Under the pieces are notes generated by a model, which was given only the letters and a program-made list of their open reading frames with translations, did no database searches and had not been told where the DNA came from. From Reichenbachiella sp. 5M10 (GTDB lineage Bacteria > Bacteroidota > Bacteroidia > Cytophagales > Cyclobacteriaceae), in the NCBI RefSeq assembly GCF_002742335.1, contig NZ_MDGR01000007.1:372001-436000 (forward strand): a stretch of DNA of 64,000 bases, read 5' to 3'. Shown piece by piece: positions 1-64,000 of this stretch. Numbering within the stretch: the first letter of the stretch is position 1; every line of letters starts with the position of its first letter. A program made the translations under genes and the position numbers.

Positions 1-2
1 TC

Positions 3-1187
3 TATGGTCCGAATGCAGAGACGGCTTTTGAGAGTCACATCGGTACGGATGGTGAGGTTTTTGAGCTTGGAGATGTTAGGATCAAACTCCTACATACCCC
101 AGGACACACCATGGAGAGCAGCACTTATTTGCTCTACGACGAGTCGGGTAGGGAACATGCGATATTCTCGGGGGACACTTTGTTTATCGGGGATGTAGGA
201 CGGCCTGATCTAGCGGTGAAGACGGATTTGACGCGAGAGGATTTGGCGAGTCATTTGTTCGATAGTTTGAGGGATAAAATTATGACTTTGCCAGACGAGG
301 TGATAGTCTATCCAGCGCATGGTGCTGGGTCGGCTTGTGGCAAGAACATGTCCAAGGAGACGTGGGATACGCTGGGCAACCAAAAGGAAGTAAACTACGC
401 ACTCAGAGCAGACATGACGCGTGAGGAGTTCATCAAAGAGGTGACTTCTGGGATTTTGCCTCCCCCACAGTACTTTGCCAAGAATGCCATGATGAATAAG
501 TCAGGCTATGACAGCATCGATGAGGTAATGGCCAAAGGAAATATAGCCTTGGATGTAGATGTTTTCGAAGCGATGGCCAACCACGAAGGTGCATTGGTGT
601 TGGATACGCGTAGCAAGACGGATTTTGTGGCGTCACACATTCCTAATGCTATATTCATCGGGATCGATGGGAGTTTTGCGCCATGGGTAGGTGCTTTGAT
701 TACGGATTTGAAACAACCGATCGTATTGGTGGCTGATGAGGGGCGTGAAGAGGAAGTCCTGACCAGACTTTCCCGCGTAGGGTATGACAATACGCTCGGA
801 TATCTCAAGGGAGGAATGACAGCTTGGAAACAAGCGGGCAAGGATACCGACAGTATCGAATCGGTCACTGCCGAGGAGCTAGAACAGCGCATGGCTAGTG
901 AGTCCATGACTGTGATGGATGCGCGCAAGCCAGGAGAGTATGCTTCAGAGCATGTCGATGGAGCTTTGTCGTTTCCTTTGGATTTCATCAATGGTCACAT
1001 GGACGAACTGGACAAGAATGAGAAATATTACATCCACTGTGCGAGTGGCTACCGGTCTGTCATCGCCAGCTCGATTCTAAAATCACGTGGTTTTTACAAT
1101 ATCGCGGACGTGGCAGGTGGATTTAAAGCCATACAGGAGACAGGAATCAAAAAGTCAGATTATGTTTGCCCTTCGACATTAAAGTAG
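3..1187 (+). CDS. MBL-fold hydrolase fused to two rhodanese domains (5' truncated by window start)
   Basis: The reading frame is open from the first bases of the window, so the N-terminus lies outside it; the internal ATG at 111 is not the true start. The visible part begins in a metallo-beta-lactamase fold: an HTPGHT metal-binding motif just before base 111, then a GDxxF...VGRPDL segment and a YPAHGAGSACG segment, as in ETHE1/persulfide-dioxygenase-like and sulfurtransferase fusions. Two rhodanese domains follow. The first has no cysteine where the active-site loop should be (it reads VADEGREEE) and is probably non-catalytic. The second has HCASGYRS with a catalytic-type cysteine. Known relatives oxidise glutathione persulfide or move sulfane sulfur. 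The two downstream rhodaneses and YeeE-type genes support a role in sulfide, thiosulfate or persulfide handling. The exact substrate is not shown. Confidence 0.85.
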   Translation, partial: YGPNAETAFESHIGTDGEVFELGDVRIKLLHTPGHTMESSTYLLYDESGREHAIFSGDTLFIGDVGRPDLAVKTDLTREDLASHLFDSLRDKIMTLPDEVIVYPAHGAGSACGKNMSKETWDTLGNQKEVNYALRADMTREEFIKEVTSGILPPPQYFAKNAMMNKSGYDSIDEVMAKGNIALDVDVFEAMANHEGALVLDTRSKTDFVASHIPNAIFIGIDGSFAPWVGALITDLKQPIVLVADEGREEEVLTRLSRVGYDNTLGYLKGGMTAWKQAGKDTDSIESVTAEELEQRMASESMTVMDARKPGEYASEHVDGALSFPLDFINGHMDELDKNEKYYIHCASGYRSVIASSILKSRGFYNIADVAGGFKAIQETGIKKSDYVCPSTLK

Positions 1188-1209
1188 GATCAATCAAAAG
1201 TTATTTACC

Positions 1210-1524
1210 ATGTACGAAAATATTGATGAAGAAGAATTTGCTGAGAAATTGGCCGCTGATGACAATGCTGTCTTGTTGGACGTGAGAACACAGCAGGAGT
1301 GGGATTCTGGCTATATCAAAGGAGCGATCTTGTTGGACTTTTTCAATCCAGAATTTCCTAAGGAAGTAGAGAAGCTTGACAAAGCCAAAAACTACTACAT
1401 CTACTGCCGCAGTGGTAACCGTAGTGGGCAGGCCTGTGGCCTCATGGAAGGCATGGGCTTTGCCGGGGAACTGTACAACTTAGAAGGTGGTGTGATGGCA
1501 TGGACTGGTGATTTGGAAGAGTAA
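1210..1524 (+). CDS. single-domain rhodanese sulfurtransferase
   Basis: A 104-residue protein that is one rhodanese domain. It has a DVRTQQEW segment near residue 25 and the active-site loop YCRSGNRSG near residue 65, so the persulfide-carrying cysteine and the arginines of the loop are present. No signal peptide is visible, so it is probably cytoplasmic. It starts 22 bp after the MBL/rhodanese fusion and is closed by a strong hairpin at 1548-1589, so the two genes probably form one transcript. The family moves sulfane sulfur between thiosulfate, persulfides and acceptor thiols. The physiological donor is not evident. Confidence 0.85.
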   Translation: MYENIDEEEFAEKLAADDNAVLLDVRTQQEWDSGYIKGAILLDFFNPEFPKEVEKLDKAKNYYIYCRSGNRSGQACGLMEGMGFAGELYNLEGGVMAWTGDLEE

Positions 1525-1547
1525 TCCACTACGCGAACAAGACACGA

Positions 1548-1589
1548 AAGAAAGCCTATTGCAACTTTGCAATAGGCTTTCTTGTTTTT
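1548..1589 (+). terminator. intrinsic terminator after the first rhodanese pair
   Basis: A perfect 17-bp inverted repeat (1548-1564 with 1567-1583) whose arms read AAGAAAGCCTATTGCAA and its complement, followed by a short T-rich stretch. It separates the first two genes from the rhodanese at 1659. Confidence 0.85.
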
Positions 1590-1658
1590 GCCCCACCGTA
1601 ACATATGTTACATTTTAGGGCAAACGGAGACTGTATTTTTGTAGAGTAAAAAAATAGA

Positions 1659-1994
1659 ATGATGGGGTTATTGGATTTATTAGGGTTCGGAAAAAAGAGT
1701 AAGGAAGTCATGGTGGAAGCATTGAAAGATGGTGCAGTGATCGTCGATGTACGGTCTCCTGCGGAGTTTCAGGGAGGACATGTCGCTGGAGCGCACAATT
1801 ATCCTTTGGATAGAATAGGTAGTCAGTTGGAGGGGCTTAAAGCTGCAGGGAAGCCAGTGGTATTCTGCTGTGCGAGTGGTATGCGAAGCGGGAGGGCTAC
1901 CTCTCAGGCCAAGTCTGCAGGGATCACTGCCTACAATGGGGGCGGATGGATGTCACTCAATGGTATAGTACAAGAATTGAAGGAATCTCACTGA
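1659..1994 (+). CDS. single-domain rhodanese sulfurtransferase
   Basis: A 111-residue rhodanese with a DVRSPAEF motif near residue 30 and the active-site loop CCASGMRSGRA, which has a double cysteine. Start choice is ambiguous: ATG-ATG at 1659/1662 gives M or MM. A hydrophobic LLDLLGFG stretch at the N-terminus is too short for a membrane segment. It lies between a terminator and the YeeE-type pair, with about 67 bp to the next gene. This is the third rhodanese gene in the cluster and probably delivers sulfane sulfur to or from the membrane transporters downstream; that role is inferred from context. Confidence 0.83.
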   Translation: MMGLLDLLGFGKKSKEVMVEALKDGAVIVDVRSPAEFQGGHVAGAHNYPLDRIGSQLEGLKAAGKPVVFCCASGMRSGRATSQAKSAGITAYNGGGWMSLNGIVQELKESH

Positions 1995-2061
1995 TTCGAT
2001 CTTGGGGAGGAAACTAATTTTAGCCGAAAGGTGTATTCCACAGTAAGCAAACGAGAAAAAA

Positions 2062-2628
2062 ATGATAGAATGGATAAGTCAGCCTTGGCCCTGGTATGTG
2101 GCTGGGCCTTTGATCGCCGTGGTGTTGGTGGTCTTGATGTATTTTGGGAAGCGATTTGGGATATCGAGCAATCTAGAGACGATGTGTTCCATAGCAGGAG
2201 CAGGGAGATTCGTGGATTATTTCAAAGTGGACTGGAAGGATAAAGTCTGGAATTTGGTATTCGTACTAGGGACATTGATTGGAGGCTATATCGCACATGA
2301 GTATTTGACACCAGATACTGCTGTCGCGATCTCCCAGTCTACGGTCGATAGCTTGAAGCAGTTTCAGATTATCGATGCTGGGGCAGATTATTTGCCCAAG
2401 GAACTCTTCTCTTGGGAGTCATTGTTCACGCTCAAGGGTGGTCTGTTGATGGTGTTGGGTGGTGTATTCGTAGGTTTTGGGACGCGCTACGCAGGTGGGT
2501 GTACATCGGGGCATGCGATCACGGGGCTCAGTAACCTTGAGTTACCATCACTGGTGGCTGTCATTGGTTTTTTTATAGGTGGATTGATCATGACGCATTT
2601 GGTCTTACCTCATTTATTGGCACTCTAA
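2062..2628 (+). CDS. YeeE/YedE-type sulfur transporter, first half
   Basis: A 188-residue integral membrane protein of the YeeE/YedE (DUF395, sulfur transport) family. It has a first hydrophobic segment at about residues 8-30, others in the middle, and the family signature FGTRYAGGCTSGHAITGL near residue 145 with a conserved cysteine, then a final membrane helix. In this family the conserved cysteines relay thiosulfate or sulfide through the membrane. The gene is half the length of fused TsuA-type proteins, and the next gene supplies the second half 13 bp later. An overlapping frame at 2031 is a shadow. Confidence 0.85.
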   Translation: MIEWISQPWPWYVAGPLIAVVLVVLMYFGKRFGISSNLETMCSIAGAGRFVDYFKVDWKDKVWNLVFVLGTLIGGYIAHEYLTPDTAVAISQSTVDSLKQFQIIDAGADYLPKELFSWESLFTLKGGLLMVLGGVFVGFGTRYAGGCTSGHAITGLSNLELPSLVAVIGFFIGGLIMTHLVLPHLLAL

Positions 2629-2641
2629 AACACGACACAAG

Positions 2642-3055
2642 ATGAAATTTATCAAATATTTATTGACAGGTATATTTTTTGGAATCGTGCTGAGTAAGTC
2701 GGAAGTGATCTCATGGTACCGCATCTATGAGATGTTTCGGTTCGAGTCCTTTCATATGTATGGCGTGATTGGATCGGCAGTAGTCGTGGGGGCTATCTCT
2801 ATTTTATTGATCAAGAAGCTTCAGCTCAAAGGGATGAATGGCCAGTTCATGAATCTTAAACCCAAGGAAAATGGGTTCAAGGCATTGCTATTTGGAGGGA
2901 CGATCTTTGGATTAGGTTGGGCGATGACGGGTGCGTGTCCGGGTCCGATGTTTATCATCGTGGGACATGGTGCTCCTGTGTTTTTGGTGGTGATTCTGAG
3001 CGCTACGATTGGAGCATTCCTCTATGGAGCAGTGAAGAAGTACTTGCCACATTGA
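2642..3055 (+). CDS. YeeE/YedE-type sulfur transporter, second half
   Basis: A 137-residue membrane protein with about four hydrophobic segments and the family motif GLGWAMTGACPGP near residue 98, which carries the conserved cysteine of the second YeeE repeat. It follows its partner by 13 bp, so the two are translated together and probably form one transporter from two subunits, as in other split YeeE/YedE pairs. The rhodaneses upstream fit uptake or export of thiosulfate, sulfide or another sulfane species. It ends shortly before an intrinsic terminator. Confidence 0.85.
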   Translation: MKFIKYLLTGIFFGIVLSKSEVISWYRIYEMFRFESFHMYGVIGSAVVVGAISILLIKKLQLKGMNGQFMNLKPKENGFKALLFGGTIFGLGWAMTGACPGPMFIIVGHGAPVFLVVILSATIGAFLYGAVKKYLPH

Positions 3056-3083
3056 TAGTAGACGGTAGTGAATTAAACATATC

Positions 3084-3118
3084 AAAGTCCACAGGCTATT
3101 TGCCTTGTGGACTTTTTT
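3084..3118 (+). terminator. intrinsic terminator closing the sulfur cluster
   Basis: A hairpin with arms AAAGTCCACAGGC and GCCTTGTGGACTTT (one bulged base) followed by six T residues, placed 28 bp after the second YeeE-type stop codon. Confidence 0.8.
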
Positions 3119-3175
3119 GTGGAAGGATGATGGGTGGGTATATTTAAGTTTTAATCCCAAAAGTGTGAAAATGAT

Positions 3176-3652
3176 ATGCAGCCAAGAATAGAACAATTGG
3201 AAGAGAAGAAGCTCGTAGGCGTGCGACTCAAGATGAGTATGGCCAACAACCGTACGGGGCAACTTTGGGGTTCATTCATGCCTAGGAGGAGTGAAATCAA
3301 AAACAGCTTGACTAAGGACGTGGTGTCCATGCAGATATACGATGCTACCCACTTCTTGAATTTTAATCCCCAGCGTGAGTTTGAGAAGTGGGCGACTACT
3401 GAGGTTTCTGATTTTGGGATGATCCCCGAAGGGATGGAGTCTTTCGTTTTGCCAGGAGGAGCGTATGCGGTATTCGACTACAAGGGGTCCAGCGCAGATC
3501 ACAGTGTTTTTGAGTACATTTTCGGGAGATGGTTGCCCAATTCGCGCTACGAATTGGACGATAGGCCGCATTTTGAAGTCTTGGGAGCGAAGTATAAGAA
3601 CAACGATCCAGACTCGGAAGAAGAGATTTGGATTCCCATCAAGCGTGTCTAA
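3176..3652 (+). CDS. GyrI-like / effector-binding domain protein
   Basis: A 158-residue stand-alone GyrI-like (AraC effector-binding-type) domain. Sequence support: a start in which MQPRIEQLEEKKLVGVR forms the first strand, an LWGSFMPR segment, a central FVLPGGAYAVFDYKG strand-turn-strand, and the terminal EEEIWIPI strand typical of the family. No DNA-binding domain is attached, so it is more likely a small-molecule-binding or gyrase-inhibitor-like protein than a regulator. It stands alone between a terminator and a convergent gene. Its ligand is unknown. Confidence 0.75.
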   Translation: MQPRIEQLEEKKLVGVRLKMSMANNRTGQLWGSFMPRRSEIKNSLTKDVVSMQIYDATHFLNFNPQREFEKWATTEVSDFGMIPEGMESFVLPGGAYAVFDYKGSSADHSVFEYIFGRWLPNSRYELDDRPHFEVLGAKYKNNDPDSEEEIWIPIKRV

Positions 3653-3669
3653 AAAATCTTGCCGCTCAA

Positions 3670-4323
3670 CTAGTCTTCGATTCTGATCTCGTCAGAGAGT
3701 TCGTTGGTGTCGTCCTCTCGTACGATGAAACCATTGGCTAGCAGCAAATCTTTGCACTTGAGCACGGCATTTGCCAACCCTTTGGCTGTTTGGTTGCTTT
3801 TGATTCCTTCTACTACCAGTCCGACTACTTCGTTCCAGTCGTTTTCTTGGATTTTGGCGTTGATACCTTTGTCTCCGAGGACTTGGACTTGATGTTCCAG
3901 TTCGCTCACATAGATGAGTATGCCCGTCCTGTCTATGGTCGTGAAGACCTCTTCTTGCAAGAACATGTCACGAGCCTTGGTCAATACACGGTGTGCGATG
4001 ACGCCATCTGGGATGAAGCTGAGACGTAGGGAAGGCACGAAAGTCAATAGAATAAATCCGAGCGCCATCAAAGCGAATAGATAGATGCTGGTGTAGAGTA
4101 TAGTGAAGTTTTCGGGCAGGAGCCATAGCCATGACATGGTCCCGAGGATCACTAACCCTGCTACACCGAGGATGGCGGATAGTTTCCAAGCCGCTTCGTT
4201 GTACTCGTCGCTGTTTCGTGCAAAATAGATGACGATCTCTCCCGAAGATTCATTTTCGAGACTTTGTATAGCTTCTTTGACGATCTGTTTGTCGTCTTCT
4301 GAGAATGTAAATTTCTTTTTCAT
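3670..4323 (-). CDS. TPM-domain membrane protein
   Basis: A 217-residue protein starting at the ATG at 4323 (MKKKFTFSEDD). A longer in-frame extension exists upstream but would run into the neighbouring gene and is low-complexity, so I reject it. The N-terminal part has an ESSGEIVIYFARN segment as in TPM (TLP18.3/Psb32/MOLO-1) domains. Two membrane helices lie at about residues 45-105, followed by a TPM-like C-terminal part with TGILIYVSELEHQVQVLGD. It lies 28 bp after the Gly-rich TPM gene and is probably cotranscribed with it. TPM proteins are widely paired with LemA; their biochemical role is poorly defined. Confidence 0.8.
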   Translation of the reverse strand: MKKKFTFSEDDKQIVKEAIQSLENESSGEIVIYFARNSDEYNEAAWKLSAILGVAGLVILGTMSWLWLLPENFTILYTSIYLFALMALGFILLTFVPSLRLSFIPDGVIAHRVLTKARDMFLQEEVFTTIDRTGILIYVSELEHQVQVLGDKGINAKIQENDWNEVVGLVVEGIKSNQTAKGLANAVLKCKDLLLANGFIVREDDTNELSDEIRIED

Positions 4324-4351
4324 GATAGGATGTCTATGATTGGGAATAATA

Positions 4352-5233
4352 CTACCAGCCGCCGGATGCGCCACCGCCTCCGAAGCTGCCGCCTCCACCA
4401 GAGAAGCCACCGCCCCCTCCGAAACCGCCGCCGAATCCTCCGCTGCTGCCATAGAATCCGCCACCACCGTAGTAGGTGCCTCCACCACTGCTGCCTCCAC
4501 CGCCTCTGCTGCCGATTCCGAATATCAAGGAAATCACAAATGCGATCACTGCAAATACGATACTGCTAAAGATATAGCCCACTACGAGGGCAAGTACGAT
4601 GGAGATGGCTGTCTTGACAAACTTGTTTTTGATCATGCCACTGATCACACTGACGATGAATGCGGCGATCAGTACGCCTCCAAAGGAGTTGGAGTTTCTT
4701 TTGCCACTCTGCTGGGCTTGGGTGACGGCTGGGAGGTCTTCGCCTTCGGCAAGCTGGATGATGGCGTCTACTCCTTCGTCTATGCCTGTGGTGAATTTGC
4801 CATTGCGAAACTCGGGTACGATGATGTTGTCTACGATACGTTTGGCATAGATGTCGGGGATGGCTCCTTCGAGCCCATAGCCCACTTCGATACGTACTTT
4901 TCTGTCATTTTTTGCGACGAGCAACAATACGCCATCGTCGATCCCTTCTCTACCCAGTGCCCATGCCTCTACGACACGGATGCTATACTGCTCGATGGTC
5001 TCGGGACTAGTAGTTGGGACGATGAGTACAGCGATCTCACTGCCTGTGGATGTCCTGAACTGGCCGAGTTTGTCCTCTATGTAACCGATCTCCGCCGGAG
5101 TAAGAGTGGCGGTTTGGTCGATGACCTGTCGGGTGAGTTCGGGGATGGCTACATCGTCCTGTGCGAGCACAAAAAAGTGGGTAAAAATGAAACCCGTCAG
5201 GACAAAAAGAGTTTTAATATTCTTGATTTTCAT
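4352..5233 (-). CDS. secreted TPM-domain protein with Gly-rich tail (YgcG-like)
   Basis: A 293-residue protein with a signal peptide ending around LAQ (residues 1-24). A TPM domain spans about residues 30-160, including LTPAEIGYIEDKL, a GIDDGVLLLVAKNDRKVRIEVG core and a final GIDEGVDAI helix. Two close membrane segments follow at about residues 185-240, then a tail of almost only Gly, Ser, Phe and Tyr. This is the usual plan of YgcG-like partners of LemA. Because of the Gly/Ser tail the complementary strand also carries a long open frame (4340-5242), which I treat as a shadow. Confidence 0.85.
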   Translation of the reverse strand: MKIKNIKTLFVLTGFIFTHFFVLAQDDVAIPELTRQVIDQTATLTPAEIGYIEDKLGQFRTSTGSEIAVLIVPTTSPETIEQYSIRVVEAWALGREGIDDGVLLLVAKNDRKVRIEVGYGLEGAIPDIYAKRIVDNIIVPEFRNGKFTTGIDEGVDAIIQLAEGEDLPAVTQAQQSGKRNSNSFGGVLIAAFIVSVISGMIKNKFVKTAISIVLALVVGYIFSSIVFAVIAFVISLIFGIGSRGGGGSSGGGTYYGGGGFYGSSGGFGGGFGGGGGFSGGGGSFGGGGASGGW

Positions 5234-5256
5234 TGCAGCTAAATTAGCTAGATTTG
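5223..5256 (+). promoter_or_regulatory. candidate -33/-7 promoter for lemA
   Basis: TAGATTTG at 5249-5256 matches the Bacteroidota -7 consensus TAnnTTTG exactly. A TTG lies 23 bp upstream at 5223-5225, inside the divergent TPM gene. The predicted leader before the lemA start at 5276 would be about 10-15 nt. Confidence 0.4.
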
Positions 5257-5268
5257 TTGCTTAACCAA
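5239..5268 (-). promoter_or_regulatory. candidate -33/-7 promoter for the TPM genes
   Basis: On the minus strand a TTG (5268-5266) is followed after 19 bp by TAATTTAG (5246-5239), one mismatch from the Bacteroidota -7 consensus TAnnTTTG. The box ends only 5 bp before the TPM start codon, so the mRNA would be nearly leaderless. The call rests on pattern matching in AT-rich DNA. Confidence 0.35.
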
Positions 5269-5275
5269 TAAGAAC

Positions 5276-5869
5276 ATGAGTAAAAAGTCGTATATCATAA
5301 TAGGAGTCATTGTTGTAGGCATATTCTTGATTTACAGCAGTATCAAAGGAACGTTCAATAGTATGAACCGTGGCGAACAGGGGGTCAAAAGCCAGTGGGC
5401 CAAGGTAGAATCGCAGTATCAACGACGGTCGGACTTGATCCCCAACTTGGTGAGTGTGGTCAAAGGCTATGCGGATCATGAGAAGAGCACGCTAGAGGCG
5501 GTCATCAATGCCAGAGCCAAAGCGACAAGTACGACGATCGACCCATCCAACTTGGATGCTGCTTCGATTCAGAAGTTTCAGGCGGCACAGAGTGAGTTGT
5601 CCTCGTCACTGTCGAGACTGCTTGTGTCGGTGGAGCGCTACCCTGATTTGAAGGCCAACAAGAACTTCTCCGAACTACAGGCGCAGCTCGAAGGGACAGA
5701 AAATAGAATAGCTGTAGAGCGCAATCGATTCAATGATGCGGTCAATGCCTACAATATATTGGTCACGGACTTTCCGGGTAGGATTTATGCAGGAATCTTT
5801 GGCTTCAAAGAGAAGGGCTACTTCCAGTCTGATGCAGGTGCAGAGAAAGCACCCAAAGTGGAGTTTTAA
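5276..5869 (+). CDS. lemA: LemA family protein
   Basis: A 197-residue LemA protein. It has one N-terminal membrane helix (about residues 5-24), then the family core: a QWAKVESQYQRRSDLIPNLV segment, the long ARAKAT helix, ENRIAVERNRFNDAVNAYN and the terminal FGFKEKGYFQ. The domain forms a helical bundle outside or on the membrane, and its molecular function is not settled. In many bacteria lemA sits in the same operon as TPM genes. Here it is head to head with them and separated by only 42 bp. A terminator follows. Confidence 0.93.
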   Translation: MSKKSYIIIGVIVVGIFLIYSSIKGTFNSMNRGEQGVKSQWAKVESQYQRRSDLIPNLVSVVKGYADHEKSTLEAVINARAKATSTTIDPSNLDAASIQKFQAAQSELSSSLSRLLVSVERYPDLKANKNFSELQAQLEGTENRIAVERNRFNDAVNAYNILVTDFPGRIYAGIFGFKEKGYFQSDAGAEKAPKVEF

Positions 5870-5888
5870 AGAATTGAAATGTACTGGA

Positions 5889-5927
5889 AAAGCGTCGGTA
5901 GGAGAAACTCTTGCTGACGCTTTTTTG
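5889..5927 (+). terminator. intrinsic terminator after lemA
   Basis: Outer arms AAAAGCGTC (5889-5897) and GACGCTTTT (5917-5925) enclose partly paired bases and are followed by further T residues. Confidence 0.75.
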
Positions 5928-5995
5928 TTTGCAGTCTAGTGATGGAGTAGCACGTCGTTGCTTCAATCTGGTAGAACAATAAAATAAAGAAATAC

Positions 5996-6292
5996 ATGGC
6001 GACATTTTCAGATATGATCAATAGTGACCAACCGGTGTTGGTGGATTTTTATGCAGACTGGTGTGGACCTTGCCAAATGATGGCTCCTGTGTTGGCCGAG
6101 TTATCTACAGAGCTCGGCGACAAGGGGAAAGTCATCAAGGTCGATGTGGACAAGAATCAAAAAGCCTCGCAGGTGTACAAGATTCAAAGCATCCCGACGC
6201 TGATCTTGTTCAAGAAAGGCAAAATCCTCTGGCGCCACTCCGGTACAGCCGACAAGGGGCAGCTCAAGACACTGATCGAGTCGCACGCTTAG
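5996..6292 (+). CDS. thioredoxin family protein
   Basis: A 98-residue thioredoxin-fold protein with the classical active site WCGPC (C23 and C26) in VLVDFYADWCGPCQMM and the cis-proline motif IQSIPTLILFKKG. No signal peptide is present, so it acts in the cytoplasm as a dithiol reductant or disulfide-exchange protein. It is slightly shorter than typical TrxA. It ends 3 bp before the convergent porin gene. Nothing nearby indicates a dedicated partner, although the sulfur cluster is 3 kb away. Confidence 0.9.
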   Translation: MATFSDMINSDQPVLVDFYADWCGPCQMMAPVLAELSTELGDKGKVIKVDVDKNQKASQVYKIQSIPTLILFKKGKILWRHSGTADKGQLKTLIESHA

Positions 6293-6295
6293 TGG

Positions 6296-7579
6296 CTAGA
6301 AGTCGAAGAAGACACCGAAACTGACCCGTTGTGCAGCGCGGGATTGGTCGATGTGCTGCAGGGTGCCTTGGTCAGTATAAATCGTGCCGTCGTACTGAAT
6401 GTCGCGGTTGCCGAGGTTGTACTCAATCCCAAAACTCAGTCCAGGGGTGGGATCGTACATGAGGTTGAGGACGAGGTAGTAGTGGTTGAGCTTGACGGAG
6501 GTGTCGGTAGCGAGGTAGCCAGGTTCATCGATTTCGATGTTGGTGATCTTGTCTGTTTTGAAATCAGAAAGTCCCAGCACAAGGTTGCAGTGCCAGTGAG
6601 AGAGAAACCAGTATTCGTAGGAGATCCATGAGCCGAATACGGGGATGGCGGCTATCTCGCCATTGCCAGTAGGGACGCCATCGTAGTTGCGACCACCGAA
6701 GGAGGCCAGGTAGCTAGCGATGCCCTTGCCCGCGACGAATTGAAACTGTAGCGCATTGGTTTTGGTCGCATGGGTTTGGATATAGCCCGAGAGCGCAGCG
6801 CCATAGCCAGGGACAGACTGGTTGTCTCCGGCATAGTCGTAGCTGAGGTGGCGGTAGATTGTGGAGAGGCGGAGGTAGTGCTTGCCAAACTGTTTTTTGG
6901 CTGCAGCGATGAGATCAGGCATGACCGCATAGGTCGGGGTTATCTCGGGAGCTACTTCTTCGTTGAACTGAAACTCTGCGCCAGGGTTTTCCAGTGCAAA
7001 TTCGTAGGTCCATTGGTTTGAATCCTTGTGATAAAACTTGATTTGAGGAGCGCGTCTCCATACTCCTGAGGGAGGACCGTCCCAGTCCAGTACATTGGGC
7101 CAGATGTCTTTGTCCCCAAAGACACTCCAGTCCAGTCCAATGTGTACGAAGCGATAGTCGAACCACGCGTTGCGCAGGCGAAAGTGTCCATTGCCTCCCC
7201 AAAAGTCTCCTTCAAGATACCCTATAAAGTCACCCTTTTCTGTTTTTCGTTTGCTCCAGAGTCTGACTTGGGTTTGGCTGAGGTCCATGGCAAATCGTTT
7301 GCGGTTGTCTGTTCCCCATACGTCGATCTGTCCGACATTGAAGGTTTCTTGGTCCTGTAGCCCTCCAGTGATGTCATAGATGCCATTGAGCTTGGCCTTG
7401 ACCAAGAGAAAACCTTCCCATGCAGGTTGATCATTGATTTGTTGGTCTGAGCGCCAGTTGAGTATAGGGAGTTTGGCAAACGAGTACAGGTTTGTGTCGA
7501 AAGTCTTGCCGCTACTGGCTTGCCCCTGGCATATCCAGGAGAGAGGGAGTAGCACGAGAGTAATGATGAGCCCTTTCAT
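6296..7579 (-). CDS. DcaP-like trimeric outer membrane porin
   Basis: A 427-residue protein with a signal peptide (MKGLIITLVLLPLSWICQGQ). It is a long beta-barrel with alternating aromatic and polar strands and a C-terminal strand ending in phenylalanine (FGVFFDF), the usual outer membrane assembly signal. The segments GTDNRKRFAMDLSQTQVRLW and EGDFWGGNGHFRLRNAW resemble DcaP-family porins, which pass anionic or dicarboxylate-like solutes. The promoter side faces the tRNA gene. It is probably a single-gene unit. The family call rests on motif memory, so the substrate is open. Confidence 0.75.
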   Translation of the reverse strand: MKGLIITLVLLPLSWICQGQASSGKTFDTNLYSFAKLPILNWRSDQQINDQPAWEGFLLVKAKLNGIYDITGGLQDQETFNVGQIDVWGTDNRKRFAMDLSQTQVRLWSKRKTEKGDFIGYLEGDFWGGNGHFRLRNAWFDYRFVHIGLDWSVFGDKDIWPNVLDWDGPPSGVWRRAPQIKFYHKDSNQWTYEFALENPGAEFQFNEEVAPEITPTYAVMPDLIAAAKKQFGKHYLRLSTIYRHLSYDYAGDNQSVPGYGAALSGYIQTHATKTNALQFQFVAGKGIASYLASFGGRNYDGVPTGNGEIAAIPVFGSWISYEYWFLSHWHCNLVLGLSDFKTDKITNIEIDEPGYLATDTSVKLNHYYLVLNLMYDPTPGLSFGIEYNLGNRDIQYDGTIYTDQGTLQHIDQSRAAQRVSFGVFFDF

Positions 7580-7688
7580 AAGTCGTCCGTTGTTCGGTAA
7601 GGGGTAGTGAATAGTAATTTAGTATAATCCACAAAAAATCTTGCGAAAAAATGAATTTGGTCGGATGACTTTTTAGATTTGATATACT

Positions 7689-7760
7689 GGCCCTGTAGTT
7701 CAACGGATAGAATAGTCGTTTCCTAAACGATTGATCCAGGTTCGATCCCTGGCGGGGCTA
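7689..7760 (+). tRNA. tRNA-Arg (anticodon CCU)
   Basis: The 72-nt cloverleaf closes well. The acceptor stem is GGCCCTG with CGGGGCT (two G-U pairs), the D arm GTTC/GAAT, the anticodon arm GTCGT/ACGAT with loop TTCCTAA (anticodon CCT), and the T arm CCAGG/CCTGG with loop TTCGATC. The discriminator base is A at 7760 and CCA is not encoded. It reads AGG codons. It marks the left edge of the amino-sugar utilization locus. Confidence 0.95.
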
Positions 7761-7908
7761 CTTGATTTTCGTTTTTGGCTTGTTTTGGTCTTGGAAGAAC
7801 TAACTCAAAGATAGGTGTGCTGATAGTAGTGGGTAAAAAATGTTCCATTACTATATGTTGTAGCAAAGGAACATTTTTACGTGTTAGTTTTTTAGCCGAT
7901 GTATGGAT

Positions 7909-8826
7909 CTAGTCACTCGTGTCAGAATAGAGCGTTTTTACATCGGAATTGTACAGCATCCCTAATTCTTCTCTCATACAGTTAGCTGCACCACAGGCCG
8001 CTCCTAGGTTGGCTATTTTTTGAAAGTCTAACCCTTCAGATATTCCAGCCACGACTCCTGCGGTCAGACAGTCGCCAGCCCCTATTGTGCTCACTACTTT
8101 GTCGATTTTTGAAAGGCTATGATAGCTTTTTGAAGGAGTGAGCAAAAACAAACCTTTGGAACCATCTGTGATGGCGGCAAGCTCACAGGAAAGCAAAATT
8201 TCTTTCTTGGCATTGTCAAAATCACATTGATAGTATTCTGTGATTTCTTTGCGGTTTAGATGTACAGCATAGGGCTCAGCTCGTAGCGCGTATTTTAGTT
8301 GTGCGCCCGTACAGTCAAGCATGCTATTGATACCTGCTTTTTTTGCCGTCGTGATGAGTTCTGCGTAACCGTCTTCTGGGCTCCCTTTAGGCCATGAGCC
8401 AGACAAAACCATGAAATTAGCATCGGACAGACAGGATTCAATGTTGGCAAGAAAAGATTGATACTCTTCTGTGGTGATTTCTGGTCCTGTACCTAGTATT
8501 TCGGTATCATCAAATTTTCCAGCAGATTTGAACGTGTAGCAACTTCTCGACCATTGTTTTAGTTCAGGGCCTATGAAGCGAATATTTGGGTAGTATTCAT
8601 TGCAGGTGTTTTTGATCCATTGACCGCTTTCCCCTCCCCAGAACCCTGCAATGGTGACGTTAAGTCCCAGTTCTGAAAGGGCCATGCCGACATGTAGACC
8701 TTTTCCTCCGGGGTATTTTTTTTCTTTTTTTATGCGATTTGGAAAGCCAATTTCGAATTGATCTACTGAGGCAAAGACGTCGATGGCCGGGTTGGGACAG
8801 ACAACTAATATGCTTTTCTGTTTCAT
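7909..8826 (-). CDS. PfkB-family sugar-phosphate kinase (LacC/FruK type), candidate tagatose-6-phosphate kinase
   Basis: A 305-residue PfkB kinase of the 1-phosphofructokinase/tagatose-6-phosphate kinase branch. It has an early CPNPAIDVF motif, the first PfkB signature YPGGKGLHVG (about residue 40), and the second signature STIGAGDCLTAG near residue 250 with the catalytic aspartate in GAGD. It lies 8 bp after the SSF symporter gene and is translated with it. In the amino-sugar pathway suggested by agaS and the aldolase it would make tagatose-1,6-bisphosphate from tagatose-6-P. Fructose-1-phosphate kinase is the main alternative. Confidence 0.75.
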   Translation of the reverse strand: MKQKSILVVCPNPAIDVFASVDQFEIGFPNRIKKEKKYPGGKGLHVGMALSELGLNVTIAGFWGGESGQWIKNTCNEYYPNIRFIGPELKQWSRSCYTFKSAGKFDDTEILGTGPEITTEEYQSFLANIESCLSDANFMVLSGSWPKGSPEDGYAELITTAKKAGINSMLDCTGAQLKYALRAEPYAVHLNRKEITEYYQCDFDNAKKEILLSCELAAITDGSKGLFLLTPSKSYHSLSKIDKVVSTIGAGDCLTAGVVAGISEGLDFQKIANLGAACGAANCMREELGMLYNSDVKTLYSDTSD

Positions 8827-8834
8827 TTGTTTCC

Positions 8835-10616
8835 TTAGTTTAGTTTAACCCAAAGTTTTTTAAGTGCGAATCCACAGCCTGCAGCTACTGTCATCAGTAG
8901 GCTAGCAGTTAGATGACGCCCATATATGTATAGACCTGTTCCCATGAGGAATGAGTAGATGCCGACGGTGCCTACGATCATGGATAATATGCCAACAGGA
9001 ACCTTCCATTTTTGTGGTTCTGCGGTGAGTACTAATCCTTCTTTTTTTGCTTTAGCAACGATACTTTTCCAGCCAGGCCCGCCTGGGTTTACTTGATTGA
9101 TAAAGTTGACCAGAGTGGTCATGCTGGTAGGAGCGGAGATGAAGCTAACAGTGATCCAGGTCACGGTAGTGATACCGACTCCAAGCAGTAGTTGTACCCA
9201 GTCGGCCAAAGGGGCAAAACCTAAAGCTTCGTGAATGAGATTGAAATAAATGGCAACAAGGAAACTGACTAACATGGCGGACAATTCGCTAGCAGCATTG
9301 ATTCGCCACCAAAACCACCTCAGTATAAAGATCAAGCCTGTGCCAGCACCGATTTGAAGTAAGATTTGAAATGCTCCTAGTGCATTGTCTAGCAAGAGTG
9401 CAAAAATCATGGTAAGGACCATAAGGACGACTGTGATGATTCTTCCGACATTTAGCATTTCTTTTTGACTAGCGTCGGGCTTCATGAAGCGCTTGTAGTA
9501 GTCGTTTACAATGTAGGATGCGCCCCAGTTGAGGTGTGTAGATATCGTCGACATGTAAGCAGCGATGAGAGAAGTCACGACTATGCCTAATAGACCAGAA
9601 GGGATGAAAGTGAGCATGGCAGGATAGCCTAGGTCGTTGTTGATGATGCTCTCAGCGTGAGGAAAAGCTGTTCGGAAGCTGTCGAGATCAGGGAAAACAA
9701 CCAATGAACAAAGTGCTACGATAATCCAAGGCCAAGGGCGTAGCGCATAGTGAGCGGCATTGAAGAACAAAACTGCTTTGATGGAATGGTCTTCGTTTTT
9801 GGCGGCAAACATTCTTTGGGCGATATATCCCCCACCTCCTGGTTCGGCTCCTGGGTACCATACGGACCACCATTGTACAAGCAGCGGAATGAGAAAGAGC
9901 ATGACGAAGACTTCTGGGTTGGATGGTGATGGGAACAGGTCTAGTTTGTCTGCTACGTTTTCATGAGCCAGTAGATTGCTGAGTCCGTTTACTTTGGGGT
10001 GCTGTAGTGCTACGAATGCAGCTATGAAAGCTCCCGCTATAGAAAGAAAGAATTGCAAGAAGTCGGTGATTAGTACGCCTTTTAGCCCACCTAGAGAACT
10101 GTAAATTACAGTGACCGTACCAGCTATCAAGACGGTTTGTATAGGGCTGAGTCCTAGTAGCACACCTCCAATTTTAATAGCGGCCAAGGAAACAGTAGCC
10201 ATGATCATGACGTTGAAGATGAGTCCTAGATAAATGGCTCGAAACCCTCGTAGGAATCGGGCTATTTTGCCACTGTATCGTAGTTCGTAGAATTCTACAT
10301 CTGTGACTACTCCTGATTTTTTCCATAGTCTAGCGTATACGAATACGGTGAGCATACCTGTGAGGAGAAATGCCCACCAAGCCCAGTTGCCTGATACGCC
10401 ATTTCTCCTGACTATATCCGTGACTAAATTGGGAGTGTCTGTGGAGAAGGTAGTAGCCACCATAGAGACTCCGAGTAGCCACCATGGCATTTTACCTTTT
10501 GCTGTAAAGAAGTCTTCAGCATCTTTATTGCCTGACTTTGCAGACCAAATGCCAATACCTAATGAAATAATGAAAAAACCGATTACAAATGACCAGTCTA
10601 AAGTCGATAATATCAT
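8835..10616 (-). CDS. sodium:solute symporter (SSF/SGLT family), probable sugar uptake
   Basis: A 593-residue protein starting at the ATG at 10616 (MILSTLDWSF), which places the first membrane helix at the N-terminus; a longer form from 10658 would add an unlikely polar leader. It has about 13-14 membrane segments and SSF features such as DAEDFFTAKGKMPWWLLG and a helix-breaking Gly-rich QWWSVWYPGAEPGGGGY segment. Members take up sugars with sodium. The neighbouring kinase gene (8 bp away) and the divergent GH109-like gene suggest it imports galactosamine, GalNAc or a short oligomer across the inner membrane. Confidence 0.85.
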   Translation of the reverse strand: MILSTLDWSFVIGFFIISLGIGIWSAKSGNKDAEDFFTAKGKMPWWLLGVSMVATTFSTDTPNLVTDIVRRNGVSGNWAWWAFLLTGMLTVFVYARLWKKSGVVTDVEFYELRYSGKIARFLRGFRAIYLGLIFNVMIMATVSLAAIKIGGVLLGLSPIQTVLIAGTVTVIYSSLGGLKGVLITDFLQFFLSIAGAFIAAFVALQHPKVNGLSNLLAHENVADKLDLFPSPSNPEVFVMLFLIPLLVQWWSVWYPGAEPGGGGYIAQRMFAAKNEDHSIKAVLFFNAAHYALRPWPWIIVALCSLVVFPDLDSFRTAFPHAESIINNDLGYPAMLTFIPSGLLGIVVTSLIAAYMSTISTHLNWGASYIVNDYYKRFMKPDASQKEMLNVGRIITVVLMVLTMIFALLLDNALGAFQILLQIGAGTGLIFILRWFWWRINAASELSAMLVSFLVAIYFNLIHEALGFAPLADWVQLLLGVGITTVTWITVSFISAPTSMTTLVNFINQVNPGGPGWKSIVAKAKKEGLVLTAEPQKWKVPVGILSMIVGTVGIYSFLMGTGLYIYGRHLTASLLMTVAAGCGFALKKLWVKLN

Positions 10617-10773
10617 ATTAATAAGATTTCGAAAGTAAAATATGCTCAAACATATCATAAAACGTTCGAAACGTTGTAATAAATTAAATAAATAGTTTCC
10701 TTTCCTTTCTTTTGATAAATAATGTTATATTGTGGCTGATTTGTAAGAACCTTTTGATATGTAATTGAATAAT
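10617..10773 (-). promoter_or_regulatory. divergent promoter region between the symporter and GH109-like genes
   Basis: 157 bp drive two divergent units. On the minus strand TATGTTTG (10654-10647) is an exact -7 match, 30 bp before the symporter start. Just upstream, at 10661-10675, is a near-palindrome AACGTTCGAAACGTT that would sit in the promoter spacer and may be an operator. A run of CTTTC direct repeats with 5-bp spacing lies around 10700-10715. The AAAGTT/AACTTT motif of other promoters in the locus is not clearly present here. Confidence 0.45.
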
Positions 10774-12129
10774 ATGGACAGAAGAGATTTTGTATTGAAA
10801 ACAGCTGCAAGCGCTACGCTCGCGATGGTAAGTCCTTCTTTTGCTTTTGGAATAGGTAAAGGAGGGGATAAAATTAGGTTAGGCTTTATAGGGATAGGAG
10901 CAAGAGGGACAGGGCAGTTGGCTTTGACACTAAAGAGATCGGATATTGTAGTTACGGCTATCTGTGATGTCGACGAGGACCGTGTAGCCAATGCTTCTAA
11001 GATGATACAGGAAGCAGGGATGAAGAAGCCTGCTTCATTTGGAGATAATCCGTATGCGTATCGTGATTTACTGAAACGAAGCGATGTAGATGCAGTGATA
11101 ATATCTAGCCCATGGGTGTGGCATACGCCGATGGCTATAGATGCTATGGAAGCTAAAAAAGCAGTAGGCCTTGAAGTGGCTGGTGCTTTTGATATCAAAG
11201 AGTGCTGGGCGTTGGTGGATGCTTATGAAAAGACAGGTACGCCTTTTATGATCTTAGAAAATGTGGCTTACCGTAGGGATGTGATGGCGGTGCTCAATAT
11301 GGTGCGTCAGGATCTGTTTGGAGAGGTGATTCATCTGCAAGGCGGCTACCAACACGATCTTCGTCATGTGAAATTTAATGACGGTAAGCAGCTTTACGGA
11401 GGAGGAGTCGAGTTTGGAGAAAAGGCCTATAGTGAGGCGAAGTGGAGGACTGATCATTCGGTCAAAAGAAATGGAGATTTGTATCCTACCCATGGTTTGG
11501 GGCCAGTAGCGAATTATATAGGGAATAACAGAGGAAATAGATTTGAGTACCTCACTTCTACGGCGACTAAATCTCGCGGATTGCACGAGTACATCGTCAA
11601 TCATCCGAACGGTGGAGAAAATCATCCGAATGCCGATGTGGAATTTAAGTTGGGGGATATAGTCACGACAGTGGTGAAGTGTGCGAATGGTGAAACTATA
11701 GTGTTGACTCATGATACGAACCTACCAAGGCCTTATTCCTTAGGTTTTAGGGTGCAGGGGACCAAAGGAGTCTGGATGGATCTGAATGATGGGATTCACA
11801 TAGAAGGCAAGAGTCCTGCGCATGAATGGGAGAAGGATACCGAGTACATGAAGCAGTACGATCACCCGCTTTGGAAGAAATATGAATCTGATACCAAAGG
11901 AGCAGGTCATGGAGGTATGGATTTCTTTGTGATTCATGCCTTTGTAGAAGCGCTAAAGAGAAATGAGCCAATGCCTATGGATGTGTATGATGCAGCTTCT
12001 TGGGCGGCAGTTACTTGTCTGTCTGAGCAGTCTATTGCGGAGGGGAGTGAGCCTGTTGCTTTTCCGGACTTTACCCGTGGGAAATGGATCAGTCGTAAAC
12101 CTATTTTCGGTTTCGATGATCGATACTAG
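10774..12129 (+). CDS. Gfo/Idh/MocA oxidoreductase of GH109 type, candidate alpha-N-acetylgalactosaminidase
   Basis: A 451-residue protein from the ATG at 10774; the upstream TTG at 10765 is a weaker start. The N-terminus is a twin-arginine signal (MDRRDFVLKTAASATLAM), so the folded, NAD-loaded enzyme would be exported. A Rossmann nucleotide-binding loop GFIGIGARGTG lies at about residues 37-47, and the GH109 hallmark YPTHGLGP starts at residue 237, preceded by WRTDHSVKRNGDL. GH109 enzymes remove terminal alpha-GalNAc by an NAD-dependent elimination/addition mechanism. Other Gfo/Idh/MocA hydrolases share this fold, so the sugar is not proven. The MCP gene starts 18 bp downstream. Confidence 0.8.
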   Translation: MDRRDFVLKTAASATLAMVSPSFAFGIGKGGDKIRLGFIGIGARGTGQLALTLKRSDIVVTAICDVDEDRVANASKMIQEAGMKKPASFGDNPYAYRDLLKRSDVDAVIISSPWVWHTPMAIDAMEAKKAVGLEVAGAFDIKECWALVDAYEKTGTPFMILENVAYRRDVMAVLNMVRQDLFGEVIHLQGGYQHDLRHVKFNDGKQLYGGGVEFGEKAYSEAKWRTDHSVKRNGDLYPTHGLGPVANYIGNNRGNRFEYLTSTATKSRGLHEYIVNHPNGGENHPNADVEFKLGDIVTTVVKCANGETIVLTHDTNLPRPYSLGFRVQGTKGVWMDLNDGIHIEGKSPAHEWEKDTEYMKQYDHPLWKKYESDTKGAGHGGMDFFVIHAFVEALKRNEPMPMDVYDAASWAAVTCLSEQSIAEGSEPVAFPDFTRGKWISRKPIFGFDDRY

Positions 12130-12147
12130 TTACTATCTAAATCAGCT

Positions 12148-14715
12148 ATGGATGGTATGATCACAATGAATATGGTTTTGGGGTTAAGCGCTATTGCCTT
12201 TTTTCTCGGAATCATATTTATCCTTCATTATTCATCTCCGAGCTTGTATGGCTTCTGGCCAGTTGCGGCGCTGGGGATTGTCGAAGTGTTGCTTTTGCAG
12301 GGGGCATTTAGAGGGTTTCTCAGTGAGGTTCTCTGTGTTTTTATTTCATTGCTCTGTATTGGATTGGCTTTATATGCGCAAAAAAGGCATCAGCATCGCC
12401 AGATGGCTTTGCTAAGAAAGTGCGTGGAGCAAAAAGACTCTGGAGCAGTCAAAAAATCACTGCACCCTGAACTGTATCAGATTGGGAAGGCGTGTCAGCT
12501 TCATAGGCAACAGCAAGATGAAGTAACGCGTTTTGCTCGGGAGATGAGGAGGGGTAAATTGGATGTTATTTTGTCCGAAGATCATCCTTTAAAAAGCACC
12601 TTGGAGGACCTGCAGGAGAATGTCAATGGATGCATCCAGAAACTCGTGAGTCTGTGCAAAGGGGATGTTAGAGATGAAAGTGTGGTGTTTAATGGGGAAT
12701 GGCAGGTACTGAATGAGTCTATCAATTTGCTTTCAAATACCTACTCGAAACCTATCGAGTCTCTCAGTGATATCATGAATGCCATGGCTAATGGGGACAT
12801 GACCCAGCGTTTGGAGTTCGAGCTTGGTGGGGAGATGGGTGACTTGTCTCGTAACTTGAATTTGGCATTGGATAATATGGATGGCCTTTTGGCTCAGGTG
12901 GCTATCAATGCTCACAGTATAGATGAGTCTGCAGGAGAAATGAAGCGATCGACTGAGGAAATGACTATCAATACATCTGAAATTGCTTCGTCAATTGCTG
13001 AGGTCAACCAGGGGGCACAGTCTCAGGTGACCAAAATCGATGAGGTTTCCCAGTTGATAGGAAATATCTTGGCTTCATCTCAAAGTATGGGAAAAAACTC
13101 AGAAGGTATATACGAAGCTGCCAAACAAGGGGTAGCGCATAGTGAACAGGGTTTGGTGATGGTAGGGGATGTGCTATCTGGAATGGATCAGATTTCTTAT
13201 TCAACTAACAAGGCTAATGATTCTATTCGAGTACTTCAAGAGCGCTCTCAGCAGATGTTGGCCGTAATCAAGTTGATCAAAAGTGTAGCCAGTCAGACCA
13301 ATTTATTGGCTCTGAATGCGGCCATAGAGGCTGCACAGGCAGGAGATGCAGGGCGTGGCTTTGCAGTGGTGGCCGAAGAAATCAGGAAGCTGGCGGATGA
13401 TACCAAGAACTCCTTGAAGGAAATCGAATCTTTGGTAGATGGCGTGCAGGAAGATACAGGGTCCGCAGCAGAAGCTGTTCGACAAATGAACGAGAGTGTG
13501 AGTCAGGGACAACTTATGGCTAAATCTACTTCATTGACTTTTAGGGAGATACAGCAGGCTTCTACTCGTACATTGAGTTTTTCTGAACAAATCCTCAAGG
13601 CGACAGGGGAGCAAGAGCGGGATGTGAAGAGTGTGTTGTCTCTGACGGAGGGTGTCGTGGTGATAGCTGAGGAGACAGCTGCGGGTTCTGAGCAAATAGC
13701 AGCATCCGCAGTTCAGCTTTCTAGAGGTATGCAGCTTAATGAGAGCAAGGTGCAGGGCTTGTCAGAAATAGCAGAGAGTTTCAAAGACGGTGTAAGTATG
13801 TTGAAGCTCTCTGATAAAAATGTAGACAACAAAGTCATATTCAAAATGAAGGAGGCTTATGAGCAAGAAAAGGGGTTGTTGGATGCCTTGTTGGAGAATA
13901 TGCCTGACTTTATCTACTTCAAGGATAGGGAGAGTCGTTTTACACGAGTCAGTCAGTCTATGAAAGAGCTGTACGCAGTAGAAGATTCTGAAAGGTTGTT
14001 GGGTAGATCAGATTTGGAGCTTCTTGGAGATTCGGCGTTTGAGTCTCTGACAGAGGAGAATGAAATTATTTCTTCTGGAAAACCCGTGATTAACCAAGTG
14101 CAGAAGAATGGCGATCGATATTTTCTTGTCAATAAACTGCCTCTCTATGGGGCTGATGAAGAGGTGGTAGGGACTTTTGGGATCTCTAGGGATATCACGG
14201 ATATCAAAGCGACAGAGGATCTGAACAAGGAGCAAGAAAGGCAGTTAATAGAGAACCAAAGAAAGGCATCTGAAGCTGCGCTTGTGAGGGCGGAAGAGCA
14301 AAATAGACTTTTTGTAAACATACTCAATGAGTTACAGGACAAGGTGGAGGTGAAGGATCCAAACGGTGTCTTTTATCTGGTTAATCATTCGGTTGCTGAA
14401 GACTACGGGGTGAGTGTGGAAGAGGTGTTGGGGAAAGATGATTTTGCTTTTTTTCCAAAAGAAGTAGCTGAAAAATACTGGCAGGATGAGAAAGGGCTGA
14501 TTCAAAAAAGAAAACCCGTGTCTAGTCTGGAAAAGGTTAATGTGAACGGTAAAGATAAATATTGGTTTATTAGGAAAATACCACTCTTGATCCCTGAGTA
14601 CGATGATTGGGGTATGCTAGGGATTCAGCGGGAACTGAAAGTCAATGAAGTCAAATCGGAAGAGTATATTCAAGAGCTGAAGGGGAAGTATCCAAATTTG
14701 AAATTAGAGTTATAA
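12148..14715 (+). CDS. methyl-accepting chemotaxis-type protein with two C-terminal PAS domains
   Basis: An 855-residue sensor. It has three hydrophobic segments (about 9-28, 36-52 and 56-77) with no sizeable periplasmic domain, then a HAMP-like region (about 200-255) and a methyl-accepting coiled coil. The canonical hairpin tip is at 384-420 ([20 protein letters not shown]). Two PAS domains follow at about 575-690 and 720-835. PAS domains after the signalling hairpin are an unusual order; most chemoreceptors have sensors before it. It starts 18 bp after the GH109-like gene, so it is probably cotranscribed with it. The ligand is unknown. No CheA or CheW gene lies in the window. Confidence 0.85.
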
Positions 14716-15019
14716 AAGGGAGTCAAGAAGTGGGTAATGTCAGAGGGGCTTGATTTCTTGATGAATCTTTGGTAATCGAAAGTAAACAATGATGTTAATT
14801 ATGGGGGTAGCCTACATGCGAAAGTGTGTAGGCTTTTTTTATGAGTTGTTTGGGTGTGTTTCGTAAGTTTTTGAAAATTTCAACATATTTAATAAAAACT
14901 TTACGAAGGGATAATATTTTCTTATATTTATTAATTAATAATTAAAGCAAGTGAACGAAGGTTTTGTGAAAAGAATGGAAAGCTTATGAAATAAATTTTT
15001 AACTAAAAACTTTAGGAGT
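14716..15019 (+). other. intergenic region before the GH114-like gene
   Basis: 304 bp without a gene. It holds the MCP terminator at 14808-14840, a palindrome TTGAAAATTTCAA near 14870, and a very AT-rich stretch up to the start at 15020 that must contain the promoter of the GH114-like gene. I could not fix a convincing -33/-7 pair. Confidence 0.5.
14808..14840 (+). terminator. intrinsic terminator after the MCP gene
   Basis: The arms AGCCTACA (14809-14816) and TGTAGGCT (14827-14834) are followed by seven T residues. Confidence 0.75.
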
Positions 15020-18000
15020 ATGATTCAATCATTACCTAACCAACTAAAACTCTTACTAAAAAGTAGGAGGGAATTACTATTAGGACTAGTGGTGCTAGTC
15101 ATGACGAATTGCGCATTGGCCCAGACACCGTTTTATGGAAAGGTGCCTGGGCTAGATGAGAATGCACGACCTGCCTTTTGGTACGGGACGGTCAACAGTA
15201 CACAGATGGCGACCCTCAAGACTTTTGATTTGGTCATCTTGGAACCCACACTACGGGTGGTCAATGTAGGTCGCAATGAATTTTACATGGAGTCGATGAC
15301 TCCTTCTCAAGTAGAGGAGTTGAAGCGTGGTGTTGATGGAGTGACCGGAACAGCTGATGACGTCATTGTACTTTCTTACATTTCCATTGGAGAAATGTTA
15401 AGTACAATTATCCCAGGATCCTCGGGGCATATGACTGTTCAACAGGGAATAGATCTAGGATTGTTACCAGACAGCTACTCCGGTGTGTCAGGTCCAGTCA
15501 AGGGACCGAACCCATGGGATTTTACTTCTTCAGGTGCTTACATTGACACTGAACAAAGTGGTGTGAATCCAGATGGAACCTTTGACGATGGGTTTCAGGG
15601 CTATACCAATGTGGATGTTTCCGAAGATTACGCCAGCTACGGCTCCAGATTGAAATGGCGAAACCAAGGAGTGATGCCGTGGTACATGGATCAACAAGGT
15701 ACATGGGTGACGGACAGTAGGTATATGTATGGTGGATACTGGAAGTCGGGAGACAATGTAGTAGATGTCAACCCTACTTACGGAGGAGGTTATATCAATG
15801 CTGGTGATCCAGCGTGGAGAAAATTCATTGCCTTTAGGATCGAAAAATTGGTGCAGGATTGTGGGTTCGATGGTGTGTTTCTGGATACTTTCGATACACC
15901 AGACCCAGTGGGAGGTGCTAGTCCGTCTTTGTCATGGGGGCCTAGAGGGAACTTTGCTTGGACAGCAAAAGGTATGGTGGAGCTGATCGAAATGATCAAG
16001 GCAGTCGATCCTACCAAGGTGGTGGCTTCCAACCGCGGCTATTGGATGATGAACCCACAGGAAGGGACTTCACAGTTCGCAGACAGGTACCGTCAGGCAA
16101 TGAATATTTTCGTGACTGAGTCTTGGTACCACAACCCATACATCAACTCGGGTTCCATGTTTTATGATGAGAACTCAGCTTTTGCTAGTAACTGGAATAC
16201 TGACTCGAGTAGTCCGGATTATCAGATCCGAGATAATTTCGGGGGCTATTGGAAGGAGTATATGGATGCACAGGCAGATGCAAACAATGGTTTCAATATC
16301 CTGATCATTGATTTTTTGGTGACTGCCGGGACCAAAATTAACAAGTGGATGGGAGAGGTAGTGGACAACAGCGGGTATATGGGCTATGCTGTTCATAATT
16401 CTACTCACTTTAATTCCGGGATATCTACTGTGGCTAAGGATTGGCTAGATAGTCAGGGAAGGCCTAGCGCGAACCTGCAAGGATTTCATAGCAATAGTGC
16501 TTATTCTGGTTTTGCAGCAGATGGAGATTTTTCTGAGTGGAGTGGCGAAACACCCATCTATGAGGATGCATCAGGTAGTAATGGGAAATCCATCACGAAG
16601 GTATACACCAAATTCATCAATGATCGCTTCTTCATGATGGTGGAAAGTAGTACTGCGCTCAGTCTGACTGGTGAACACATCTATTTCGATTTTGATCAAA
16701 ATGGATCTGAAGGATGGGATGTGTTTTGGCCGGTGTCTCCAGAGGCGAAAGTGTATTTTGAGAGTGATCAGCAGGTCAATTTGTTTCCACATCGTGGGTC
16801 TGGGGATGTTTTTGCCTTCCCCAACGCGATCACCAACAGAGGGTGGCCTGTGAAGATAGCCAAGGATAACAATCGCTATGAAATCCAGTTTGAAAAGGAC
16901 TTTGTTTTTGGACCTGAGAATCAGGGAAAGGAAGTTTGGGCCTGGTTTAGAGTGGCTAATTTTGGTGGATCTGGGATCAGTTTTGAAGTGCCTTCTGATG
17001 GACCTGCGATTACTGGTGTGGCTGCCACTAGTGTGTCAGATTATGTTCAGGAGATCGAATGGAATACCAATGTGCCCGCATCAAGCCAAGTGTTATATGG
17101 GTTGACCAGTGCCTATGGCAGTAGTGAATCCAGCGCTTCACTCAAAACCTCCCATTCGCTTAGTTTGTCAGGACTTACTCCTGGCACGACTTATCATTAC
17201 AAAGTGGTCTCTTCTGATGAGGGTAACAAAACCTCTGAAACGGGGGATTTGGTATTTACTACCACAGATGCCAATGCACCTCCGGTTCTTTCTAGTGTTC
17301 AATCCGTGGACGTCAGTAGAAATCGAGCGACTATTGAGTGGAGTACAGATCAGAGTTCTAGTAGTTCGGTCAACTATGGATTGACAACCAGTTATGGTCT
17401 ATCAACTTCTTCTAGTGGTACGACGACTTCTCACTCGGTTGATCTATCAGGACTCACGGCGAATACGACTTACAACTATCAAGTTCTTTCGGCCAATAGC
17501 CAGAGCGTGACGGCTTCTAGTACTAACTATACCTTTGCTACGCTGCCTGACTTGGCTATATCTAATGTAGAAGTCAGTCCGACCAATGTTTCAGCGACGG
17601 TTACTTGGACTTCCAATACGCCCGCTGATAGTAGGGTGGATTTTGGTCTGACTAGCAGCTATGGTAGTAGTGAGACAAATACTCCAATGATCACCAATCA
17701 TGCAGTGACAATTACAGGGTTGACTCCTGGCACGGTTTATCACTATCAGGTGACTTCCAGTGATGGGCAGACGGTTTCATCTAGTGATTTGACCTTTACG
17801 ACCAGTACATTTAGCAGTATCACTGTAGATGGAAGTAGTGCTGATTGGGCGGGAGTGCCAGCTTTGGCAACCGGTAGCGGAGATCTAACAACGATGAAGG
17901 TGGCAGAGGGGCAAAACCAAATTTATGTACTGATCGAGGGAAGTGGCTTGACTTCACACATTCGTCGATTGTTGATCAATGCGGATAACAATGGTGCTAC

Positions 18001-20119
18001 AGGAATGGCACCCTATAACAGCTGGACGAATTCTGGGATTGACTACATGATCGAAAGTGAGCTGCAGTATAAATCCACAGGCAGTGGCTGGACATGGTCT
18101 GGGATGAGCAATACTTACATCAATGTGTCTGTGACCGCAGGCGTGTATGAAATCGCTATTGATAAGGCTTCTATGCCAGAGTTGCAGATGCCTTTCAAAA
18201 TCGGTTTCACATTGGATAATACCTATGCGGAACTACCATCGAGTGCGTCAGATATGGCGACCTATGGAGGAAGCGGAGGAGGAACGGCCGTAGATGTAAC
18301 TGGTGTCAGTCTTAGTTCGACGAGTGTCAGCATGAACATCGGGCAAACGCAACAATTAGCTGCTACCGTTGCTCCATCTAATGCCACGAATCAGAATGTG
18401 TCGTGGAGTTCGAGCAATGCGTCAGTGGCTTCTGTTTCATCTGCTGGGTTGATTACTGCTGTAGCTTCGGGCTCTACAATACTCACAGTCACTACGCTGG
18501 ACGGGGGGTATACCGCTACTGCGACGATTACAGTCAGTCAAAGTGCACCTGTCTCTCCTTCGGCTTTGTCAGCTTTTTCTTCATCTACCTCAGCCATTGA
18601 TTTGAGCTGGACGGATAACAGCTCGGATGAGTCTGGGTTCAGGGTAGAAAGGAAAACGGGCTCAGGCGGAAGCTACAGCGAGATAGCTACGGTAGGGTCA
18701 GGGGTGACTAGCTATTCCGATACAGGATTGAGCGAGTCGACTACCTACTACTATCGAGTAAGAGCATATAACAGTGGGGGGGATTCATCTTACTCCAATG
18801 AATCCAATGCGACCACTCAGACTTCTAGTGGTGGACCGGCTTCCATCACTGTGGATGGAAATATATCTGATTGGTCTGGAGTAGCCAGTATTTCTACCTC
18901 TGGTTCGGGTGGTCCTACAGCTTTGAAAGCCGCGGATGATGCGGACTATCTATATATTCTGGTAACGGGTACTATTGATGTTAATTACGAGATCTTCATC
19001 GATACAGATAATAGTACGACTGCTGGTAACAACGAATATGTGTACACAGACTGGTCTTCTACTGGTTTTGATTTCATGGTAGAAAATGGCGAACTATTCG
19101 CTCATAGTGGTCAAGGCTCTGGCTGGTCATGGACCAATCTGGGAACGATCAATGTGGTGAAAACAGGTTCTGTATTGGAACTTGAGGTGAGTCGAGCATT
19201 GCTAGGCAGTCTGGCTACTACTATCAATATCAGCGCTAAGATGATCAATTCGTCTTGGTCACCGTCCGGTTATATCCCAACGACTGGGGGAGCTGCCTCG
19301 CCATATTCTATTACAACGACTGGAGGAGGAGGTTCTACTTCTATTACTATAGATGGAAGTGCCGCGGACTGGTCTTCTGTTGGGGGTATTTCATCAACAG
19401 GTACAGGAGGTCCCACAGGCCTGAAGGTGACAGAGGATGCTTCCAATTTGTATGTGTTAGTGACGGGATCGTTAGATGTCAATTACGCATTGTTTATCGA
19501 TAGTGATAATAGTACGTCAGCTGGTAGCAACGAATACTTGCACACAGATTGGCCTTCAACAGGTTTTGATTTTATGATCGAGAATGGAACGCTGTACGCT
19601 CATACAGGACAAGGTTCAGGGTGGTCATGGACCAATCTGGGTAGCGTGAATGTGGTGAAGACGGGGACTGTACTTGAATTAGGAGTAAGTAAGTCGAGTC
19701 TAGGGACACTTTCTTCTACTATCAATGTAGGTGTAAAAATGATGAGTTCTAGCTGGGTGGCTAGTGGTTATATTCCTACCACTGGAGGTGCTGCAGCAGC
19801 ATTTGTCACGGGGAGCTCAGCGCGATGGATGAATGACTTTACAGATGAGGGGATACATAGTGAGGAGATGGTAATATATCCTAATCCTGCCAAAGGTCAG
19901 TTCTCTGTTCGTTTTAGTACCACACAGCAACAAAAAGTGCAGATGACGCTTCTAGACCTCACGGGAAAACAAGTGGCTTTGCTCTTTGATGGAGTGGTAA
20001 GTGATGGGGAGAATGTGTTGGGTGTCGACCTCTATCAATCGCTTACAGAGGGGCTTTATATTTTGCAATTGACAACTGGGCAAGGAATTCAAGATCAGTT
20101 GCTCAGAGTTGCTCATTAA
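15020..20119 (+). CDS. T9SS-secreted GH114-like endo-alpha-1,4-polygalactosaminidase candidate with repeated binding modules
   Basis: A 1699-residue exported multidomain enzyme. The signal peptide ends near CALAQ (residue 35). A TIM-barrel domain of GH114/TM1410 type spans about residues 37-490; its DGVFLDTFD strand end (D284-D292) and VTESWYHN (E367) suggest D289 and E367 as the catalytic pair. After it come a divergent beta-sandwich module (about 498-663), three FN3-like domains, a module of the I-x-VDG...DW type (about 934-1085), a Big_2 Ig-like domain, another FN3, two close copies of the module (about 1275-1430 and 1441-1594) and a T9SS type A sorting domain (YPNPAKG) at the end. GH114 enzymes cut alpha-1,4-galactosamine polymers. 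The related GH166-type fold is the alternative. Confidence 0.7.
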   Translation: MIQSLPNQLKLLLKSRRELLLGLVVLVMTNCALAQTPFYGKVPGLDENARPAFWYGTVNSTQMATLKTFDLVILEPTLRVVNVGRNEFYMESMTPSQVEELKRGVDGVTGTADDVIVLSYISIGEMLSTIIPGSSGHMTVQQGIDLGLLPDSYSGVSGPVKGPNPWDFTSSGAYIDTEQSGVNPDGTFDDGFQGYTNVDVSEDYASYGSRLKWRNQGVMPWYMDQQGTWVTDSRYMYGGYWKSGDNVVDVNPTYGGGYINAGDPAWRKFIAFRIEKLVQDCGFDGVFLDTFDTPDPVGGASPSLSWGPRGNFAWTAKGMVELIEMIKAVDPTKVVASNRGYWMMNPQEGTSQFADRYRQAMNIFVTESWYHNPYINSGSMFYDENSAFASNWNTDSSSPDYQIRDNFGGYWKEYMDAQADANNGFNILIIDFLVTAGTKINKWMGEVVDNSGYMGYAVHNSTHFNSGISTVAKDWLDSQGRPSANLQGFHSNSAYSGFAADGDFSEWSGETPIYEDASGSNGKSITKVYTKFINDRFFMMVESSTALSLTGEHIYFDFDQNGSEGWDVFWPVSPEAKVYFESDQQVNLFPHRGSGDVFAFPNAITNRGWPVKIAKDNNRYEIQFEKDFVFGPENQGKEVWAWFRVANFGGSGISFEVPSDGPAITGVAATSVSDYVQEIEWNTNVPASSQVLYGLTSAYGSSESSASLKTSHSLSLSGLTPGTTYHYKVVSSDEGNKTSETGDLVFTTTDANAPPVLSSVQSVDVSRNRATIEWSTDQSSSSSVNYGLTTSYGLSTSSSGTTTSHSVDLSGLTANTTYNYQVLSANSQSVTASSTNYTFATLPDLAISNVEVSPTNVSATVTWTSNTPADSRVDFGLTSSYGSSETNTPMITNHAVTITGLTPGTVYHYQVTSSDGQTVSSSDLTFTTSTFSSITVDGSSADWAGVPALATGSGDLTTMKVAEGQNQIYVLIEGSGLTSHIRRLLINADNNGATGMAPYNSWTNSGIDYMIESELQYKSTGSGWTWSGMSNTYINVSVTAGVYEIAIDKASMPELQMPFKIGFTLDNTYAELPSSASDMATYGGSGGGTAVDVTGVSLSSTSVSMNIGQTQQLAATVAPSNATNQNVSWSSSNASVASVSSAGLITAVASGSTILTVTTLDGGYTATATITVSQSAPVSPSALSAFSSSTSAIDLSWTDNSSDESGFRVERKTGSGGSYSEIATVGSGVTSYSDTGLSESTTYYYRVRAYNSGGDSSYSNESNATTQTSSGGPASITVDGNISDWSGVASISTSGSGGPTALKAADDADYLYILVTGTIDVNYEIFIDTDNSTTAGNNEYVYTDWSSTGFDFMVENGELFAHSGQGSGWSWTNLGTINVVKTGSVLELEVSRALLGSLATTINISAKMINSSWSPSGYIPTTGGAASPYSITTTGGGGSTSITIDGSAADWSSVGGISSTGTGGPTGLKVTEDASNLYVLVTGSLDVNYALFIDSDNSTSAGSNEYLHTDWPSTGFDFMIENGTLYAHTGQGSGWSWTNLGSVNVVKTGTVLELGVSKSSLGTLSSTINVGVKMMSSSWVASGYIPTTGGAAAAFVTGSSARWMNDFTDEGIHSEEMVIYPNPAKGQFSVRFSTTQQQKVQMTLLDLTGKQVALLFDGVVSDGENVLGVDLYQSLTEGLYILQLTTGQGIQDQLLRVAH
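18842..19800 (+). repeat. tandem duplication of the I-x-VDG...DW module within the GH114-like gene
   Basis: Two consecutive copies (about 18842-19310 and 19340-19800) of a roughly 155-codon module are clearly similar at DNA level; for instance GGTCATGGACCAATCTGGG occurs in both at equivalent places. A third close copy is in the next gene at about 21589-22060. The similarity points to recent duplication and gives a substrate for recombination between the genes. Confidence 0.8.
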
Positions 20120-20139
20120 TTACTTCATACTACTATCTA

Positions 20140-20166
20140 AGAGGGGGTCAAGCCCCTCTATTTTTC
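20140..20166 (+). terminator. intrinsic terminator between the GH114-like and beta-helix genes
   Basis: A hairpin AGAGGGG (20140-20146) with CCCCTCT (20153-20159) is followed by ATTTTT. It probably lowers transcription of the beta-helix gene relative to the GH114-like gene. Confidence 0.75.
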
Positions 20167-20186
20167 AACTTTAAATTATAATATTT

Positions 20187-22373
20187 ATGAATTGTTATCA
20201 ATTACGCAATCTAATTGTATGTGTTTTGCTATTGGGTGCTGTGAGTACTCAGGCAGCAGATGTGTACGTTTCCAATTCCAGTCAACTCGCAAGTGCTTGT
20301 TCTGGCGCATCCTCAGGAGATGTGATTTTTATCGCTGCGGGCACGTATACGGGTCCATTTGTCCTAAGTGGAAAGTCCAATGTGACACTCAAGAGCTATA
20401 ATGGGACAGTCTATATGGAAGGGAGTTCTTCTGCAGCCAGCAATGGTGTTATCATTCTGGAGGTCTACAATTCCAATAACATATCGGTGCAAAATCTGGT
20501 TTTTAGAAACAACTGGGGCAATTATGCCGATGGTATAAAAATTCACGGTTACGGTGATGGATCCAGTGTGACAGGGTGTGAATTCTACGACATTGGCTGG
20601 ACTACAGGCAAGACTACCATGCCAGATCCAAGCAAATCGGCACATGCTATTGCTGTAGTAGGATCCACTTCTACTTCGATTAAGAATGTATATATCGGAG
20701 ACAATAGTGTGCATGATTGCATCACTGGCTACAGTGAGAGTGTGACTCTGGCAGGGAATGTAGAATACTTTTTGGTAGAGGGTAATACGCTGAATAGCAA
20801 TACCAATATCGGGATAGATGCCGCAGGGCACTTCTCATGGACTGGTGCACCGGCCAGTGTGAATTATGCGAGAAGTGGAGTGATCAGAGGCAATACAGTA
20901 AGCAACTATGCCGGGCCAGCAGGCTTGGATGCTGCTGGCGGGATTTATACAGACGGAGGAAGTTATAATTTGATCGAGAATAATATCGTCTATAATTACA
21001 AGGTAGGCTACTCGATAGGTTGTGAAGTGGCTGGTAACTCCGCCAATGGTAATATATTGAGGAGTAACCTGGCTTATAACTGTAGTCTTTCGGGGTTGTT
21101 CTTGGGATCTAATACTACGAGCTCTGTCAATAACTCAGAGGTTTATAATAACACTTTCTACAAGTGTGGAACAGGTACTTATGACAATGGTCAGATTGCT
21201 CTACAAAACAACTCTGGAAGTGTGATTAAGAATAATATTCTCTATCCGACCAATGGTAGGTTGGCTATGGTGCAGATGGGAGGGACGAGTAGTAGTAGCA
21301 AGACACAGTCTTATAATTTGTACTGGAGAGACAATGGCAGTACATCAAGTTTGTTTTACAATGTGTCTGGAGATGCAAATGCTGTCACTCAAAATCCGCT
21401 TTTTGTCAATGCGGGAGGAGCGGACTTTCGAATCAGTACTACTTCACCGGCAGTGAATGCTGGTGATCCATCGTACAGTGGGGCAGGTCAATTCGATCTG
21501 GAGGGCAATGCCAGAGTTCAGGGTTCAAGAGTTGATATCGGCGCTTTCGAAACGAACGTATCCGGAGGAGGATCTGGAGGAGGTTCACTCTCCATAACAG
21601 TCGATGGAAACACTGGAGATTGGTCTAGTGTGTCAAGTATTTCTACTTCAGGATCAGGAGGCCCTACGGGGTTGAAAGTGGCCGATAATTCGGATTATCT
21701 ATATGTACTGGTGACTGGCAGTATTGATACCAACTACGAGGTGTTCATAGATAGTGACAATAGTGCTACTGCGGGAAGCAATGAGTATTTGTATACAGAC
21801 TGGCCGTCTACAGGCTTTGATTTTATGGTGGAGAATGGGACGCTTTTTGCTCACAATGGACAGGGATCGGGGTGGTCATGGACGAGTTTAGGTGCAGTTG
21901 ATTTGGTAAAGAGCGGGTCAGTGATAGAGTTGGCTATCAGCAAATCCTCTTTAGGTAGCTTGTCATCGACCGTTAGGGTAGCTGCGAAAATGATCAGTTC
22001 GGCCTGGTCTGCTTCTGGATACATCCCTACGACGGGTGGTTCGGCTGCACCATATGTTGTAGGGTCCGCAGGGAGTAGAGGCAGGGAGTATTTTCTTGAA
22101 GAAGAACTGTCAAGCAGTATTGATGTCTATCCTAATCCTTCTAAAAGCCAATTGAATATAGCGCTTTCATTGGACGAGATGTCGGAGGTCGAGGTTAGAT
22201 TCTATGATTTAGGAGGTAAGCAGGTCGCTCCTGTCTATAGTGAGTTGAAGGGGGCGGGGAGTCAGGTCGTAACTTTCCGTGTTTCGGAGGTTTTGATGCC
22301 TGGTTTGTACTTGACCCGAATATCGGTTGCTGACAAACAAGTATACAATCGAATGGTGCGAATCGAAAAGTAG
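20187..22373 (+). CDS. T9SS-secreted right-handed beta-helix protein with binding module
   Basis: A 728-residue protein with a signal peptide to about AADVY (residue 24). A right-handed parallel beta-helix spans about residues 25-455: repeated N-N-x-V/I turns such as SGVIRGNTV, NLIENNIVYNYK and SEVYNNTFYKCG. A choice-of-anchor-Q-like end (SPAVNAGDPSYSGAGQFDLEGN) precedes a Gly/Ser linker. One I-x-VDG...DW module (about 467-622) closely matches those in the previous gene, and a T9SS sorting domain starts at VYPNPSKS. Beta-helix folds include polysaccharide lyases, epimerases and hydrolases. No lyase active site is recognisable, so the reaction is open. The shared module suggests the same glycan. 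Confidence 0.75.
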   Translation: MNCYQLRNLIVCVLLLGAVSTQAADVYVSNSSQLASACSGASSGDVIFIAAGTYTGPFVLSGKSNVTLKSYNGTVYMEGSSSAASNGVIILEVYNSNNISVQNLVFRNNWGNYADGIKIHGYGDGSSVTGCEFYDIGWTTGKTTMPDPSKSAHAIAVVGSTSTSIKNVYIGDNSVHDCITGYSESVTLAGNVEYFLVEGNTLNSNTNIGIDAAGHFSWTGAPASVNYARSGVIRGNTVSNYAGPAGLDAAGGIYTDGGSYNLIENNIVYNYKVGYSIGCEVAGNSANGNILRSNLAYNCSLSGLFLGSNTTSSVNNSEVYNNTFYKCGTGTYDNGQIALQNNSGSVIKNNILYPTNGRLAMVQMGGTSSSSKTQSYNLYWRDNGSTSSLFYNVSGDANAVTQNPLFVNAGGADFRISTTSPAVNAGDPSYSGAGQFDLEGNARVQGSRVDIGAFETNVSGGGSGGGSLSITVDGNTGDWSSVSSISTSGSGGPTGLKVADNSDYLYVLVTGSIDTNYEVFIDSDNSATAGSNEYLYTDWPSTGFDFMVENGTLFAHNGQGSGWSWTSLGAVDLVKSGSVIELAISKSSLGSLSSTVRVAAKMISSAWSASGYIPTTGGSAAPYVVGSAGSRGREYFLEEELSSSIDVYPNPSKSQLNIALSLDEMSEVEVRFYDLGGKQVAPVYSELKGAGSQVVTFRVSEVLMPGLYLTRISVADKQVYNRMVRIEK
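21589..22060 (+). repeat. third close copy of the I-x-VDG...DW module
   Basis: This segment repeats the module of 18842-19800 with matching protein sequence (ITVDG...DW..., DSDNS, YTDWPSTGFDF, GQGSGWSW, GYIPTTGG). The DNA similarity across two adjacent genes shows that the module has been copied between them. Confidence 0.8.
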
Positions 22374-22382
22374 TATAAAAAC

Positions 22383-22410
22383 AAAAGGCACCGTGCGAGG
22401 TGCCTTTTTA
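22383..22410. terminator. bidirectional terminator between convergent genes
   Basis: Perfect arms AAAAGGCACC (22383-22392) and GGTGCCTTTT (22399-22408) surround a 6-nt loop. T-rich sequence follows on the plus strand and a shorter T run on the minus strand, so it can end both the beta-helix gene and the minus-strand operon. Confidence 0.85.
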
Positions 22411-22453
22411 TTCACTCTAAATAAATATAATTAATGTAGCATTTAGCTCTTGT

Positions 22454-23908
22454 CTAGTATGCTATTCGAACGGTTCCTGTCTCTCCCTGCATGTCGTGAG
22501 CAGACAGGTCAATGTTCAAATAACCCTCTTCCAATTTCCAATCTAAGACTTTCAACTGTTCATTATCTGATGAAACTAGTTTGGGTTTTTGATTGGTAAT
22601 CAATCGTAAAGTTTGTTGACCATACCATCTTAGAGTGATGGTACTTTCTTTTTCGGTATGAGCTATGCCGAGGATGTTGCTTGTGTTGTCATGCCATACG
22701 GTTTGAGTAGGTAGAGTATGACCTGTTTCGTAGTTTAACTGGTATTTTTTTTGTTCCAATGGAGGTAGATAAATAAATGCATAGCCTGCATCTTCGAAGT
22801 AAGCAGGGATGCTGTTGCCATCTATAGTTGCCTTGGATATATGTTGACCCTCTTGGATTTTGAGCTTCAGTACCATGTTGCTTGGAGCAAGTGTCATAAG
22901 TACTTGGTCAGGCATATCGGTGTTATCGATCAGTACTTGTCCTGGCTCGCTTTCTGTTACACGTGTGTGTTTTTTGTAGAGCCATTGTGAGTGCATTTGT
23001 TCGGTGTTTTTCGCACAGTATCTATTGTTGCTTTTTTGCACTGCTTGATAGTAATTCACCCATGTACTGGTGACCTCATGTTGTGTTTTTTCTTTGCTAT
23101 AGAGTAAGTTGGGCCAGTGTGTTTCGATATAGTCTGTGGGCTGCTCAGTCAAGGGGGTGTCTGGTAGCTTGCCTTCGGCACACCAAAGGTTGCCGTAGTT
23201 GTAGCGGTTCATTACATGGACACTATGATCAAAGCCACCACCATTGTCTTCCTTGGGAGGGTTACATTCGGGTATTTGTGAGAAATCTGTATTGGCGAAA
23301 CGAACACCGTATTTTCCCAATACACTGCCTAAACTGTAGTTGCCTTCGGGGTTCCAGTAGTAGCTGTAGGCACACGGTACAAAACTTTCGGGGAATGAAT
23401 GACCTTCTTCCTTGGAGATGCCGTACTGCTTCATGATTCTAACAAAACATTCGACGTGGTTTCGAATTTCTTCTTCTGGCCATGGGTGATCGTCATCTGT
23501 GTTGTACCATTCCGCCCTCCTTCTTTTGCCTTTTTCGGGCCAAAATTCATGCCCTACACCATGTAGCCCAAATTCTAGATGGGCACTTTGTTTCTTGGTG
23601 TATCCCATCATCTCTTGTTGTAAGTCGGAGACGTTGTCCGTGTTGTCCCAATTTTCTCTAAAATGGGTGGTGGTGGGGTATTGGCCAAGGAAATTCTCTC
23701 GGTCCATCTCGCCCAGGATGAAAAGCCCCTGGAGTCGGACGCCGGCTTTTTGAGCTAGGTCTACGACAGCCTCATAGTCTGCCATAGTAGTGAGACGATC
23801 TATGCCGAGTCGATAGGGGCCATAGCCTTCTTCGCCTTCGTCATATCCTTTTAGCCAACCTAAATCATCTATGGCTATTGCAAAAGGTCTTGGGAAAATG
23901 ATATTCAT
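22454..23908 (-). CDS. NodB/polysaccharide-deacetylase-like protein of unrecognised family
   Basis: A 484-residue protein that I do not recognise as a named family. It opens directly with a beta-strand ending in two aspartates (AIAIDDLGW, D14-D15) and has H116-x3-H120 in EFGLHGVGHEFW. This is the arrangement of the D-D and H-x3-H metal motifs in the NodB glycoside hydrolase/deacetylase barrel. A C-terminal beta-rich domain covers about residues 330-484. No signal peptide is visible, so it seems cytoplasmic, unlike the two genes before it. It is the last gene of the agaS operon, 1 bp after the GH36-like gene. A role in deacetylating GalNAc-containing material is inferred from motif and context only. 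Confidence 0.6.
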   Translation of the reverse strand: MNIIFPRPFAIAIDDLGWLKGYDEGEEGYGPYRLGIDRLTTMADYEAVVDLAQKAGVRLQGLFILGEMDRENFLGQYPTTTHFRENWDNTDNVSDLQQEMMGYTKKQSAHLEFGLHGVGHEFWPEKGKRRRAEWYNTDDDHPWPEEEIRNHVECFVRIMKQYGISKEEGHSFPESFVPCAYSYYWNPEGNYSLGSVLGKYGVRFANTDFSQIPECNPPKEDNGGGFDHSVHVMNRYNYGNLWCAEGKLPDTPLTEQPTDYIETHWPNLLYSKEKTQHEVTSTWVNYYQAVQKSNNRYCAKNTEQMHSQWLYKKHTRVTESEPGQVLIDNTDMPDQVLMTLAPSNMVLKLKIQEGQHISKATIDGNSIPAYFEDAGYAFIYLPPLEQKKYQLNYETGHTLPTQTVWHDNTSNILGIAHTEKESTITLRWYGQQTLRLITNQKPKLVSSDNEQLKVLDWKLEEGYLNIDLSAHDMQGETGTVRIAY

Positions 23909-23909
23909 A

Positions 23910-25955
23910 TTATTTCGGATAAACTTCTAATAGGATGAAATCTTTGAATTCTAAATTGACGGTGTTGGCTTGAGCGGAAACCTCGCCAATTTCTTTGTTA
24001 TTTACATAATCGCGTATGAGATATTGTCCTTTGTCTAGGCCTCTCAATTCTACATTCCCACTCCACTCGTCTGAATAAAATGCATAGTGTAACGTGTCAC
24101 CTTTTTGGATGGTATGTGTCTCTGGCCGATCGTAGGCGATATCGTATAGGCCTCCTTTGTAAGAGGCTTTGGATAGCATTTTTTGGTTGTAAAGGGAAAA
24201 CCATTTCTTCCATTGCTCCTCTTTTTCTTTTGTCAGAAGGAAAGTGTCAGAGGCAGTTGGGTTGTCTTTGGGCCAGGTGAATTTGGTCCCCAATACTGCG
24301 CCGATACCAAAGGAGCTTGCAAAATCGTCTGCACCATCGCTCAATTCTACATGGTCACCATAGTAAGCTGTATGAGGTATGAGTGCCTTGTAGGTCTTTC
24401 CTTTTGATCTGATTTGCCAAGAACTCAAAGGGTCCGATGATACCGACTGGTTCATGTAAGGCATGTTGAAGTAAGACATGCAAGTGCCACAGGGACAGTT
24501 TTCAATCACAGCGTGTGGCTTGATAGCCAGTGCTTCGTCATAGATCAATCTAAAAAAATCAGGAAGTTTCTCAGGGCCTTCTTCAGGCGAAGAAAGTTGA
24601 GCTTCTGGGTTGTGGTCAGGGGCAATGGCATTCATGTGTTGGCCGTCCATTTTTAGCCCGTCAAAATCCCATTGGTTGAGAAATAGATCTACGACATCCT
24701 TGGTGTGCTGGATAGTATGAGGATGGGAAGGAGAGAGGTAGTAAGCATCCCACCAGGTGATGTATTGTGGTGCCCAGTCGCTGAGATAGAGTCTCATGTT
24801 TGGGTTGTTTTCTAGCAATTGACTGCTAGGATCAGCCGCGAGAGGAGCCCACCAAAGTTTGGCTTTCAGGCCGTGGGCATGGATTTGATCTACCAAAGCC
24901 CTCATTTGAGTATCTCCTCCGGGGAACTTCAGTTCATTGACGTGCCAGTCTCCTTCTGCTTGTTGGAAACCGTCATCTAGTACAGCCCATTTGATTCCCA
25001 ACTCTTTCACTTTGGGCAATGTGCCAACCACTTCGTCTAATGTGAAGTTTCTTTCATAGCCCCAAGCACACCATATAGGTTCAAAGGCTGCTGGTTCGGG
25101 CTCTGGCATTTTGATCCCTTTCGCTTCCATCAGCTGGGCGTACTTGCGGAGCCCGTTGTAGTAGTCTTTGTCATGTAAGGCTACAAATGTCTCGAGAGTC
25201 TTCAGTGTGTCTCCCGCAGCTAGGTAATGTGGGTGTGAGAAATCCTTACGGACCGATATTGAAACCTGCTTGCTGTATTTTTTTATTTCGGTGGGGAGTG
25301 AGACGAGTTGGGGGGAGAGCTCGGTATGTCCAATGGCTATGCCGATATCAGGGTTCCAGATATCTGTGACGGGTATACCTCCGCCATAATCGGAGTTGTT
25401 CATCCCCATGTAATTTTGCTGATAGTAGCCAGGGTTGATGGGTTTGATCCAATCGGATCGGGAACTTGATGAGGAGCCTTGGAAAGCCCAGAACGGGATT
25501 TTTTCCTCTTTCGAACGGAAGGAATACCCTTGGTTTGCCCATGCCTTGATAGGTAGGTCTTTGTTGGAAGAGTTGATGTAAGTCACCTGAGTGGTGAGGA
25601 GGTCAGGATGTTGGTCGTATGCGGTGATGGTTAGGGTTTTACTAATGCCTTCATTCTTTCCTTGAATGGTGTAAACTCTGCCTCCTCCCAGCTGTGTAGT
25701 CTCTCTTGTGCTACTTTTAAAGACAGGGAATGATGCTAGGGTTCCTTCATCCAGTATGAGGTATTCTGTAGCAGCCATAGAGGTTAATTTCTTCTCTGTT
25801 TGGGTAGAATGGAGTTGGGTAAATAACTGATCCGAAATGCTCATGGTGAGATCTCCATGGGAGATCACTATATGGTCAGTGTTATTACAGCTGAATAGAA
25901 AAGGAAATATGATGAGGGGTAAACTAAAGCGAAAGAAGTTTCTGAGCATTTTCAT
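23910..25955 (-). CDS. GH36-like lipoprotein, candidate alpha-(N-acetyl)galactosaminidase/galactosidase
   Basis: Read from the ATG at 25955, the protein has 681 residues and a lipoprotein signal peptide (MKMLRNFF...FLFSCNN); the longer frame to 26045 lacks a plausible leader. An N-terminal beta-sandwich leads to a TIM barrel with WAVLDDGFQ, a nucleophile-type strand FDGLKMDGQHM and an ENCPCGTC...SSDP segment that matches the acid/base region of clan GH-D (GH27/GH36). GH36 acts on alpha-galactosides and some members on alpha-GalNAc. It overlaps the amidohydrolase gene by 32 bp and abuts the NodB-like gene, so the three are one translational block. Confidence 0.75.
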   Translation of the reverse strand: MKMLRNFFRFSLPLIIFPFLFSCNNTDHIVISHGDLTMSISDQLFTQLHSTQTEKKLTSMAATEYLILDEGTLASFPVFKSSTRETTQLGGGRVYTIQGKNEGISKTLTITAYDQHPDLLTTQVTYINSSNKDLPIKAWANQGYSFRSKEEKIPFWAFQGSSSSSRSDWIKPINPGYYQQNYMGMNNSDYGGGIPVTDIWNPDIGIAIGHTELSPQLVSLPTEIKKYSKQVSISVRKDFSHPHYLAAGDTLKTLETFVALHDKDYYNGLRKYAQLMEAKGIKMPEPEPAAFEPIWCAWGYERNFTLDEVVGTLPKVKELGIKWAVLDDGFQQAEGDWHVNELKFPGGDTQMRALVDQIHAHGLKAKLWWAPLAADPSSQLLENNPNMRLYLSDWAPQYITWWDAYYLSPSHPHTIQHTKDVVDLFLNQWDFDGLKMDGQHMNAIAPDHNPEAQLSSPEEGPEKLPDFFRLIYDEALAIKPHAVIENCPCGTCMSYFNMPYMNQSVSSDPLSSWQIRSKGKTYKALIPHTAYYGDHVELSDGADDFASSFGIGAVLGTKFTWPKDNPTASDTFLLTKEKEEQWKKWFSLYNQKMLSKASYKGGLYDIAYDRPETHTIQKGDTLHYAFYSDEWSGNVELRGLDKGQYLIRDYVNNKEIGEVSAQANTVNLEFKDFILLEVYPK

Positions 25956-26991
25956 AGTAGAGTTTCTTAAGTACGTTTTTAGGAAGTCCAAAACCGTGCA
26001 AGGGCCAATGATAGTTGGCGTAGTATGGACTGTAGAAATGTTCATCTTTGGATTCCAAAATTCTAAAGATCAGTTGGTACATTTCTGGGTCCATTCCCAT
26101 ATCGGTACCGAACAGAAGTCGGTCTTGGTGTTTTTGATAAAACTGCAACATGTAGCGTGGTATACTTGCTGTTTCTCCAAATCGAGCGGAGATATCTGCA
26201 TACAAGTTGGGATAACTATCCAGCAAGGATGAGAGGATTGATAGATCAAATCCGCAATTGGCAAAATGACAAGCAATAAATGTAGTTTGTGGATTGTTGG
26301 CTACTGCTTGTTCCAGAGATTTGATGAGTCCTTGGTGATCGAGAGAGGTCTGCGTGGTGTCGATTCGCCATTTGAAACCGTTCATTAGGCCGTCATTGTG
26401 CTTGTTCATGGGTTCGTACATCCATTTGGGTTCTGCCACGTGGATATTGACAGGCATTCCGAGCTCTCCGCAACGCTTGAGTACAGGCTGAAGGCGCGGG
26501 TCGTGGACGTGTAGTCCAGGTGCTGGAGTGGGTTTTGAATAGAGCAATCCCTGGCCTTTGTCACCTAATTCTCCAATGCCTTTGGCACCTATTGCATGAC
26601 ATCTCTCTAGCTCTGCAATGGCCTTTTGGGACCAGTCTTTTTCATTGTATCCCGTGAAATCTATACCACACCATAGTTCAAAGCGCTTAGGGTATTTTGA
26701 ATAGGCTTGGACAAGACTATCAAATGCTGATCCTGTCGTCATGGTCAGTACAATTGTTTTGTCTATGCCCATTTGATCCATAGTGTTGACCCATTGATTG
26801 ATTTCCTTTTCGCTCTTGGCGTAGGGGTGGGAGTGTATGTCTATCACAGGCCACATGGGTTGCTCTATTTGGGTTTTGGGGATACTGTATATAGAGACGG
26901 GTTGGTAGTCCTTAAGTAGAAGAGAGTCTGGCGATTGAGCCAGACTCTGTTGATATATTAAAAACGCTATGACGAAATATATCTGCTTCAT
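25924..26991 (-). CDS. exported amidohydrolase (Amidohydro_2 type)
   Basis: A 355-residue metal-dependent hydrolase of the TIM-barrel amidohydrolase superfamily. It has a signal peptide (MKQIYFVIAFLIYQQSLAQS), the first metal motif DIHSHPY (H53 and H55), NIHVAEPKW and ACHFANCG histidines, and the late FGTDMGMD aspartate. Its placement directly after the aldolase gene (stop and start codons touch) ties it to the amino-sugar operon. It is not NagA/AgaA: it is exported, shorter and carries different motifs. Candidate roles are lactone or amide hydrolysis on a released product. The substrate is unknown. Confidence 0.75.
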   Translation of the reverse strand: MKQIYFVIAFLIYQQSLAQSPDSLLLKDYQPVSIYSIPKTQIEQPMWPVIDIHSHPYAKSEKEINQWVNTMDQMGIDKTIVLTMTTGSAFDSLVQAYSKYPKRFELWCGIDFTGYNEKDWSQKAIAELERCHAIGAKGIGELGDKGQGLLYSKPTPAPGLHVHDPRLQPVLKRCGELGMPVNIHVAEPKWMYEPMNKHNDGLMNGFKWRIDTTQTSLDHQGLIKSLEQAVANNPQTTFIACHFANCGFDLSILSSLLDSYPNLYADISARFGETASIPRYMLQFYQKHQDRLLFGTDMGMDPEMYQLIFRILESKDEHFYSPYYANYHWPLHGFGLPKNVLKKLYYENAQKLLSL

Positions 26992-27813
26992 TTATGCTTT
27001 GAAATTGATTGTTTTGAGTTTGTCACTTACCAGTTCAATGGCTGATTGAGTAGCTTTTGGGAATACTTTTCTCAAATCGATTTCATCAGAATCAGCCAAT
27101 GTGAACTGGAGTTTTTTCATGAAGATATTTTTGATCTCTGTAGCCAGATTGATTTTGGTGATTCCTCGTTTGATTGCTTGTTGGAGTTGATCATGGGGGA
27201 TTCCAGAACTGCCATGGAGTACTAATGCCGCATCAGTAGCTTCGTTGATTTGTGCGATCAAGTCCAGTTGTAGTTCAGGTGTTTCTTTGTAGAATCCATG
27301 CGCAGAACCAACAGCAATCGCCAATGCATTAATACCCGTCTCTTCGACGAACTGTTTGGCTTCTTCAGGCTGTGTGTAAATCATTTTTTGTTCTTGGCCT
27401 AGTTTCGATATATATCCCAATTCTGCCTCTACATTAGCACCTAACGGTTTTGCGTACTTCACAATTTCAGATGTGATTTGCACATTTTCTTCAAAGGGTC
27501 TCTCACTAGCGTCGATCATTACAGAGTCAAACCCAGCGTCAAGACATTTTTTTACTAGGCTGACATCACTGCCATGGTCAAGGTGTAGCCATGCTTTTAC
27601 GCCGTATTGTTTCATTGCAGCTCTAGCTAGGCCAGTAGCGACTTCCAGTCCCATGTAATTGATCGAGCTTTCGGAGAGTTGTAGTATGATCGAGCTGTCG
27701 TTGTCTTTTGCTGCCGTCAATACTGCCGAGAGCGTTTCGAAATTATAGAAGTTGGTAGCGAGCAATGCCTGCCCCTCTTCTTTGTTAAGAGCGAGTTGTT
27801 CTTGTAGTTTCAT
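26992..27813 (-). CDS. class II aldolase, tagatose-1,6-bisphosphate aldolase type (GatY/KbaY-like)
   Basis: A 273-residue enzyme from the ATG at 27813; a GTG at 27837 would add eight polar residues and is less likely. Class II aldolase features: ATNFYNFETL near residue 20, HLDHG at residues 77-81 (catalytic D79, zinc H80), VEAELG with a zinc-type glutamate, GSAHGFYK and VLHGSSGIP with zinc histidines, and INLATE near the end. It would split tagatose-1,6-bisphosphate (or fructose-1,6-bisphosphate) into DHAP and glyceraldehyde-3-phosphate. Placement between a sugar kinase and agaS favours the tagatose pathway. Confidence 0.8.
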   Translation of the reverse strand: MKLQEQLALNKEEGQALLATNFYNFETLSAVLTAAKDNDSSIILQLSESSINYMGLEVATGLARAAMKQYGVKAWLHLDHGSDVSLVKKCLDAGFDSVMIDASERPFEENVQITSEIVKYAKPLGANVEAELGYISKLGQEQKMIYTQPEEAKQFVEETGINALAIAVGSAHGFYKETPELQLDLIAQINEATDAALVLHGSSGIPHDQLQQAIKRGITKINLATEIKNIFMKKLQFTLADSDEIDLRKVFPKATQSAIELVSDKLKTINFKA

Positions 27814-27946
27814 GTGTATTTTGTTATTAGTGGTCACACGGAGTTCACTAAACCTGATAGATCAATCTGGTTTATTCCATGGGTACTTTTGTCAATTAGA
27901 TGCGGTCTGGTTACTTGTAAAAATTGTAACTGAGCGCATAGCCTTT

Positions 27947-28885
27947 TTATATGCTATAGGAAAAGCGTCTTTGTGCTATTTCCGTAATTCTATCTTTATT
28001 TTCAAAAGCGGTGGTGCCGCCAGCTTCTGTTGTGTTGATAGCACCTGTCAAGTTGGCAAATTTTAGACATTCGATGAGGGATTTTTCTTGAATGTACTGA
28101 AAGATAAAGCCTGCATCAAAACTGTCTCCAGCCCCAATTGCATCTGCAACTTCGTTATTCAAGAATGCAGGCAATCTCTCTATTTGTCCTTTGTTGATGA
28201 GTAGCGAACCATTGGCTCCATCTTTCAAGGCTATTATGTGGGCGTAATCTTGGATGCTTTGGATCCCTTCTTCTATGGTTTTTGTGTTTGTAAGGTTGAG
28301 AAGCTCCACTCGATTAGGAAGGAAGACATCAACAAAAGGGAGCAGTTCTTGTAGGTTGAGATCCCAGTTTTCTGCAGGGTCCCATTGGGGGTCCAAAGAT
28401 GTGGTGAGACCAAAAGCCTTGGCTCTTTTGAAAAGATCCAAAACCCCAGACTTAAGAGCCGGTTGCATGAAAATACTGCTTACATGGAGATGTCCTGCTT
28501 CTGTGATGATATCATTTCTTACTTCCTTGGCGCTGAGATGGTCCATGGCTCCAGGGTAGGTAACATTGGCCCTGTCTAGGTCATAGTTGAGAACTATCGT
28601 AGATCCAGTTTGGTACTCATCTGATCGAATCAAAAAATCTGTTCTGACACCTTTCTTTTGAAGTGAGCTTTCTACTAAATCACCAAATTGGTCTGTACCT
28701 ATTTTTCCCAAGAAAGTAACGTCTGCACCCAGCGAGCATAGATTGCTTGCGAAGATAGCTGAACTGCTACCCATTGTTACAGTCATCTGTTTTGACAAGA
28801 TTTCTTTGCCAACTTCAGGAAACCCATCTATTTTGTTTAAGATGATGTCGACGTTAAGTTCTCCAACAACTAGTACTTTTTTCAT
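27947..28885 (-). CDS. PfkB-family sugar kinase (ribokinase-like), candidate amino-sugar kinase
   Basis: A 312-residue ribokinase-fold kinase. It has an N-terminal VVGELNVDII strand, a GSSSAIFASNLCSLGADVTFLG segment in place of the first PfkB signature, and the second signature DAIGAGDSFDAGF near residue 255. It lies 12 bp after agaS. If the SSF symporter imports free sugar, the pathway needs a kinase for galactosamine or GalNAc, and this is the best candidate in the window, since the LacC/FruK-type kinase at 7909 suits tagatose-6-P. A 133-bp gap separates it from the aldolase gene. Ketodeoxygluconate or another keto sugar is an alternative substrate. Confidence 0.75.
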   Translation of the reverse strand: MKKVLVVGELNVDIILNKIDGFPEVGKEILSKQMTVTMGSSSAIFASNLCSLGADVTFLGKIGTDQFGDLVESSLQKKGVRTDFLIRSDEYQTGSTIVLNYDLDRANVTYPGAMDHLSAKEVRNDIITEAGHLHVSSIFMQPALKSGVLDLFKRAKAFGLTTSLDPQWDPAENWDLNLQELLPFVDVFLPNRVELLNLTNTKTIEEGIQSIQDYAHIIALKDGANGSLLINKGQIERLPAFLNNEVADAIGAGDSFDAGFIFQYIQEKSLIECLKFANLTGAINTTEAGGTTAFENKDRITEIAQRRFSYSI

Positions 28886-28897
28886 TGTGCTATCTGT

Positions 28898-30061
28898 TTA
28901 TTTTGATTGTGGTAGCATGTAAATATTGACTCCTTGTACCACACGTGAAATCGCTCCGCTAGATGAAGGCTCATCTGGTTGGAGTCCTTGGTCCAACGAT
29001 TTGAAAAAGCCTAGGAGTTGTCCAGGGAGAACAGAAGGCAAGGTAAGAAACTCTTCGTCAAGAGTGTCTCCGTTACTCGCGTATTGAATACTTAAATTCA
29101 CATCTAAATCGAAATCGAGTCGTTCTGCGATTGCGACTTGTGAGAGGGCCTTCTTGCCTTTTTCCATGGCAAAAATTAGATCATGTTCGTATTGACTCAC
29201 GTATTTGTTGTTCGATAGAAGATATACAATGAGTGTGTCTCCATCTACGACTGCTTTTGGACCATGTCTAAAACCTAAGAACGACTCTTCTTTACAGATA
29301 ATGGCACCATCTGTCAGTTCTTGCAGTTTTAGTTGAGATTCGGTAGCAGTACCTAGTAGAGGGCCTGAACCTAGAAATACAGCTCTTTTGAAGGGGAGAG
29401 AAGCAGTTTCTTTAATACTGTCCAAATGTGTTTCTAAAATTTGTTCGGCATATTGACTAGCCAGTTCTACTTGTGGTTTTAGAGAATCTATTTCTTCCAA
29501 TCTGCCAATCAATATTCCTGAGAGTAACATGCCGGTGTAGCTGCTAGTCATAGCCAGGCTTTTGTCATTGGTTTCTTTCGGTAGTGTCAATACGTACTTT
29601 TCACCTTTGGTTTTGTAGGTGGCTAGGTCGCCCACTGGATTGCAGGTAATGACTAGGTGAAAACATTTTTTACTGATTTTATCCGCAAGCTCTACTGCAG
29701 CTTTGCTTTCGGGGCTATTGCCAGAACGTGCAAATGAAATTAAAAGCAGTGATTCGTCGTTCGAAAGATAATCATAGGGATGTGAAACCAAATTGGTTGT
29801 AGGTACTGCGGATACATTGTCCTTGCTGTGTCGGTAAAATGTGCCAACTAGAGATTCTCCGATGTATGCGCTTGTTCCTGCGCCAGTTAGTATGGTTTTA
29901 TCAAAGTCAGCACTGTTTAGAAAATCCCCAAGCTCTTTCTTTTGCTTATGTACAACACTCCAGATTTCTCTCCAAACCATCGGTTGTTGGGCGATTTCTC
30001 GAGCGGTGTGAATGCCGCCTAAAGATTCCAGAGTATTTACATCAATATTTAAAAAGTCCAT
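28898..30061 (-). CDS. agaS: galactosamine-6-phosphate deaminase/isomerase, AgaS family
   Basis: A 387-residue SIS-domain protein at the full length of AgaS (about 384 in E. coli). The family N-terminus is GGIHTAREIAQQPMVW (about residues 15-30), then two SIS domains with TGAGTSAYIGES and ISFARSGNSPES in the first and VFLGSGPLLGTATES in the second; EESFLGFRHGPKAVV is the catalytic-type loop. AgaS converts galactosamine-6-P to tagatose-6-P and ammonia. It is the first gene of the minus-strand operon agaS, sugar kinase, aldolase, amidohydrolase, GH36-like, NodB-like. It starts 174 bp from the divergent regulator gene. Confidence 0.88.
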   Translation of the reverse strand: MDFLNIDVNTLESLGGIHTAREIAQQPMVWREIWSVVHKQKKELGDFLNSADFDKTILTGAGTSAYIGESLVGTFYRHSKDNVSAVPTTNLVSHPYDYLSNDESLLLISFARSGNSPESKAAVELADKISKKCFHLVITCNPVGDLATYKTKGEKYVLTLPKETNDKSLAMTSSYTGMLLSGILIGRLEEIDSLKPQVELASQYAEQILETHLDSIKETASLPFKRAVFLGSGPLLGTATESQLKLQELTDGAIICKEESFLGFRHGPKAVVDGDTLIVYLLSNNKYVSQYEHDLIFAMEKGKKALSQVAIAERLDFDLDVNLSIQYASNGDTLDEEFLTLPSVLPGQLLGFFKSLDQGLQPDEPSSSGAISRVVQGVNIYMLPQSK

Positions 30062-30104
30062 AAACGATATTTTTCTTATGTAAGCTTATTTTATTAAGTC
30101 GATT

Positions 30105-30135
30105 CAAATTTAAACACAAAGTTTAAACTTTCAAA
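30105..30135 (-). promoter_or_regulatory. agaS promoter with operator in the spacer
   Basis: On the minus strand TTTG (30135-30132) is followed after 19 bp by TAAATTTG (30112-30105), a full match to the Bacteroidota -33/-7 consensus. The spacer contains a perfect 14-bp palindrome AAAGTTTAAACTTT (30118-30131), placed where a repressor would block RNA polymerase. The predicted leader is about 37 nt. Confidence 0.7.
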
Positions 30136-30163
30136 TACTTTCATATTTACTTTTTTAACTTTT
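30118..30163. promoter_or_regulatory. helically phased ACTTT(C/T) repeats between agaS and the regulator gene
   Basis: ACTTTC occurs at 30127 and 30137 and ACTTTT at 30149 and 30158, spaced 9-12 bp, about one DNA turn each, next to the AAAGTTTAAACTTT palindrome. DeoR-family regulators often bind such repeated sites, so this is the likely binding array of the AgaR-like protein. Confidence 0.5.
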
Positions 30164-30188
30164 GAAAAGTTTCATTGATGCTTAATGC

Positions 30189-30220
30189 TTGTTTTACGTT
30201 CTCAAACTTTTCTATCTTGC
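30189..30220 (+). promoter_or_regulatory. candidate promoter of the AgaR-like gene
   Basis: TTG at 30189-30191 is followed after 21 bp by TATCTTGC (30213-30220), an imperfect -7 box, with the start codon 15 bp further on. This is a weak match in AT-rich DNA. Confidence 0.35.
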
Positions 30221-30235
30221 AATAAATAAGAAATC

Positions 30236-31018
30236 ATGCCTATTAACAGTAGAAGTTCAACAGTATCTAGACGAAATGACATCTTGACTTCTATCAATAC
30301 TGACGGAAAAGTATTTGTAGAAGAACTTAGTGCCCGGTTTGGGGTGAGTGAGGTTACTATTCGAAACGACCTAGACCAATTAGAACAGAAAAATTTATTG
30401 ATACGTGCTCGTGGAGGAGCGATGAAGATAGAGGGTAGGGTAGGGGTAGATTATAACCTATCGGAAAAAGATAAGCTTAACTATCAAGAGAAAGTGAAGA
30501 TCGGTAAGGCTGCTGCTAAACTGATTAATGACTCTGAAATTGTGTTGATTGATTCGGGAACTACTACTGCTGAGATGGTAAAGAATCTTGATGAGAGCAA
30601 GGAGTTGACGGTGATTACCAATGCTCTGAATATAGCGAGCGTTTTGATCAATCATCCAAATGTAAGTTTGACGATTCCGGGTGGGTATTTGCGCAAAAAC
30701 TCCCAGTCACTTGTGGGACCGATGGCGGAGCGAGGGTTGAGAAATTTTTATGTTGACAAGGCTTTTTTGGGTGTTGATGGGTTTGATACGAGGAGCGGTT
30801 TGTATACGCCCAATATTGAAGAGGCACACTTAAATGAATTGATGATTGAAATTGCTAATGAGGTGATATTGTTGACGGACTCTAGCAAATTCAAGAAGAA
30901 GAGTTTTGCGTATATCTGCCCGGTAGAAAAAATCGATGTAGTGGTTACTGATGATAAGTTGGACAATGAAGATCGTAAGCGTCTAGAAGATGCAGGAGTA
31001 AAAGTGATCATTGCTTGA
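30236..31018 (+). CDS. DeoR-family transcriptional regulator, AgaR-like
   Basis: A 260-residue DeoR/GlpR-type repressor. The N-terminal winged helix covers about residues 10-65 (RRNDILTSINTDGKVFVEEL, then SARFGVSEVTIRNDLDQLEQ and the ARGGAMK wing). A DeoR C-terminal sensor domain follows with IDSGTTTAEM, VITNALNIA and FLGVDGFDTRSGLYTP, the sugar-phosphate-binding type. It is divergent from agaS across 174 bp, and shared operator-like motifs suggest it controls agaS, susC and the PKD lipoprotein gene and probably itself. Tagatose-6-P or GalN-6-P is the likely effector. Its 3' end overlaps the convergent DUF4832 gene by 11 bp. Confidence 0.87.
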   Translation: MPINSRSSTVSRRNDILTSINTDGKVFVEELSARFGVSEVTIRNDLDQLEQKNLLIRARGGAMKIEGRVGVDYNLSEKDKLNYQEKVKIGKAAAKLINDSEIVLIDSGTTTAEMVKNLDESKELTVITNALNIASVLINHPNVSLTIPGGYLRKNSQSLVGPMAERGLRNFYVDKAFLGVDGFDTRSGLYTPNIEEAHLNELMIEIANEVILLTDSSKFKKKSFAYICPVEKIDVVVTDDKLDNEDRKRLEDAGVKVIIA

Positions 31019-33689
31019 TCACTTTTATTGCTGTTGTGGATTGTCCGTCTTTTATCCTTAAAATGTAAACCCCTGCTTGTAATTGACTAAGATCTATTTG
31101 AGCACTATCTGTGCTTGAAATCAATTTCATACCTGAAAGAGAGTAGATGTCGATTCTTTCGAAAGCTTCTGAAAGCTGAATAAAGTCTGTGGTCGGGTTT
31201 GGGTAGAGGGTGAAATTTTGACTAGTTCCAATTTCTAAAATAGGTTCTCCTGTTTTGCCGCTTATTGTTTCGCTGTAGGATGAATTGCCTAGCTCGTTGT
31301 AGGTGTATAGTCTGTAATAGTAGGTTGTTTCGTCTAGTAAGTTGTCATCCCTGGTTTCGGTGTTGTTTGCGTTAAACTGACCAATCTCGATATAGTTGTT
31401 CTCGTCAGTGGATCGCTCCAATATGTATCCATCACAGTGGCTGCATGCTTCCCAGCTTATCAGGAGTCTGGATTTTGGTATTTGTTCCGATTTCTCAATA
31501 GTCAGGCCTGTGGGGGTGTCTGGTGGGGTGTTACGAAATGCTAAGGAAGGATTTCCGCTAGTGCTGCCTAGTTGAGTGTTGTCGTCGTTTAGTGTAGTGA
31601 AAAACGGGATAGAGGTTTGTGCTTCTATGTCTTTGAGTTCTTTCTGACTCAGTGAAAGCTCTAGAATATTGCCTTGTGTAGCGCTGTTTATTACTGCTTC
31701 AGTTTCTTGCCATTCCGAGCCTACAAACTCGTACAATGTTTGTCCAGATAGGTAGTAGTCGGCTCCTTGTAGGGGACTATTTTCTTCTTGATAGCCTGTG
31801 TTCTGGTCATAGTCGGTGTTGATGTATGTTTTGTAGTTTGTGACGGCTCCTTCGATGAGTATGTAAAGATTTTGTATGTCGAAGTAGGTGCGCATGCTGA
31901 AGCTTTGTCCAGTGTTAGATGCAGAGCTAAGAATGGGTAGTGTACCCCAGTCTTCTTTGTTGCCATCTATGTTGATGCTGTAGCTGTTTATATCATTAGT
32001 TGCTAACGAGACCTCTTCCGAATAAGCAGAGATTTGATCTCCTGATAGCAGGTAGTATCTGTAAGTGTAGGATGTTTCTGGAGAGATATTTGGATCTAAG
32101 TAGTAGTCCTGATCTGCAGGTAGAGTAGCTACTGTAGTGTATTCGCCACTGTTTTCGGCTCTTTGTATGATGCGTTTTAGGCCGCTACTTTCTCTACCCC
32201 AGTAGATCATTAGGTCGGAGCTGCTGGCTGATCCCAATATTTCGCCATTGGTATCGATGCTTTCGGTGAGTCCTGCGATAGCAAACTCCAAGTCTCCATC
32301 ATAGTTGGGTTGACTGGCATCTGCTGAGATGATTACCGTATGATTTAGTTTGTTGTAGCCTGTTTCCGCTTCCCAAACTCCAGTGTTGGCCATTTGGATA
32401 GAGTAGCGAGGGTCGTTATGTAAGGTTTCGTAAGGGTCTGGAAGGTTGAGAAGTAGGTCGTAATTGCCTTCTGTCATTTCATTTGGGATACCAGCGCTCA
32501 GGGACAAATTGATGTTTTCTCCTAAAGGCCAAGTTCTTATGTCGGTATCTGGCTCGATGACATATTCTTCTTTACTGTCTTGATTTCTGAGAATGATTTC
32601 TATATCTCTAGGATTGTAAGGGTTGGCGTATCCGGTGTTTTGGAGGTCTAGATCAAATGAAAAAGTTCCTCCAGGTTGTACGCTTTCGGTGTATGTGCCA
32701 GCGAGTAGCTCGTGGCGGTAGCCTATTTTTAGCGTGATTTCATCAAAACAACCTTGGTTGTCCCATTCGTTGAGTACATCCGCATTGTAGTCTCTATTGA
32801 TGTAGGACCAGTGGAAGCGAGCCAGTTCGTTGGAACTATTGTCGCAATCCGAGTAGGGGGAGGCTAGTGCACAGGTTTCTCCTCCCATAGGGGTGTACAG
32901 TGTTTCCTGGTTGAGGTAAGGTTTTTCTAGGTCAGGATTGATATATGTGCCAAAGTCAGAAGAGGATGCTACGAAGCAGTCGTTGTGGTGGCCTAGTCTA
33001 CTTCTGTAGGTGTTTTCAAAGGCGATACTCTCGTCGATGGCTTCTTCAGAGTCAAAAATCTTCATTTTGTAGCCTGGCGTACGAATTTGTAGCATGCGGT
33101 CGGGTGTGAGTGCATCCAGTAGACCGAAAACTACTTCTTTGCGGTCGTTCCAGCTGTCTTCATTGATCACGCCTGGACTCGTAGCGAAGTGATCAGTGTA
33201 GTACCATTCACCCCAGGTGCCTATAAATCCTGCTTGCATTACTGCGATTACATCTGCATTTTCTCGGAGTATAGGTTTGATTTGTTCGATATGGGTTTGT
33301 ACGATTTCAGGTGTTGCGTCATTGTATGGGGCGGAGGTTCCTGTGGAGTAGGCAAATCGAATGATGCATTTGAGTCCTGCGGATCTTACGGTAGATAGGT
33401 CCTTTCGGATGTTGTTGAGGTATTCGTTGGAAATGGGTGAATTACGAAACTCCTCTAGGTAGATTACGCGCAGGATTTGTGTGATGGATTCGTTGGACTG
33501 GTAGCTGGATAGTGTTTCCAGATCTAGAAAATTGTAATTGCCGCCGGTGTGTACCTCTGTGTGGTGGTAAAAGCCTCTTTCAGGGTTGGGGATGATCAGA
33601 TCGTGGCTTTCATAAGTTACAGATTGACCCAATGAGGTGAAGGTGCTTATGATGGAGGTGATGAATAGAGTGATTAGACCTTTTTGCAT
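31008..33689 (-). CDS. T9SS-secreted DUF4874/DUF4832 protein, candidate glycan-active enzyme
   Basis: From the ATG at 33689 the protein has 893 residues with a signal peptide (MQKGLITLFITSIISTFTSLGQ); the upstream frame to 33743 would bury this leader. A DUF4874 region begins at NPERGFYHHTEVH (about residue 33) and a DUF4832 region with GTWGEWYYTDHF and RFHWSYINRDYN follows to about residue 440. Then come an FN3-like domain, an I-x-IDG...DW module (about 569-717), another FN3 and a T9SS sorting domain starting LYPNPTTD. DUF4874/DUF4832 pairs look like a TIM-barrel glycoside-hydrolase type but have no assigned activity that I know. The locus suggests a galactosamine-containing substrate. Confidence 0.75.
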   Translation of the reverse strand: MQKGLITLFITSIISTFTSLGQSVTYESHDLIIPNPERGFYHHTEVHTGGNYNFLDLETLSSYQSNESITQILRVIYLEEFRNSPISNEYLNNIRKDLSTVRSAGLKCIIRFAYSTGTSAPYNDATPEIVQTHIEQIKPILRENADVIAVMQAGFIGTWGEWYYTDHFATSPGVINEDSWNDRKEVVFGLLDALTPDRMLQIRTPGYKMKIFDSEEAIDESIAFENTYRSRLGHHNDCFVASSSDFGTYINPDLEKPYLNQETLYTPMGGETCALASPYSDCDNSSNELARFHWSYINRDYNADVLNEWDNQGCFDEITLKIGYRHELLAGTYTESVQPGGTFSFDLDLQNTGYANPYNPRDIEIILRNQDSKEEYVIEPDTDIRTWPLGENINLSLSAGIPNEMTEGNYDLLLNLPDPYETLHNDPRYSIQMANTGVWEAETGYNKLNHTVIISADASQPNYDGDLEFAIAGLTESIDTNGEILGSASSSDLMIYWGRESSGLKRIIQRAENSGEYTTVATLPADQDYYLDPNISPETSYTYRYYLLSGDQISAYSEEVSLATNDINSYSINIDGNKEDWGTLPILSSASNTGQSFSMRTYFDIQNLYILIEGAVTNYKTYINTDYDQNTGYQEENSPLQGADYYLSGQTLYEFVGSEWQETEAVINSATQGNILELSLSQKELKDIEAQTSIPFFTTLNDDNTQLGSTSGNPSLAFRNTPPDTPTGLTIEKSEQIPKSRLLISWEACSHCDGYILERSTDENNYIEIGQFNANNTETRDDNLLDETTYYYRLYTYNELGNSSYSETISGKTGEPILEIGTSQNFTLYPNPTTDFIQLSEAFERIDIYSLSGMKLISSTDSAQIDLSQLQAGVYILRIKDGQSTTAIKVIKQ

Positions 33690-33713
33690 GATTGACGCTG
33701 CTTGAAAAAAAAT

Positions 33714-33751
33714 GAAAAAAGCAATGTCATGATGCTTGGTCATGACATTGC
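33714..33751 (-). terminator. intrinsic terminator after the PKD lipoprotein gene
   Basis: A perfect 12-bp stem GCAATGTCATGA/TCATGACATTGC (33721-33732 with 33740-33751) has a 7-nt loop and is followed on the minus strand by TTTTTT. It lies between the PKD lipoprotein gene and the DUF4832 gene, so the latter depends on read-through or its own promoter. Confidence 0.85.
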
Positions 33752-33767
33752 ATTAGTGAAGTTGAGG

Positions 33768-34754
33768 TTATTTCAAGATGTAAGTGGCAGGTAGAGCTCC
33801 CTCTTGTTCTTGATTCGTAGGGTAGTGTCCTTGTGAAGCCCACCATCCCTCGGTAGAGGTTGGGGAGTTGTCTAGTGCGTCAAAGAAAAATTCGATGGCG
33901 TCTCCTTGCTCTGGAATTCTGTTGGGATCTATAGACTGAAGGTCTAGTGAAAACTCATAGGCTACATTTCCTTCTTTTGATACCATGTCTGTTAGATTGA
34001 GAAATGTGCTGTATTGGAGTTGTTCCCACGTGCCCCATACGTTGTTGTTAGTTAGGAGGTCATCATCATCATTAGGGTACATGTATAGAGTGTAAAGACC
34101 AAGGCTTGCTGCGTCTACAGTTCCTTCATGGAATTCTCTTCCGTCTGCTGTTCCAAAGAAGCCTTCAAATAGATAGTCAAGACCTTTGGTAGAGCCAGGG
34201 TATTTAAGGGAGTAAAATCCAGTTGAATCTTGCTCTAAGTCAGTTGTTGCTTGGTAGTCGGTGTTGATCCAGAAGTCTATGAATGAGGTGTGTTCAGAAG
34301 TGGCTTCTACATAGACGTATAGTTTTTGGTTGCCCAAGTTTTCCATTTTTACTTGTACAAATGTTCCATCTCCTTCAAAATCTAAAGCAGGTATATCAGC
34401 CCATTCGCTCACGTCTCCATCGATGGTGATGTTTATGATGTCTACAGCAGCTTGTGATTCATCTGATCCGCTTTCGTTGGTGGCGGTCATGGTGATTACG
34501 TAGCTACCGTTTGCTTCGTAGGTGTGTGACGGGGATTCTTCAGTAGAGGTATCGCCATCTCCAAAGTCCCATGCGTAGGAAGTTTCTTCTCCTGCTGTAG
34601 TGTTAGTGAAAGTTACTGTCTTGCCAGAGATTTCTGTAGTGAAGCCTGCTTCTGGTGCAGGGAGTTTGTCTTCATCTTCACTGCAAGAGAAGAGGATACA
34701 GCTAGTTAGTGCCAAGCTGAGGGTCAATAATCCTTTAAAGTTAAGATTTTTCAT
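33768..34754 (-). CDS. surface lipoprotein with PKD domain and I-x-IDG...EW module (SGBP-like)
   Basis: A 328-residue lipoprotein with a lipobox cysteine at residue 24 (ILFSCSEDE). A PKD domain spans about residues 33-105, with the typical SYAWDFGDGDTSTEESPSHT core. A C-terminal module (about 108-328) begins NITIDGDVSEW. The position beside susC/susD and the architecture match surface glycan-binding proteins (SusE/SusF position) that hold the polymer at the cell surface. It is transcribed from its own promoter with the AAAGTT-type operator and ends at a strong terminator. No catalytic motif is apparent. Confidence 0.8.
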   Translation of the reverse strand: MKNLNFKGLLTLSLALTSCILFSCSEDEDKLPAPEAGFTTEISGKTVTFTNTTAGEETSYAWDFGDGDTSTEESPSHTYEANGSYVITMTATNESGSDESQAAVDIINITIDGDVSEWADIPALDFEGDGTFVQVKMENLGNQKLYVYVEATSEHTSFIDFWINTDYQATTDLEQDSTGFYSLKYPGSTKGLDYLFEGFFGTADGREFHEGTVDAASLGLYTLYMYPNDDDDLLTNNNVWGTWEQLQYSTFLNLTDMVSKEGNVAYEFSLDLQSIDPNRIPEQGDAIEFFFDALDNSPTSTEGWWASQGHYPTNQEQEGALPATYILK

Positions 34755-34818
34755 GTGATTTTGAATTTAAGATTTAGTATGTCAAGGTTTTCTTTGGTAA
34801 ACCTTATAATTAGATTTC

Positions 34819-34849
34819 GAAAGTTATTAACTTTTAAAAAGAAAGCAAA
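34819..34849 (-). promoter_or_regulatory. promoter/operator of the PKD lipoprotein gene
   Basis: Minus-strand TTTG (34849-34846), 19 bp, then TAACTTTC (34826-34819), one mismatch from the -7 consensus. The box overlaps a 15-bp palindrome AAAGTTATTAACTTT (34820-34834), a close relative of the agaS spacer palindrome. The predicted leader is about 58 nt. Confidence 0.55.
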
Positions 34850-34923
34850 CGAAAATTAATAATTATTTAAAGTTGTTGTCTTGCTGGTTAAAATAACTGT
34901 ATCAAAGCTGTGAAAACGCAGGC

Positions 34924-35796
34924 TTATTTGGAGAATAGATACATGGCTACTAGGGCAACTAGCATTCCTGCGAGCAGGGTAGGGCTGGGCCATACGTTGT
35001 ACAGTATGAGGGAGAGAGTGATGGTGATTAGTGGGGATAAGCCGGTAAGGGGGACGACGATGATGGCTTTGCCGTGTCTAAGTGCGTAGACGAGTGCTAG
35101 TGCACCAAAAGAGTTGAGCAAATGAATGAAAAATGCGGCGTATGCCCCGTCCCAGCCATAGTTGATTTCTTGCGATGTGTCTGTCATATAATAGGCTATA
35201 GGGATTAGGGTTAGGCCTGAAATTGTCATGTAGAAAAAGATGCTTTCGGCTTTCATGGATTGGTTGGCAAACTTCATAACGTAGGCTTGGAGTCCCCATG
35301 CTAAAAATACCAATGCGGAAAGTATTAGCCAGGTGTGTCCTTCTGTGAGTTTTTTTTCACCATTGCTATAGGATAATAGGTAAATAGCGATCAGGGCTAG
35401 GCAGATTCCGAATGCCTGTCTTCGGGTTGCTGATTCCTTGAGGAGGGTGGTGGATAGGGCGATAGTGACGATGGGGTAGAGTGATATGATGGGGAAAATA
35501 ATGTAGGCTGGCCCTTCTCTTAATGCTTGAAACAATATAATTTGCCCTCCAGCACCTGTGAGTCCTGCTGCCATACCTAAAACGATTGCTTTCGGAGAAG
35601 TTTCCAGTTTCCAATTGGTGATTTTGAGACCAACGATTGCGCAGGGGATCATAGTGAGTGCCCATGCGATGTATCCCATGGTCGCAGGGAATCCATTTTT
35701 TTCTGGAGATTCTATTAGTGCTCCCCAGATGCCCCAAGAAACAGTCGTAGCGAAAGCATATACTAGCCAGCCAGACGAAGATTTGATAATGTTCAT
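34924..35796 (-). CDS. DMT-superfamily (EamA) permease
   Basis: A 290-residue membrane protein with ten hydrophobic segments arranged as two EamA repeats. Typical features are WGIWGALIESPEKNGF in the first repeat and the ALRHGKAIIVVPLTGLSPL segment in the second. DMT permeases move small metabolites such as sugars and amino acids. Its place between the PKD lipoprotein and susC, facing susC across 155 bp, suggests transport of a monosaccharide or short product of the locus. The direction and the substrate are not shown. Confidence 0.82.
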   Translation of the reverse strand: MNIIKSSSGWLVYAFATTVSWGIWGALIESPEKNGFPATMGYIAWALTMIPCAIVGLKITNWKLETSPKAIVLGMAAGLTGAGGQIILFQALREGPAYIIFPIISLYPIVTIALSTTLLKESATRRQAFGICLALIAIYLLSYSNGEKKLTEGHTWLILSALVFLAWGLQAYVMKFANQSMKAESIFFYMTISGLTLIPIAYYMTDTSQEINYGWDGAYAAFFIHLLNSFGALALVYALRHGKAIIVVPLTGLSPLITITLSLILYNVWPSPTLLAGMLVALVAMYLFSK

Positions 35797-35875
35797 AACT
35801 ACTATATATTATAAGGAGTCTGTTAATGATTAATTAATAAGAAAAGGCAAAGTAGTATTTTATTTAAGAAAGAAA

Positions 35876-35938
35876 TTGAAAGTTAAATAAATATTATTTA
35901 ATTTGGTGATTCAAAAATAAAAGGAAGTGAAAGTTAAA
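35876..35938 (+). promoter_or_regulatory. susC promoter with two operator-like repeats
   Basis: TTG at 35876-35878, 20 bp, then TAATTTGG at 35899-35906 (one mismatch from consensus). TGAAAGTTAAA occurs twice, at 35877-35887 overlapping the -33 element and at 35928-35938 in the predicted leader, 51 bp apart (about five helical turns). The second copy extends into an inverted repeat AGTTA-AACG-TAACT. This is a repressor-type arrangement using the same motif as the agaS and lipoprotein promoters. Confidence 0.6.
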
Positions 35939-35951
35939 CGTAACTAATTGT

Positions 35952-38930
35952 ATGATGCAAACATTTACAAAAGGTATATTGATCCTTTGTCTGCTTGCTT
36001 TCGTGACGGACTTGAGAGCTCAGTCATTGGTCACTGGGCAAGTGAGATCGGACGAAGATGGAGAGGGCTTGCCAGGGGCAATGATCGTAGTGGAAGGGTC
36101 CGCTGTGGGGACAGTGGCAGATCTAGATGGAAACTACTCTATAGCAGCAAATGATAGCGATGTGCTTATCTTTTCATTTGTCGGGTTTGTCACTCAGAGA
36201 GAAGAAATAAATGGTCGATCGGTAATCGATGTTTCTTTACCTTCTGATGTTTCGGAGTTGTCAGAAGTAGTGATTATGGGGTATTCTGTAAAGTCGAGAC
36301 AGGAGGTTTCTGCCTCGGCCAGTACTCTGGATGATACTGAACTACAGAACGTAACTGCCTCTAATGTTGAAAGTATGCTGCAAGGCAAAGTAGCGGGGGT
36401 GAGTGTGACTACCTCTTCTGGTGCACCGGGACAAGCAGCAGAGATAAGAATTCGAGGGGTCAATTCATTGACCGCAGACCGTGCCCCCTTGGTGGTCGTT
36501 GATGGCATGATAGGAGGTACATATCAACCCAATGATGTCCAATCAGTAACGATATTGAAGGATGCTGCAGCTACAGCACTGTATGGATCGCTGGCCTCTG
36601 GTGGAGTGATGATCGTGACAACCAAAACAGGTTCTAAAGAGGATGCTCAAATTGAGTTTTCGGCTACTGTGGGGCAAAAAAGAATTACTACGGGGAATTT
36701 CTCTGTGATGAATGGAGCTGATTTGTATGAACTTCAAAGGATTATGTGGGGAGATAATACTGCAGGTTTTCTCAATCAAAGACCAAATTATCTAGAAGAT
36801 CGAAATTTTGATTGGGTTGATGAAGTGTATAAACCAGGAGTACTTCAGAATTATTACGTAGCGGCTAGAGGCGGTGGAGAAAAAACCAATTACGCTGTGT
36901 CATTGGATTATTACAATGAAGACGGAACTTTAGTGAATACAGGTTATGAACGCATCAGTTTTCGTTCTAATCTCGGTTTTCAACTCAAAGAAAATATTAA
37001 TCTAAAAACCAATTTTTCTGTAGTTCAGAGCGAAGGCAATCAGGATTTTTGGGATTGGCGTTATGACCCATTTTTGAATTTGCCATGGGATGACCCTTAT
37101 GCGGATGATGGGTCTATCAAATATATAGATAACACTACCTCTCTAGAGTGGTACGGTAGAGACAAGAGAAACGTGCTGCACACGGCTCAGTATAACTACA
37201 ACAAAAGTAAATCTCTAGCTTTAACTGGGAATGCTTTTTTGACTATTGATTTTACAGATTGGTTGACTATGGAATCTAGAACGATGGTGTCCATCTATAA
37301 TTCGGGATATGAGACATTCTTGGATCCTCGATCAAAAGACGGAAAGGCAAGTCAGGGAACACTTACGAGTTCGGATAATGAATCGAGGGATGCCATTTCT
37401 ACCCTAATATTTAGGGCCAGCAAGGACTTTGGAAAACATTCCTTTGGAGGTTTTGTTGGAGTAGAGGGTGCTAGCTATTATGCAGAATCACTCAATGCGT
37501 CTGCTAGAAATATCCCTATTGGGTTGAATGTGTTGGATGCAGCAGCGGAACCTGTAAGTACAGGCGGGTCCAATGTGACGAGTACGAGAGTATCATTTCT
37601 TTCGGAGTTGAGTTATTCATATGCAGGTAAATATTTTTTGACGGGTGTTTTCCGAACAGATGCCTCCTCAAAATTTGCTCCTAGTACGCGATGGGGGTAT
37701 TTTCCAGGTGTTTCGGCTTCCTGGGTGATTAGTGAGGAAAGCATATTCTCGAAAGATGTAATCACGTTCATGAAGCTAAGAGCGAGCTATGGAGAAGTAG
37801 GTAACGATAATGTGGGGAGTACTTATTTTCCTTATTTGTCTTATTATGATTTATCAACAAACTACAACGGAAGTCCAGCAGGTACAATTCCGCTCTTGGC
37901 AGATAGACAGATCACTTGGGAAACGGTCATTTCTAGAAATGTAGGTGTAGATTTGGTCCTTTTGGATAGAGTGAATTTCACTTTGGATTATTATCGTAAC
38001 TCCACAAAAGACATGCTACTTAGAGTTCAATTGCCCTTGTCGATTGGCTATGAAGAACAATTAAGGAATGCTGGAGAAGTGAAAAATCAAGGGGTTGAGT
38101 TTGCTGTTAGTGCTGATATCATCAATCCATCTCGTGAGTTTTCTTGGAATTCCGGGTTCAACGTATCTTGGAATCAAAGTGAGATAATGGATTTGGGAGA
38201 TGATCGGGAGCTATTCTTTGGTACAGGGGCCCAGCAGGTGTCTGAAGTGGGCAACTCTCTCAGACAGTGGTACCTTCCTAAATGGCTTGGGGTGAACCCA
38301 GATGATGGTAGTCCACTGTGGGAAAAGGTGAATCGAGATGCGGATGGCAATGTGGTATCAAGAGAAGCGACTAGTGTTTACTCTGAAGCGGAGTACCAGG
38401 CTGTAGGAGATGTGCTTCCTAAATTCTATGGTGGTTGGACCAACAGCTTTGGGTACAAAGGGATTTCGCTGAATGTGCTGATTTCTTATCAGTTTGGAAA
38501 CAAGGTGTATCACAGTTCTCGACAACTTTTCGATAGCGATGGGGCTTATCCAGAGTACAATTTGATGAATCTTCAAGATGACTGGAGTAGGTGGGAAAAG
38601 CCTGGAGATGAAGCTACACATCCATTGCCAGTCAGAGGAGGGAATCAGCAGTCCAATGCAGTGTCTTCCCGGTATTTGGAGGACGGAGATTACATCCGCT
38701 TGAGAAACGTATCTCTTGGGTATTCTTTTCCTAGAGACATGATTTCAGCGCTCAGACTACAGTCCTTGAATATCTCGTTGAGCGCAGATAACCTATTTAC
38801 TTGGACTAAATTTTCAGGTTTAGATCCAGAAACCAGAATATCTGCATCGGAATATGAGTTGCCTGGTTTTCAGGACTTCAAGTATCCTATCAGTAAACAG
38901 TATCTAGTCAAACTGACTGCTAAATTTTAA
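35952..38930 (+). CDS. susC: SusC-type TonB-dependent outer membrane transporter
   Basis: A 992-residue SusC/RagA transporter. After a signal peptide (ending near LRAQ) comes a carboxypeptidase-D-like beta domain (TGQVRSDEDGEGLPGAMI ... FSFVGFVTQ). Next are the SELSEVVIMGY stretch, a plug domain with QGKVAGVSV, EIRIRGVNSL and APLVVVDGM, and a long beta-barrel ending ...YLVKLTAKF. It takes glycan fragments from the cell surface into the periplasm using TonB energy, with SusD as its lid. SusD follows 11 bp later. The start at 35952 (ATG-ATG) is the first of two. Confidence 0.93.
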   Translation: MMQTFTKGILILCLLAFVTDLRAQSLVTGQVRSDEDGEGLPGAMIVVEGSAVGTVADLDGNYSIAANDSDVLIFSFVGFVTQREEINGRSVIDVSLPSDVSELSEVVIMGYSVKSRQEVSASASTLDDTELQNVTASNVESMLQGKVAGVSVTTSSGAPGQAAEIRIRGVNSLTADRAPLVVVDGMIGGTYQPNDVQSVTILKDAAATALYGSLASGGVMIVTTKTGSKEDAQIEFSATVGQKRITTGNFSVMNGADLYELQRIMWGDNTAGFLNQRPNYLEDRNFDWVDEVYKPGVLQNYYVAARGGGEKTNYAVSLDYYNEDGTLVNTGYERISFRSNLGFQLKENINLKTNFSVVQSEGNQDFWDWRYDPFLNLPWDDPYADDGSIKYIDNTTSLEWYGRDKRNVLHTAQYNYNKSKSLALTGNAFLTIDFTDWLTMESRTMVSIYNSGYETFLDPRSKDGKASQGTLTSSDNESRDAISTLIFRASKDFGKHSFGGFVGVEGASYYAESLNASARNIPIGLNVLDAAAEPVSTGGSNVTSTRVSFLSELSYSYAGKYFLTGVFRTDASSKFAPSTRWGYFPGVSASWVISEESIFSKDVITFMKLRASYGEVGNDNVGSTYFPYLSYYDLSTNYNGSPAGTIPLLADRQITWETVISRNVGVDLVLLDRVNFTLDYYRNSTKDMLLRVQLPLSIGYEEQLRNAGEVKNQGVEFAVSADIINPSREFSWNSGFNVSWNQSEIMDLGDDRELFFGTGAQQVSEVGNSLRQWYLPKWLGVNPDDGSPLWEKVNRDADGNVVSREATSVYSEAEYQAVGDVLPKFYGGWTNSFGYKGISLNVLISYQFGNKVYHSSRQLFDSDGAYPEYNLMNLQDDWSRWEKPGDEATHPLPVRGGNQQSNAVSSRYLEDGDYIRLRNVSLGYSFPRDMISALRLQSLNISLSADNLFTWTKFSGLDPETRISASEYELPGFQDFKYPISKQYLVKLTAKF

Positions 38931-38941
38931 TCGCAAGAAAG

Positions 38942-40411
38942 ATGAAAAGAATACTAATAATATGTTTAATGGCCCTATTTGCTGTCTCTTGTGATTTGGA
39001 CCAGCTGCCGAGTGAAGGTATAGTGGCGGAATCTTTGTCCAACAATTATGAGGGGCTGTTGGCCGCTACAGATGGCAATTATGCCATGATGAAAGATGTG
39101 ATCACTTATTATGGTGCAGACAATACTGCTAACTATTGGATACGTCACTATCATCATTTGTCTGAGTATGCCAGTGACAATGTAATGCTAAGTGGATCTA
39201 CTACTGACCCATTGTATTATGTGTTTACTAGAGAACATTTTGCCTCTATGAACAATACAAGTTATCTCTGGTTTTCTTCTTACAGAATCATCAATGGCGC
39301 AAATCAGATCATCGCAGCATTGAGTGATCCTGAGGACGAAGATTCAAAACAATTGCTAGGGGAAAACTATTTTCTTCGTGCCTTTATGCATCTAGAGTTG
39401 CTGAAGTTGTTTGCTATGCCGTACTCGCATGGTCGTGACAATGATGGCGTGATCCTAAAAACATCCGTAGAAGATTCGCCACTGATGGCTAGGTCTACCG
39501 TAGGAGAATGTTATGATCAAATTGAGGCAGATCTACTCCTTGCAGTAGACCTAATGGGAGCTAGTAGGGGTAGTGCTTTTGGCTCAGCGGTAGCAGCTCA
39601 AGCCTTGCTCAGTAGGGTGTATCTACACATGGAAAGATGGCAAGACGCTATTGACTATGCTGACGAAGTGATTGCCAATGGAGCATTTGAATTGGAGCCA
39701 AAGAGCAATTATGTCAATGCTTTTTACAATAGTGCTTCCTCCACAGAGGCAATTTGGTATGTCGCTCAGTTACTGCAGGATGACAAGACGTTAGCGGCAG
39801 TTGGTTCTATGTACCTTACTGATCAAGGGTTGGGATGGGGAGAGATATACCCTTCAGAATCTCTACGAGACTTATTGGGTCAGTATCCTCAAGACGTAAG
39901 GAACGATTTTATTAAACCTGACTATGAGGACGACGGGGTGACCGTCAAAGAAAGAAATGGTTATCCAAAATACTTCATTACTAAGTTTTCTTATCAAGAT
40001 GACGTGGTGACTCTAAACTCTCCACAAATGATTCGGTTGGGTGAAGTATACCTAAACCGTGCAGAGGCCTATGCGCATCAGGGCGATATCGATAAGGCTT
40101 TGACTGATGTCAATACCATTCGCCAACGTGCGGGCCTCACGGGGACTGATCTTTATACTTCAGCTGATTTTAAAGGGTTTACGAATATTTTGGAAGTGGT
40201 TTTGAATGAAAGAAGACTGGAATTGGCTTGGGAAGGTTTTAGAACACAGGATTTGGTGAGAAATAAAATGGACATTGATAGAAGTTACCCAGGTGTTCAT
40301 TTGTTGAATGGAGAAACCGATCAAGTGATCCCGTGGAGTGACAATCGTAACATCTTTTATATTCCACTCAATGAGTTGACTAATAATATTGAAGTGGATC
40401 AAAATCCTTAA
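38942..40411 (+). CDS. susD: SusD/RagB-type outer membrane glycan-binding lipoprotein
   Basis: A 489-residue lipoprotein with lipobox cysteine near residue 17 (FAVSCDLDQLPSE). The SusD family pattern is present: the helical TPR-type framework (NYFLRAFMHLELLKLFA and the repeated A-x-x-YAD segments), EVYLNRAEAYAHQGD, INTIRQRAGL-like VNTIRQRAGL, and a C-terminal ERRLELAWEGFRTQDLVR. It forms the lid over SusC and presents the polymer or oligosaccharide. A terminator follows before the fructose-bisphosphatase gene. Confidence 0.93.
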   Translation: MKRILIICLMALFAVSCDLDQLPSEGIVAESLSNNYEGLLAATDGNYAMMKDVITYYGADNTANYWIRHYHHLSEYASDNVMLSGSTTDPLYYVFTREHFASMNNTSYLWFSSYRIINGANQIIAALSDPEDEDSKQLLGENYFLRAFMHLELLKLFAMPYSHGRDNDGVILKTSVEDSPLMARSTVGECYDQIEADLLLAVDLMGASRGSAFGSAVAAQALLSRVYLHMERWQDAIDYADEVIANGAFELEPKSNYVNAFYNSASSTEAIWYVAQLLQDDKTLAAVGSMYLTDQGLGWGEIYPSESLRDLLGQYPQDVRNDFIKPDYEDDGVTVKERNGYPKYFITKFSYQDDVVTLNSPQMIRLGEVYLNRAEAYAHQGDIDKALTDVNTIRQRAGLTGTDLYTSADFKGFTNILEVVLNERRLELAWEGFRTQDLVRNKMDIDRSYPGVHLLNGETDQVIPWSDNRNIFYIPLNELTNNIEVDQNP

Positions 40412-40435
40412 AATTAAATTGTTTATATCGTGTTT

Positions 40436-40475
40436 AAAGGGAATTACCTATGGGTAGTTCCCTTTATTCTTTTTA
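40436..40475 (+). terminator. intrinsic terminator after susD
   Basis: The arms AAAGGGAATTACC (40436-40448) and GGTAGTTCCCTTT (40453-40465) pair with one mismatch and are followed by T-rich sequence. The next start codon is 2 bp beyond, so this hairpin may act as an attenuator between susD and the phosphatase gene. Confidence 0.75.
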
Positions 40476-40476
40476 G

Positions 40477-42384
40477 ATGAAGATGTCAGTAGACTTAAAA
40501 ACTCCATTTCGATTTCTGGAAGGGGAAGCCGTAGGTTTAGGGAAGAAGAAAGTAGAAATTCTTAGGTTAAAGTCAATTCTTGGACTCAATAAAGGGACAG
40601 AGGTTTTTGTCAGTGATCTGCATGGAGCCAATGAGACCTTTGACTACTTATTGAAAAATGGCTTTGGAACGATTGAGAAAATCGTAAGGGAGAATTTGGG
40701 CATGCTTGCTGATCGTGAACGAAACGATCTGTTGGGGATGATCTACGCCCCCAATGAAGCTCTCAATGATGTTAAAAACAACAAGGAGGAGAGGCAGGTA
40801 CGTTTGGTGCTTGTCATGTGTAATTTGCTCAAGGTTCTGAAAGTACAACTTGCCGTGTATCCCATTGCCAAAATCAGATCCGAATTGTCAATAGATATTC
40901 AGGACATGATCATAGATATGGTCCTACGAGTGGAGTCTGACGAAAAATACGTAACCTATCTCGTAGAGTCCATTATTGAATTGTCTCTGGACGGAAAAAT
41001 TATCAGTGAGTTGGTGGGGTTAATAAGGCGTGTCTGCGTGCAAAAACTTCACGTAGTAGGTGATATTTACGATCGCGGACCTGGTGCTGATCTGATACTT
41101 GATCAATTGATTGATTATCAAGATTGTGACGTGCAATGGGGCAATCATGACATAGTATGGATGGGGGCAGCATGTGGCTCTGATGCTTGTATAGCCAATG
41201 TGCTGAGGGTCTCGCTGAGGTATGGGAATATTGAGACCCTCAATCGATATGGGATTCACCTGATTCCTTTGGCAACATTCGCAATGAAATATTATAATGG
41301 AGATTCGGCTTATACCTTTGAGCCAAGACTTGAAAGTGGCGAAGTTTTAGGTTCTGCCGAATTTGCTCTTAATAAAATCATGCATAAGGCAATCGCTATC
41401 ATTCAATTCAAACTGGAGGGGGCATTGATCAAGCGAAGAGAAGAGTTTTCGATGTCTTCTAGGCTCTTGTTGGATGCTTTGGACCTGGACAGAGGGATCT
41501 TGCGAGTCGATGGACAAGAATATCCATTAGAGGATAGCTATTTCCCTACTGTGGATCCACAACAGCCTTACCAACTCAATGCAGATGAAGAGGAATTGTT
41601 GCATCAGTTGAAACAGTCTTTTTTGGGGAGTATAAGGTTGAGGTCACATGCTCGTTTTTTATTCAATAGCGGTTCTTTGTACAAAGTGTCCAACAATAAT
41701 CTCTTTTTTCATGGCTGTGTCCCCGTTGATTCAAGTGGCGAATTATTGAGTGTGGATTTAGGGGAAGGGTCTTTGAGAGGGAAGGCGTTGTTTGATTTTT
41801 TCGATGAGAATGTAAAAGAGGCATGGTCAAAAAAAGCAGATCCTGATCATGCTTACGCCAAAGACCTGATGTGGTACTTATGGGCGGGGCCTTTTTCTCC
41901 TCTGTTTGGGAAAGCCAAAATGGCCACTTTTGAGAGATATTTTCTCAAAGTAAAACAGACACATCAAGAGCGGACCAACGCGTACTTTTCTTTTAGAGAA
42001 GAGGAAGACTTTTGCAGGAGAATTCTTGGAGAATTTGGTCTGAAATGCGAAGAATCTGTTGTCATCAATGGGCATATGCCTGTGTCTGTTAGGACTGGTG
42101 AAAACCCCATCAAAGGTAATTCAAAGCTTATTGTCATAGATGGAGGGTTTTCCATGGCCTATCAATCTAAAACAGGGATTGGAGGTTTTACTTTAGTACA
42201 CGATTCATTGGGGCGTCAGCTTACTACACATTCACCTTATAGTGACAAGTGCAGACAAATTAATTTTAGAACAGAAGTTATATCTGACAACAAACAGAAT
42301 CAGAAAATAGCTGATTCTACAGAAGGCAAAATAATCATGGAAAGAGTTCTGTCGCTTCAGGGGGGCTTGTTTGAGGATTTTTGA
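40477..42384 (+). CDS. fbp: class III fructose-1,6-bisphosphatase
   Basis: A 635-residue Fbp of the class III (Firmicutes/Bacteroidota) type with metallophosphoesterase motifs: VSDLHGANE (D47 and H49), VVGDIYDRGPG and WGNHDIVWM. A long C-terminal part with FHGCVPVD and INGHMPV motifs completes the fold. It makes fructose-6-P for gluconeogenesis. Placed next to an aldolase-based amino-sugar pathway it would let cells grow on the triose products. An alternative ATG lies at 40483. Only a terminator separates it from susD, so coexpression with the locus is possible but weakened. Confidence 0.9.
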   Translation: MKMSVDLKTPFRFLEGEAVGLGKKKVEILRLKSILGLNKGTEVFVSDLHGANETFDYLLKNGFGTIEKIVRENLGMLADRERNDLLGMIYAPNEALNDVKNNKEERQVRLVLVMCNLLKVLKVQLAVYPIAKIRSELSIDIQDMIIDMVLRVESDEKYVTYLVESIIELSLDGKIISELVGLIRRVCVQKLHVVGDIYDRGPGADLILDQLIDYQDCDVQWGNHDIVWMGAACGSDACIANVLRVSLRYGNIETLNRYGIHLIPLATFAMKYYNGDSAYTFEPRLESGEVLGSAEFALNKIMHKAIAIIQFKLEGALIKRREEFSMSSRLLLDALDLDRGILRVDGQEYPLEDSYFPTVDPQQPYQLNADEEELLHQLKQSFLGSIRLRSHARFLFNSGSLYKVSNNNLFFHGCVPVDSSGELLSVDLGEGSLRGKALFDFFDENVKEAWSKKADPDHAYAKDLMWYLWAGPFSPLFGKAKMATFERYFLKVKQTHQERTNAYFSFREEEDFCRRILGEFGLKCEESVVINGHMPVSVRTGENPIKGNSKLIVIDGGFSMAYQSKTGIGGFTLVHDSLGRQLTTHSPYSDKCRQINFRTEVISDNKQNQKIADSTEGKIIMERVLSLQGGLFEDF

Positions 42385-42433
42385 TTGGAGAATGTCAGAA
42401 GCAGTGCAGATATTGCACATGTCGTGATGGGTG

Positions 42434-42468
42434 CATAAAAAAAGCGTCAAGGCTGTCCTTGACGCTTT
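42434..42468. terminator. terminator between fbp and mdh
   Basis: Stem AAAGCGTCAAGG/CCTTGACGCTTT (42441-42452 with 42457-42468) with a CTGT loop. A run of T residues follows on the minus strand, so it serves mdh best and may also work for fbp. Confidence 0.8.
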
Positions 42469-42491
42469 GGATTATAGTGTGATTGGAAGGC

Positions 42492-43418
42492 TTAAAGTTC
42501 CAATGCGTCGTTCATTTTTCTTACAGCTGCCGCACTTGCTTCGAACTTGGCTTTTTCTTCGTCGTTGAGTTTGTAGTCTACAACTTCTTCCCATCCGTCT
42601 TTGCCTACGATCACAGGTACGCCGACACAAATGTCGTTTTGTCCGTACTCACCTTCGAGGTACACAGAGGCAGTCATCAGTTTCTTTTGGTCTCTGACGA
42701 TCGCTTCTACCATCGCTGCACCCGCAGCGCCAGGCGCATACCATGCAGAGGTGCCGAGTAGGCCAGTCAAGGTTGCACCGCCTACCATAGTTGCTTTCGC
42801 TACTTCTTCTAGTTTCTCCTCAGAGAGGTAGTTAGATACTGGAGTAGAGTTGTAAGTGGCAAGTCTAGTCAATGGGATCATCGTGGTGTCACCATGTCCG
42901 CCAATCACTACACCTTGAATGTCGTTGGGGTTGCATTCTAGTGCTTCAGATAGTCTGTATCTGAATCGTGCGCTATCGAGCATACCGCCCATTCCGATTA
43001 CTCTATTTTTCGGTAGGCCGCTTGATTTAGCAGATAGATACGTCATAGTATCCATAGGATTAGAGATTACGATGAGGATCGCATCAGGAGAATGCTTGAT
43101 GAGGTTCTCAGTGACTGTTTTGACAATACCTGCGTTGGTACCGATCAGTTCCTCACGAGTCATACCTGGTTTTCTTGGGATACCCGATGTGATGACAACT
43201 ACTTTCGAACCGGCAGTTTTGCTGTAGTCTCCAGTGGTACCAGTTACCTTGGTATTGAATCCGTTCAACGTCGCGCACTGGTTCAAATCCATTGCTTTTC
43301 CTTCGGCAAATCCTTCTTTGATGTCAAGAAGTACTACTTCGTCCGCCAATTCTTTCATGGCACAGTATTCAGCTACGCTGGCACCTACATTACCAGCTCC
43401 TACTACGGTTACTTTCAT
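42492..43418 (-). CDS. mdh: malate dehydrogenase
   Basis: A 308-residue NAD-dependent lactate/malate dehydrogenase-fold enzyme. It has the Rossmann loop VVGAGNVGASVA at residue 5, the catalytic GIPRKPGMTREELI, NPMDTMTYL and the proton-relay region GGHGDTTMIPL. The arginine-bearing SARFRYRLSEAL segment and the GIPRKPGM pattern match bacterial LDH-like Mdh that interconverts malate and oxaloacetate in the TCA cycle. It stands alone and marks the return to housekeeping genes at the right edge of the locus. Confidence 0.93.
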   Translation of the reverse strand: MKVTVVGAGNVGASVAEYCAMKELADEVVLLDIKEGFAEGKAMDLNQCATLNGFNTKVTGTTGDYSKTAGSKVVVITSGIPRKPGMTREELIGTNAGIVKTVTENLIKHSPDAILIVISNPMDTMTYLSAKSSGLPKNRVIGMGGMLDSARFRYRLSEALECNPNDIQGVVIGGHGDTTMIPLTRLATYNSTPVSNYLSEEKLEEVAKATMVGGATLTGLLGTSAWYAPGAAGAAMVEAIVRDQKKLMTASVYLEGEYGQNDICVGVPVIVGKDGWEEVVDYKLNDEEKAKFEASAAAVRKMNDALEL

Positions 43419-43524
43419 TTTGATGTTTATTTATAAATTAATAGAATCTCGTTTGAATGCCCTCGTGGCGAAAGTAGTCAAAAAAAGACCGTTTAAAGAG
43501 TAAATGAGGCATTTATAAGGATAA

Positions 43525-44049
43525 TTATGGATTGTGTCGGTAGACGTTTCCTAGTTGGAAAAATCCGAGGTTTGATTTGTACTCTTTAAAGATGTTGCGA
43601 TTGTAGTCGTTGTATAGAGCGACGATGGAGGCCATGACTTTGGCTTTGATTTCTAGGTGGTTTTCCAAGATGTCCATTAGGTTGATCTGTGGGATGACGT
43701 AGATTTCGGCCTGTTCGGAGATTACGAGGGAGTTGTAGATGCGTGTGGCTCCATCGATGAATGAATTGTCTCCAAAACAGTGTCCTGAATCGACTTGTGC
43801 GAGCTCTTCAAACTCGTCCTTGATGCTGATCGAGAGTGAGACGGTACCTTTTTTGACGATGTATAGGGCATGACTGGGGTCCCCGCTGAAGAACACTACT
43901 TCGTTTTGCTTGTATTTTCTCAAATACATGTAGGGAGTGAATAGGGAGAGCTCGTCTTCGTTGAGGTGTTCGAATTGCTTGATGTCCGAAAGAAATTTAA
44001 AGAGTGCGAGTTCGTCCGAATTATACCTTTTTTTGAAGGGATTATACAT
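43525..44049 (-). CDS. cyclic-nucleotide-binding domain protein
   Basis: A 174-residue protein that is almost entirely one cNMP-binding domain: FEHLNEDELSLFTPYMYLRKYKQNEVVF, YIVKKGTVSLSI, the phosphate-binding-cassette-like HCFGDNSFIDGATR, and a C-terminal helix. No helix-turn-helix follows, so it is not a Crp/Fnr regulator. It begins 8 bp inside the tilS 3' end and is probably cotranscribed with tilS. In Bacteroidota, where cAMP signalling is often absent, its ligand is uncertain. Confidence 0.82.
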   Translation of the reverse strand: MYNPFKKRYNSDELALFKFLSDIKQFEHLNEDELSLFTPYMYLRKYKQNEVVFFSGDPSHALYIVKKGTVSLSISIKDEFEELAQVDSGHCFGDNSFIDGATRIYNSLVISEQAEIYVIPQINLMDILENHLEIKAKVMASIVALYNDYNRNIFKEYKSNLGFFQLGNVYRHNP

Positions 44050-45391
44050 TTCTTTCTTGCGTTATAATGAATACTCGTTTCGTGTTTTTTGTGATTTTGT
44101 AGCGGTCGTCGATCCTCATGCCAGAGATCCAGATGATGTCTTGGTTGGATTCGAAGAGCACCACCCTTGTTTTCAAGTTTACGGGAATTTTCTCATCAAT
44201 CATAAAATCACTTACCTTTTTTTGAGACTTCATTCCGAGTGGGACAAAGCGGTCTCCTTCTTGCCAATATCGTGCCTTGAGGGGGTAGGAGAGCAGATCT
44301 GCGTCTAGATAGGCAAGCTTAGATTCTCGGCTGATTTCAAGGGGAGTTTCTCGATAGGCAAAGGTGTAGCGCTCTTCACCCACGACGAGCTCCTTTTGAT
44401 CCATCGTGATAGTAGCTTGCAGGGCGGGAAGTTCTGGTTCTTCTATTGGAGTGATCACCAACTGGTCTCTGTCGACGACCAAGACCGCTTGGTCCGAAGT
44501 GAAGCGTTTGCCTGGGATGCTGCTGCGCAGGGCCACGATGATGGCGCGACATTGGTCAATGTTGAACCCGTAGGGACGTAAGATGTCTTCAAGGATAACG
44601 AACCCGCCATTTTTCACATCGAACCAGCTCATGCCGAGCAGCTCGACTCCTTCTGGAGAGGTGCTGTAGAATTTTTTGAGGATTTTTTTCGCTTTGGCTT
44701 TGAGCAAGAGCTCCAATGATTCGAAGCGCTCCTGGTTGTGGAGGAAAGTTTTCTCGAGAGCGGGGTTGATCTTTTTGAGCTCAGGGATGACGATGTTTCG
44801 AATTTTGTTGCGGTGGTATTTGTTGCTTTCGTTGGAGCTGTCCTCTCTCCATACGAGCTGATAGTGTCTGGCATAGTCGTGTATATCCTCTTTGCGAGCA
44901 AAGGAAAGTGGGCGCACAATTTCTTTGTGTTTGCGGCGGATGCTGCGTAGGCCAGCAATGCTCGTGCCTTTGGTAAAGTTGAACAAGCTGGTTTCGAGCA
45001 GGTCGTTGGCATGGTGAGCGGTGAGGAGGTAGTCGTAGTGCGCTGTCTTGCGTAGCTGTTCAAACCATGCATAGCGCAAATCACGAGCTGCCATCTGAGT
45101 GGATACGCCTTCGCGCGAGGCATGCTGTAGAGTATCGAAGGTTTCGGTGTAGTAGGGGGTGTTTAGGCTTTGGGCCAAATTTTTGACGAAAGTCTCGTCC
45201 TCATCGGAGGACTGACCCCGTAGACCGAAGTTGCAATGTGCAATCGCAAAATCATAATGCAAGTCATGCAGTAGGTAGCAGAGTACGACAGAGTCTATGC
45301 CTCCGCTGACGGCTACCAGTAGTTTGTTTTTCTTGCCAAACAGGGCGTGTTTGGTTACAAATGCTTCGAATTTTTCGGGGAGATCCACCAC
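44042..45391 (-). CDS. tilS: tRNA(Ile)-lysidine synthase
   Basis: A 449-residue TilS with the N-terminal PP-loop SGGIDS (S29-S34), an ATP-pyrophosphatase domain with HHANDLLETSLFNFTKGT, the TilS-specific central helices and a C-terminal KARYWQEGDRFVPLGM region. It lysidinylates C34 of the CAU anticodon of tRNA-Ile so that it reads AUA. It is divergent from the OstA-like gene across 71 bp and its end overlaps the cNMP protein gene. Confidence 0.92.
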   Translation of the reverse strand: MVDLPEKFEAFVTKHALFGKKNKLLVAVSGGIDSVVLCYLLHDLHYDFAIAHCNFGLRGQSSDEDETFVKNLAQSLNTPYYTETFDTLQHASREGVSTQMAARDLRYAWFEQLRKTAHYDYLLTAHHANDLLETSLFNFTKGTSIAGLRSIRRKHKEIVRPLSFARKEDIHDYARHYQLVWREDSSNESNKYHRNKIRNIVIPELKKINPALEKTFLHNQERFESLELLLKAKAKKILKKFYSTSPEGVELLGMSWFDVKNGGFVILEDILRPYGFNIDQCRAIIVALRSSIPGKRFTSDQAVLVVDRDQLVITPIEEPELPALQATITMDQKELVVGEERYTFAYRETPLEISRESKLAYLDADLLSYPLKARYWQEGDRFVPLGMKSQKKVSDFMIDEKIPVNLKTRVVLFESNQDIIWISGMRIDDRYKITKNTKRVFIITQERNV

Positions 45392-45462
45392 GAGAGTTAT
45401 TTTTAGATCAAACTTAGGTTTTTTTCGTTAGTGTTACGAATTAGCTTTGCGATCTATTTGAC

Positions 45463-47124
45463 ATGAATATGCACAAAATAAAACTTCTTCTTCTGGGGGT
45501 GGGTATACTACTCGGTACACAGACGGTGCACGCCCAAAAGAAAGATAAAATCCGATACAAAGCTGATAAATTGACCAATGCGAAAGTAGAGGGTAAGAAG
45601 TTTAAAAAGCTCATTGGTAAGGTGGTTTTTACACAAAATGAAACCATTGTGTATTGTGACTCAGCCTACTTTTATACTAAGGAAAATATAATGGAAGCCT
45701 ACGGGCGTGTACGTATCAAGGACGGAGACTCCGTGACGATCACAGCCCGAAAACTCATCTACGAAGGAGACGATGAAACGGCCCTGCTGAGGGAGGATGT
45801 GGTCTATCGTCGAGGACGAAAGCGCCTCTATACGGATTTTTTGGACTATCATATGACTACCGAAGTAGCGGAGTTTAAAAATGACGGCAAGTTGGTAGAT
45901 GAACACAACACTCTGACGAGCAGTTACGGAATCTATTATTCGCGGACAGAAATGGCGTATTTTTACAATGACGTGCTCTTGGTGTCTCCAGACTTCAACT
46001 TGCGGACGGATAGTTTGGAATACTTCTCGCGGAGCAAAGTCGCAGTATCCAAGGGACCAACGTACATCGATGATCGCAAAGGAACGACTGTCGACTCCAA
46101 GGGCGGAACCTACCGTACCCAACGGGAACAAACCACCTTTGCCAAAGGCACCATCGAAACGCGCAATTATATCCTTGTAGGAAACGACATCTTCATCGAC
46201 GAGATGAAAAAATACTATACGGCCAAAGGCGATGTAGTGATGACATCCAAGAAGGATGATATCGTCATCTATGGCGATGAGGCTGTCTATGACAAAGAAA
46301 AAGGTGTCAGTAAGGTGTATGGAAAGCCCGTCATGAAGAAAATCATGCAAGATCAAGACACTCTCTTCATGTCGGCGGACACCCTGGTGGCCATCGAAAA
46401 CGTGGACAAAGACAAAGAAAGGGTGCTGGGCTACCATGGGATATTGATTTACCAAGAAGCGCTACAAGGTAAGTGCGACTCGGTGGCTTATTTTCTCTCC
46501 GATTCGACCATACACATGTACCGCGACCCAGTCCTGTGGAACGAAAAAAGTCAGATGATGGCTGACTCGATTGATTTGACCTTTCGCAATGACCTACTAT
46601 ACAAAATGAAGCTCCGTAGACAGTCTTTCATGGCGTCTCTGGATACGATGGGGCAGTACAATCAGATCAAAGGACGGCGTATGGTGGGCAATTTTGATGA
46701 CGAGGGTCATATCGAATCGATGGATGTAGAGGGCAATGGCGAGAGTCATTATTTTGTGCTGGAGGGCGATAGTTTGTTTATAGGGATGAACAAGATCTTT
46801 TGTAGTAGGATGAAAATTCTATTTGAAAACAACCAGATGCAGAACATAACCTTTTACAACCAGCCAGAGGCGAAGTTCATTCCACCACTAGAACTGCTCA
46901 AGTCGCAGCATCATCTCGAAGGCTTCACTTGGCGCGTAGACGAGAAGCCGACCAAGCAGGATGTCCTCACTCGCAACCTCGAAAAGAAGACATCGAGTCA
47001 GATGGAGGGAGTACCTGTCAGTGATGAAATGGTTGAAACCGTCAAAAGGGAAGTAGACAAGCGGCTGTCGCCAGAACAAAAGAAGGCCCTACAAAGAAAT
47101 AATGTGCAACGCCCTGAACGATAA
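45463..47124 (+). CDS. OstA/LptD-N-terminal-like protein
   Basis: A 553-residue exported protein (signal peptide ending near VHAQ) made of beta-strand repeats of the OstA (LptA/LptD N-terminal) type: VVFTQNETIVYCDSAYFYT, AYGRVRIKDGDSVTITARKL, AKGDVVMTSKKDDIVIYGDEAVYD. Such proteins form an extended beta-jellyroll that carries lipopolysaccharide across the periplasm. It lacks the LptD barrel. Bacteroidota often carry this stand-alone form next to bamD, as here (bamD follows after 85 bp). The role in LPS transport is inferred. Confidence 0.82.
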   Translation: MNMHKIKLLLLGVGILLGTQTVHAQKKDKIRYKADKLTNAKVEGKKFKKLIGKVVFTQNETIVYCDSAYFYTKENIMEAYGRVRIKDGDSVTITARKLIYEGDDETALLREDVVYRRGRKRLYTDFLDYHMTTEVAEFKNDGKLVDEHNTLTSSYGIYYSRTEMAYFYNDVLLVSPDFNLRTDSLEYFSRSKVAVSKGPTYIDDRKGTTVDSKGGTYRTQREQTTFAKGTIETRNYILVGNDIFIDEMKKYYTAKGDVVMTSKKDDIVIYGDEAVYDKEKGVSKVYGKPVMKKIMQDQDTLFMSADTLVAIENVDKDKERVLGYHGILIYQEALQGKCDSVAYFLSDSTIHMYRDPVLWNEKSQMMADSIDLTFRNDLLYKMKLRRQSFMASLDTMGQYNQIKGRRMVGNFDDEGHIESMDVEGNGESHYFVLEGDSLFIGMNKIFCSRMKILFENNQMQNITFYNQPEAKFIPPLELLKSQHHLEGFTWRVDEKPTKQDVLTRNLEKKTSSQMEGVPVSDEMVETVKREVDKRLSPEQKKALQRNNVQRPER

Positions 47125-47169
47125 TTGCATTGGTAGGCTAGAAAGCGACAGCCTTTCGGTCCGAATTAA

Positions 47170-47202
47170 TTGAGGATATTGTTTTAAAGCATACTATATT
47201 TG
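47170..47202 (+). promoter_or_regulatory. candidate promoter of bamD
   Basis: TATATTTG at 47195-47202 is an exact -7 match, with a TTG 22 bp upstream at 47170-47172. The leader before the bamD ATG at 47210 would be very short. Confidence 0.45.
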
Positions 47203-47209
47203 CAGGCTT

Positions 47210-48025
47210 ATGCGGAAAATAGGGATTTCAGGGGTTTTTGTGGCATTATTGGGGTTGGTTTTGGTTACATCTTGTAGCGAATTTCGCAAACTCCAAAAAA
47301 GCACAGACTGGCAAGGAAAATATGAAGCTGCTCTCGCATACTATGAAGTAGGGGAGTATTACAAAGCTAGTGTGCTCTTGGACCAGGTTTTGCCGATCAT
47401 CAAGGGTACCGTAGATGGGGAGAAAGCCAGTTTTTACCGTGCATACTCTTACTATCATCAGAAACAATACATTTTGAGTGCGAGTTATTTTGGGGAGTTT
47501 GCTAGAGTCTATTCGCGGAGTGATTGGGCGATCGAGTCTTCGTATATGGAGGCCTATTCACTCTATCTACAGTCGCCAGATTACAACTTGGATCAGACGA
47601 GTACCTACCGTGCGGTGGATGCTTTTCAGATATTTTTGAATCGCAATCCGTACACAGACTATACCCAGAAAGCCAACGACATGATCAATGAGATGCAGGT
47701 CAAATTGGAGAAAAAGGCTTTTGAAAACGCCAAGCACTACCACAAGTTGGAGCGCTGGGAAGCGGCTAGAGTAGCCTTTGAGACATTTGAGGATGAGTTT
47801 CCAGACTCTAAACTCAACGAAGAAGTGAAATACCTCGCCGTAGATGCGGAGTATAGTTATGCAAAGCAGAGTATTCGTGCCAAGCAAATCGAAAGATTCC
47901 GAACGACTATCGAGTTGTATCAGGACCTATTGGATAGTTACCCCAATAGCAAATTTATCAAGCAGGCCGAAAAGTATTATATAGATTCGGTCAATCAAAT
48001 AGAAAAATTATCAAACAGATCATAA
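47210..48025 (+). CDS. bamD: outer membrane assembly lipoprotein BamD
   Basis: A 271-residue lipoprotein with the lipobox cysteine C22 (VLVTSCSEF). It is built of tetratricopeptide-like repeats: YEAALAYYEVGEYYKAS, FYRAYSYYHQKQYILSASYFGEFARVY, AFQIFLNRNPYTDY, AARVAFETFEDEFPDS. This is the standard BamD size and plan, and it acts with BamA to insert outer membrane proteins. The next gene (rpoZ) starts 1 bp after its stop codon. Confidence 0.9.
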   Translation: MRKIGISGVFVALLGLVLVTSCSEFRKLQKSTDWQGKYEAALAYYEVGEYYKASVLLDQVLPIIKGTVDGEKASFYRAYSYYHQKQYILSASYFGEFARVYSRSDWAIESSYMEAYSLYLQSPDYNLDQTSTYRAVDAFQIFLNRNPYTDYTQKANDMINEMQVKLEKKAFENAKHYHKLERWEAARVAFETFEDEFPDSKLNEEVKYLAVDAEYSYAKQSIRAKQIERFRTTIELYQDLLDSYPNSKFIKQAEKYYIDSVNQIEKLSNRS

Positions 48026-48026
48026 C

Positions 48027-48350
48027 ATGGCAATAAATCCTTCAATCGAAACTAGAGATGTAGCTGCACTATCAAAAGGTACAGAAAACGTGTACAAAAC
48101 GATCGCAGTGATTTCTAAAAGAGCGAGACAAATTTCTTCGAATGTAAAAGAAGAATTGAACGGCAAGCTTGCCGAGTTCGCTTCCAATGTGGACAACTTG
48201 GAAGAGATTTTCGAAAACAGAGAGCAAATCGAAATCTCTAAGTTTTACGAAAGAATGCCAAAGCCAAGCAAAGTAGCCATTGAAGAGTTTCTGGAAGAGA
48301 AGATTATGTTCAGAGACGCTGATAGCGAAGAAGGCGGCATCAATATATAA
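48027..48350 (+). CDS. rpoZ: RNA polymerase omega subunit, Bacteroidota type
   Basis: A 107-residue protein matching the omega subunit found in Bacteroidota: NPSIETRDVAALSKGTENVY, an IAVISKRARQI core where the standard omega has VIAAKRARQL-like sequence, and an acidic end. It stabilises the RNA polymerase core. It sits between bamD and coaBC as in related genomes, in a tightly packed operon. Confidence 0.87.
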   Translation: MAINPSIETRDVAALSKGTENVYKTIAVISKRARQISSNVKEELNGKLAEFASNVDNLEEIFENREQIEISKFYERMPKPSKVAIEEFLEEKIMFRDADSEEGGINI

Positions 48351-48359
48351 TTGCCCCTC

Positions 48360-49553
48360 ATGGAGGGAAAGAAGATTTTGGTAGGAGTATGCGGCAGTAT
48401 CGCCGCATACAAATCCGCACTCCTCGTCAGACTACTGGTCAAGGCAGGTGCGGAAGTACGGGTCATCATGACTCAATCTGCCCAGTCTTTCATCACGCCA
48501 CTTACTTTATCGACGTTATCCAAACATCCTGTAGCGACAGAGTTTGTCAAAAATGCAGCAGGTGAATGGGAAAATCACGTCGAATTGGGCCTATGGGCCG
48601 ACCTCATCCTCGTCGCACCTGCTAGCGCTCACACCCTTTCCAAATTTGCATACGGTCTTTGTGACAATCTGCTGACCGCCACTTACCTGTCAGCCAAATG
48701 TCCTGTAGCGGTAGCTCCAGCTATGGATCTTGACATGTATCAGCACCCTACGACGCAGGAGAACATGACAAAGCTGCAGCGGATGGGGATTTCCATCATT
48801 GAGGCTGAGCACGGCGAACTCGCCAGTGGACTAGTGGGGACAGGTCGTATGGCCGAACCAGAGCACATTTTTGATTTTGTAGAGAGTCATTTTTCCACAG
48901 AGAAAAGGTTCGAAGGTAAACGAGTACTCATTACCGCAGGTCCTACTTACGAAAAAATAGATCCAGTGCGTTTCATTGGCAACCACTCATCAGGAAAGAT
49001 GGGCTTGGCGCTAGCGCATCAACTAGCAGGCGAAGGGGCTCAAGTAGATCTGGTTGCCGGACCAGGCAAGTACTCCATATTGTCCGATCGCATCGCTATG
49101 ACAGCTGTCCAGACGGCAGATGAAATGTACGAGGCAGTAGCAGAGAGGTATGCTGAGTGTGACGTAGCGATCTTTGCTGCAGCGGTAGCGGACTACAAGC
49201 CTGCAACGGTGGCAGATCAAAAAATCAAGAAATCAGGCGAGACCATGATGATCGAACTCGTCAAAAACCGTGACATAGCTGCGGAAATGGGCCTGCAAAA
49301 GCAAGTAAATCAACTCAATGTGGGGTTTGCGCTGGAGACAGAAAATGAAAGTACCCATGCTCAGCAAAAGCTTAGTAAAAAGAATTTTGACATGATCGTG
49401 CTCAATTCTCTCAACGACAAAGGGGCGGGGTTTTCGCATGATACCAACAAAATCACTATCTTCAAACCCAGCGGTGATAGCCTCAAGTTTGAGGTCAAAT
49501 CCAAAACGGAAGTTGCCAAGGATATTGTAAATGCGATCTATGAGCTGGGTTAA
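48360..49553 (+). CDS. coaBC: phosphopantothenoylcysteine decarboxylase/synthetase
   Basis: A 397-residue bifunctional CoaBC from the ATG at 48360; a TTG at 48351 directly after the rpoZ stop is a weaker alternative. The CoaC flavoprotein domain has GVCGSIAAYKSA at the start and CPVAVAPAMDLDMY. The CoaB domain from about residue 185 has VLITAGPTYEKIDPVRFIGN, SSGKMG and AVADYKP. It makes 4'-phosphopantetheine for coenzyme A. The PorD-like gene overlaps its end by 23 bp. Confidence 0.9.
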   Translation: MEGKKILVGVCGSIAAYKSALLVRLLVKAGAEVRVIMTQSAQSFITPLTLSTLSKHPVATEFVKNAAGEWENHVELGLWADLILVAPASAHTLSKFAYGLCDNLLTATYLSAKCPVAVAPAMDLDMYQHPTTQENMTKLQRMGISIIEAEHGELASGLVGTGRMAEPEHIFDFVESHFSTEKRFEGKRVLITAGPTYEKIDPVRFIGNHSSGKMGLALAHQLAGEGAQVDLVAGPGKYSILSDRIAMTAVQTADEMYEAVAERYAECDVAIFAAAVADYKPATVADQKIKKSGETMMIELVKNRDIAAEMGLQKQVNQLNVGFALETENESTHAQQKLSKKNFDMIVLNSLNDKGAGFSHDTNKITIFKPSGDSLKFEVKSKTEVAKDIVNAIYELG

Positions 49554-50442
49554 ATACATGATATTTGTAGTATCCGTAGGGATAGGAATGAGTGCTGTGG
49601 CTCAGGAGTTGGATTGTCGTGTGATTGTCAATGCCAAGCAACTTCAGACCACCGAAAGACGAGTGTTCGAAGAAATGGAGACGGAGTTTGCCCGATTCAT
49701 CAACGATCGCAAATGGACTGATAGTGAATACAGCAACGAAGAGAAAGTCAAGTGTGCCCTCATGATCAACATGGAAAGTCAGCCGGATGTGGCCAACTTC
49801 AAGGCTAGTGTGCAGGTCATCTCGGTGCGTCCTGTATATGGTACGAGTTACGAAACATCGATGATCAATTTTGCAGACCGGCAGTTTGATTTCGAATACA
49901 CACAGTCTCAACCGCTCAACTATACCGAGAACACCTATACGACCAACATCACTTCGATGCTAGCTTACTATGCTTACATGATTTTGGGCTATGACAATGA
50001 TTCGTTTGAGAAGTGGGGAGGAGATCGTCAGTTTGAGATGGCCTGGCAGATTGTCAACGCTGCACAGCAGAGTGGATACGGGGGTTGGGATCAGTTTAGC
50101 AACGTACGAAACCGATACTGGTGGGCCGAAAACTCCATCGATCAAGTGATCAAGGATTTTCGAGAAGCGATGTACCTCTATCATCGGCATGGGTTGGATA
50201 TCTTGGCAGAGAAGCCTGAGGAGGCACGAACCAATATGCTGGAGGCACTCAAAAAAATCAATCAAGTCAATAAATCCAAGCCACGATCAATTATGGTGAT
50301 TTCTTTTTTGGATACCAAATCCGAAGAGTTGATTAGTGCATTTTCGGAGGGCAATATGAGTGTACGCCGTGAAGCATACGACGTGCTCAAGACCATCGAC
50401 CCGGCACGAACAGAGGAATTCAAGAAGATATTGACCAACTAG
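49531..50442 (+). CDS. porD: PorD/DUF4835 family type IX secretion protein
   Basis: A 303-residue exported protein (signal peptide to about AVAQ) of the DUF4835 family: the ELDCRVIVNAKQLQTTERRVF opening with its conserved Cys, EKVKCALMINM, YAYMILGYDNDSF and SNVRNRYWW. DUF4835 proteins are the PorD component linked to type IX secretion. The gene order coaBC-porD-recN is common in Bacteroidota. Its presence agrees with the T9SS sorting domains on three proteins of the glycan locus. A second ATG is at 49540. Confidence 0.85.
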   Translation: MRSMSWVKYMIFVVSVGIGMSAVAQELDCRVIVNAKQLQTTERRVFEEMETEFARFINDRKWTDSEYSNEEKVKCALMINMESQPDVANFKASVQVISVRPVYGTSYETSMINFADRQFDFEYTQSQPLNYTENTYTTNITSMLAYYAYMILGYDNDSFEKWGGDRQFEMAWQIVNAAQQSGYGGWDQFSNVRNRYWWAENSIDQVIKDFREAMYLYHRHGLDILAEKPEEARTNMLEALKKINQVNKSKPRSIMVISFLDTKSEELISAFSEGNMSVRREAYDVLKTIDPARTEEFKKILTN

Positions 50443-50502
50443 AGGCAATTATTTTTTAGATTCGCTACTTAATATTATCGTCCTTTTCATCCATAACTAT
50501 TC

Positions 50503-52158
50503 ATGATTTCTACTCTATCCATTAGCAACTATGCACTGATACGTGAGTTGAATATTGCGCCACACCAGGGGCTCAATATGATCACTGGAGAGACAGGTGC
50601 AGGTAAGTCTATCATGCTTGGAGCAGTGGGGCTTTTGTTGGGAAATCGTGCAGATGTCAAGTCTCTTTTGGATCAAGAGACCAAATGCATAGTCGAGGCA
50701 GAGTTTGATATTCGGGCACTCGGATTGGAAGAGTGGTTTGAAGAGCACGACTTGGATTATGAAGAGCATACGATCATTCGTCGCGAGATCAGTCCCAAAG
50801 GCAAGTCGAGGGCTTTCATCAATGACCTACCCGTCACGCTCGATGTGCTCAAAGCAGTGGGGCTGAGGCTTATAGATATTCATTCCCAAAACGAGAGCAT
50901 TCAGCTCAGCAAAAAGGAAGTGAAATTGCAAGTCATTGACGACTATGCACAATGCAAGCCCCTGCTCAAGCGCTACGAGTCTTGGTTTGCCCAATACAAT
51001 CAAACCAAGACTAAGCTAGAGGATGTGTTGTCACGATCGGCGCATGCCAAAGAGGATTCGGATTACAAACAGTTTCTCTTAGATGAATTGGTGAAGGCAG
51101 AGTTGCAGGCTAGCGAGCAAACAGAGCTAGAGGCGGAGCTTTCCTTGTTGGAAAATGCCGAAGAGATCAAACTGCAACTTTCGCAAATTGCCAATGAGTA
51201 CGATCAACAGGAGTTCTCGATCAATGATCGCCTCAAAAATACGGTGAGCACCTTGCGCAAGTTGTCCTCGTACAGCAGTGGGTTGGAGCAGCTGAGTGAG
51301 CGCTTAGATTCGGCAGCTACCGAGATCATCGATGTGATCACGGAGCTCAGTACGGTACAAGAAGGAGTCGAGCACAACCCTGAGCGTATCGTACAGGTGC
51401 AGCAGCGTCTGGATTTGATCTTTCAGTTGCAGACCAAGCACCATGTCAATTCGGTCGAAGGCTTGCTGGAAATCCAGGCCAAACTCGAAGAGCAAGCCAG
51501 CCAAGTACTGAACCTAGATGAAGAAATCGCCCAGCTCAAAACCAAGGTAGAGGAGCAGAAGAGGGCCATGCATCTCGCTGCAGAGGAATTGTCCGAGGCG
51601 CGGTGTGAGCACATCGATGTGTTCTGTGGTGAACTGACAGAAATGCTCAAAGAGCTCGGTATGCCAGACGGCTATGTGGAGATTGCATACAAGCGCGTCG
51701 AGCCGTGGAGGATGGGGATAGACGAGGTAGAGTTCTTGTTTACTGCTAATAAGGGCATCTCACCAGAGCCTCTAGGCAAGGTGGCTTCTGGGGGAGAATT
51801 TTCGCGACTCATGTTTTGTGTCAAGTATGTACTGGCCAGCAAAACAGCCATGCCTACCGTGATTTTTGACGAGATCGATACCGGAGTGTCAGGAGAAATT
51901 GCAATCAAGCTGGCACAAATGATGAAGAAAATGGCGAAGAGTCATCAGCTGATTGCTATCAGCCATTTGCCACAAGTAGCGGCCAAGGGAGATCAACATT
52001 ATTTTGTCTACAAAGACAACCAATCCGATAAAACACAAAGTGCAATCAAGGTGCTCGATGAGGTAGCTCGATTGGAGGAGATCGCCAAGATGATAGGCGG
52101 AGACAATCCATCGGATACGGCACGTAGCAGTGCGCGGGAGTTGATCGCACAGAATTAG
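50503..52158 (+). CDS. recN: DNA repair protein RecN
   Basis: A 551-residue SMC-like ATPase. The Walker A motif ITGETGAGKSIMLGAV is near residue 30, a long coiled coil occupies the middle (about 150-390), and the C-terminal ATPase half has VASGGEFSRLMFCVKYV (signature) and TVIFDEIDTGVSGEIA (Walker B), then AISHLPQVAAKGDQHYFV. It functions in double-strand break repair. It follows porD by 60 bp. Confidence 0.93.
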   Translation: MISTLSISNYALIRELNIAPHQGLNMITGETGAGKSIMLGAVGLLLGNRADVKSLLDQETKCIVEAEFDIRALGLEEWFEEHDLDYEEHTIIRREISPKGKSRAFINDLPVTLDVLKAVGLRLIDIHSQNESIQLSKKEVKLQVIDDYAQCKPLLKRYESWFAQYNQTKTKLEDVLSRSAHAKEDSDYKQFLLDELVKAELQASEQTELEAELSLLENAEEIKLQLSQIANEYDQQEFSINDRLKNTVSTLRKLSSYSSGLEQLSERLDSAATEIIDVITELSTVQEGVEHNPERIVQVQQRLDLIFQLQTKHHVNSVEGLLEIQAKLEEQASQVLNLDEEIAQLKTKVEEQKRAMHLAAEELSEARCEHIDVFCGELTEMLKELGMPDGYVEIAYKRVEPWRMGIDEVEFLFTANKGISPEPLGKVASGGEFSRLMFCVKYVLASKTAMPTVIFDEIDTGVSGEIAIKLAQMMKKMAKSHQLIAISHLPQVAAKGDQHYFVYKDNQSDKTQSAIKVLDEVARLEEIAKMIGGDNPSDTARSSARELIAQN

Positions 52159-52179
52159 ACGTCAAGTCAAAGAATCTAA

Positions 52180-52187
52180 TATCTTTG
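52180..52187 (+). promoter_or_regulatory. candidate -7 box of fabI
   Basis: TATCTTTG at 52180-52187 matches the Bacteroidota -7 consensus, about 50 bp before the fabI start. A clear TTG at the -33 position is not seen. Confidence 0.4.
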
Positions 52188-52237
52188 CGACGCAAAACGC
52201 TTTAAACGAACAATCAATTTTATAAAATATCAATCAA

Positions 52238-53050
52238 ATGGCTAACAATCTTTTAGAAGGAAAAAGAGGAATCATATCTGGCGCATTGGACGAAAACTCA
52301 ATCGCTTGGAAAGTAGCTCTCAAAGCCAAGGAGCAAGGCGCTTCTTTCGTCTTGACCAACGCACCGATCGCGTTGAGAATGGGCGCAATCAACCAGCTCG
52401 CTGAGCAGTGTGGTGCAGAAATCATCCCTGCGGATGCCACGTCTGTAGAGGATGTCGAAAACCTGTTTTCTAAATCTACTGAAGTTTTGGGAGGCAAATT
52501 GGATTTTGTATTGCACTCAATCGGGATGAGTCCCAACGTGCGAAAAGGCAAAGACTACGGTGATCTCAACTACGATTGGATGCTTAAGTCTATGGACATC
52601 TCTGCGATTTCGTTTCACAAAATGATGGCTGTCGCTGAGAAGCAAGACGCGATGAACGAGTGGGGCTCAATCCTTGCGCTATCGTATATCGCAGCACAAC
52701 GTACCTTCCCAGACTATTCGGACATGGCACAGGCCAAGGCTATGTTAGAGTCTATTGCTCGGAGCTATGGAGAGCGATTTGCTCGATTGAAGAAAGTCAG
52801 AGTCAATACCATCTCTCAGTCTCCTACGATGACGACTGCTGGATCTGGTGTGGGTGGTTTTGACGTGTTCATGGACTATGCGGACAAGATGTCCCCACTA
52901 GGCAATGCTTCGGCAGATGCATGTGCGGACTATTGCGTGTCGATGTTCTCGGATTTGACCAGAATGGTCACCATGCAAAACTTGATGCATGATGGTGGAT
53001 TCTCTACATCGGGAATTACAGACCGACTAGTCGAGCAATTGAAAAAATAA
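52238..53050 (+). CDS. fabI: enoyl-ACP reductase (FabI)
   Basis: A 270-residue short-chain dehydrogenase-fold reductase with the FabI-type dinucleotide region (GKRGIISGALDENSIAW) and the Y-x6-K catalytic pattern in YSDMAQAKAMLES. PTMTTAGSGVGGFD near residue 200 is the substrate-loop region. It performs the last reduction step in fatty acid elongation with NADH or NADPH. It is single and followed by a hairpin. Confidence 0.92.
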   Translation: MANNLLEGKRGIISGALDENSIAWKVALKAKEQGASFVLTNAPIALRMGAINQLAEQCGAEIIPADATSVEDVENLFSKSTEVLGGKLDFVLHSIGMSPNVRKGKDYGDLNYDWMLKSMDISAISFHKMMAVAEKQDAMNEWGSILALSYIAAQRTFPDYSDMAQAKAMLESIARSYGERFARLKKVRVNTISQSPTMTTAGSGVGGFDVFMDYADKMSPLGNASADACADYCVSMFSDLTRMVTMQNLMHDGGFSTSGITDRLVEQLKK

Positions 53051-53059
53051 GTCAAGCTT

Positions 53060-53087
53060 TAGCCGATAGACGCGAGTCTATCGGCTA
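53060..53087 (+). terminator. hairpin after fabI
   Basis: A perfect 12-bp stem TAGCCGATAGAC/GTCTATCGGCTA with a GCGA loop, but followed by only a short T-poor tract. It may be a terminator or an mRNA-stabilising hairpin before ispE. Confidence 0.6.
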
Positions 53088-53103
53088 TTGAATTTAGCCT
53101 CAG

Positions 53104-53913
53104 ATGATAGCCTTTCCCAACGCCAAAATCAATCTCGGTCTCAATATCCTATCCAAGAGACCCGATGGCTATCACAACCTCACTTCGTGTTTTGTACCCA
53201 TCGATTGGTCGGATGCCTTGGAGGTCATTCTTTCGGATTCCTTTGCGTTTACTTCTTCTGGCTTAGACATTCCGGGGGATGCATCTGGCAACTTGGTCGT
53301 GCAAGCCTACGAATTGTTACGAGCTGATTTTGACTTGTCCCCAGTGCATTTTCATCTCCACAAGGTCATCCCTATGGGAGCGGGACTGGGGGGAGGATCA
53401 TCCGATGGGGCATTTGCACTACGGCTTCTCAACGATCTGTTTGTGCTGGATTTGGATGTCGATAGACTACAGGCTTATGCCAAAAAATTGGGAGCAGATT
53501 GCCCCTTTTTTGTGGAGAACAAGACACAGCTTGTCAGTGGCATTGGTGATGTGATGGAGGAGATTGCTGTCGATCTGAGTGCCTATCAACTTGCGGTACT
53601 TTACCCTCCGGTACACATACATACAGGGCAGGCATTTGGTGGGATCACCCCACGAATTCCCGCAGAGCTCCCGCGTGATATTCTCTCTGGTCCTATAGAG
53701 CAGTGGAGAGAGGTCTTGGTCAATGATTTCGAAACACCCGTATTTGCGATGCATCCTGTGTTGGCAGAGATCAAAGAGGAGTTTTACCGCCAAGGAGCAC
53801 ACTACGCTTCCTTGTCGGGAAGTGGCTCGTCGATTTACGGCTTGTTTGCCAAGGGGCATGAGCTACAGTGGCCACAGGTGGATGGAGCTTTGCATTTTGT
53901 CCACCAATTTTGA
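53104..53913 (+). CDS. ispE: 4-diphosphocytidyl-2-C-methyl-D-erythritol kinase
   Basis: A 269-residue GHMP kinase. It has the IspE opening AFPNAKINLGLNILSKRPDGYHN, the ATP-binding PMGAGLGGGSSDGAFAL, and the C-terminal SLSGSGSSIYGLF. It phosphorylates CDP-methylerythritol in the MEP isoprenoid pathway, which tells that this organism uses the non-mevalonate route. Confidence 0.93.
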   Translation: MIAFPNAKINLGLNILSKRPDGYHNLTSCFVPIDWSDALEVILSDSFAFTSSGLDIPGDASGNLVVQAYELLRADFDLSPVHFHLHKVIPMGAGLGGGSSDGAFALRLLNDLFVLDLDVDRLQAYAKKLGADCPFFVENKTQLVSGIGDVMEEIAVDLSAYQLAVLYPPVHIHTGQAFGGITPRIPAELPRDILSGPIEQWREVLVNDFETPVFAMHPVLAEIKEEFYRQGAHYASLSGSGSSIYGLFAKGHELQWPQVDGALHFVHQF

Positions 53914-54017
53914 GAGGCAATCCTCACTTTGTAGGAAAAAGTAGGAGACTGCTGAGTGCTCTTTCTGATTTTGTCATATCTTGCTTTCTGAATCATTCAT
54001 CTACATAACTTAATTTC

Positions 54018-55430
54018 ATGAGACGCACCATTTTAAGCCTTTGCATTCTTTTTTCGTTGGGAGCTGTCGCACAAGAGAGTCATTCTCTTGGGGACAAGAT
54101 CGGGAAGATGACTTTCGAACAGGTCAAAAGTACCATGGGGATCTACGAAGACGAAGAGTTGTTGACTTTCGTCAAGAGTGTAGGCAAGAAGCTAGAGGCT
54201 GCTATGCCCAAAAACGATTATGATTTCAAATATTATCTCGTTGATGTAGAAGAACCCAATGCATTCGCTACAGCGGGTGGATATGTCTTCGTGACGCGTG
54301 GATTGTTGGCCATCATCGATACCGAGGATGAGTTGGCGGGCGTGCTCGGCCATGAGTTCAACCACGTACTGCTCAAACACAGTGAGAAGAAGCTAGGACG
54401 TAGTATGGTGCCTGTTGTCTTGGAACTACCTGGCAACTTGGTGGGGAGTTTGTTGAGCAAGACACTCGGAGAATTGATGAACAATCCGATTAAATTTTCT
54501 TCGGAAGTGGTCGGTGCAGCTTTTGACAGAGGACAAGAAAATCAAGCTGACAAAGGAGGAGTGAAACTGGCAGCAGATGCTGGGTATGACCCGACGGCAC
54601 TGGTTTCTGCTTTGACCAAATTGGATCACTTTGTTATGACACTTGATTCGGTCGATCATGGCATGCACTTGTTTGATGATCACCCGGTCACGGCCAAGCG
54701 TGTCGAAAACCTACACGAGACACTTGGAGAAATGGACTTTGATTCTACACTCGTACAGCGTTCCTTGCTGCCTGAACTTGATGGGCTATTGGTTGGTCAA
54801 AACCCTAAAAACGGTGTGGTACTTGAGGACAACTTGTTCTTGCATCCGGACATGAATTTTTCCTACCAGTTGCCTGCGAAGTGGAGTACAAAAAACACTC
54901 CGGCTTCTTTGACAGCTTCCAATAGCAAGGAGGGTGCTGCTTTGGTGCTGACCTTTGACGGAGAGCACCAGACACCCAAGGAGGCTTACAAGGCTTACAC
55001 AAAGGACCTGAACAAGAAAGGACTCGGGTTGATTGTGGACAAGAAGTTGATAGTCAATGGGATGGAAGGAATCGAATTGACTGTAGAGCACTACGACGGA
55101 CGAGAAGAGAAGACGGTCTTGGTGTGGTTGAAAATGGAAGGTGCCGAAGGGGTGTTGCAGTTTACTGGTTCTGGAAAGGATGAGGCTGCTTTGGACACCA
55201 TGAATACCTCCATCAGAACGTTCAGGACGATCACCGAAGAGGAGAGGGCTCGTGTCTTCAACAAGAGATTGAGATATGAGAAGGCTCCCAACGAAACACT
55301 CGGAGCGTATGCCAAGCGCAAGGGAATGGAAGGAAAAATAGAGGCTTTGGAACTGATCAACAATGTGGATGCAGATCAAAAGATAACATCAGAATATGTG
55401 AAATATCTTGAAAAAGAGCCGTATCAATAG
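54018..55430 (+). CDS. exported M48-family metallopeptidase
   Basis: A 470-residue zinc protease. The signal peptide ends near VAQ. The catalytic helix GHEFNHVLLKH holds H112, E113 and H116. A downstream ENQADKGGVKLAADAGYDP segment supplies the third zinc ligand and is typical of BepA/LoiP-like M48 proteins. A C-terminal beta-rich domain from about residue 270 has no obvious match. These proteins guard outer membrane assembly. It ends at a strong bidirectional terminator. Confidence 0.87.
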   Translation: MRRTILSLCILFSLGAVAQESHSLGDKIGKMTFEQVKSTMGIYEDEELLTFVKSVGKKLEAAMPKNDYDFKYYLVDVEEPNAFATAGGYVFVTRGLLAIIDTEDELAGVLGHEFNHVLLKHSEKKLGRSMVPVVLELPGNLVGSLLSKTLGELMNNPIKFSSEVVGAAFDRGQENQADKGGVKLAADAGYDPTALVSALTKLDHFVMTLDSVDHGMHLFDDHPVTAKRVENLHETLGEMDFDSTLVQRSLLPELDGLLVGQNPKNGVVLEDNLFLHPDMNFSYQLPAKWSTKNTPASLTASNSKEGAALVLTFDGEHQTPKEAYKAYTKDLNKKGLGLIVDKKLIVNGMEGIELTVEHYDGREEKTVLVWLKMEGAEGVLQFTGSGKDEAALDTMNTSIRTFRTITEEERARVFNKRLRYEKAPNETLGAYAKRKGMEGKIEALELINNVDADQKITSEYVKYLEKEPYQ

Positions 55431-55446
55431 CTATTTGCAATAGCAA

Positions 55447-55491
55447 GACACAAAAAAGGGCTATCAATTGTTGATAGCCCTTTTTTGTGTC
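55447..55491. terminator. bidirectional terminator between convergent genes
   Basis: A perfect 21-bp inverted repeat with a TTG loop whose arms contain AAAAAAGGGCTATCAA and the matching TTGATAGCCCTTTTTT. It carries T runs in both directions and separates the M48 gene from the minus-strand lipoprotein gene. Confidence 0.9.
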
Positions 55492-55504
55492 TGTATCTCT
55501 TGTA

Positions 55505-56107
55505 CTAGTTGATGTACGAGCCAAAGGATAGCGCGGTATATTCGTCAAAGGATTCGATTTTGATCCCTGTGTAGTACTGGTTGTCTTCTGTGTTGTCATC
55601 AGGGATGTCTATGAAGTAGACACCAGACTCTTCGTACAAAGCTGGGTCGTTTATCCCTGACAATACCTGGGTGTATTGGACATAATTGAGCAGTTGGGCG
55701 AGCTCCATAGACCGTATGACCCAGGTATTGGGCTGAGTCATGGAAGTTGTGTCTTGGTAGAGTCTGAGCTGGACAGATATGCCAAAGTGGTCACAGCCTC
55801 CTTTGGTGATCAGGAGAGTGTCTCCTTCGTAGGGGATCAATAGTCGTTGGTCGAGGCTATCCCATCGGTAGTTGGTGAGGCCTGATTGCTCGGCCCACTC
55901 GGTCGTCAGTCCGTAGTAGTCATCGTCGAAGATACAGTTGCTTTCTACTGGGGTGTCATCGGCTGTATGTTGAGCCAAATCGTCGACTTCATCGATCATG
56001 TCGAGGCTTTCGGATGCAGTATCGGTTTCCGGGGCTTGTTTGTTGGGTTGACAGGCAGATAGAATGAGAAATCCCGAAAGGATGGCGAGGGTCGATTGTT
56101 TTTTCAT
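55505..56107 (-). CDS. lipoprotein of unknown function
   Basis: A 200-residue lipoprotein with lipobox cysteine near residue 19 (LILSACQPNK), a low-complexity acidic linker, and a globular part from about residue 60 with two later cysteines (SNCIFDDDYYG and GGCDHFGISV) that could pair. I do not recognise the family. It is a single gene 14 bp beyond the shared terminator. An inverted repeat GGGTTGTT...AACAACCC lies upstream at about 56109-56178. No function can be assigned. Confidence 0.7.
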   Translation of the reverse strand: MKKQSTLAILSGFLILSACQPNKQAPETDTASESLDMIDEVDDLAQHTADDTPVESNCIFDDDYYGLTTEWAEQSGLTNYRWDSLDQRLLIPYEGDTLLITKGGCDHFGISVQLRLYQDTTSMTQPNTWVIRSMELAQLLNYVQYTQVLSGINDPALYEESGVYFIDIPDDNTEDNQYYTGIKIESFDEYTALSFGSYIN

Positions 56108-56326
56108 AGGGTTGTTTAGGATTTTATGATGGAAGGGCTTGCTCGTAGCTCTTATCGAAAAGCGATACGAACAACCCAGAGAGTAAATTTATATTGAAAC
56201 CACCCGAAAAGTCAACTTAAATTTTGCGTCTCAGGATCGCTGCGTTATACCTAAGGGTAGTGCGGTGTAGAGAGTATGCATTGACTAAAGAAACAGCACC
56301 ATTTGATCCGTGCGAGACATCTCTTT

Positions 56327-57118
56327 TTACTTGATTTGGATATGAATATGATCGTCGTGTCGGACTGCTCGACACCCTTGAAACCTTATTCTTGAGTCGG
56401 ACAGGTCCATTCTACTTGTAAGGTGTTTTTCAACAAAGAGCTTTTGAAGTTGGCTAGACTTTAGCAGTGCTTCGATGAGGGTTTTGGTATACTGTGTAGA
56501 GAATCGAATGTCGGAGTTGACGGTTCCCAATGTCAGATATTTGGGAAAATCATATTGATAGTAGCCCATTCGTTTGCACTCTAGGGTTTGATTGTATTCG
56601 GAAGCAGTGGGTTCTACGAAAACACCGTACCCTGTGCGGCTTGGCTTGCGGTTCGTTTGTTGTCCGTCCGAAGACTGGTACATCAAGCTGATGTCAATTT
56701 TCTTCCCATCGCTGTGACTTAGGTGTGGCAAAAGAGGAAACTTGTTTATAAACGGAAAGTTGGCGTCTAAGTATTTGAGCTCAAAATCAGAGGGTAGTTG
56801 TTCTGCAGTATTGAAAAGTAAGGTGTTGAGTGCTGGCTTTACATAGTTTCTGTTGAGCAAAATGGTAGCAAACGATGTGGGCTTTATTTTGTCTGAGTTT
56901 TTCACTCGTTCTCGTCCACATAGAGGAGCTACGATCGGAGTAATGACAAAAGTAAATATGGCATATGCAGCTAAGGGAAGTACCAATCGGTTGAAACGAA
57001 ATTTGATGTGTTTGCATGCAAATACTCCTACGAGCAGAGCAATGCCTCCGATTTGCGTGAAAACAGTCAGGATCACAAAGGATAGCCCGTATAGAAAGTA
57101 CCTGAGAGTTGTATGCAT
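56327..57118 (-). CDS. membrane-anchored LAS-type metallopeptidase-like protein
   Basis: A 263-residue protein from the ATG at 57118; the TTG at 57142 is the longer alternative. Two membrane segments lie at about 7-30 and 44-66. The exported domain then has PHLSHSDGKKIDI (H135 and D142, spacing of seven as in the MepA/VanX zinc motif) and ends with RHDDHIHIQ (H254-H259), which gives the third ligand position. This is the LAS metallopeptidase pattern of enzymes that cut peptidoglycan peptides. The rest is diverged, so activity is a guess. Alternatively it is an inactive relative. Confidence 0.55.
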   Translation of the reverse strand: MHTTLRYFLYGLSFVILTVFTQIGGIALLVGVFACKHIKFRFNRLVLPLAAYAIFTFVITPIVAPLCGRERVKNSDKIKPTSFATILLNRNYVKPALNTLLFNTAEQLPSDFELKYLDANFPFINKFPLLPHLSHSDGKKIDISLMYQSSDGQQTNRKPSRTGYGVFVEPTASEYNQTLECKRMGYYQYDFPKYLTLGTVNSDIRFSTQYTKTLIEALLKSSQLQKLFVEKHLTSRMDLSDSRIRFQGCRAVRHDDHIHIQIK

Positions 57119-57484
57119 ATTAGAGGAGTGACAGATGTACAAAGCGTAGCAGGTCCATCATGTTTCATCCAAATCTAATCCATTTGACTACCATGTCAAA
57201 CTCCCACTAGTTCGAGTTTTTATTCTATGATGATCTCACAAAATATGCGATGTAGGGGGAAGAAAGTTTCCGTTAGGTAAAGTTTGTAATAGATTGATTT
57301 ATGGGTGGTTTGAATTGGGTATGGTTAGCCCTAGCCGTTGGGTTTTTGTAAAGTAGCTTCCTGAGTCAACCTGGTTTTGTCCCGACCAAAACCACTCTGA
57401 ATCAGAAAGTAATGCACAAAAAAGTCCCCGCATCTAAACATGGCTGTCTTGGTGGGGGACTTTTGATTTTGTATCTGCGGAGGG
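57119..57484. other. intergenic region with hairpins and no gene
   Basis: 366 bp without a credible gene. It contains a terminator hairpin near 57418-57464 and an inverted repeat TGGTTTTG/CAAAACCA at 57372-57394. The sequence upstream of 57118 must hold the promoter of the LAS-like gene. I see nothing else. Confidence 0.6.
57418..57464 (-). terminator. terminator of the dctPQM operon
   Basis: The arms AAAAGTCCCC (57420-57429) and GGGGACTTTT (57455-57464) enclose a 25-nt loop and are followed on the minus strand by T residues. It lies just after the dctM stop codon. Confidence 0.7.
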
Positions 57485-58777
57485 TTAGCCCATCCAGTTG
57501 GGCAAGAACATCGTGATGCTCGGAAAGAAGGTGATGAGCATCAGTACGGCGATCATTGCGATGAAAAGCGGGATCAGCGGTTTGATGACTTTCTCTAGTG
57601 GGATGCCTGCTACGCCTATGCCGACGAAGAGTACCGAGCCTACAGGTGGGGTACATAGCCCGATACAGAGGTTCATAACCATGATGATCCCAAAGTGGAC
57701 TGGATCGATCCCGATGGTCTCTACTACGGGTAGGAAGATCGGTGTAAAGATCAATACCGCTGGGGTCATGTCCATGAATATTCCTACGGCGAGCAAGATG
57801 ATGTTGATCAGCAGCAGGATGACGATGGGGTTGTCAGAGACGCTGAGGATCCCATCGGTGACGGCCTGTGGGATGTTTTGGTAGGCCATGATCCATGACA
57901 TACTCATCGAGCAGGCGATCAGTAGGGTCACCACTGCGGTGGTACTCACAGAGCTGATGGCGATCTGACGGATTTTGTCCATGGAGAGTTCTCGGTAGAT
58001 CAGCGAGAGCACGAAGGTATAGAGTACTGCGATCCCAGACGCTTCGGTCGCGGTGAATATCCCTACGACGATACCACCGATCACGACGACCAGCATCATG
58101 AGGCTAGGCAGTGCATCGACGAAGGTACGTAGGACATTGCCTATCGATGATTTTGCACCTCGCGGATAGTTCTTGATTTTGGCATAGACCGCTGCAATGA
58201 TCATCAGGGTCAGTCCCATCAGTATGCCCGGCACATAGCCTGCTAGAAACAGTGCGGCGATCGATACTCCGCCACTGGCGAGTGAGTAGACGATCAGGAT
58301 GTTGGAGGGAGGGATGACGAGTCCAGTCGTCGATGAGACGATGTTGACTGCCGCGCCGTATGATTTTTCATAGCCTTCTTTCTCCATCTGTGGCCCGAGA
58401 GTCCCGCCGATGGCGGATACGGCTGCCATGGCAGACCCAGAGATCGCGCCGAAGAGCATCGCGCCGATGATGTTGACATAGGCTAGTCCTCCAGGGAGTG
58501 ACCCGACGAGCGCTTTCGCGAATGCAATGAGACGCTGAGCAATCCCTCCTTGGTTCATGATCTGTCCGGCAAGGATGAAAAAGGGGATAGCCAAAAGTGA
58601 AAAGCTATCTAGGCCAGTCCCCATGCGCTGTGCGATGGTTGTGAAGGCCGGCATGGTGTCGATGTTGACCAAGATGGTCAGTAGCGATGAGAGTCCTACA
58701 CTGTATGCGACGGGCACACCGAGTAGGAGGAAAAGAATGAAACTGATAACAAGCGTGTATATTTCTAAATGCTCCAT
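57485..58777 (-). CDS. dctM: TRAP transporter large permease DctM
   Basis: A 430-residue membrane protein with about 12 hydrophobic segments and DctM patterns: a GVPVAYSVGLSSL start, FFILAGQIMNQGGIAQRLI, and the conserved MNLCIGLCTPPVGSVLFVG near the end. It is the channel of a tripartite ATP-independent periplasmic transporter, driven by a sodium gradient. It follows dctQ by 3 bp. Genes for glucuronate degradation upstream suggest a hexuronate substrate. Confidence 0.93.
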   Translation of the reverse strand: MEHLEIYTLVISFILFLLLGVPVAYSVGLSSLLTILVNIDTMPAFTTIAQRMGTGLDSFSLLAIPFFILAGQIMNQGGIAQRLIAFAKALVGSLPGGLAYVNIIGAMLFGAISGSAMAAVSAIGGTLGPQMEKEGYEKSYGAAVNIVSSTTGLVIPPSNILIVYSLASGGVSIAALFLAGYVPGILMGLTLMIIAAVYAKIKNYPRGAKSSIGNVLRTFVDALPSLMMLVVVIGGIVVGIFTATEASGIAVLYTFVLSLIYRELSMDKIRQIAISSVSTTAVVTLLIACSMSMSWIMAYQNIPQAVTDGILSVSDNPIVILLLINIILLAVGIFMDMTPAVLIFTPIFLPVVETIGIDPVHFGIIMVMNLCIGLCTPPVGSVLFVGIGVAGIPLEKVIKPLIPLFIAMIAVLMLITFFPSITMFLPNWMG

Positions 58778-58780
58778 GGC

Positions 58781-59242
58781 TTAGTCGATGTTCAAAAGGT
58801 CACAAATCGTATAATAGCAGATCAACAGGCCACTCAGTGGCAAGGCCAGATAGATATAGCCCAGTGATACCTGCATGGCAGAGGAGGTCTGTCCGAGGAT
58901 GAAGGTGATGTACACCAGTCGAGTCCCTCCTAGAATCAATACAAACACTGCAAAGCACAGGATGATGAATCGGATCAGTCGAAAATGTACGACTTGTTGT
59001 TTTTCGTTGAGCTTGCGGGTGATGAGGTCTATCGACACGTGCATGCGTTTGCCTGTGGCATAGGCTGCTCCGAGTAAGCCTACCCATATCAGCAGGTAGC
59101 GGGCGAGTTCGTCAGTGAAAGCACTGGGGTCGTTGAGTAGAAACCGTGAGGCGACTTGCCACAGTACATTGAGCACCATCAAGCCTAGCAATAGGCTGAG
59201 GACTATCTCTAAGTATGAATCAAGTTTTTGTCTTATCGTCAT
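58781..59242 (-). CDS. dctQ: TRAP transporter small permease DctQ
   Basis: A 153-residue protein with four hydrophobic segments and the DctQ signature near residue 30-70 (SRFLLNDPSAFTDELARYLLIWVGLLGAAYATGKRMHVSIDL, read in pieces). It pairs with DctM as the membrane part of the transporter. It lies 10 bp after dctP and 3 bp before dctM in one transcript. Confidence 0.92.
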   Translation of the reverse strand: MTIRQKLDSYLEIVLSLLLGLMVLNVLWQVASRFLLNDPSAFTDELARYLLIWVGLLGAAYATGKRMHVSIDLITRKLNEKQQVVHFRLIRFIILCFAVFVLILGGTRLVYITFILGQTSSAMQVSLGYIYLALPLSGLLICYYTICDLLNID

Positions 59243-59252
59243 GCTCGTATTC

Positions 59253-60233
59253 TTATTTGCCTAGATTTTGAATTTCTTCTATGAGTTGCTTGAGCTCTGG
59301 ATCTGTCTCAAAGGCTTGGTAGAGCCCTTGTACTTTGGCTTCAAAGGGGGATTTTTCGGGATGAAAAATCTCTACACCTGCTGCCTGTACTTTGGTCAGG
59401 GACTCTTGTACAGAGGCAGCCCAGACTTTCTTTTGATAGTTGACAGATCGGTCAGCGGCTTCTTGTAACCAAGAGCGTTCTTGCTCAGAGAGGCTCTCCC
59501 ATAGGTAGGTGCTCACGATGAGTGCATCGGGGATAGTAGAATGCTCGTCTATCGAGTAGTACTTGCATACCTCGTAGTGGCGGGAGGTGAAAAAGCTCGG
59601 CGCGTTGTTTTCTGCGCCATCTACGACACCTTGTTGCAGTGCTGTATAGAGTTCGCCGAAGGATACCGGGGTAGGAGAACCACCGAGAGCATGGACCATG
59701 TCAAAGGCCGACTGGCTATTCATCACGCGAACTTTCATTCCTGCTAGGTCATCCGGAGATAGGATGGGTTTGGTTTTGGAGTAGAAACTACGACTGCCTG
59801 CATCGTAGAAGCATAGTCCTCTGAGCCAGTACTTGCTGCCTTTTTCGAGGAGTTGCTTGCCGATAGGGCCTTGGAGTACACTCCATCTATGGGCTGAGTC
59901 TCTAAATATATATGGGAGAGTGAGGACCTTCATCTCAGGGACGAAATTTTCCAAGGCCCCGACGGATACCTTGGTCATATCGAGACTACCGATCTGTAGG
60001 AGTTCGAGTAGGTCACGTTCCTGTCCGAGTTGGCCGTTGGCGTAGATCTCCATAGTCATTTTGCCATCCGAGATTTCCTTTAGGATGCGGCCCATTTCGA
60101 CCATGCCCAGATGTACTGGGTGTTGGGCATTGAGACTGTGCGCCAATTTTAGGTTGCGTGTGTCGCTTTGTTTGGTGCAGGCCATCAGTAGGCACGCACT
60201 CAGTATTATCCACCAGTGATTCTTGATCTTCAT
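59253..60233 (-). CDS. dctP: TRAP transporter substrate-binding protein DctP
   Basis: A 326-residue binding protein from the ATG at 60233; the GTG at 60239 would add two residues. The leader is a lipoprotein signal (LLMACTKQS), unusual but known for Bacteroidota DctP. Typical parts are LAHSLNAQHPVHLGM, GQLGQERDLLELLQIGSLDM, GMKVRVMNSQSAF and a YTALQQGVVDGAENN segment, which holds an acid-binding arginine region. The hexuronate-cleaving genes upstream and a palindromic operator in front support glucuronate or galacturonate as ligand. Confidence 0.9.
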   Translation of the reverse strand: MKIKNHWWIILSACLLMACTKQSDTRNLKLAHSLNAQHPVHLGMVEMGRILKEISDGKMTMEIYANGQLGQERDLLELLQIGSLDMTKVSVGALENFVPEMKVLTLPYIFRDSAHRWSVLQGPIGKQLLEKGSKYWLRGLCFYDAGSRSFYSKTKPILSPDDLAGMKVRVMNSQSAFDMVHALGGSPTPVSFGELYTALQQGVVDGAENNAPSFFTSRHYEVCKYYSIDEHSTIPDALIVSTYLWESLSEQERSWLQEAADRSVNYQKKVWAASVQESLTKVQAAGVEIFHPEKSPFEAKVQGLYQAFETDPELKQLIEEIQNLGK

Positions 60234-60279
60234 GTTCACTCAGTCTATGTTTCGTTTGACAATCATGCTTCTTCTTTTT

Positions 60280-60296
60280 ATGCTCACAGTGAGCAT
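60280..60296. promoter_or_regulatory. palindrome in the dctP leader
   Basis: ATGCTCAC (60280-60287) and GTGAGCAT (60289-60296) flank a single A, 47 bp before the dctP start. It could be a second operator or a hairpin in the 5' leader of the mRNA. Confidence 0.35.
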
Positions 60297-60392
60297 CGTT
60301 TTTGTCTTGATGACAAGGGTAAAAGGAGGCGAAGGCCTGTTTATTCCTGCTTTTCCTTGCGCCGACTTTAGCTGTATGGTGCAATTTATGCT

Positions 60393-60425
60393 AAATACAA
60401 TCGAAAATACAATCGATTGTATTTT
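60393..60425. promoter_or_regulatory. operator-like palindrome upstream of dctP
   Basis: A perfect 22-bp palindrome of half-site AAAATACAATC spans 60404-60425, and a third half-site AAATACAATCG sits at 60393-60403 in direct repeat. It lies upstream of dctP over a plausible minus-strand promoter (TTG, 21 bp, TAAATTGC). The pattern fits a GntR- or LacI-type hexuronate regulator, whose gene is outside the window. Confidence 0.65.
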
Positions 60426-60504
60426 ATTGTTTTCACTTTTTCACAACTTCTATTCATTGACCGATACACTGAGGTGATCAGTCAATGAATATAGGGTTTT
60501 CTTG

Positions 60505-61917
60505 CTATTTTTTGTCAAAACCAAAGTAGGCATTGGCATTGTGGTACGAGATGTTTTCGACCATCTGTCCGAGTAGATCCATGTCATGTGGAATCTCACC
60601 ATTGGCTACATCCTGTCCGATGAGTTGGCAAAGGATGCGGCGGAAGTACTCGTGCCTAGGGAACGAGAGGAAGCTTCGAGAGTCCGTGAGCATCCCGATG
60701 AATCGGCTGAGCAGTCCCATGTTGGAGAGGGCATTCATCTGATTGATCATCCCTGTCTTTTGATCCAAAAACCACCATCCGGTACCGAACTGCATCTTGC
60801 CGATGATCTGGCCGTCGTTGAAGTTGCCGACCATGGTAGCGAAGAGTTCATTGTCGCTCGGGTTGAGGTTGTATAGGATGGTTTTGGCGAGCTGATTGGT
60901 GTCATCTAGTTTGTTGAGGAATGTCGATAGCGATTCGGCTTGTTTGAAATCCCCCATCGAATCATAACCAGTGTCAGGTCCGAGTTCGCGGAGTGCACGG
61001 GCGTTGTTGTTGCGGAGTGCGCCTAGGTGAAACTGTTGTGCCCAGCCTTTGGTGTGGTACATCTTGCAGAGTTCGAGGAGGATGTAGGCCTGTAGGGCTT
61101 CTGCTTTCTCGATGGACAGAGATTGCCCTGCTCTGACCGTTTCGAAGTAGCCCTCGTAGCTCGTTTCTTTCTTGTTGTACATCGGGATGGTATTGAATCC
61201 CAGATCCGACAGTTTGCAACCTAGACTGTCGAAGTAGTCCACGCGGTTTTGAAGGGCAAGCAGCAAGTCGCTGAGGGATTGGATCGATGAACCAGATACT
61301 TCGGCGAGTTGGTCCAAGTAGGCGTTGTAGCTTTTGGGGTCAGAGACGTTGAGTGCTTTGTCTGGTCTGAAAGTCGGTAGCACTTTCAGTGGAATGTTGG
61401 CTGCAGCGATGGCTCGGTGATGCTCGAGACTATCGGTAGGATCGTCTGTGGTGCAAACCACCTTGACTTGTTGCCCGATCAGTAGACCTTGACAGCCCAT
61501 GTCTGCTTGCTGCAGTTGGCTCGAAGTGGACTCGTAGATCGCATCAGCGGATTGTGGGTTGAGCAGTTGGCTTTCGCCAAAATAGCGCTGTAGCTCCAGA
61601 TGTGTCCAGTGGTAGAGCGGGTTGCGCAGGGTGTAGGGGACGGTCTCTGCCCACTTGGAGAATTTCTCTTTTGGATCCGCGGTACCTGTAATGAAGTTTT
61701 CGTTGATCCCATTGGCACGCATGGCTCTCCACTTGTAGTGGTCTCCTTCGAGCCATGCTTCGGTGATGTTTAGGTAGTGCCTGTCGTGGGCGATATCTTT
61801 GGGAGAGAGGTGGTTGTGGTAGTCAATGATCGGCATCTTTGCCGCATAGTTGTGGTAGAGTTCGGCTGCTACGTCGTTGGTGAGCAGGAAGTCTGAGCCT
61901 AAGAATTTTTTCATCAC
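60505..61917 (-). CDS. uxaC: glucuronate/galacturonate isomerase UxaC
   Basis: A 470-residue UxaC. It has the early PIIDYHNHLSPKDIA metal motif, ALRNNNARALRELGPDTGYDS, YNLNPSDNELFATMVGNFND, GTGWWFLDQKTGM and the closing region LLGQMVENISYHNANAYFGF. It converts glucuronate to fructuronate (or galacturonate to tagaturonate), the first step of the cluster. It starts at ATG-ATG. uxuA precedes it by 44 bp and the dctP operator region follows. Confidence 0.95.
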   Translation of the reverse strand: MMKKFLGSDFLLTNDVAAELYHNYAAKMPIIDYHNHLSPKDIAHDRHYLNITEAWLEGDHYKWRAMRANGINENFITGTADPKEKFSKWAETVPYTLRNPLYHWTHLELQRYFGESQLLNPQSADAIYESTSSQLQQADMGCQGLLIGQQVKVVCTTDDPTDSLEHHRAIAAANIPLKVLPTFRPDKALNVSDPKSYNAYLDQLAEVSGSSIQSLSDLLLALQNRVDYFDSLGCKLSDLGFNTIPMYNKKETSYEGYFETVRAGQSLSIEKAEALQAYILLELCKMYHTKGWAQQFHLGALRNNNARALRELGPDTGYDSMGDFKQAESLSTFLNKLDDTNQLAKTILYNLNPSDNELFATMVGNFNDGQIIGKMQFGTGWWFLDQKTGMINQMNALSNMGLLSRFIGMLTDSRSFLSFPRHEYFRRILCQLIGQDVANGEIPHDMDLLGQMVENISYHNANAYFGFDKK

Positions 61918-61961
61918 ATTGTACTTTTATAAATGGTTTGAGGTACTAATGTAGCAAGGAC

Positions 61962-63164
61962 TTACTGGTCCTTGCTACGTCTGATTCCGAGTTCTAGTCC
62001 TCTCAGTTCGGCGAGTCCTCGGAGTCTGCCGATGGCGGAGTAGCCCGGATTGGTTTGCTTGGTCAGGTCATCTAGCATTTTGTGCCCATGATCTGGCCTG
62101 AATGGCATGCGTAGATCCTTGCGGCCTTGTGCCGTACGTTTGTCTTGTTCGTCGACGAGCGCTTTCATCACAGTATACATGTCTACGTCTCCGTCCAAGT
62201 GATCCGCTTCATGGAAGTTGCCTTCCGCGTCGCGTTTGGTGGCACGCAGATGGATGAAGTGTATCCGATGCCCGAGGCGCTCGACCATGCCCACGAGATC
62301 ATTGTCCGCGCGCACTCCGAAGGACCCAGTACAGTAGGTGAGGCCATTGTGCGGGCTGTCTACCGCTGCATAGAGGTCATGTACATCTTGCTCCGTACTC
62401 ATCACTCTCGGGAGCCCCAAAATTGGGAATGGGGGATCATCAGGATGGATGCATAGCAGTACGCCCGCTGACTCAGCAGCAGGTACTATGGCTGCCAGGA
62501 ATTGAAATAGATTGGCTTTCAAAGTCGCTGCATCGATGTGATCGTAGGAGGATAGCACGGCTTGGAACTGATCGAGGGTGTAGCCTTCTTCAGCGCCGGG
62601 TAGCCCCGCGATGATGTTGCCGACGAGTTTCGTTTTGTCCGCTTCGCTCATTGCCTCGTGGTAGGTCTTGGCTTTCGCTATTTGGTCAGGAGTGTAGGCC
62701 GCTTCTGCACCGGGTCGTTTGAGCAAGAACAGCTCAAAGGCCGCAAAGGCCGTCACGTCAAAGCGCAGTGCTGTAGAGCCATCTCCGAAGGCATACTCTA
62801 GATCGGTACGTGTCCAGTCGAGTACGGGCATGAAGTTGTAGCATACGGTATCGATACCGCATTGGCCGAGGTTGATTAGGGACTGTCGGTAGTTCTCGAT
62901 ATAGTTCTCGAAATTGCCGCTGCGTTTTTTGATGTCTTCGTGTACCGGGACACTTTCTGCCACGCTCCAAGTGAGCCCTGCATCTTCTATCTCTTCTTTT
63001 CGTTTTTGAATCTCAGTGATTGTCCATACTTCTCCGTTGGGGATGTGATGTAGTGCTGAGACGATGCCTGTCGCACCGGCTTGTCGGATATCGGAGAGGC
63101 TGACGCCATCATTGGGACCATACCATCTCCAGGTTTGTTCTAGTTTCATTGTAGTCTTTTTCAT
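61962..63164 (-). CDS. uxuA: mannonate dehydratase UxuA
   Basis: A 400-residue UxuA with [31 protein letters not shown] at the N-terminus (read in pieces), [18 protein letters not shown], the metal-binding [16 protein letters not shown] and [11 protein letters not shown] near the end. It converts D-mannonate to 2-keto-3-deoxygluconate. A second ATG at 63149 could be the start. It begins 2 bp after the SDR stop codon. Confidence 0.95.
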
Positions 63165-63166
63165 TG

Positions 63167-64000
63167 TTACACACCACTAAATGCACTGAAGCCTCCATCA
63201 ATAGGAATAGTCACACCCGTCACGAAGGCGGACCCATCCCCACAGAGCCATTCCAAAGTTCCTAATAAATCCTCAGGTGTCCCAAAGCGAGACATCGGCG
63301 TGTGATCGATGATGGTGTTGCCACGTGCCGTGAGGTCACCACTTTCTTCGGTGAGGAGTCTGCGGTTTTGCTCCGTGAGGAAAAAACCAGGCGCCATGGC
63401 ATTGACACGGATGCCGACTTTGGAGAAGTGCACGGCGAGCCATTGCGTAAAATTAGAAATGGCGGCTTTCGCTCCACTATAGGCTGGAATCTTAGTGAGT
63501 GGTGTGAAGGCGTTCATCGATGAGATGTTGACGATGATGCCAGCTTGACGGGTGACCATATCTTGGGCGAAAATCTGACAGGGCAGGAGGGTCCCGATGA
63601 AATTGAGGTCAAACACGAACTTGATTCCCTCTGGATCGAGATCGAAAAAAGTTGTCAATTCTTCGGTAGACTCTAGGTCATTGGGATCAAAGTAAGGTTT
63701 GGAGGTAGTGCCTTTGGGGTGATTGCCGCCTGCTCCATTGACCAAGATGTCGCAAGGACCGAGCTGTGTGTTTACTTCAGCATGTGCGGCTAGGAGACTT
63801 TTTTTGTCCAATACATTGGCTTCTACACCGATGGCTTGTCCACCTTTTTGGCGGATAGCTTTGGCAACCTGCTCTGCATTCTCTTTTTTCAGGTCTAGGA
63901 TCGCAACTTTGGCTCCAAGGCCTGCGAGTTGGCTCGCCATGGTGCTGCAGAGTACTCCACCTCCACCGGTGATGACGACTACTTTATGCTCTATTGTATT
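63167..64000 (-). CDS. SDR oxidoreductase, candidate fructuronate reductase (5' end outside the window)
   Basis: The frame stays open to the last base of the window, so the internal ATG at 63940 is not the true start: the Rossmann motif [10 protein letters not shown] lies before it. The rest is a standard short-chain dehydrogenase: VNGAGGNHP, the catalytic Y-x3-K in [17 protein letters not shown], and a C-terminal [22 protein letters not shown]. Adjacent uxuA and uxaC point to the NADH-dependent conversion of fructuronate to mannonate by an SDR in place of UxuB. It is the upstream gene of this transcript as far as can be seen. Confidence 0.82.

Follow-up and report, generated by a model that had tools for sequence, protein, structure and literature searches.

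The 64,000-nucleotide stretch of Reichenbachiella sp. 5M10 DNA analysed here (the window) contains a single locus, at 7909–42384, that we consider reasonably likely to be a polysaccharide utilization locus (PUL) for an alpha-linked galactosamine (GalN)/N-acetylgalactosamine (GalNAc) polymer, with Pel, or an exopolysaccharide resembling Pel/galactosaminogalactan, as the most likely substrate. In it, agaR and agaS sit alongside genes for a GatY-type aldolase and two kinases of the PfkB family, and it also encodes SusC/SusD, exported glycosidases, and transporters. Profile scans of 20 window proteins recovered in place every gene named in the initial annotation and added a DUF4874-DUF4832 protein, a 484-aa protein (U484), an SSF symporter, an EamA transporter, an exported amidohydrolase, a beta-helix protein, a methyl-accepting chemotaxis protein, and a fructose-1,6-bisphosphatase (FBPase). 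The same scans established the SusC/SusD pair, linked glycosidases, and regulator that mark a PUL. Because the same genes co-occur again in distant genomes, the grouping is more than chance. The initial annotation had proposed a galactosamine/GalNAc polymer as the target. Its galactosamine component is supported by the FpGalNase-type GH36 protein, the Agd3-like putative deacetylase, the DUF4832 protein, the lack of a NagA/AgaA match in the genome, and the conserved linkage to agaS; the exact polymer may be Pel, galactosaminogalactan, or another alpha-GalNAc glycan. Chondroitin/dermatan was set aside as a target because the 20 scanned proteins included neither a sulfatase nor a polysaccharide lyase or unsaturated-uronyl hydrolase.

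By sequence comparison, the protein encoded at 28898–30061 (minus strand; strands are given hereafter as + or −) probably belongs to the AgaS family and is a candidate GalN-6-P deaminase/isomerase. It matched TIGR02815 with 365 bits (E 3.8e-109), below the model cut-off of 529 bits, which 0 of 394 sampled phylum genomes reached, and PDB 3odp with E 1.5e-83. The DeoR-type repressor AgaR (30236–31018, +) scored 278.7 bits against the equivalog model NF040755, exceeding its cut-off of 260. A LacC/1-PFK-like PfkB kinase (7909–8826, −) is the candidate tagatose-6-phosphate kinase, with 204.6 bits against TIGR03168, slightly below the cut-off of 216.4, and 141.7 bits against the tagatose-6-phosphate kinase model PRK13508 (cut-off 469). 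The GatY/KbaY-type class II aldolase (26992–27837, −; PF01116, 286.5 bits; TIGR00167, 241 bits, above cut-off) is a candidate tagatose-1,6-bisphosphate aldolase, and the ribokinase-type PfkB protein (27947–28885, −; PF00294, 166.8 bits), for which YdjH is the nearest solved structure, is a candidate GalN kinase. No match to NagA/AgaA was found anywhere in the genome in a search for which 14/14 controls were positive. Adjoining SusD is a Firmicute-type FBPase (40477–42384, +; PF06874, 707 bits), with a 55% identical counterpart in G001 that also adjoins SusD; it probably serves gluconeogenesis from triose phosphates. A motif search located a candidate operator, AACTTTCANNTNCTTTC, between agaS and agaR (30126–30142, +) and two candidate copies between eamA and susC (35868–35935, −). 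The window holds five matches versus 0.04 expected; one of the five falls within a gene and another lies beyond the locus. Because the motif was picked by eye, the small expected number is in part post hoc.

U484 (22454–23908, −), from an unnamed family, is a candidate metal-dependent N-deacetylase based on its predicted fold and residues. Profile-database scans gave no family match, and comparison with PDB chains, by single sequence or profile, gave no sequence match and no Agd3 chain up to E 10. A full-length fold search of the Foldseek type with the predicted model (pLDDT 94.6) returned nothing at E <=1e-3, the weaker matches being mixed TIM-barrel and CE4 structures. The N-domain yielded eight Foldseek matches at E <=1e-3, four to GH57 proteins and four to deacetylases, including Agd3, NDST1, and a polysaccharide deacetylase. 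U484 residues D14, D15, H116, H120, R235, and H264 are counterparts, in the same sequence order, of the six active-site residues of Agd3 (base, D-H-H metal triad, arginine, and acid). By sequence order, all six were kept in 27/29 U484 members; the two without metal ligands come from L023 and L025, where each is the second copy. Assignment of U484 to CE4 (NodB) by sequence was tried and rejected (hhalign probability of 0.2% against a 3-sequence profile). The window protein lacks a signal peptide, a leader-like N-terminus was present in 16 of the 29 aligned members, and no U484 relatives were found in viral contigs. The modelled fold and conserved residues suggest that U484 is an Agd3-like N-deacetylase and the candidate founder of a new esterase family.

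The exported Amidohydro_2 protein (25924–26991, −; PF04909, 55.5 bits) is a second deacetylase candidate and could be the deacetylase in U484's stead, in which case U484 might be a glycosidase from the GH57-like branch of the glycoside hydrolase/deacetylase superfamily. This assignment would agree with the top N-domain Foldseek match, a GH57 4-alpha-glucanotransferase, with the loci of the same type in G003 and L051 that have the amidohydrolase without U484, and with the cytosolic Amidohydro_2 proteins in most other AgaS loci. We regard it as unlikely, since the Agd3-type D-D, HxxxH, R, H order is kept even at 26% identity in the two copies of L038 (left out of the N-domain alignment), and L016 and G067 have U484 and AgaS with no amidohydrolase in the flanking DNA examined.

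The lipoprotein at 23910–26045 (−; probable start near 25955) is a GH36/Melibiase member of the FpGalNase type (Pfam, 49.5 bits; cut-off 27). FpGalNase (PDB 9awt) is its closest solved relative, with E 2.8e-69 by single sequence and 2.9e-106 by profile; in the profile search the alpha-galactosidases come next, at only 1.2e-21. The equivalents of FpGalNase active-site residues W317, D346, D347, W387, K461, D463, C513, and D532 were invariant in 21/21 GH36 homologues; the D463 equivalent was assigned after manually moving a gap of two residues in the alignment. Y464 of FpGalNase is replaced by G in all 21 homologues, which counts against the FpGalNase-like reading. A GH109-type protein (10765–12129, +; PF21252, 298 bits), with a 90% identical counterpart in G001, is a candidate exo-alpha-N-acetylgalactosaminidase. 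The methyl-accepting chemotaxis protein (12148–14715, +; PF00015, PF08448), which has PAS domains, has a 66% identical counterpart at the same position in G001. A tRNA-Arg at the left edge was considered as an insertion mark and rejected, as the 60 kb of G001 has two tRNA-Lys only.

Two exported T9SS proteins may cleave the polymer internally. The DUF4874-DUF4832 protein (31008–33743, −; PF16173, 173 bits; PF16116, 234 bits for the DUF4832 domain against a cut-off of 29) is a candidate endo-hydrolase of the Pel type; DUF4832 also occurs in other settings, including a cellulosomal protein and 13/18 DUF4832 genomes of the sample that lack AgaS. The second, a 1699-aa protein (15020–20119, +), comprises an N-terminal barrel, four copies of a shared module, and fn3/Big2 domains. 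The initial annotation had called this protein GH114-like: the barrel is indeed distantly related to GH114 as judged by hhalign (probability of 96.6%, E 5.9e-10, against six proteins, of which five were scanned and all five were GH114 by Pfam), but it fell below the Pfam cut-off (PF03537, E 0.039, 13.6 bits versus 27). Its use as the main argument for Pel or galactosaminogalactan did not survive, as the barrel is not conserved among related loci. It had no match among the open reading frames of G001, G067, G337, and 27 U484 loci, was absent from the sister genome and from viral contigs, and gave six weak matches among 394 genomes; the protein is outside the conserved core of the locus. The 147-aa shared module is common to these two proteins, a PKD-domain lipoprotein that is a candidate surface glycan-binding protein (33768–34754, −), and the beta-helix T9SS protein (20187–22373, +; PF13229), which has one copy. 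A genome search found the module confined to this locus, and it occurred in only 12/27 U484 loci in the flanking DNA examined. Import candidates are the SusC-like TonB-dependent importer (35952–38930, +), the SusD-like lipoprotein (38942–40411, +), the SSF sodium:solute symporter (8835–10658, −; PF00474, 108.5 bits; also present in 9/18 other AgaS loci) as a GalNAc/GalN importer, and the EamA transporter (34924–35796, −; PF00892, 100 bits; matched in 8/27 U484 loci) as a sugar importer.

The target might instead be alpha-GalNAc at the ends of O-glycans or of structures resembling the A antigen, with no linear GalN polymer involved. FpGalNase of Flavonifractor plautii, the nearest characterised relative of the GH36 protein, is an alpha-galactosaminidase that works on A-type red cells together with a GalNAc deacetylase (PMC11762096), and exo-alpha-GalNAcases occur in GH109, a member of which is found in the mucin PUL BT4240-50 (PMC11992087). 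We judge this target improbable because the 20 scanned proteins included no mucin peptidase or beta-galactosidase, the DUF4832 protein and GH114-related barrel indicate endo-cleavage of a GalNAc polymer, and a number of the relatives belong to free-living genera, Gracilimonas and Chryseolinea among them. Related loci occur in Gracilimonas mengyeensis and Chryseolinea serpens, and the Gracilimonas locus L031 has an exported U484 relative.

The proposed polymer-degrading genes recur elsewhere. GH36 lies near U484 in 20 of 27 U484 loci with examined flanks, and in 14 of the 27, AgaS lies no more than about 20 kb away on the same contig. AgaS was present in 18/23 U484 genomes (24/27 loci drawn upon, 23 counted) versus 21/394 sampled phylum genomes; full-length AgaS was missing from the other 5/23, e.g., Marinoscillum. 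DUF4832 was present in 16/22 U484 genomes (22/27 loci drawn upon) versus 18/394, and the SusC/SusD pair was kept in G001, G003, and L050. The idea that the locus serves only for GalNAc/GalN in monomeric or small form, with the exported proteins forming a separate pathway that adjoins the aga operon by accident, would suit L040–L046, which have AgaS-LacC-PfkB-aldolase loci without GH36, U484, or DUF4832, but is very doubtful because GH36, U484, DUF4832, and the PKD lipoprotein keep recurring with AgaS in other families and the locus-type label required 4 changes on the AgaS tree versus a shuffled mean of 12.5 (short L057 left out; L071 and L072 dropped as duplicates of L019 and L035).

From the computed family assignments, gene linkage, lack of a NagA/AgaA match, and predicted fold, we infer the activities, locations, order of steps, and polymer of a pathway for Pel-like material. 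The polymer would be held by the shared module and the PKD lipoprotein and cut at the surface by T9SS-exported endo-hydrolases, namely the DUF4874-DUF4832 protein, joined in this strain by the GH114-related barrel. SusC/SusD would take in the oligomers, with GalN trimmed from the ends by the GH36 lipoprotein and GalNAc by GH109. Since Pel consists mainly of a GalN-GalNAc repeat, both enzymes would be needed. EamA and SSF may bring in the sugars, and U484 would strip the acetyl group, replacing the absent AgaA/NagA. The ribokinase-type PfkB would form GalN-6-P, which AgaS would convert to tagatose-6-P and ammonia; the LacC-like kinase would then produce tagatose-1,6-bisphosphate for cleavage by the aldolase, FBPase would enable gluconeogenesis, and AgaR would repress the locus.

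More tentatively, and just short of an even call, the locus may represent a scattered yet conserved, undescribed class, mostly in Bacteroidota and neighbouring phyla, that eats cationic alpha-GalN/GalNAc biofilm polymers (Pel/galactosaminogalactan) without AgaA/NagA. In this class, AgaS would be fed by U484 (as founder of a new Agd3-like N-deacetylase family) paired with an FpGalNase-type galactosaminidase, along with an endo-hydrolase of the DUF4832 kind and a new carbohydrate-binding module dedicated to the task. Pel and galactosaminogalactan are biofilm matrix polymers, bacterial and fungal. In the literature consulted, enzymes acting on them are treated as producing machinery or dispersal agents; a library of synthetic Pel oligomers has been announced (PMC8826555). 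If correct, a locus feeding on these polymers would tell who recycles matrix material, offer matched research tools (endo-hydrolase, deacetylase, exo-galactosaminidase, and binding module), and provide a function for an unannotated 484-aa family and a catabolic setting for DUF4832. The AgaS route would likewise be extended beyond the Actinobacteria, Firmicutes, and Proteobacteria, the only phyla in which a gut-genome survey found its agaS+agaA pathway (PMC5583593).

No Pel or galactosaminogalactan utilization locus was among the literature matches listed, most subscription papers lying outside the search. With respect to the GH114/GH191/GH135/GH166 endo-galactosaminidases (PMC12054363), the barrel at 15107–16498 is a distant relative of GH114, below the Pfam cut-off, with only putative activity. 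SIR_1591 of Streptococcus intermedius, a surface TIM-barrel protein that disperses Pel aggregates, shares DUF4832 with the 31008–33743 protein (PMC12345266); it sits in a pel biosynthetic operon, whereas the window protein belongs to a catabolic locus and additionally carries a T9SS tail, a binding module, and, by Pfam, DUF4874. Aspergillus fumigatus Agd3, a CE18 galactosaminogalactan deacetylase, resembles U484 in N-domain fold and in the order of base, metal triad, arginine, and acid (PMC7229062), but has an N-terminal CBM87 domain where U484 has a C-terminal beta-domain, and sequence similarity is undetectable. The Flavonifractor plautii FpGalNAcDeAc/FpGalNase pair likewise partners a GH36 galactosaminidase with a GalNAc deacetylase (PMC11762096); by contrast, no PDB chain matches U484 in sequence, and the window pair is tied to AgaS catabolism. 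The Bacteroides thetaiotaomicron mucin GalNAc PUL BT4240-50 has SusC/D, GH109, a surface glycan-binding protein, and a sugar kinase in common with the window locus; its kinase is GalNAc-specific, it has GH2 and an M60-like peptidase, and the main text of its report contains no mention of AgaS or tagatose (PMC11992087). Escherichia coli aga/gam (PMC3668189) and the Shewanella pathway (summarised in PMC12118421) share AgaS, AgaR, the tagatose-6-phosphate kinase step, and a GatY/KbaY-type aldolase with the window locus, which, unlike them, has no visible PTS and no AgaA/NagA and adds SusC/D, exported polymer-degrading enzymes, and a candidate deacetylation ahead of phosphorylation.

The region at 7909-42384 had been read in the initial annotation as a candidate utilization locus for a galactosamine/GalNAc polymer, and its gene calls proved right in identity and position against the window annotation and family scans. 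From left to right the locus comprises a LacC/1-PFK-like kinase, an SSF symporter, GH109, a methyl-accepting chemotaxis protein (MCP), a 1699-aa GH114-like protein, a beta-helix protein and U484; then GH36, an exported amidohydrolase, a class II aldolase, a ribokinase-type PfkB, AgaS and AgaR; and finally a DUF4874-DUF4832 protein, a PKD lipoprotein, EamA, SusC, SusD and a Firmicute-type FBPase. It can be described as a GH36/U484/DUF4832 core with GH109-SSF-LacC added on the left. AgaR (30236-31018, plus strand) exceeded its equivalog cut-off; AgaS (28898-30061, minus strand) fell below the TIGR02815 cut-off, which was reached in 0 of 394 sampled phylum genomes. Action on a galactosamine polymer is well supported, and the identity of the polymer and all enzyme activities are predictions. 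Four points go further than that annotation: a U484 family, a GH36 of the FpGalNase type, DUF4832 as a connection to Pel, and the absence of AgaA/NagA.

The locus looks accessory within the genus because full-length AgaS occurs in only three of its eight genomes. An MCP with PAS domains (12148-14715) lies at the same place in the sister genome G001 and possibly links feeding and movement. The FBPase (40477-42384) adjoins SusD in both genomes (55% identical), and no counterpart was found in the other loci compared. A tRNA-Arg(CCT) (7689-7761) lies at the left edge, and the 60 kb around the G001 locus contain no tRNA-Arg.

TIGR00221 found no AgaA/NagA in the strain's own genome (98.6% complete), with controls matched in 14/14 cases. 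Escherichia coli AgaS is described as a GalN-6-P deaminase/isomerase (PMC3668189), and agaS without agaA was taken as a sign of GalN use in a comparative study (PMC5583593). The presence of AgaS without AgaA/NagA therefore suggests that either GalN itself is imported or a different enzyme, U484 or the exported amidohydrolase, deacetylates GalNAc. Within the flanks examined, three U484 loci (the window, G001 and L013) showed a GH109 and no others did; each of the three has a leaderless U484, which would be compatible with cytosolic deacetylation of GalNAc set free by GH109. L013 carries a Rickettsiales label, yet its proteins are 48-89% identical to the window's and in the same order; it is probably a mislabelled MAG. 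With a mechanical choice of starts, 16 of the 29 U484 members had leader-like N-termini, 12 (the window's among them) had no leader and one was cut off.

U484 (484 aa; 22454-23908, minus strand) matched nothing in Pfam, NCBIfam or PDB sequences. It is rare, occurring in one of seven other genomes of the genus, in none of the remaining relatives searched, and in 3/394 phylum genomes, Reichenbachiella sp. 5M10 counted. A scan of a species-genome collection yielded 27 loci, mostly labelled Bacteroidota, Melioribacteraceae, Balneolales or Rhodothermaceae, with a few other labels. The AlphaFold2 model (29 sequences) reached pLDDT 94.6 and pTM 0.93; at full length it gave weak matches in Foldseek. 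A search restricted to the N-domain (331 aa, pLDDT 86.4) yielded eight hits with E no higher than 1e-3: the GH57 entries 1k1x_A (ranked first, 1.6e-4), 1k1x_B, 2b5d and 1k1w; two hits to human NDST1 (E 2.0e-4 and 2.1e-4; TMq 0.43 and 0.51); Agd3 (3.6e-4, TMq 0.49); and 3rxz, a putative polysaccharide deacetylase (8.2e-4). For the Agd3 active-site residues described as D377 (base), D378, H510 and H514 (metal), R613 and H668 (acid) (PMC7229062), the U484 counterparts are, in the same order, D14, D15, H116, H120, R235 and H264. Of 29 aligned members, 27 retain the full set, among them two L038 copies at only 26% identity. L023 and L025 each supply one exception, a second copy that lies beside an intact one and has lost three of the six. 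In these (L025: 8231-9823 and L023: 3412-4977), D, D, H are replaced identically by N, Q, T, and they are possibly non-catalytic binding paralogues. L038, from a Clostridia-labelled MAG, holds three tandem U484-like genes (1606-4996; 26-27% identical); both of the two copies aligned keep all six residues. By sequence comparison, U484 belongs to neither CE18 nor CE4. We propose U484 as a putative metal-dependent N-deacetylase founding a new family.

GH36 lay near U484 in 20/27 loci (flanks up to 10 kb either side), and AgaS was on the U484 contig, within about 20 kb, in 14/27: five in those flanks, seven on contigs matched by equal length, and G067 and G337 (the contigs of L024 and L031). With shared ancestry and completeness differences ignored, AgaS (E below 1e-40) was present in 18/23 U484 genomes (from 24/27 loci) vs 21/394 phylum genomes (p 1e-16), DUF4832 over cut-off in 16/22 U484 genomes (22/27 loci) vs 18/394 (p 4e-15), and, within the phylum sample, DUF4832 in 5/21 AgaS genomes vs 13/373 others (p 0.0014). 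Counting against linkage are the U484 genomes of Marinoscillum (G450), without AgaS and DUF4832, of G456, G458 and G466, without full-length AgaS, and of G471 (distant L038), where AgaS is absent.

We read 18 further AgaS loci for gene content. They contained PfkB (15/18), aldolase (13/18), GH109 and SusC (11/18 each), SSF (9/18), LacC and KbaZ (7/18 each) and GH36 (2/18). A cytosolic Amidohydro_2, 20-28% identical to the window's, occurred in 15/18 (L040-L049, L051-L055) and could be their GalNAc(-6-P) deacetylase. L050 has no U484, and its genes GH36-aldolase-PfkB-AgaS-AgaR-DUF4832-PKD-SusC-SusD follow one another and are oriented as in the window. A locus of this type, likewise lacking U484 but carrying the amidohydrolase, is found in G003, another genome of the window's genus. 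On a tree of 40 AgaS sequences, the label separating two locus types (assigned from presence of U484 or GH36) required 4 changes vs a shuffled mean of 12.5, and the labelled type does not form one clade. Beside agaS, 13/15 AgaS regions from U484 genomes have a KbaZ-type protein (in G067, PF08013 at E 1.8e-175), where the window has the LacC-like kinase. Phosphorylation of tagatose-6-phosphate has been suggested as the role of KbaZ/AgaZ (PMC12118421).

The GH114-like assignment of the initial annotation held as a distant relationship; in Pfam the 1699-aa protein matched GH114 only at E 0.039. Searching 394 genomes with the barrel (15107-16498) returned, besides itself, six weak matches in ORFs of 274-289 aa; all five scanned were GH114 above cut-off (E 1e-13 to 1e-17). 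Because hhalign aligned the barrel with the six at 96.6% (E 5.9e-10), and a DGVFLDTFD motif and one Glu column are shared, "GH114-like" is a fair term. The barrel had no match among ORFs of G001, G067, G337 and the 27 related loci; at the corresponding place G001 has no ORF beyond one of 113 aa, and the stretch containing it partly matches a shared module.

A 147-position profile of this module found seven copies in four exported window proteins: four in the 1699-aa T9SS protein (15020-20119) and one each in the beta-helix protein (20187-22373), the DUF4874-DUF4832 protein (31008-33743) and the PKD lipoprotein (33768-34754). It has no Pfam match, recurs in DUF4832, PKD-lipoprotein and further exported proteins of related loci, and was present in 12/27 U484 loci and 1/18 other AgaS loci (L050). 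One copy, used as query against the strain's genome, hit five places, all inside the locus; the two most divergent copies were missed. Presumably it resembles CBM9, and we infer a candidate carbohydrate-binding module. A motif picked by eye, AACTTTCANNTNCTTTC, has one copy in the agaS-agaR gap and two in the eamA-susC gap; a looser pattern matched in the corresponding gaps of G001 and L013, and also in L042, L044 and L076. As a regulatory candidate it is a lead only.

The GH36 profile (21 homologues) matched best 8x1b (E 1.3e-107) and FpGalNase 9awt (E 2.9e-106; titled "A type blood alpha-D-galactosamine galactosaminidase"), near-identical in the printed alignments; ordinary alpha-galactosidases followed at E 1.2e-21 and weaker. 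By itself the window GH36 (23910-26045, minus strand) matched FpGalNase at E 2.8e-69. Numbered from 25955, and with an offset of 26 that reproduces the C513-D532 spacing, FpGalNase W317, D346, D347, W387, K461, D463, C513 and D532 (PMC11762096) map to W298, D327, D328, W368, K435, D437, C489 and D508. All eight are invariant in 21/21 homologues; the position given for D437 follows a manual shift of a two-residue gap in the printed alignment.

Pel is described as mainly an alpha-1,4 GalN-GalNAc repeat (PMC9135694). Among the literature matches listed, none was a utilization locus for Pel or GAG, and the closest Bacteroidota locus was BT4240-50 (PMC11992087). The 31008-33743 product matched DUF4874 and DUF4832, both far over cut-off. 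Near U484, exported proteins of ~430-570 aa form a family in eight loci (L011: 4693-6207 and seven others); of three scanned, two gave weak, sub-threshold matches to DUF4832 (E about 1e-5) and one had no match. Streptococcal and clostridial pel clusters are accompanied by DUF4832 genes (PMC7112168); a cellulosomal protein also has DUF4832 (PMC7480376), and the domain alone therefore leaves the substrate unfixed. The window GH36 keeps all eight active-site counterparts of FpGalNase, reported to act jointly with a GalNAc deacetylase (PMC11762096), and it has G438 in place of Y464, as do 21/21 homologues. The DUF4874-DUF4832 protein shares DUF4832 with SIR_1591, a TIM-barrel protein known from Streptococcus intermedius to disperse Pel aggregates as PelAH does (PMC12345266).
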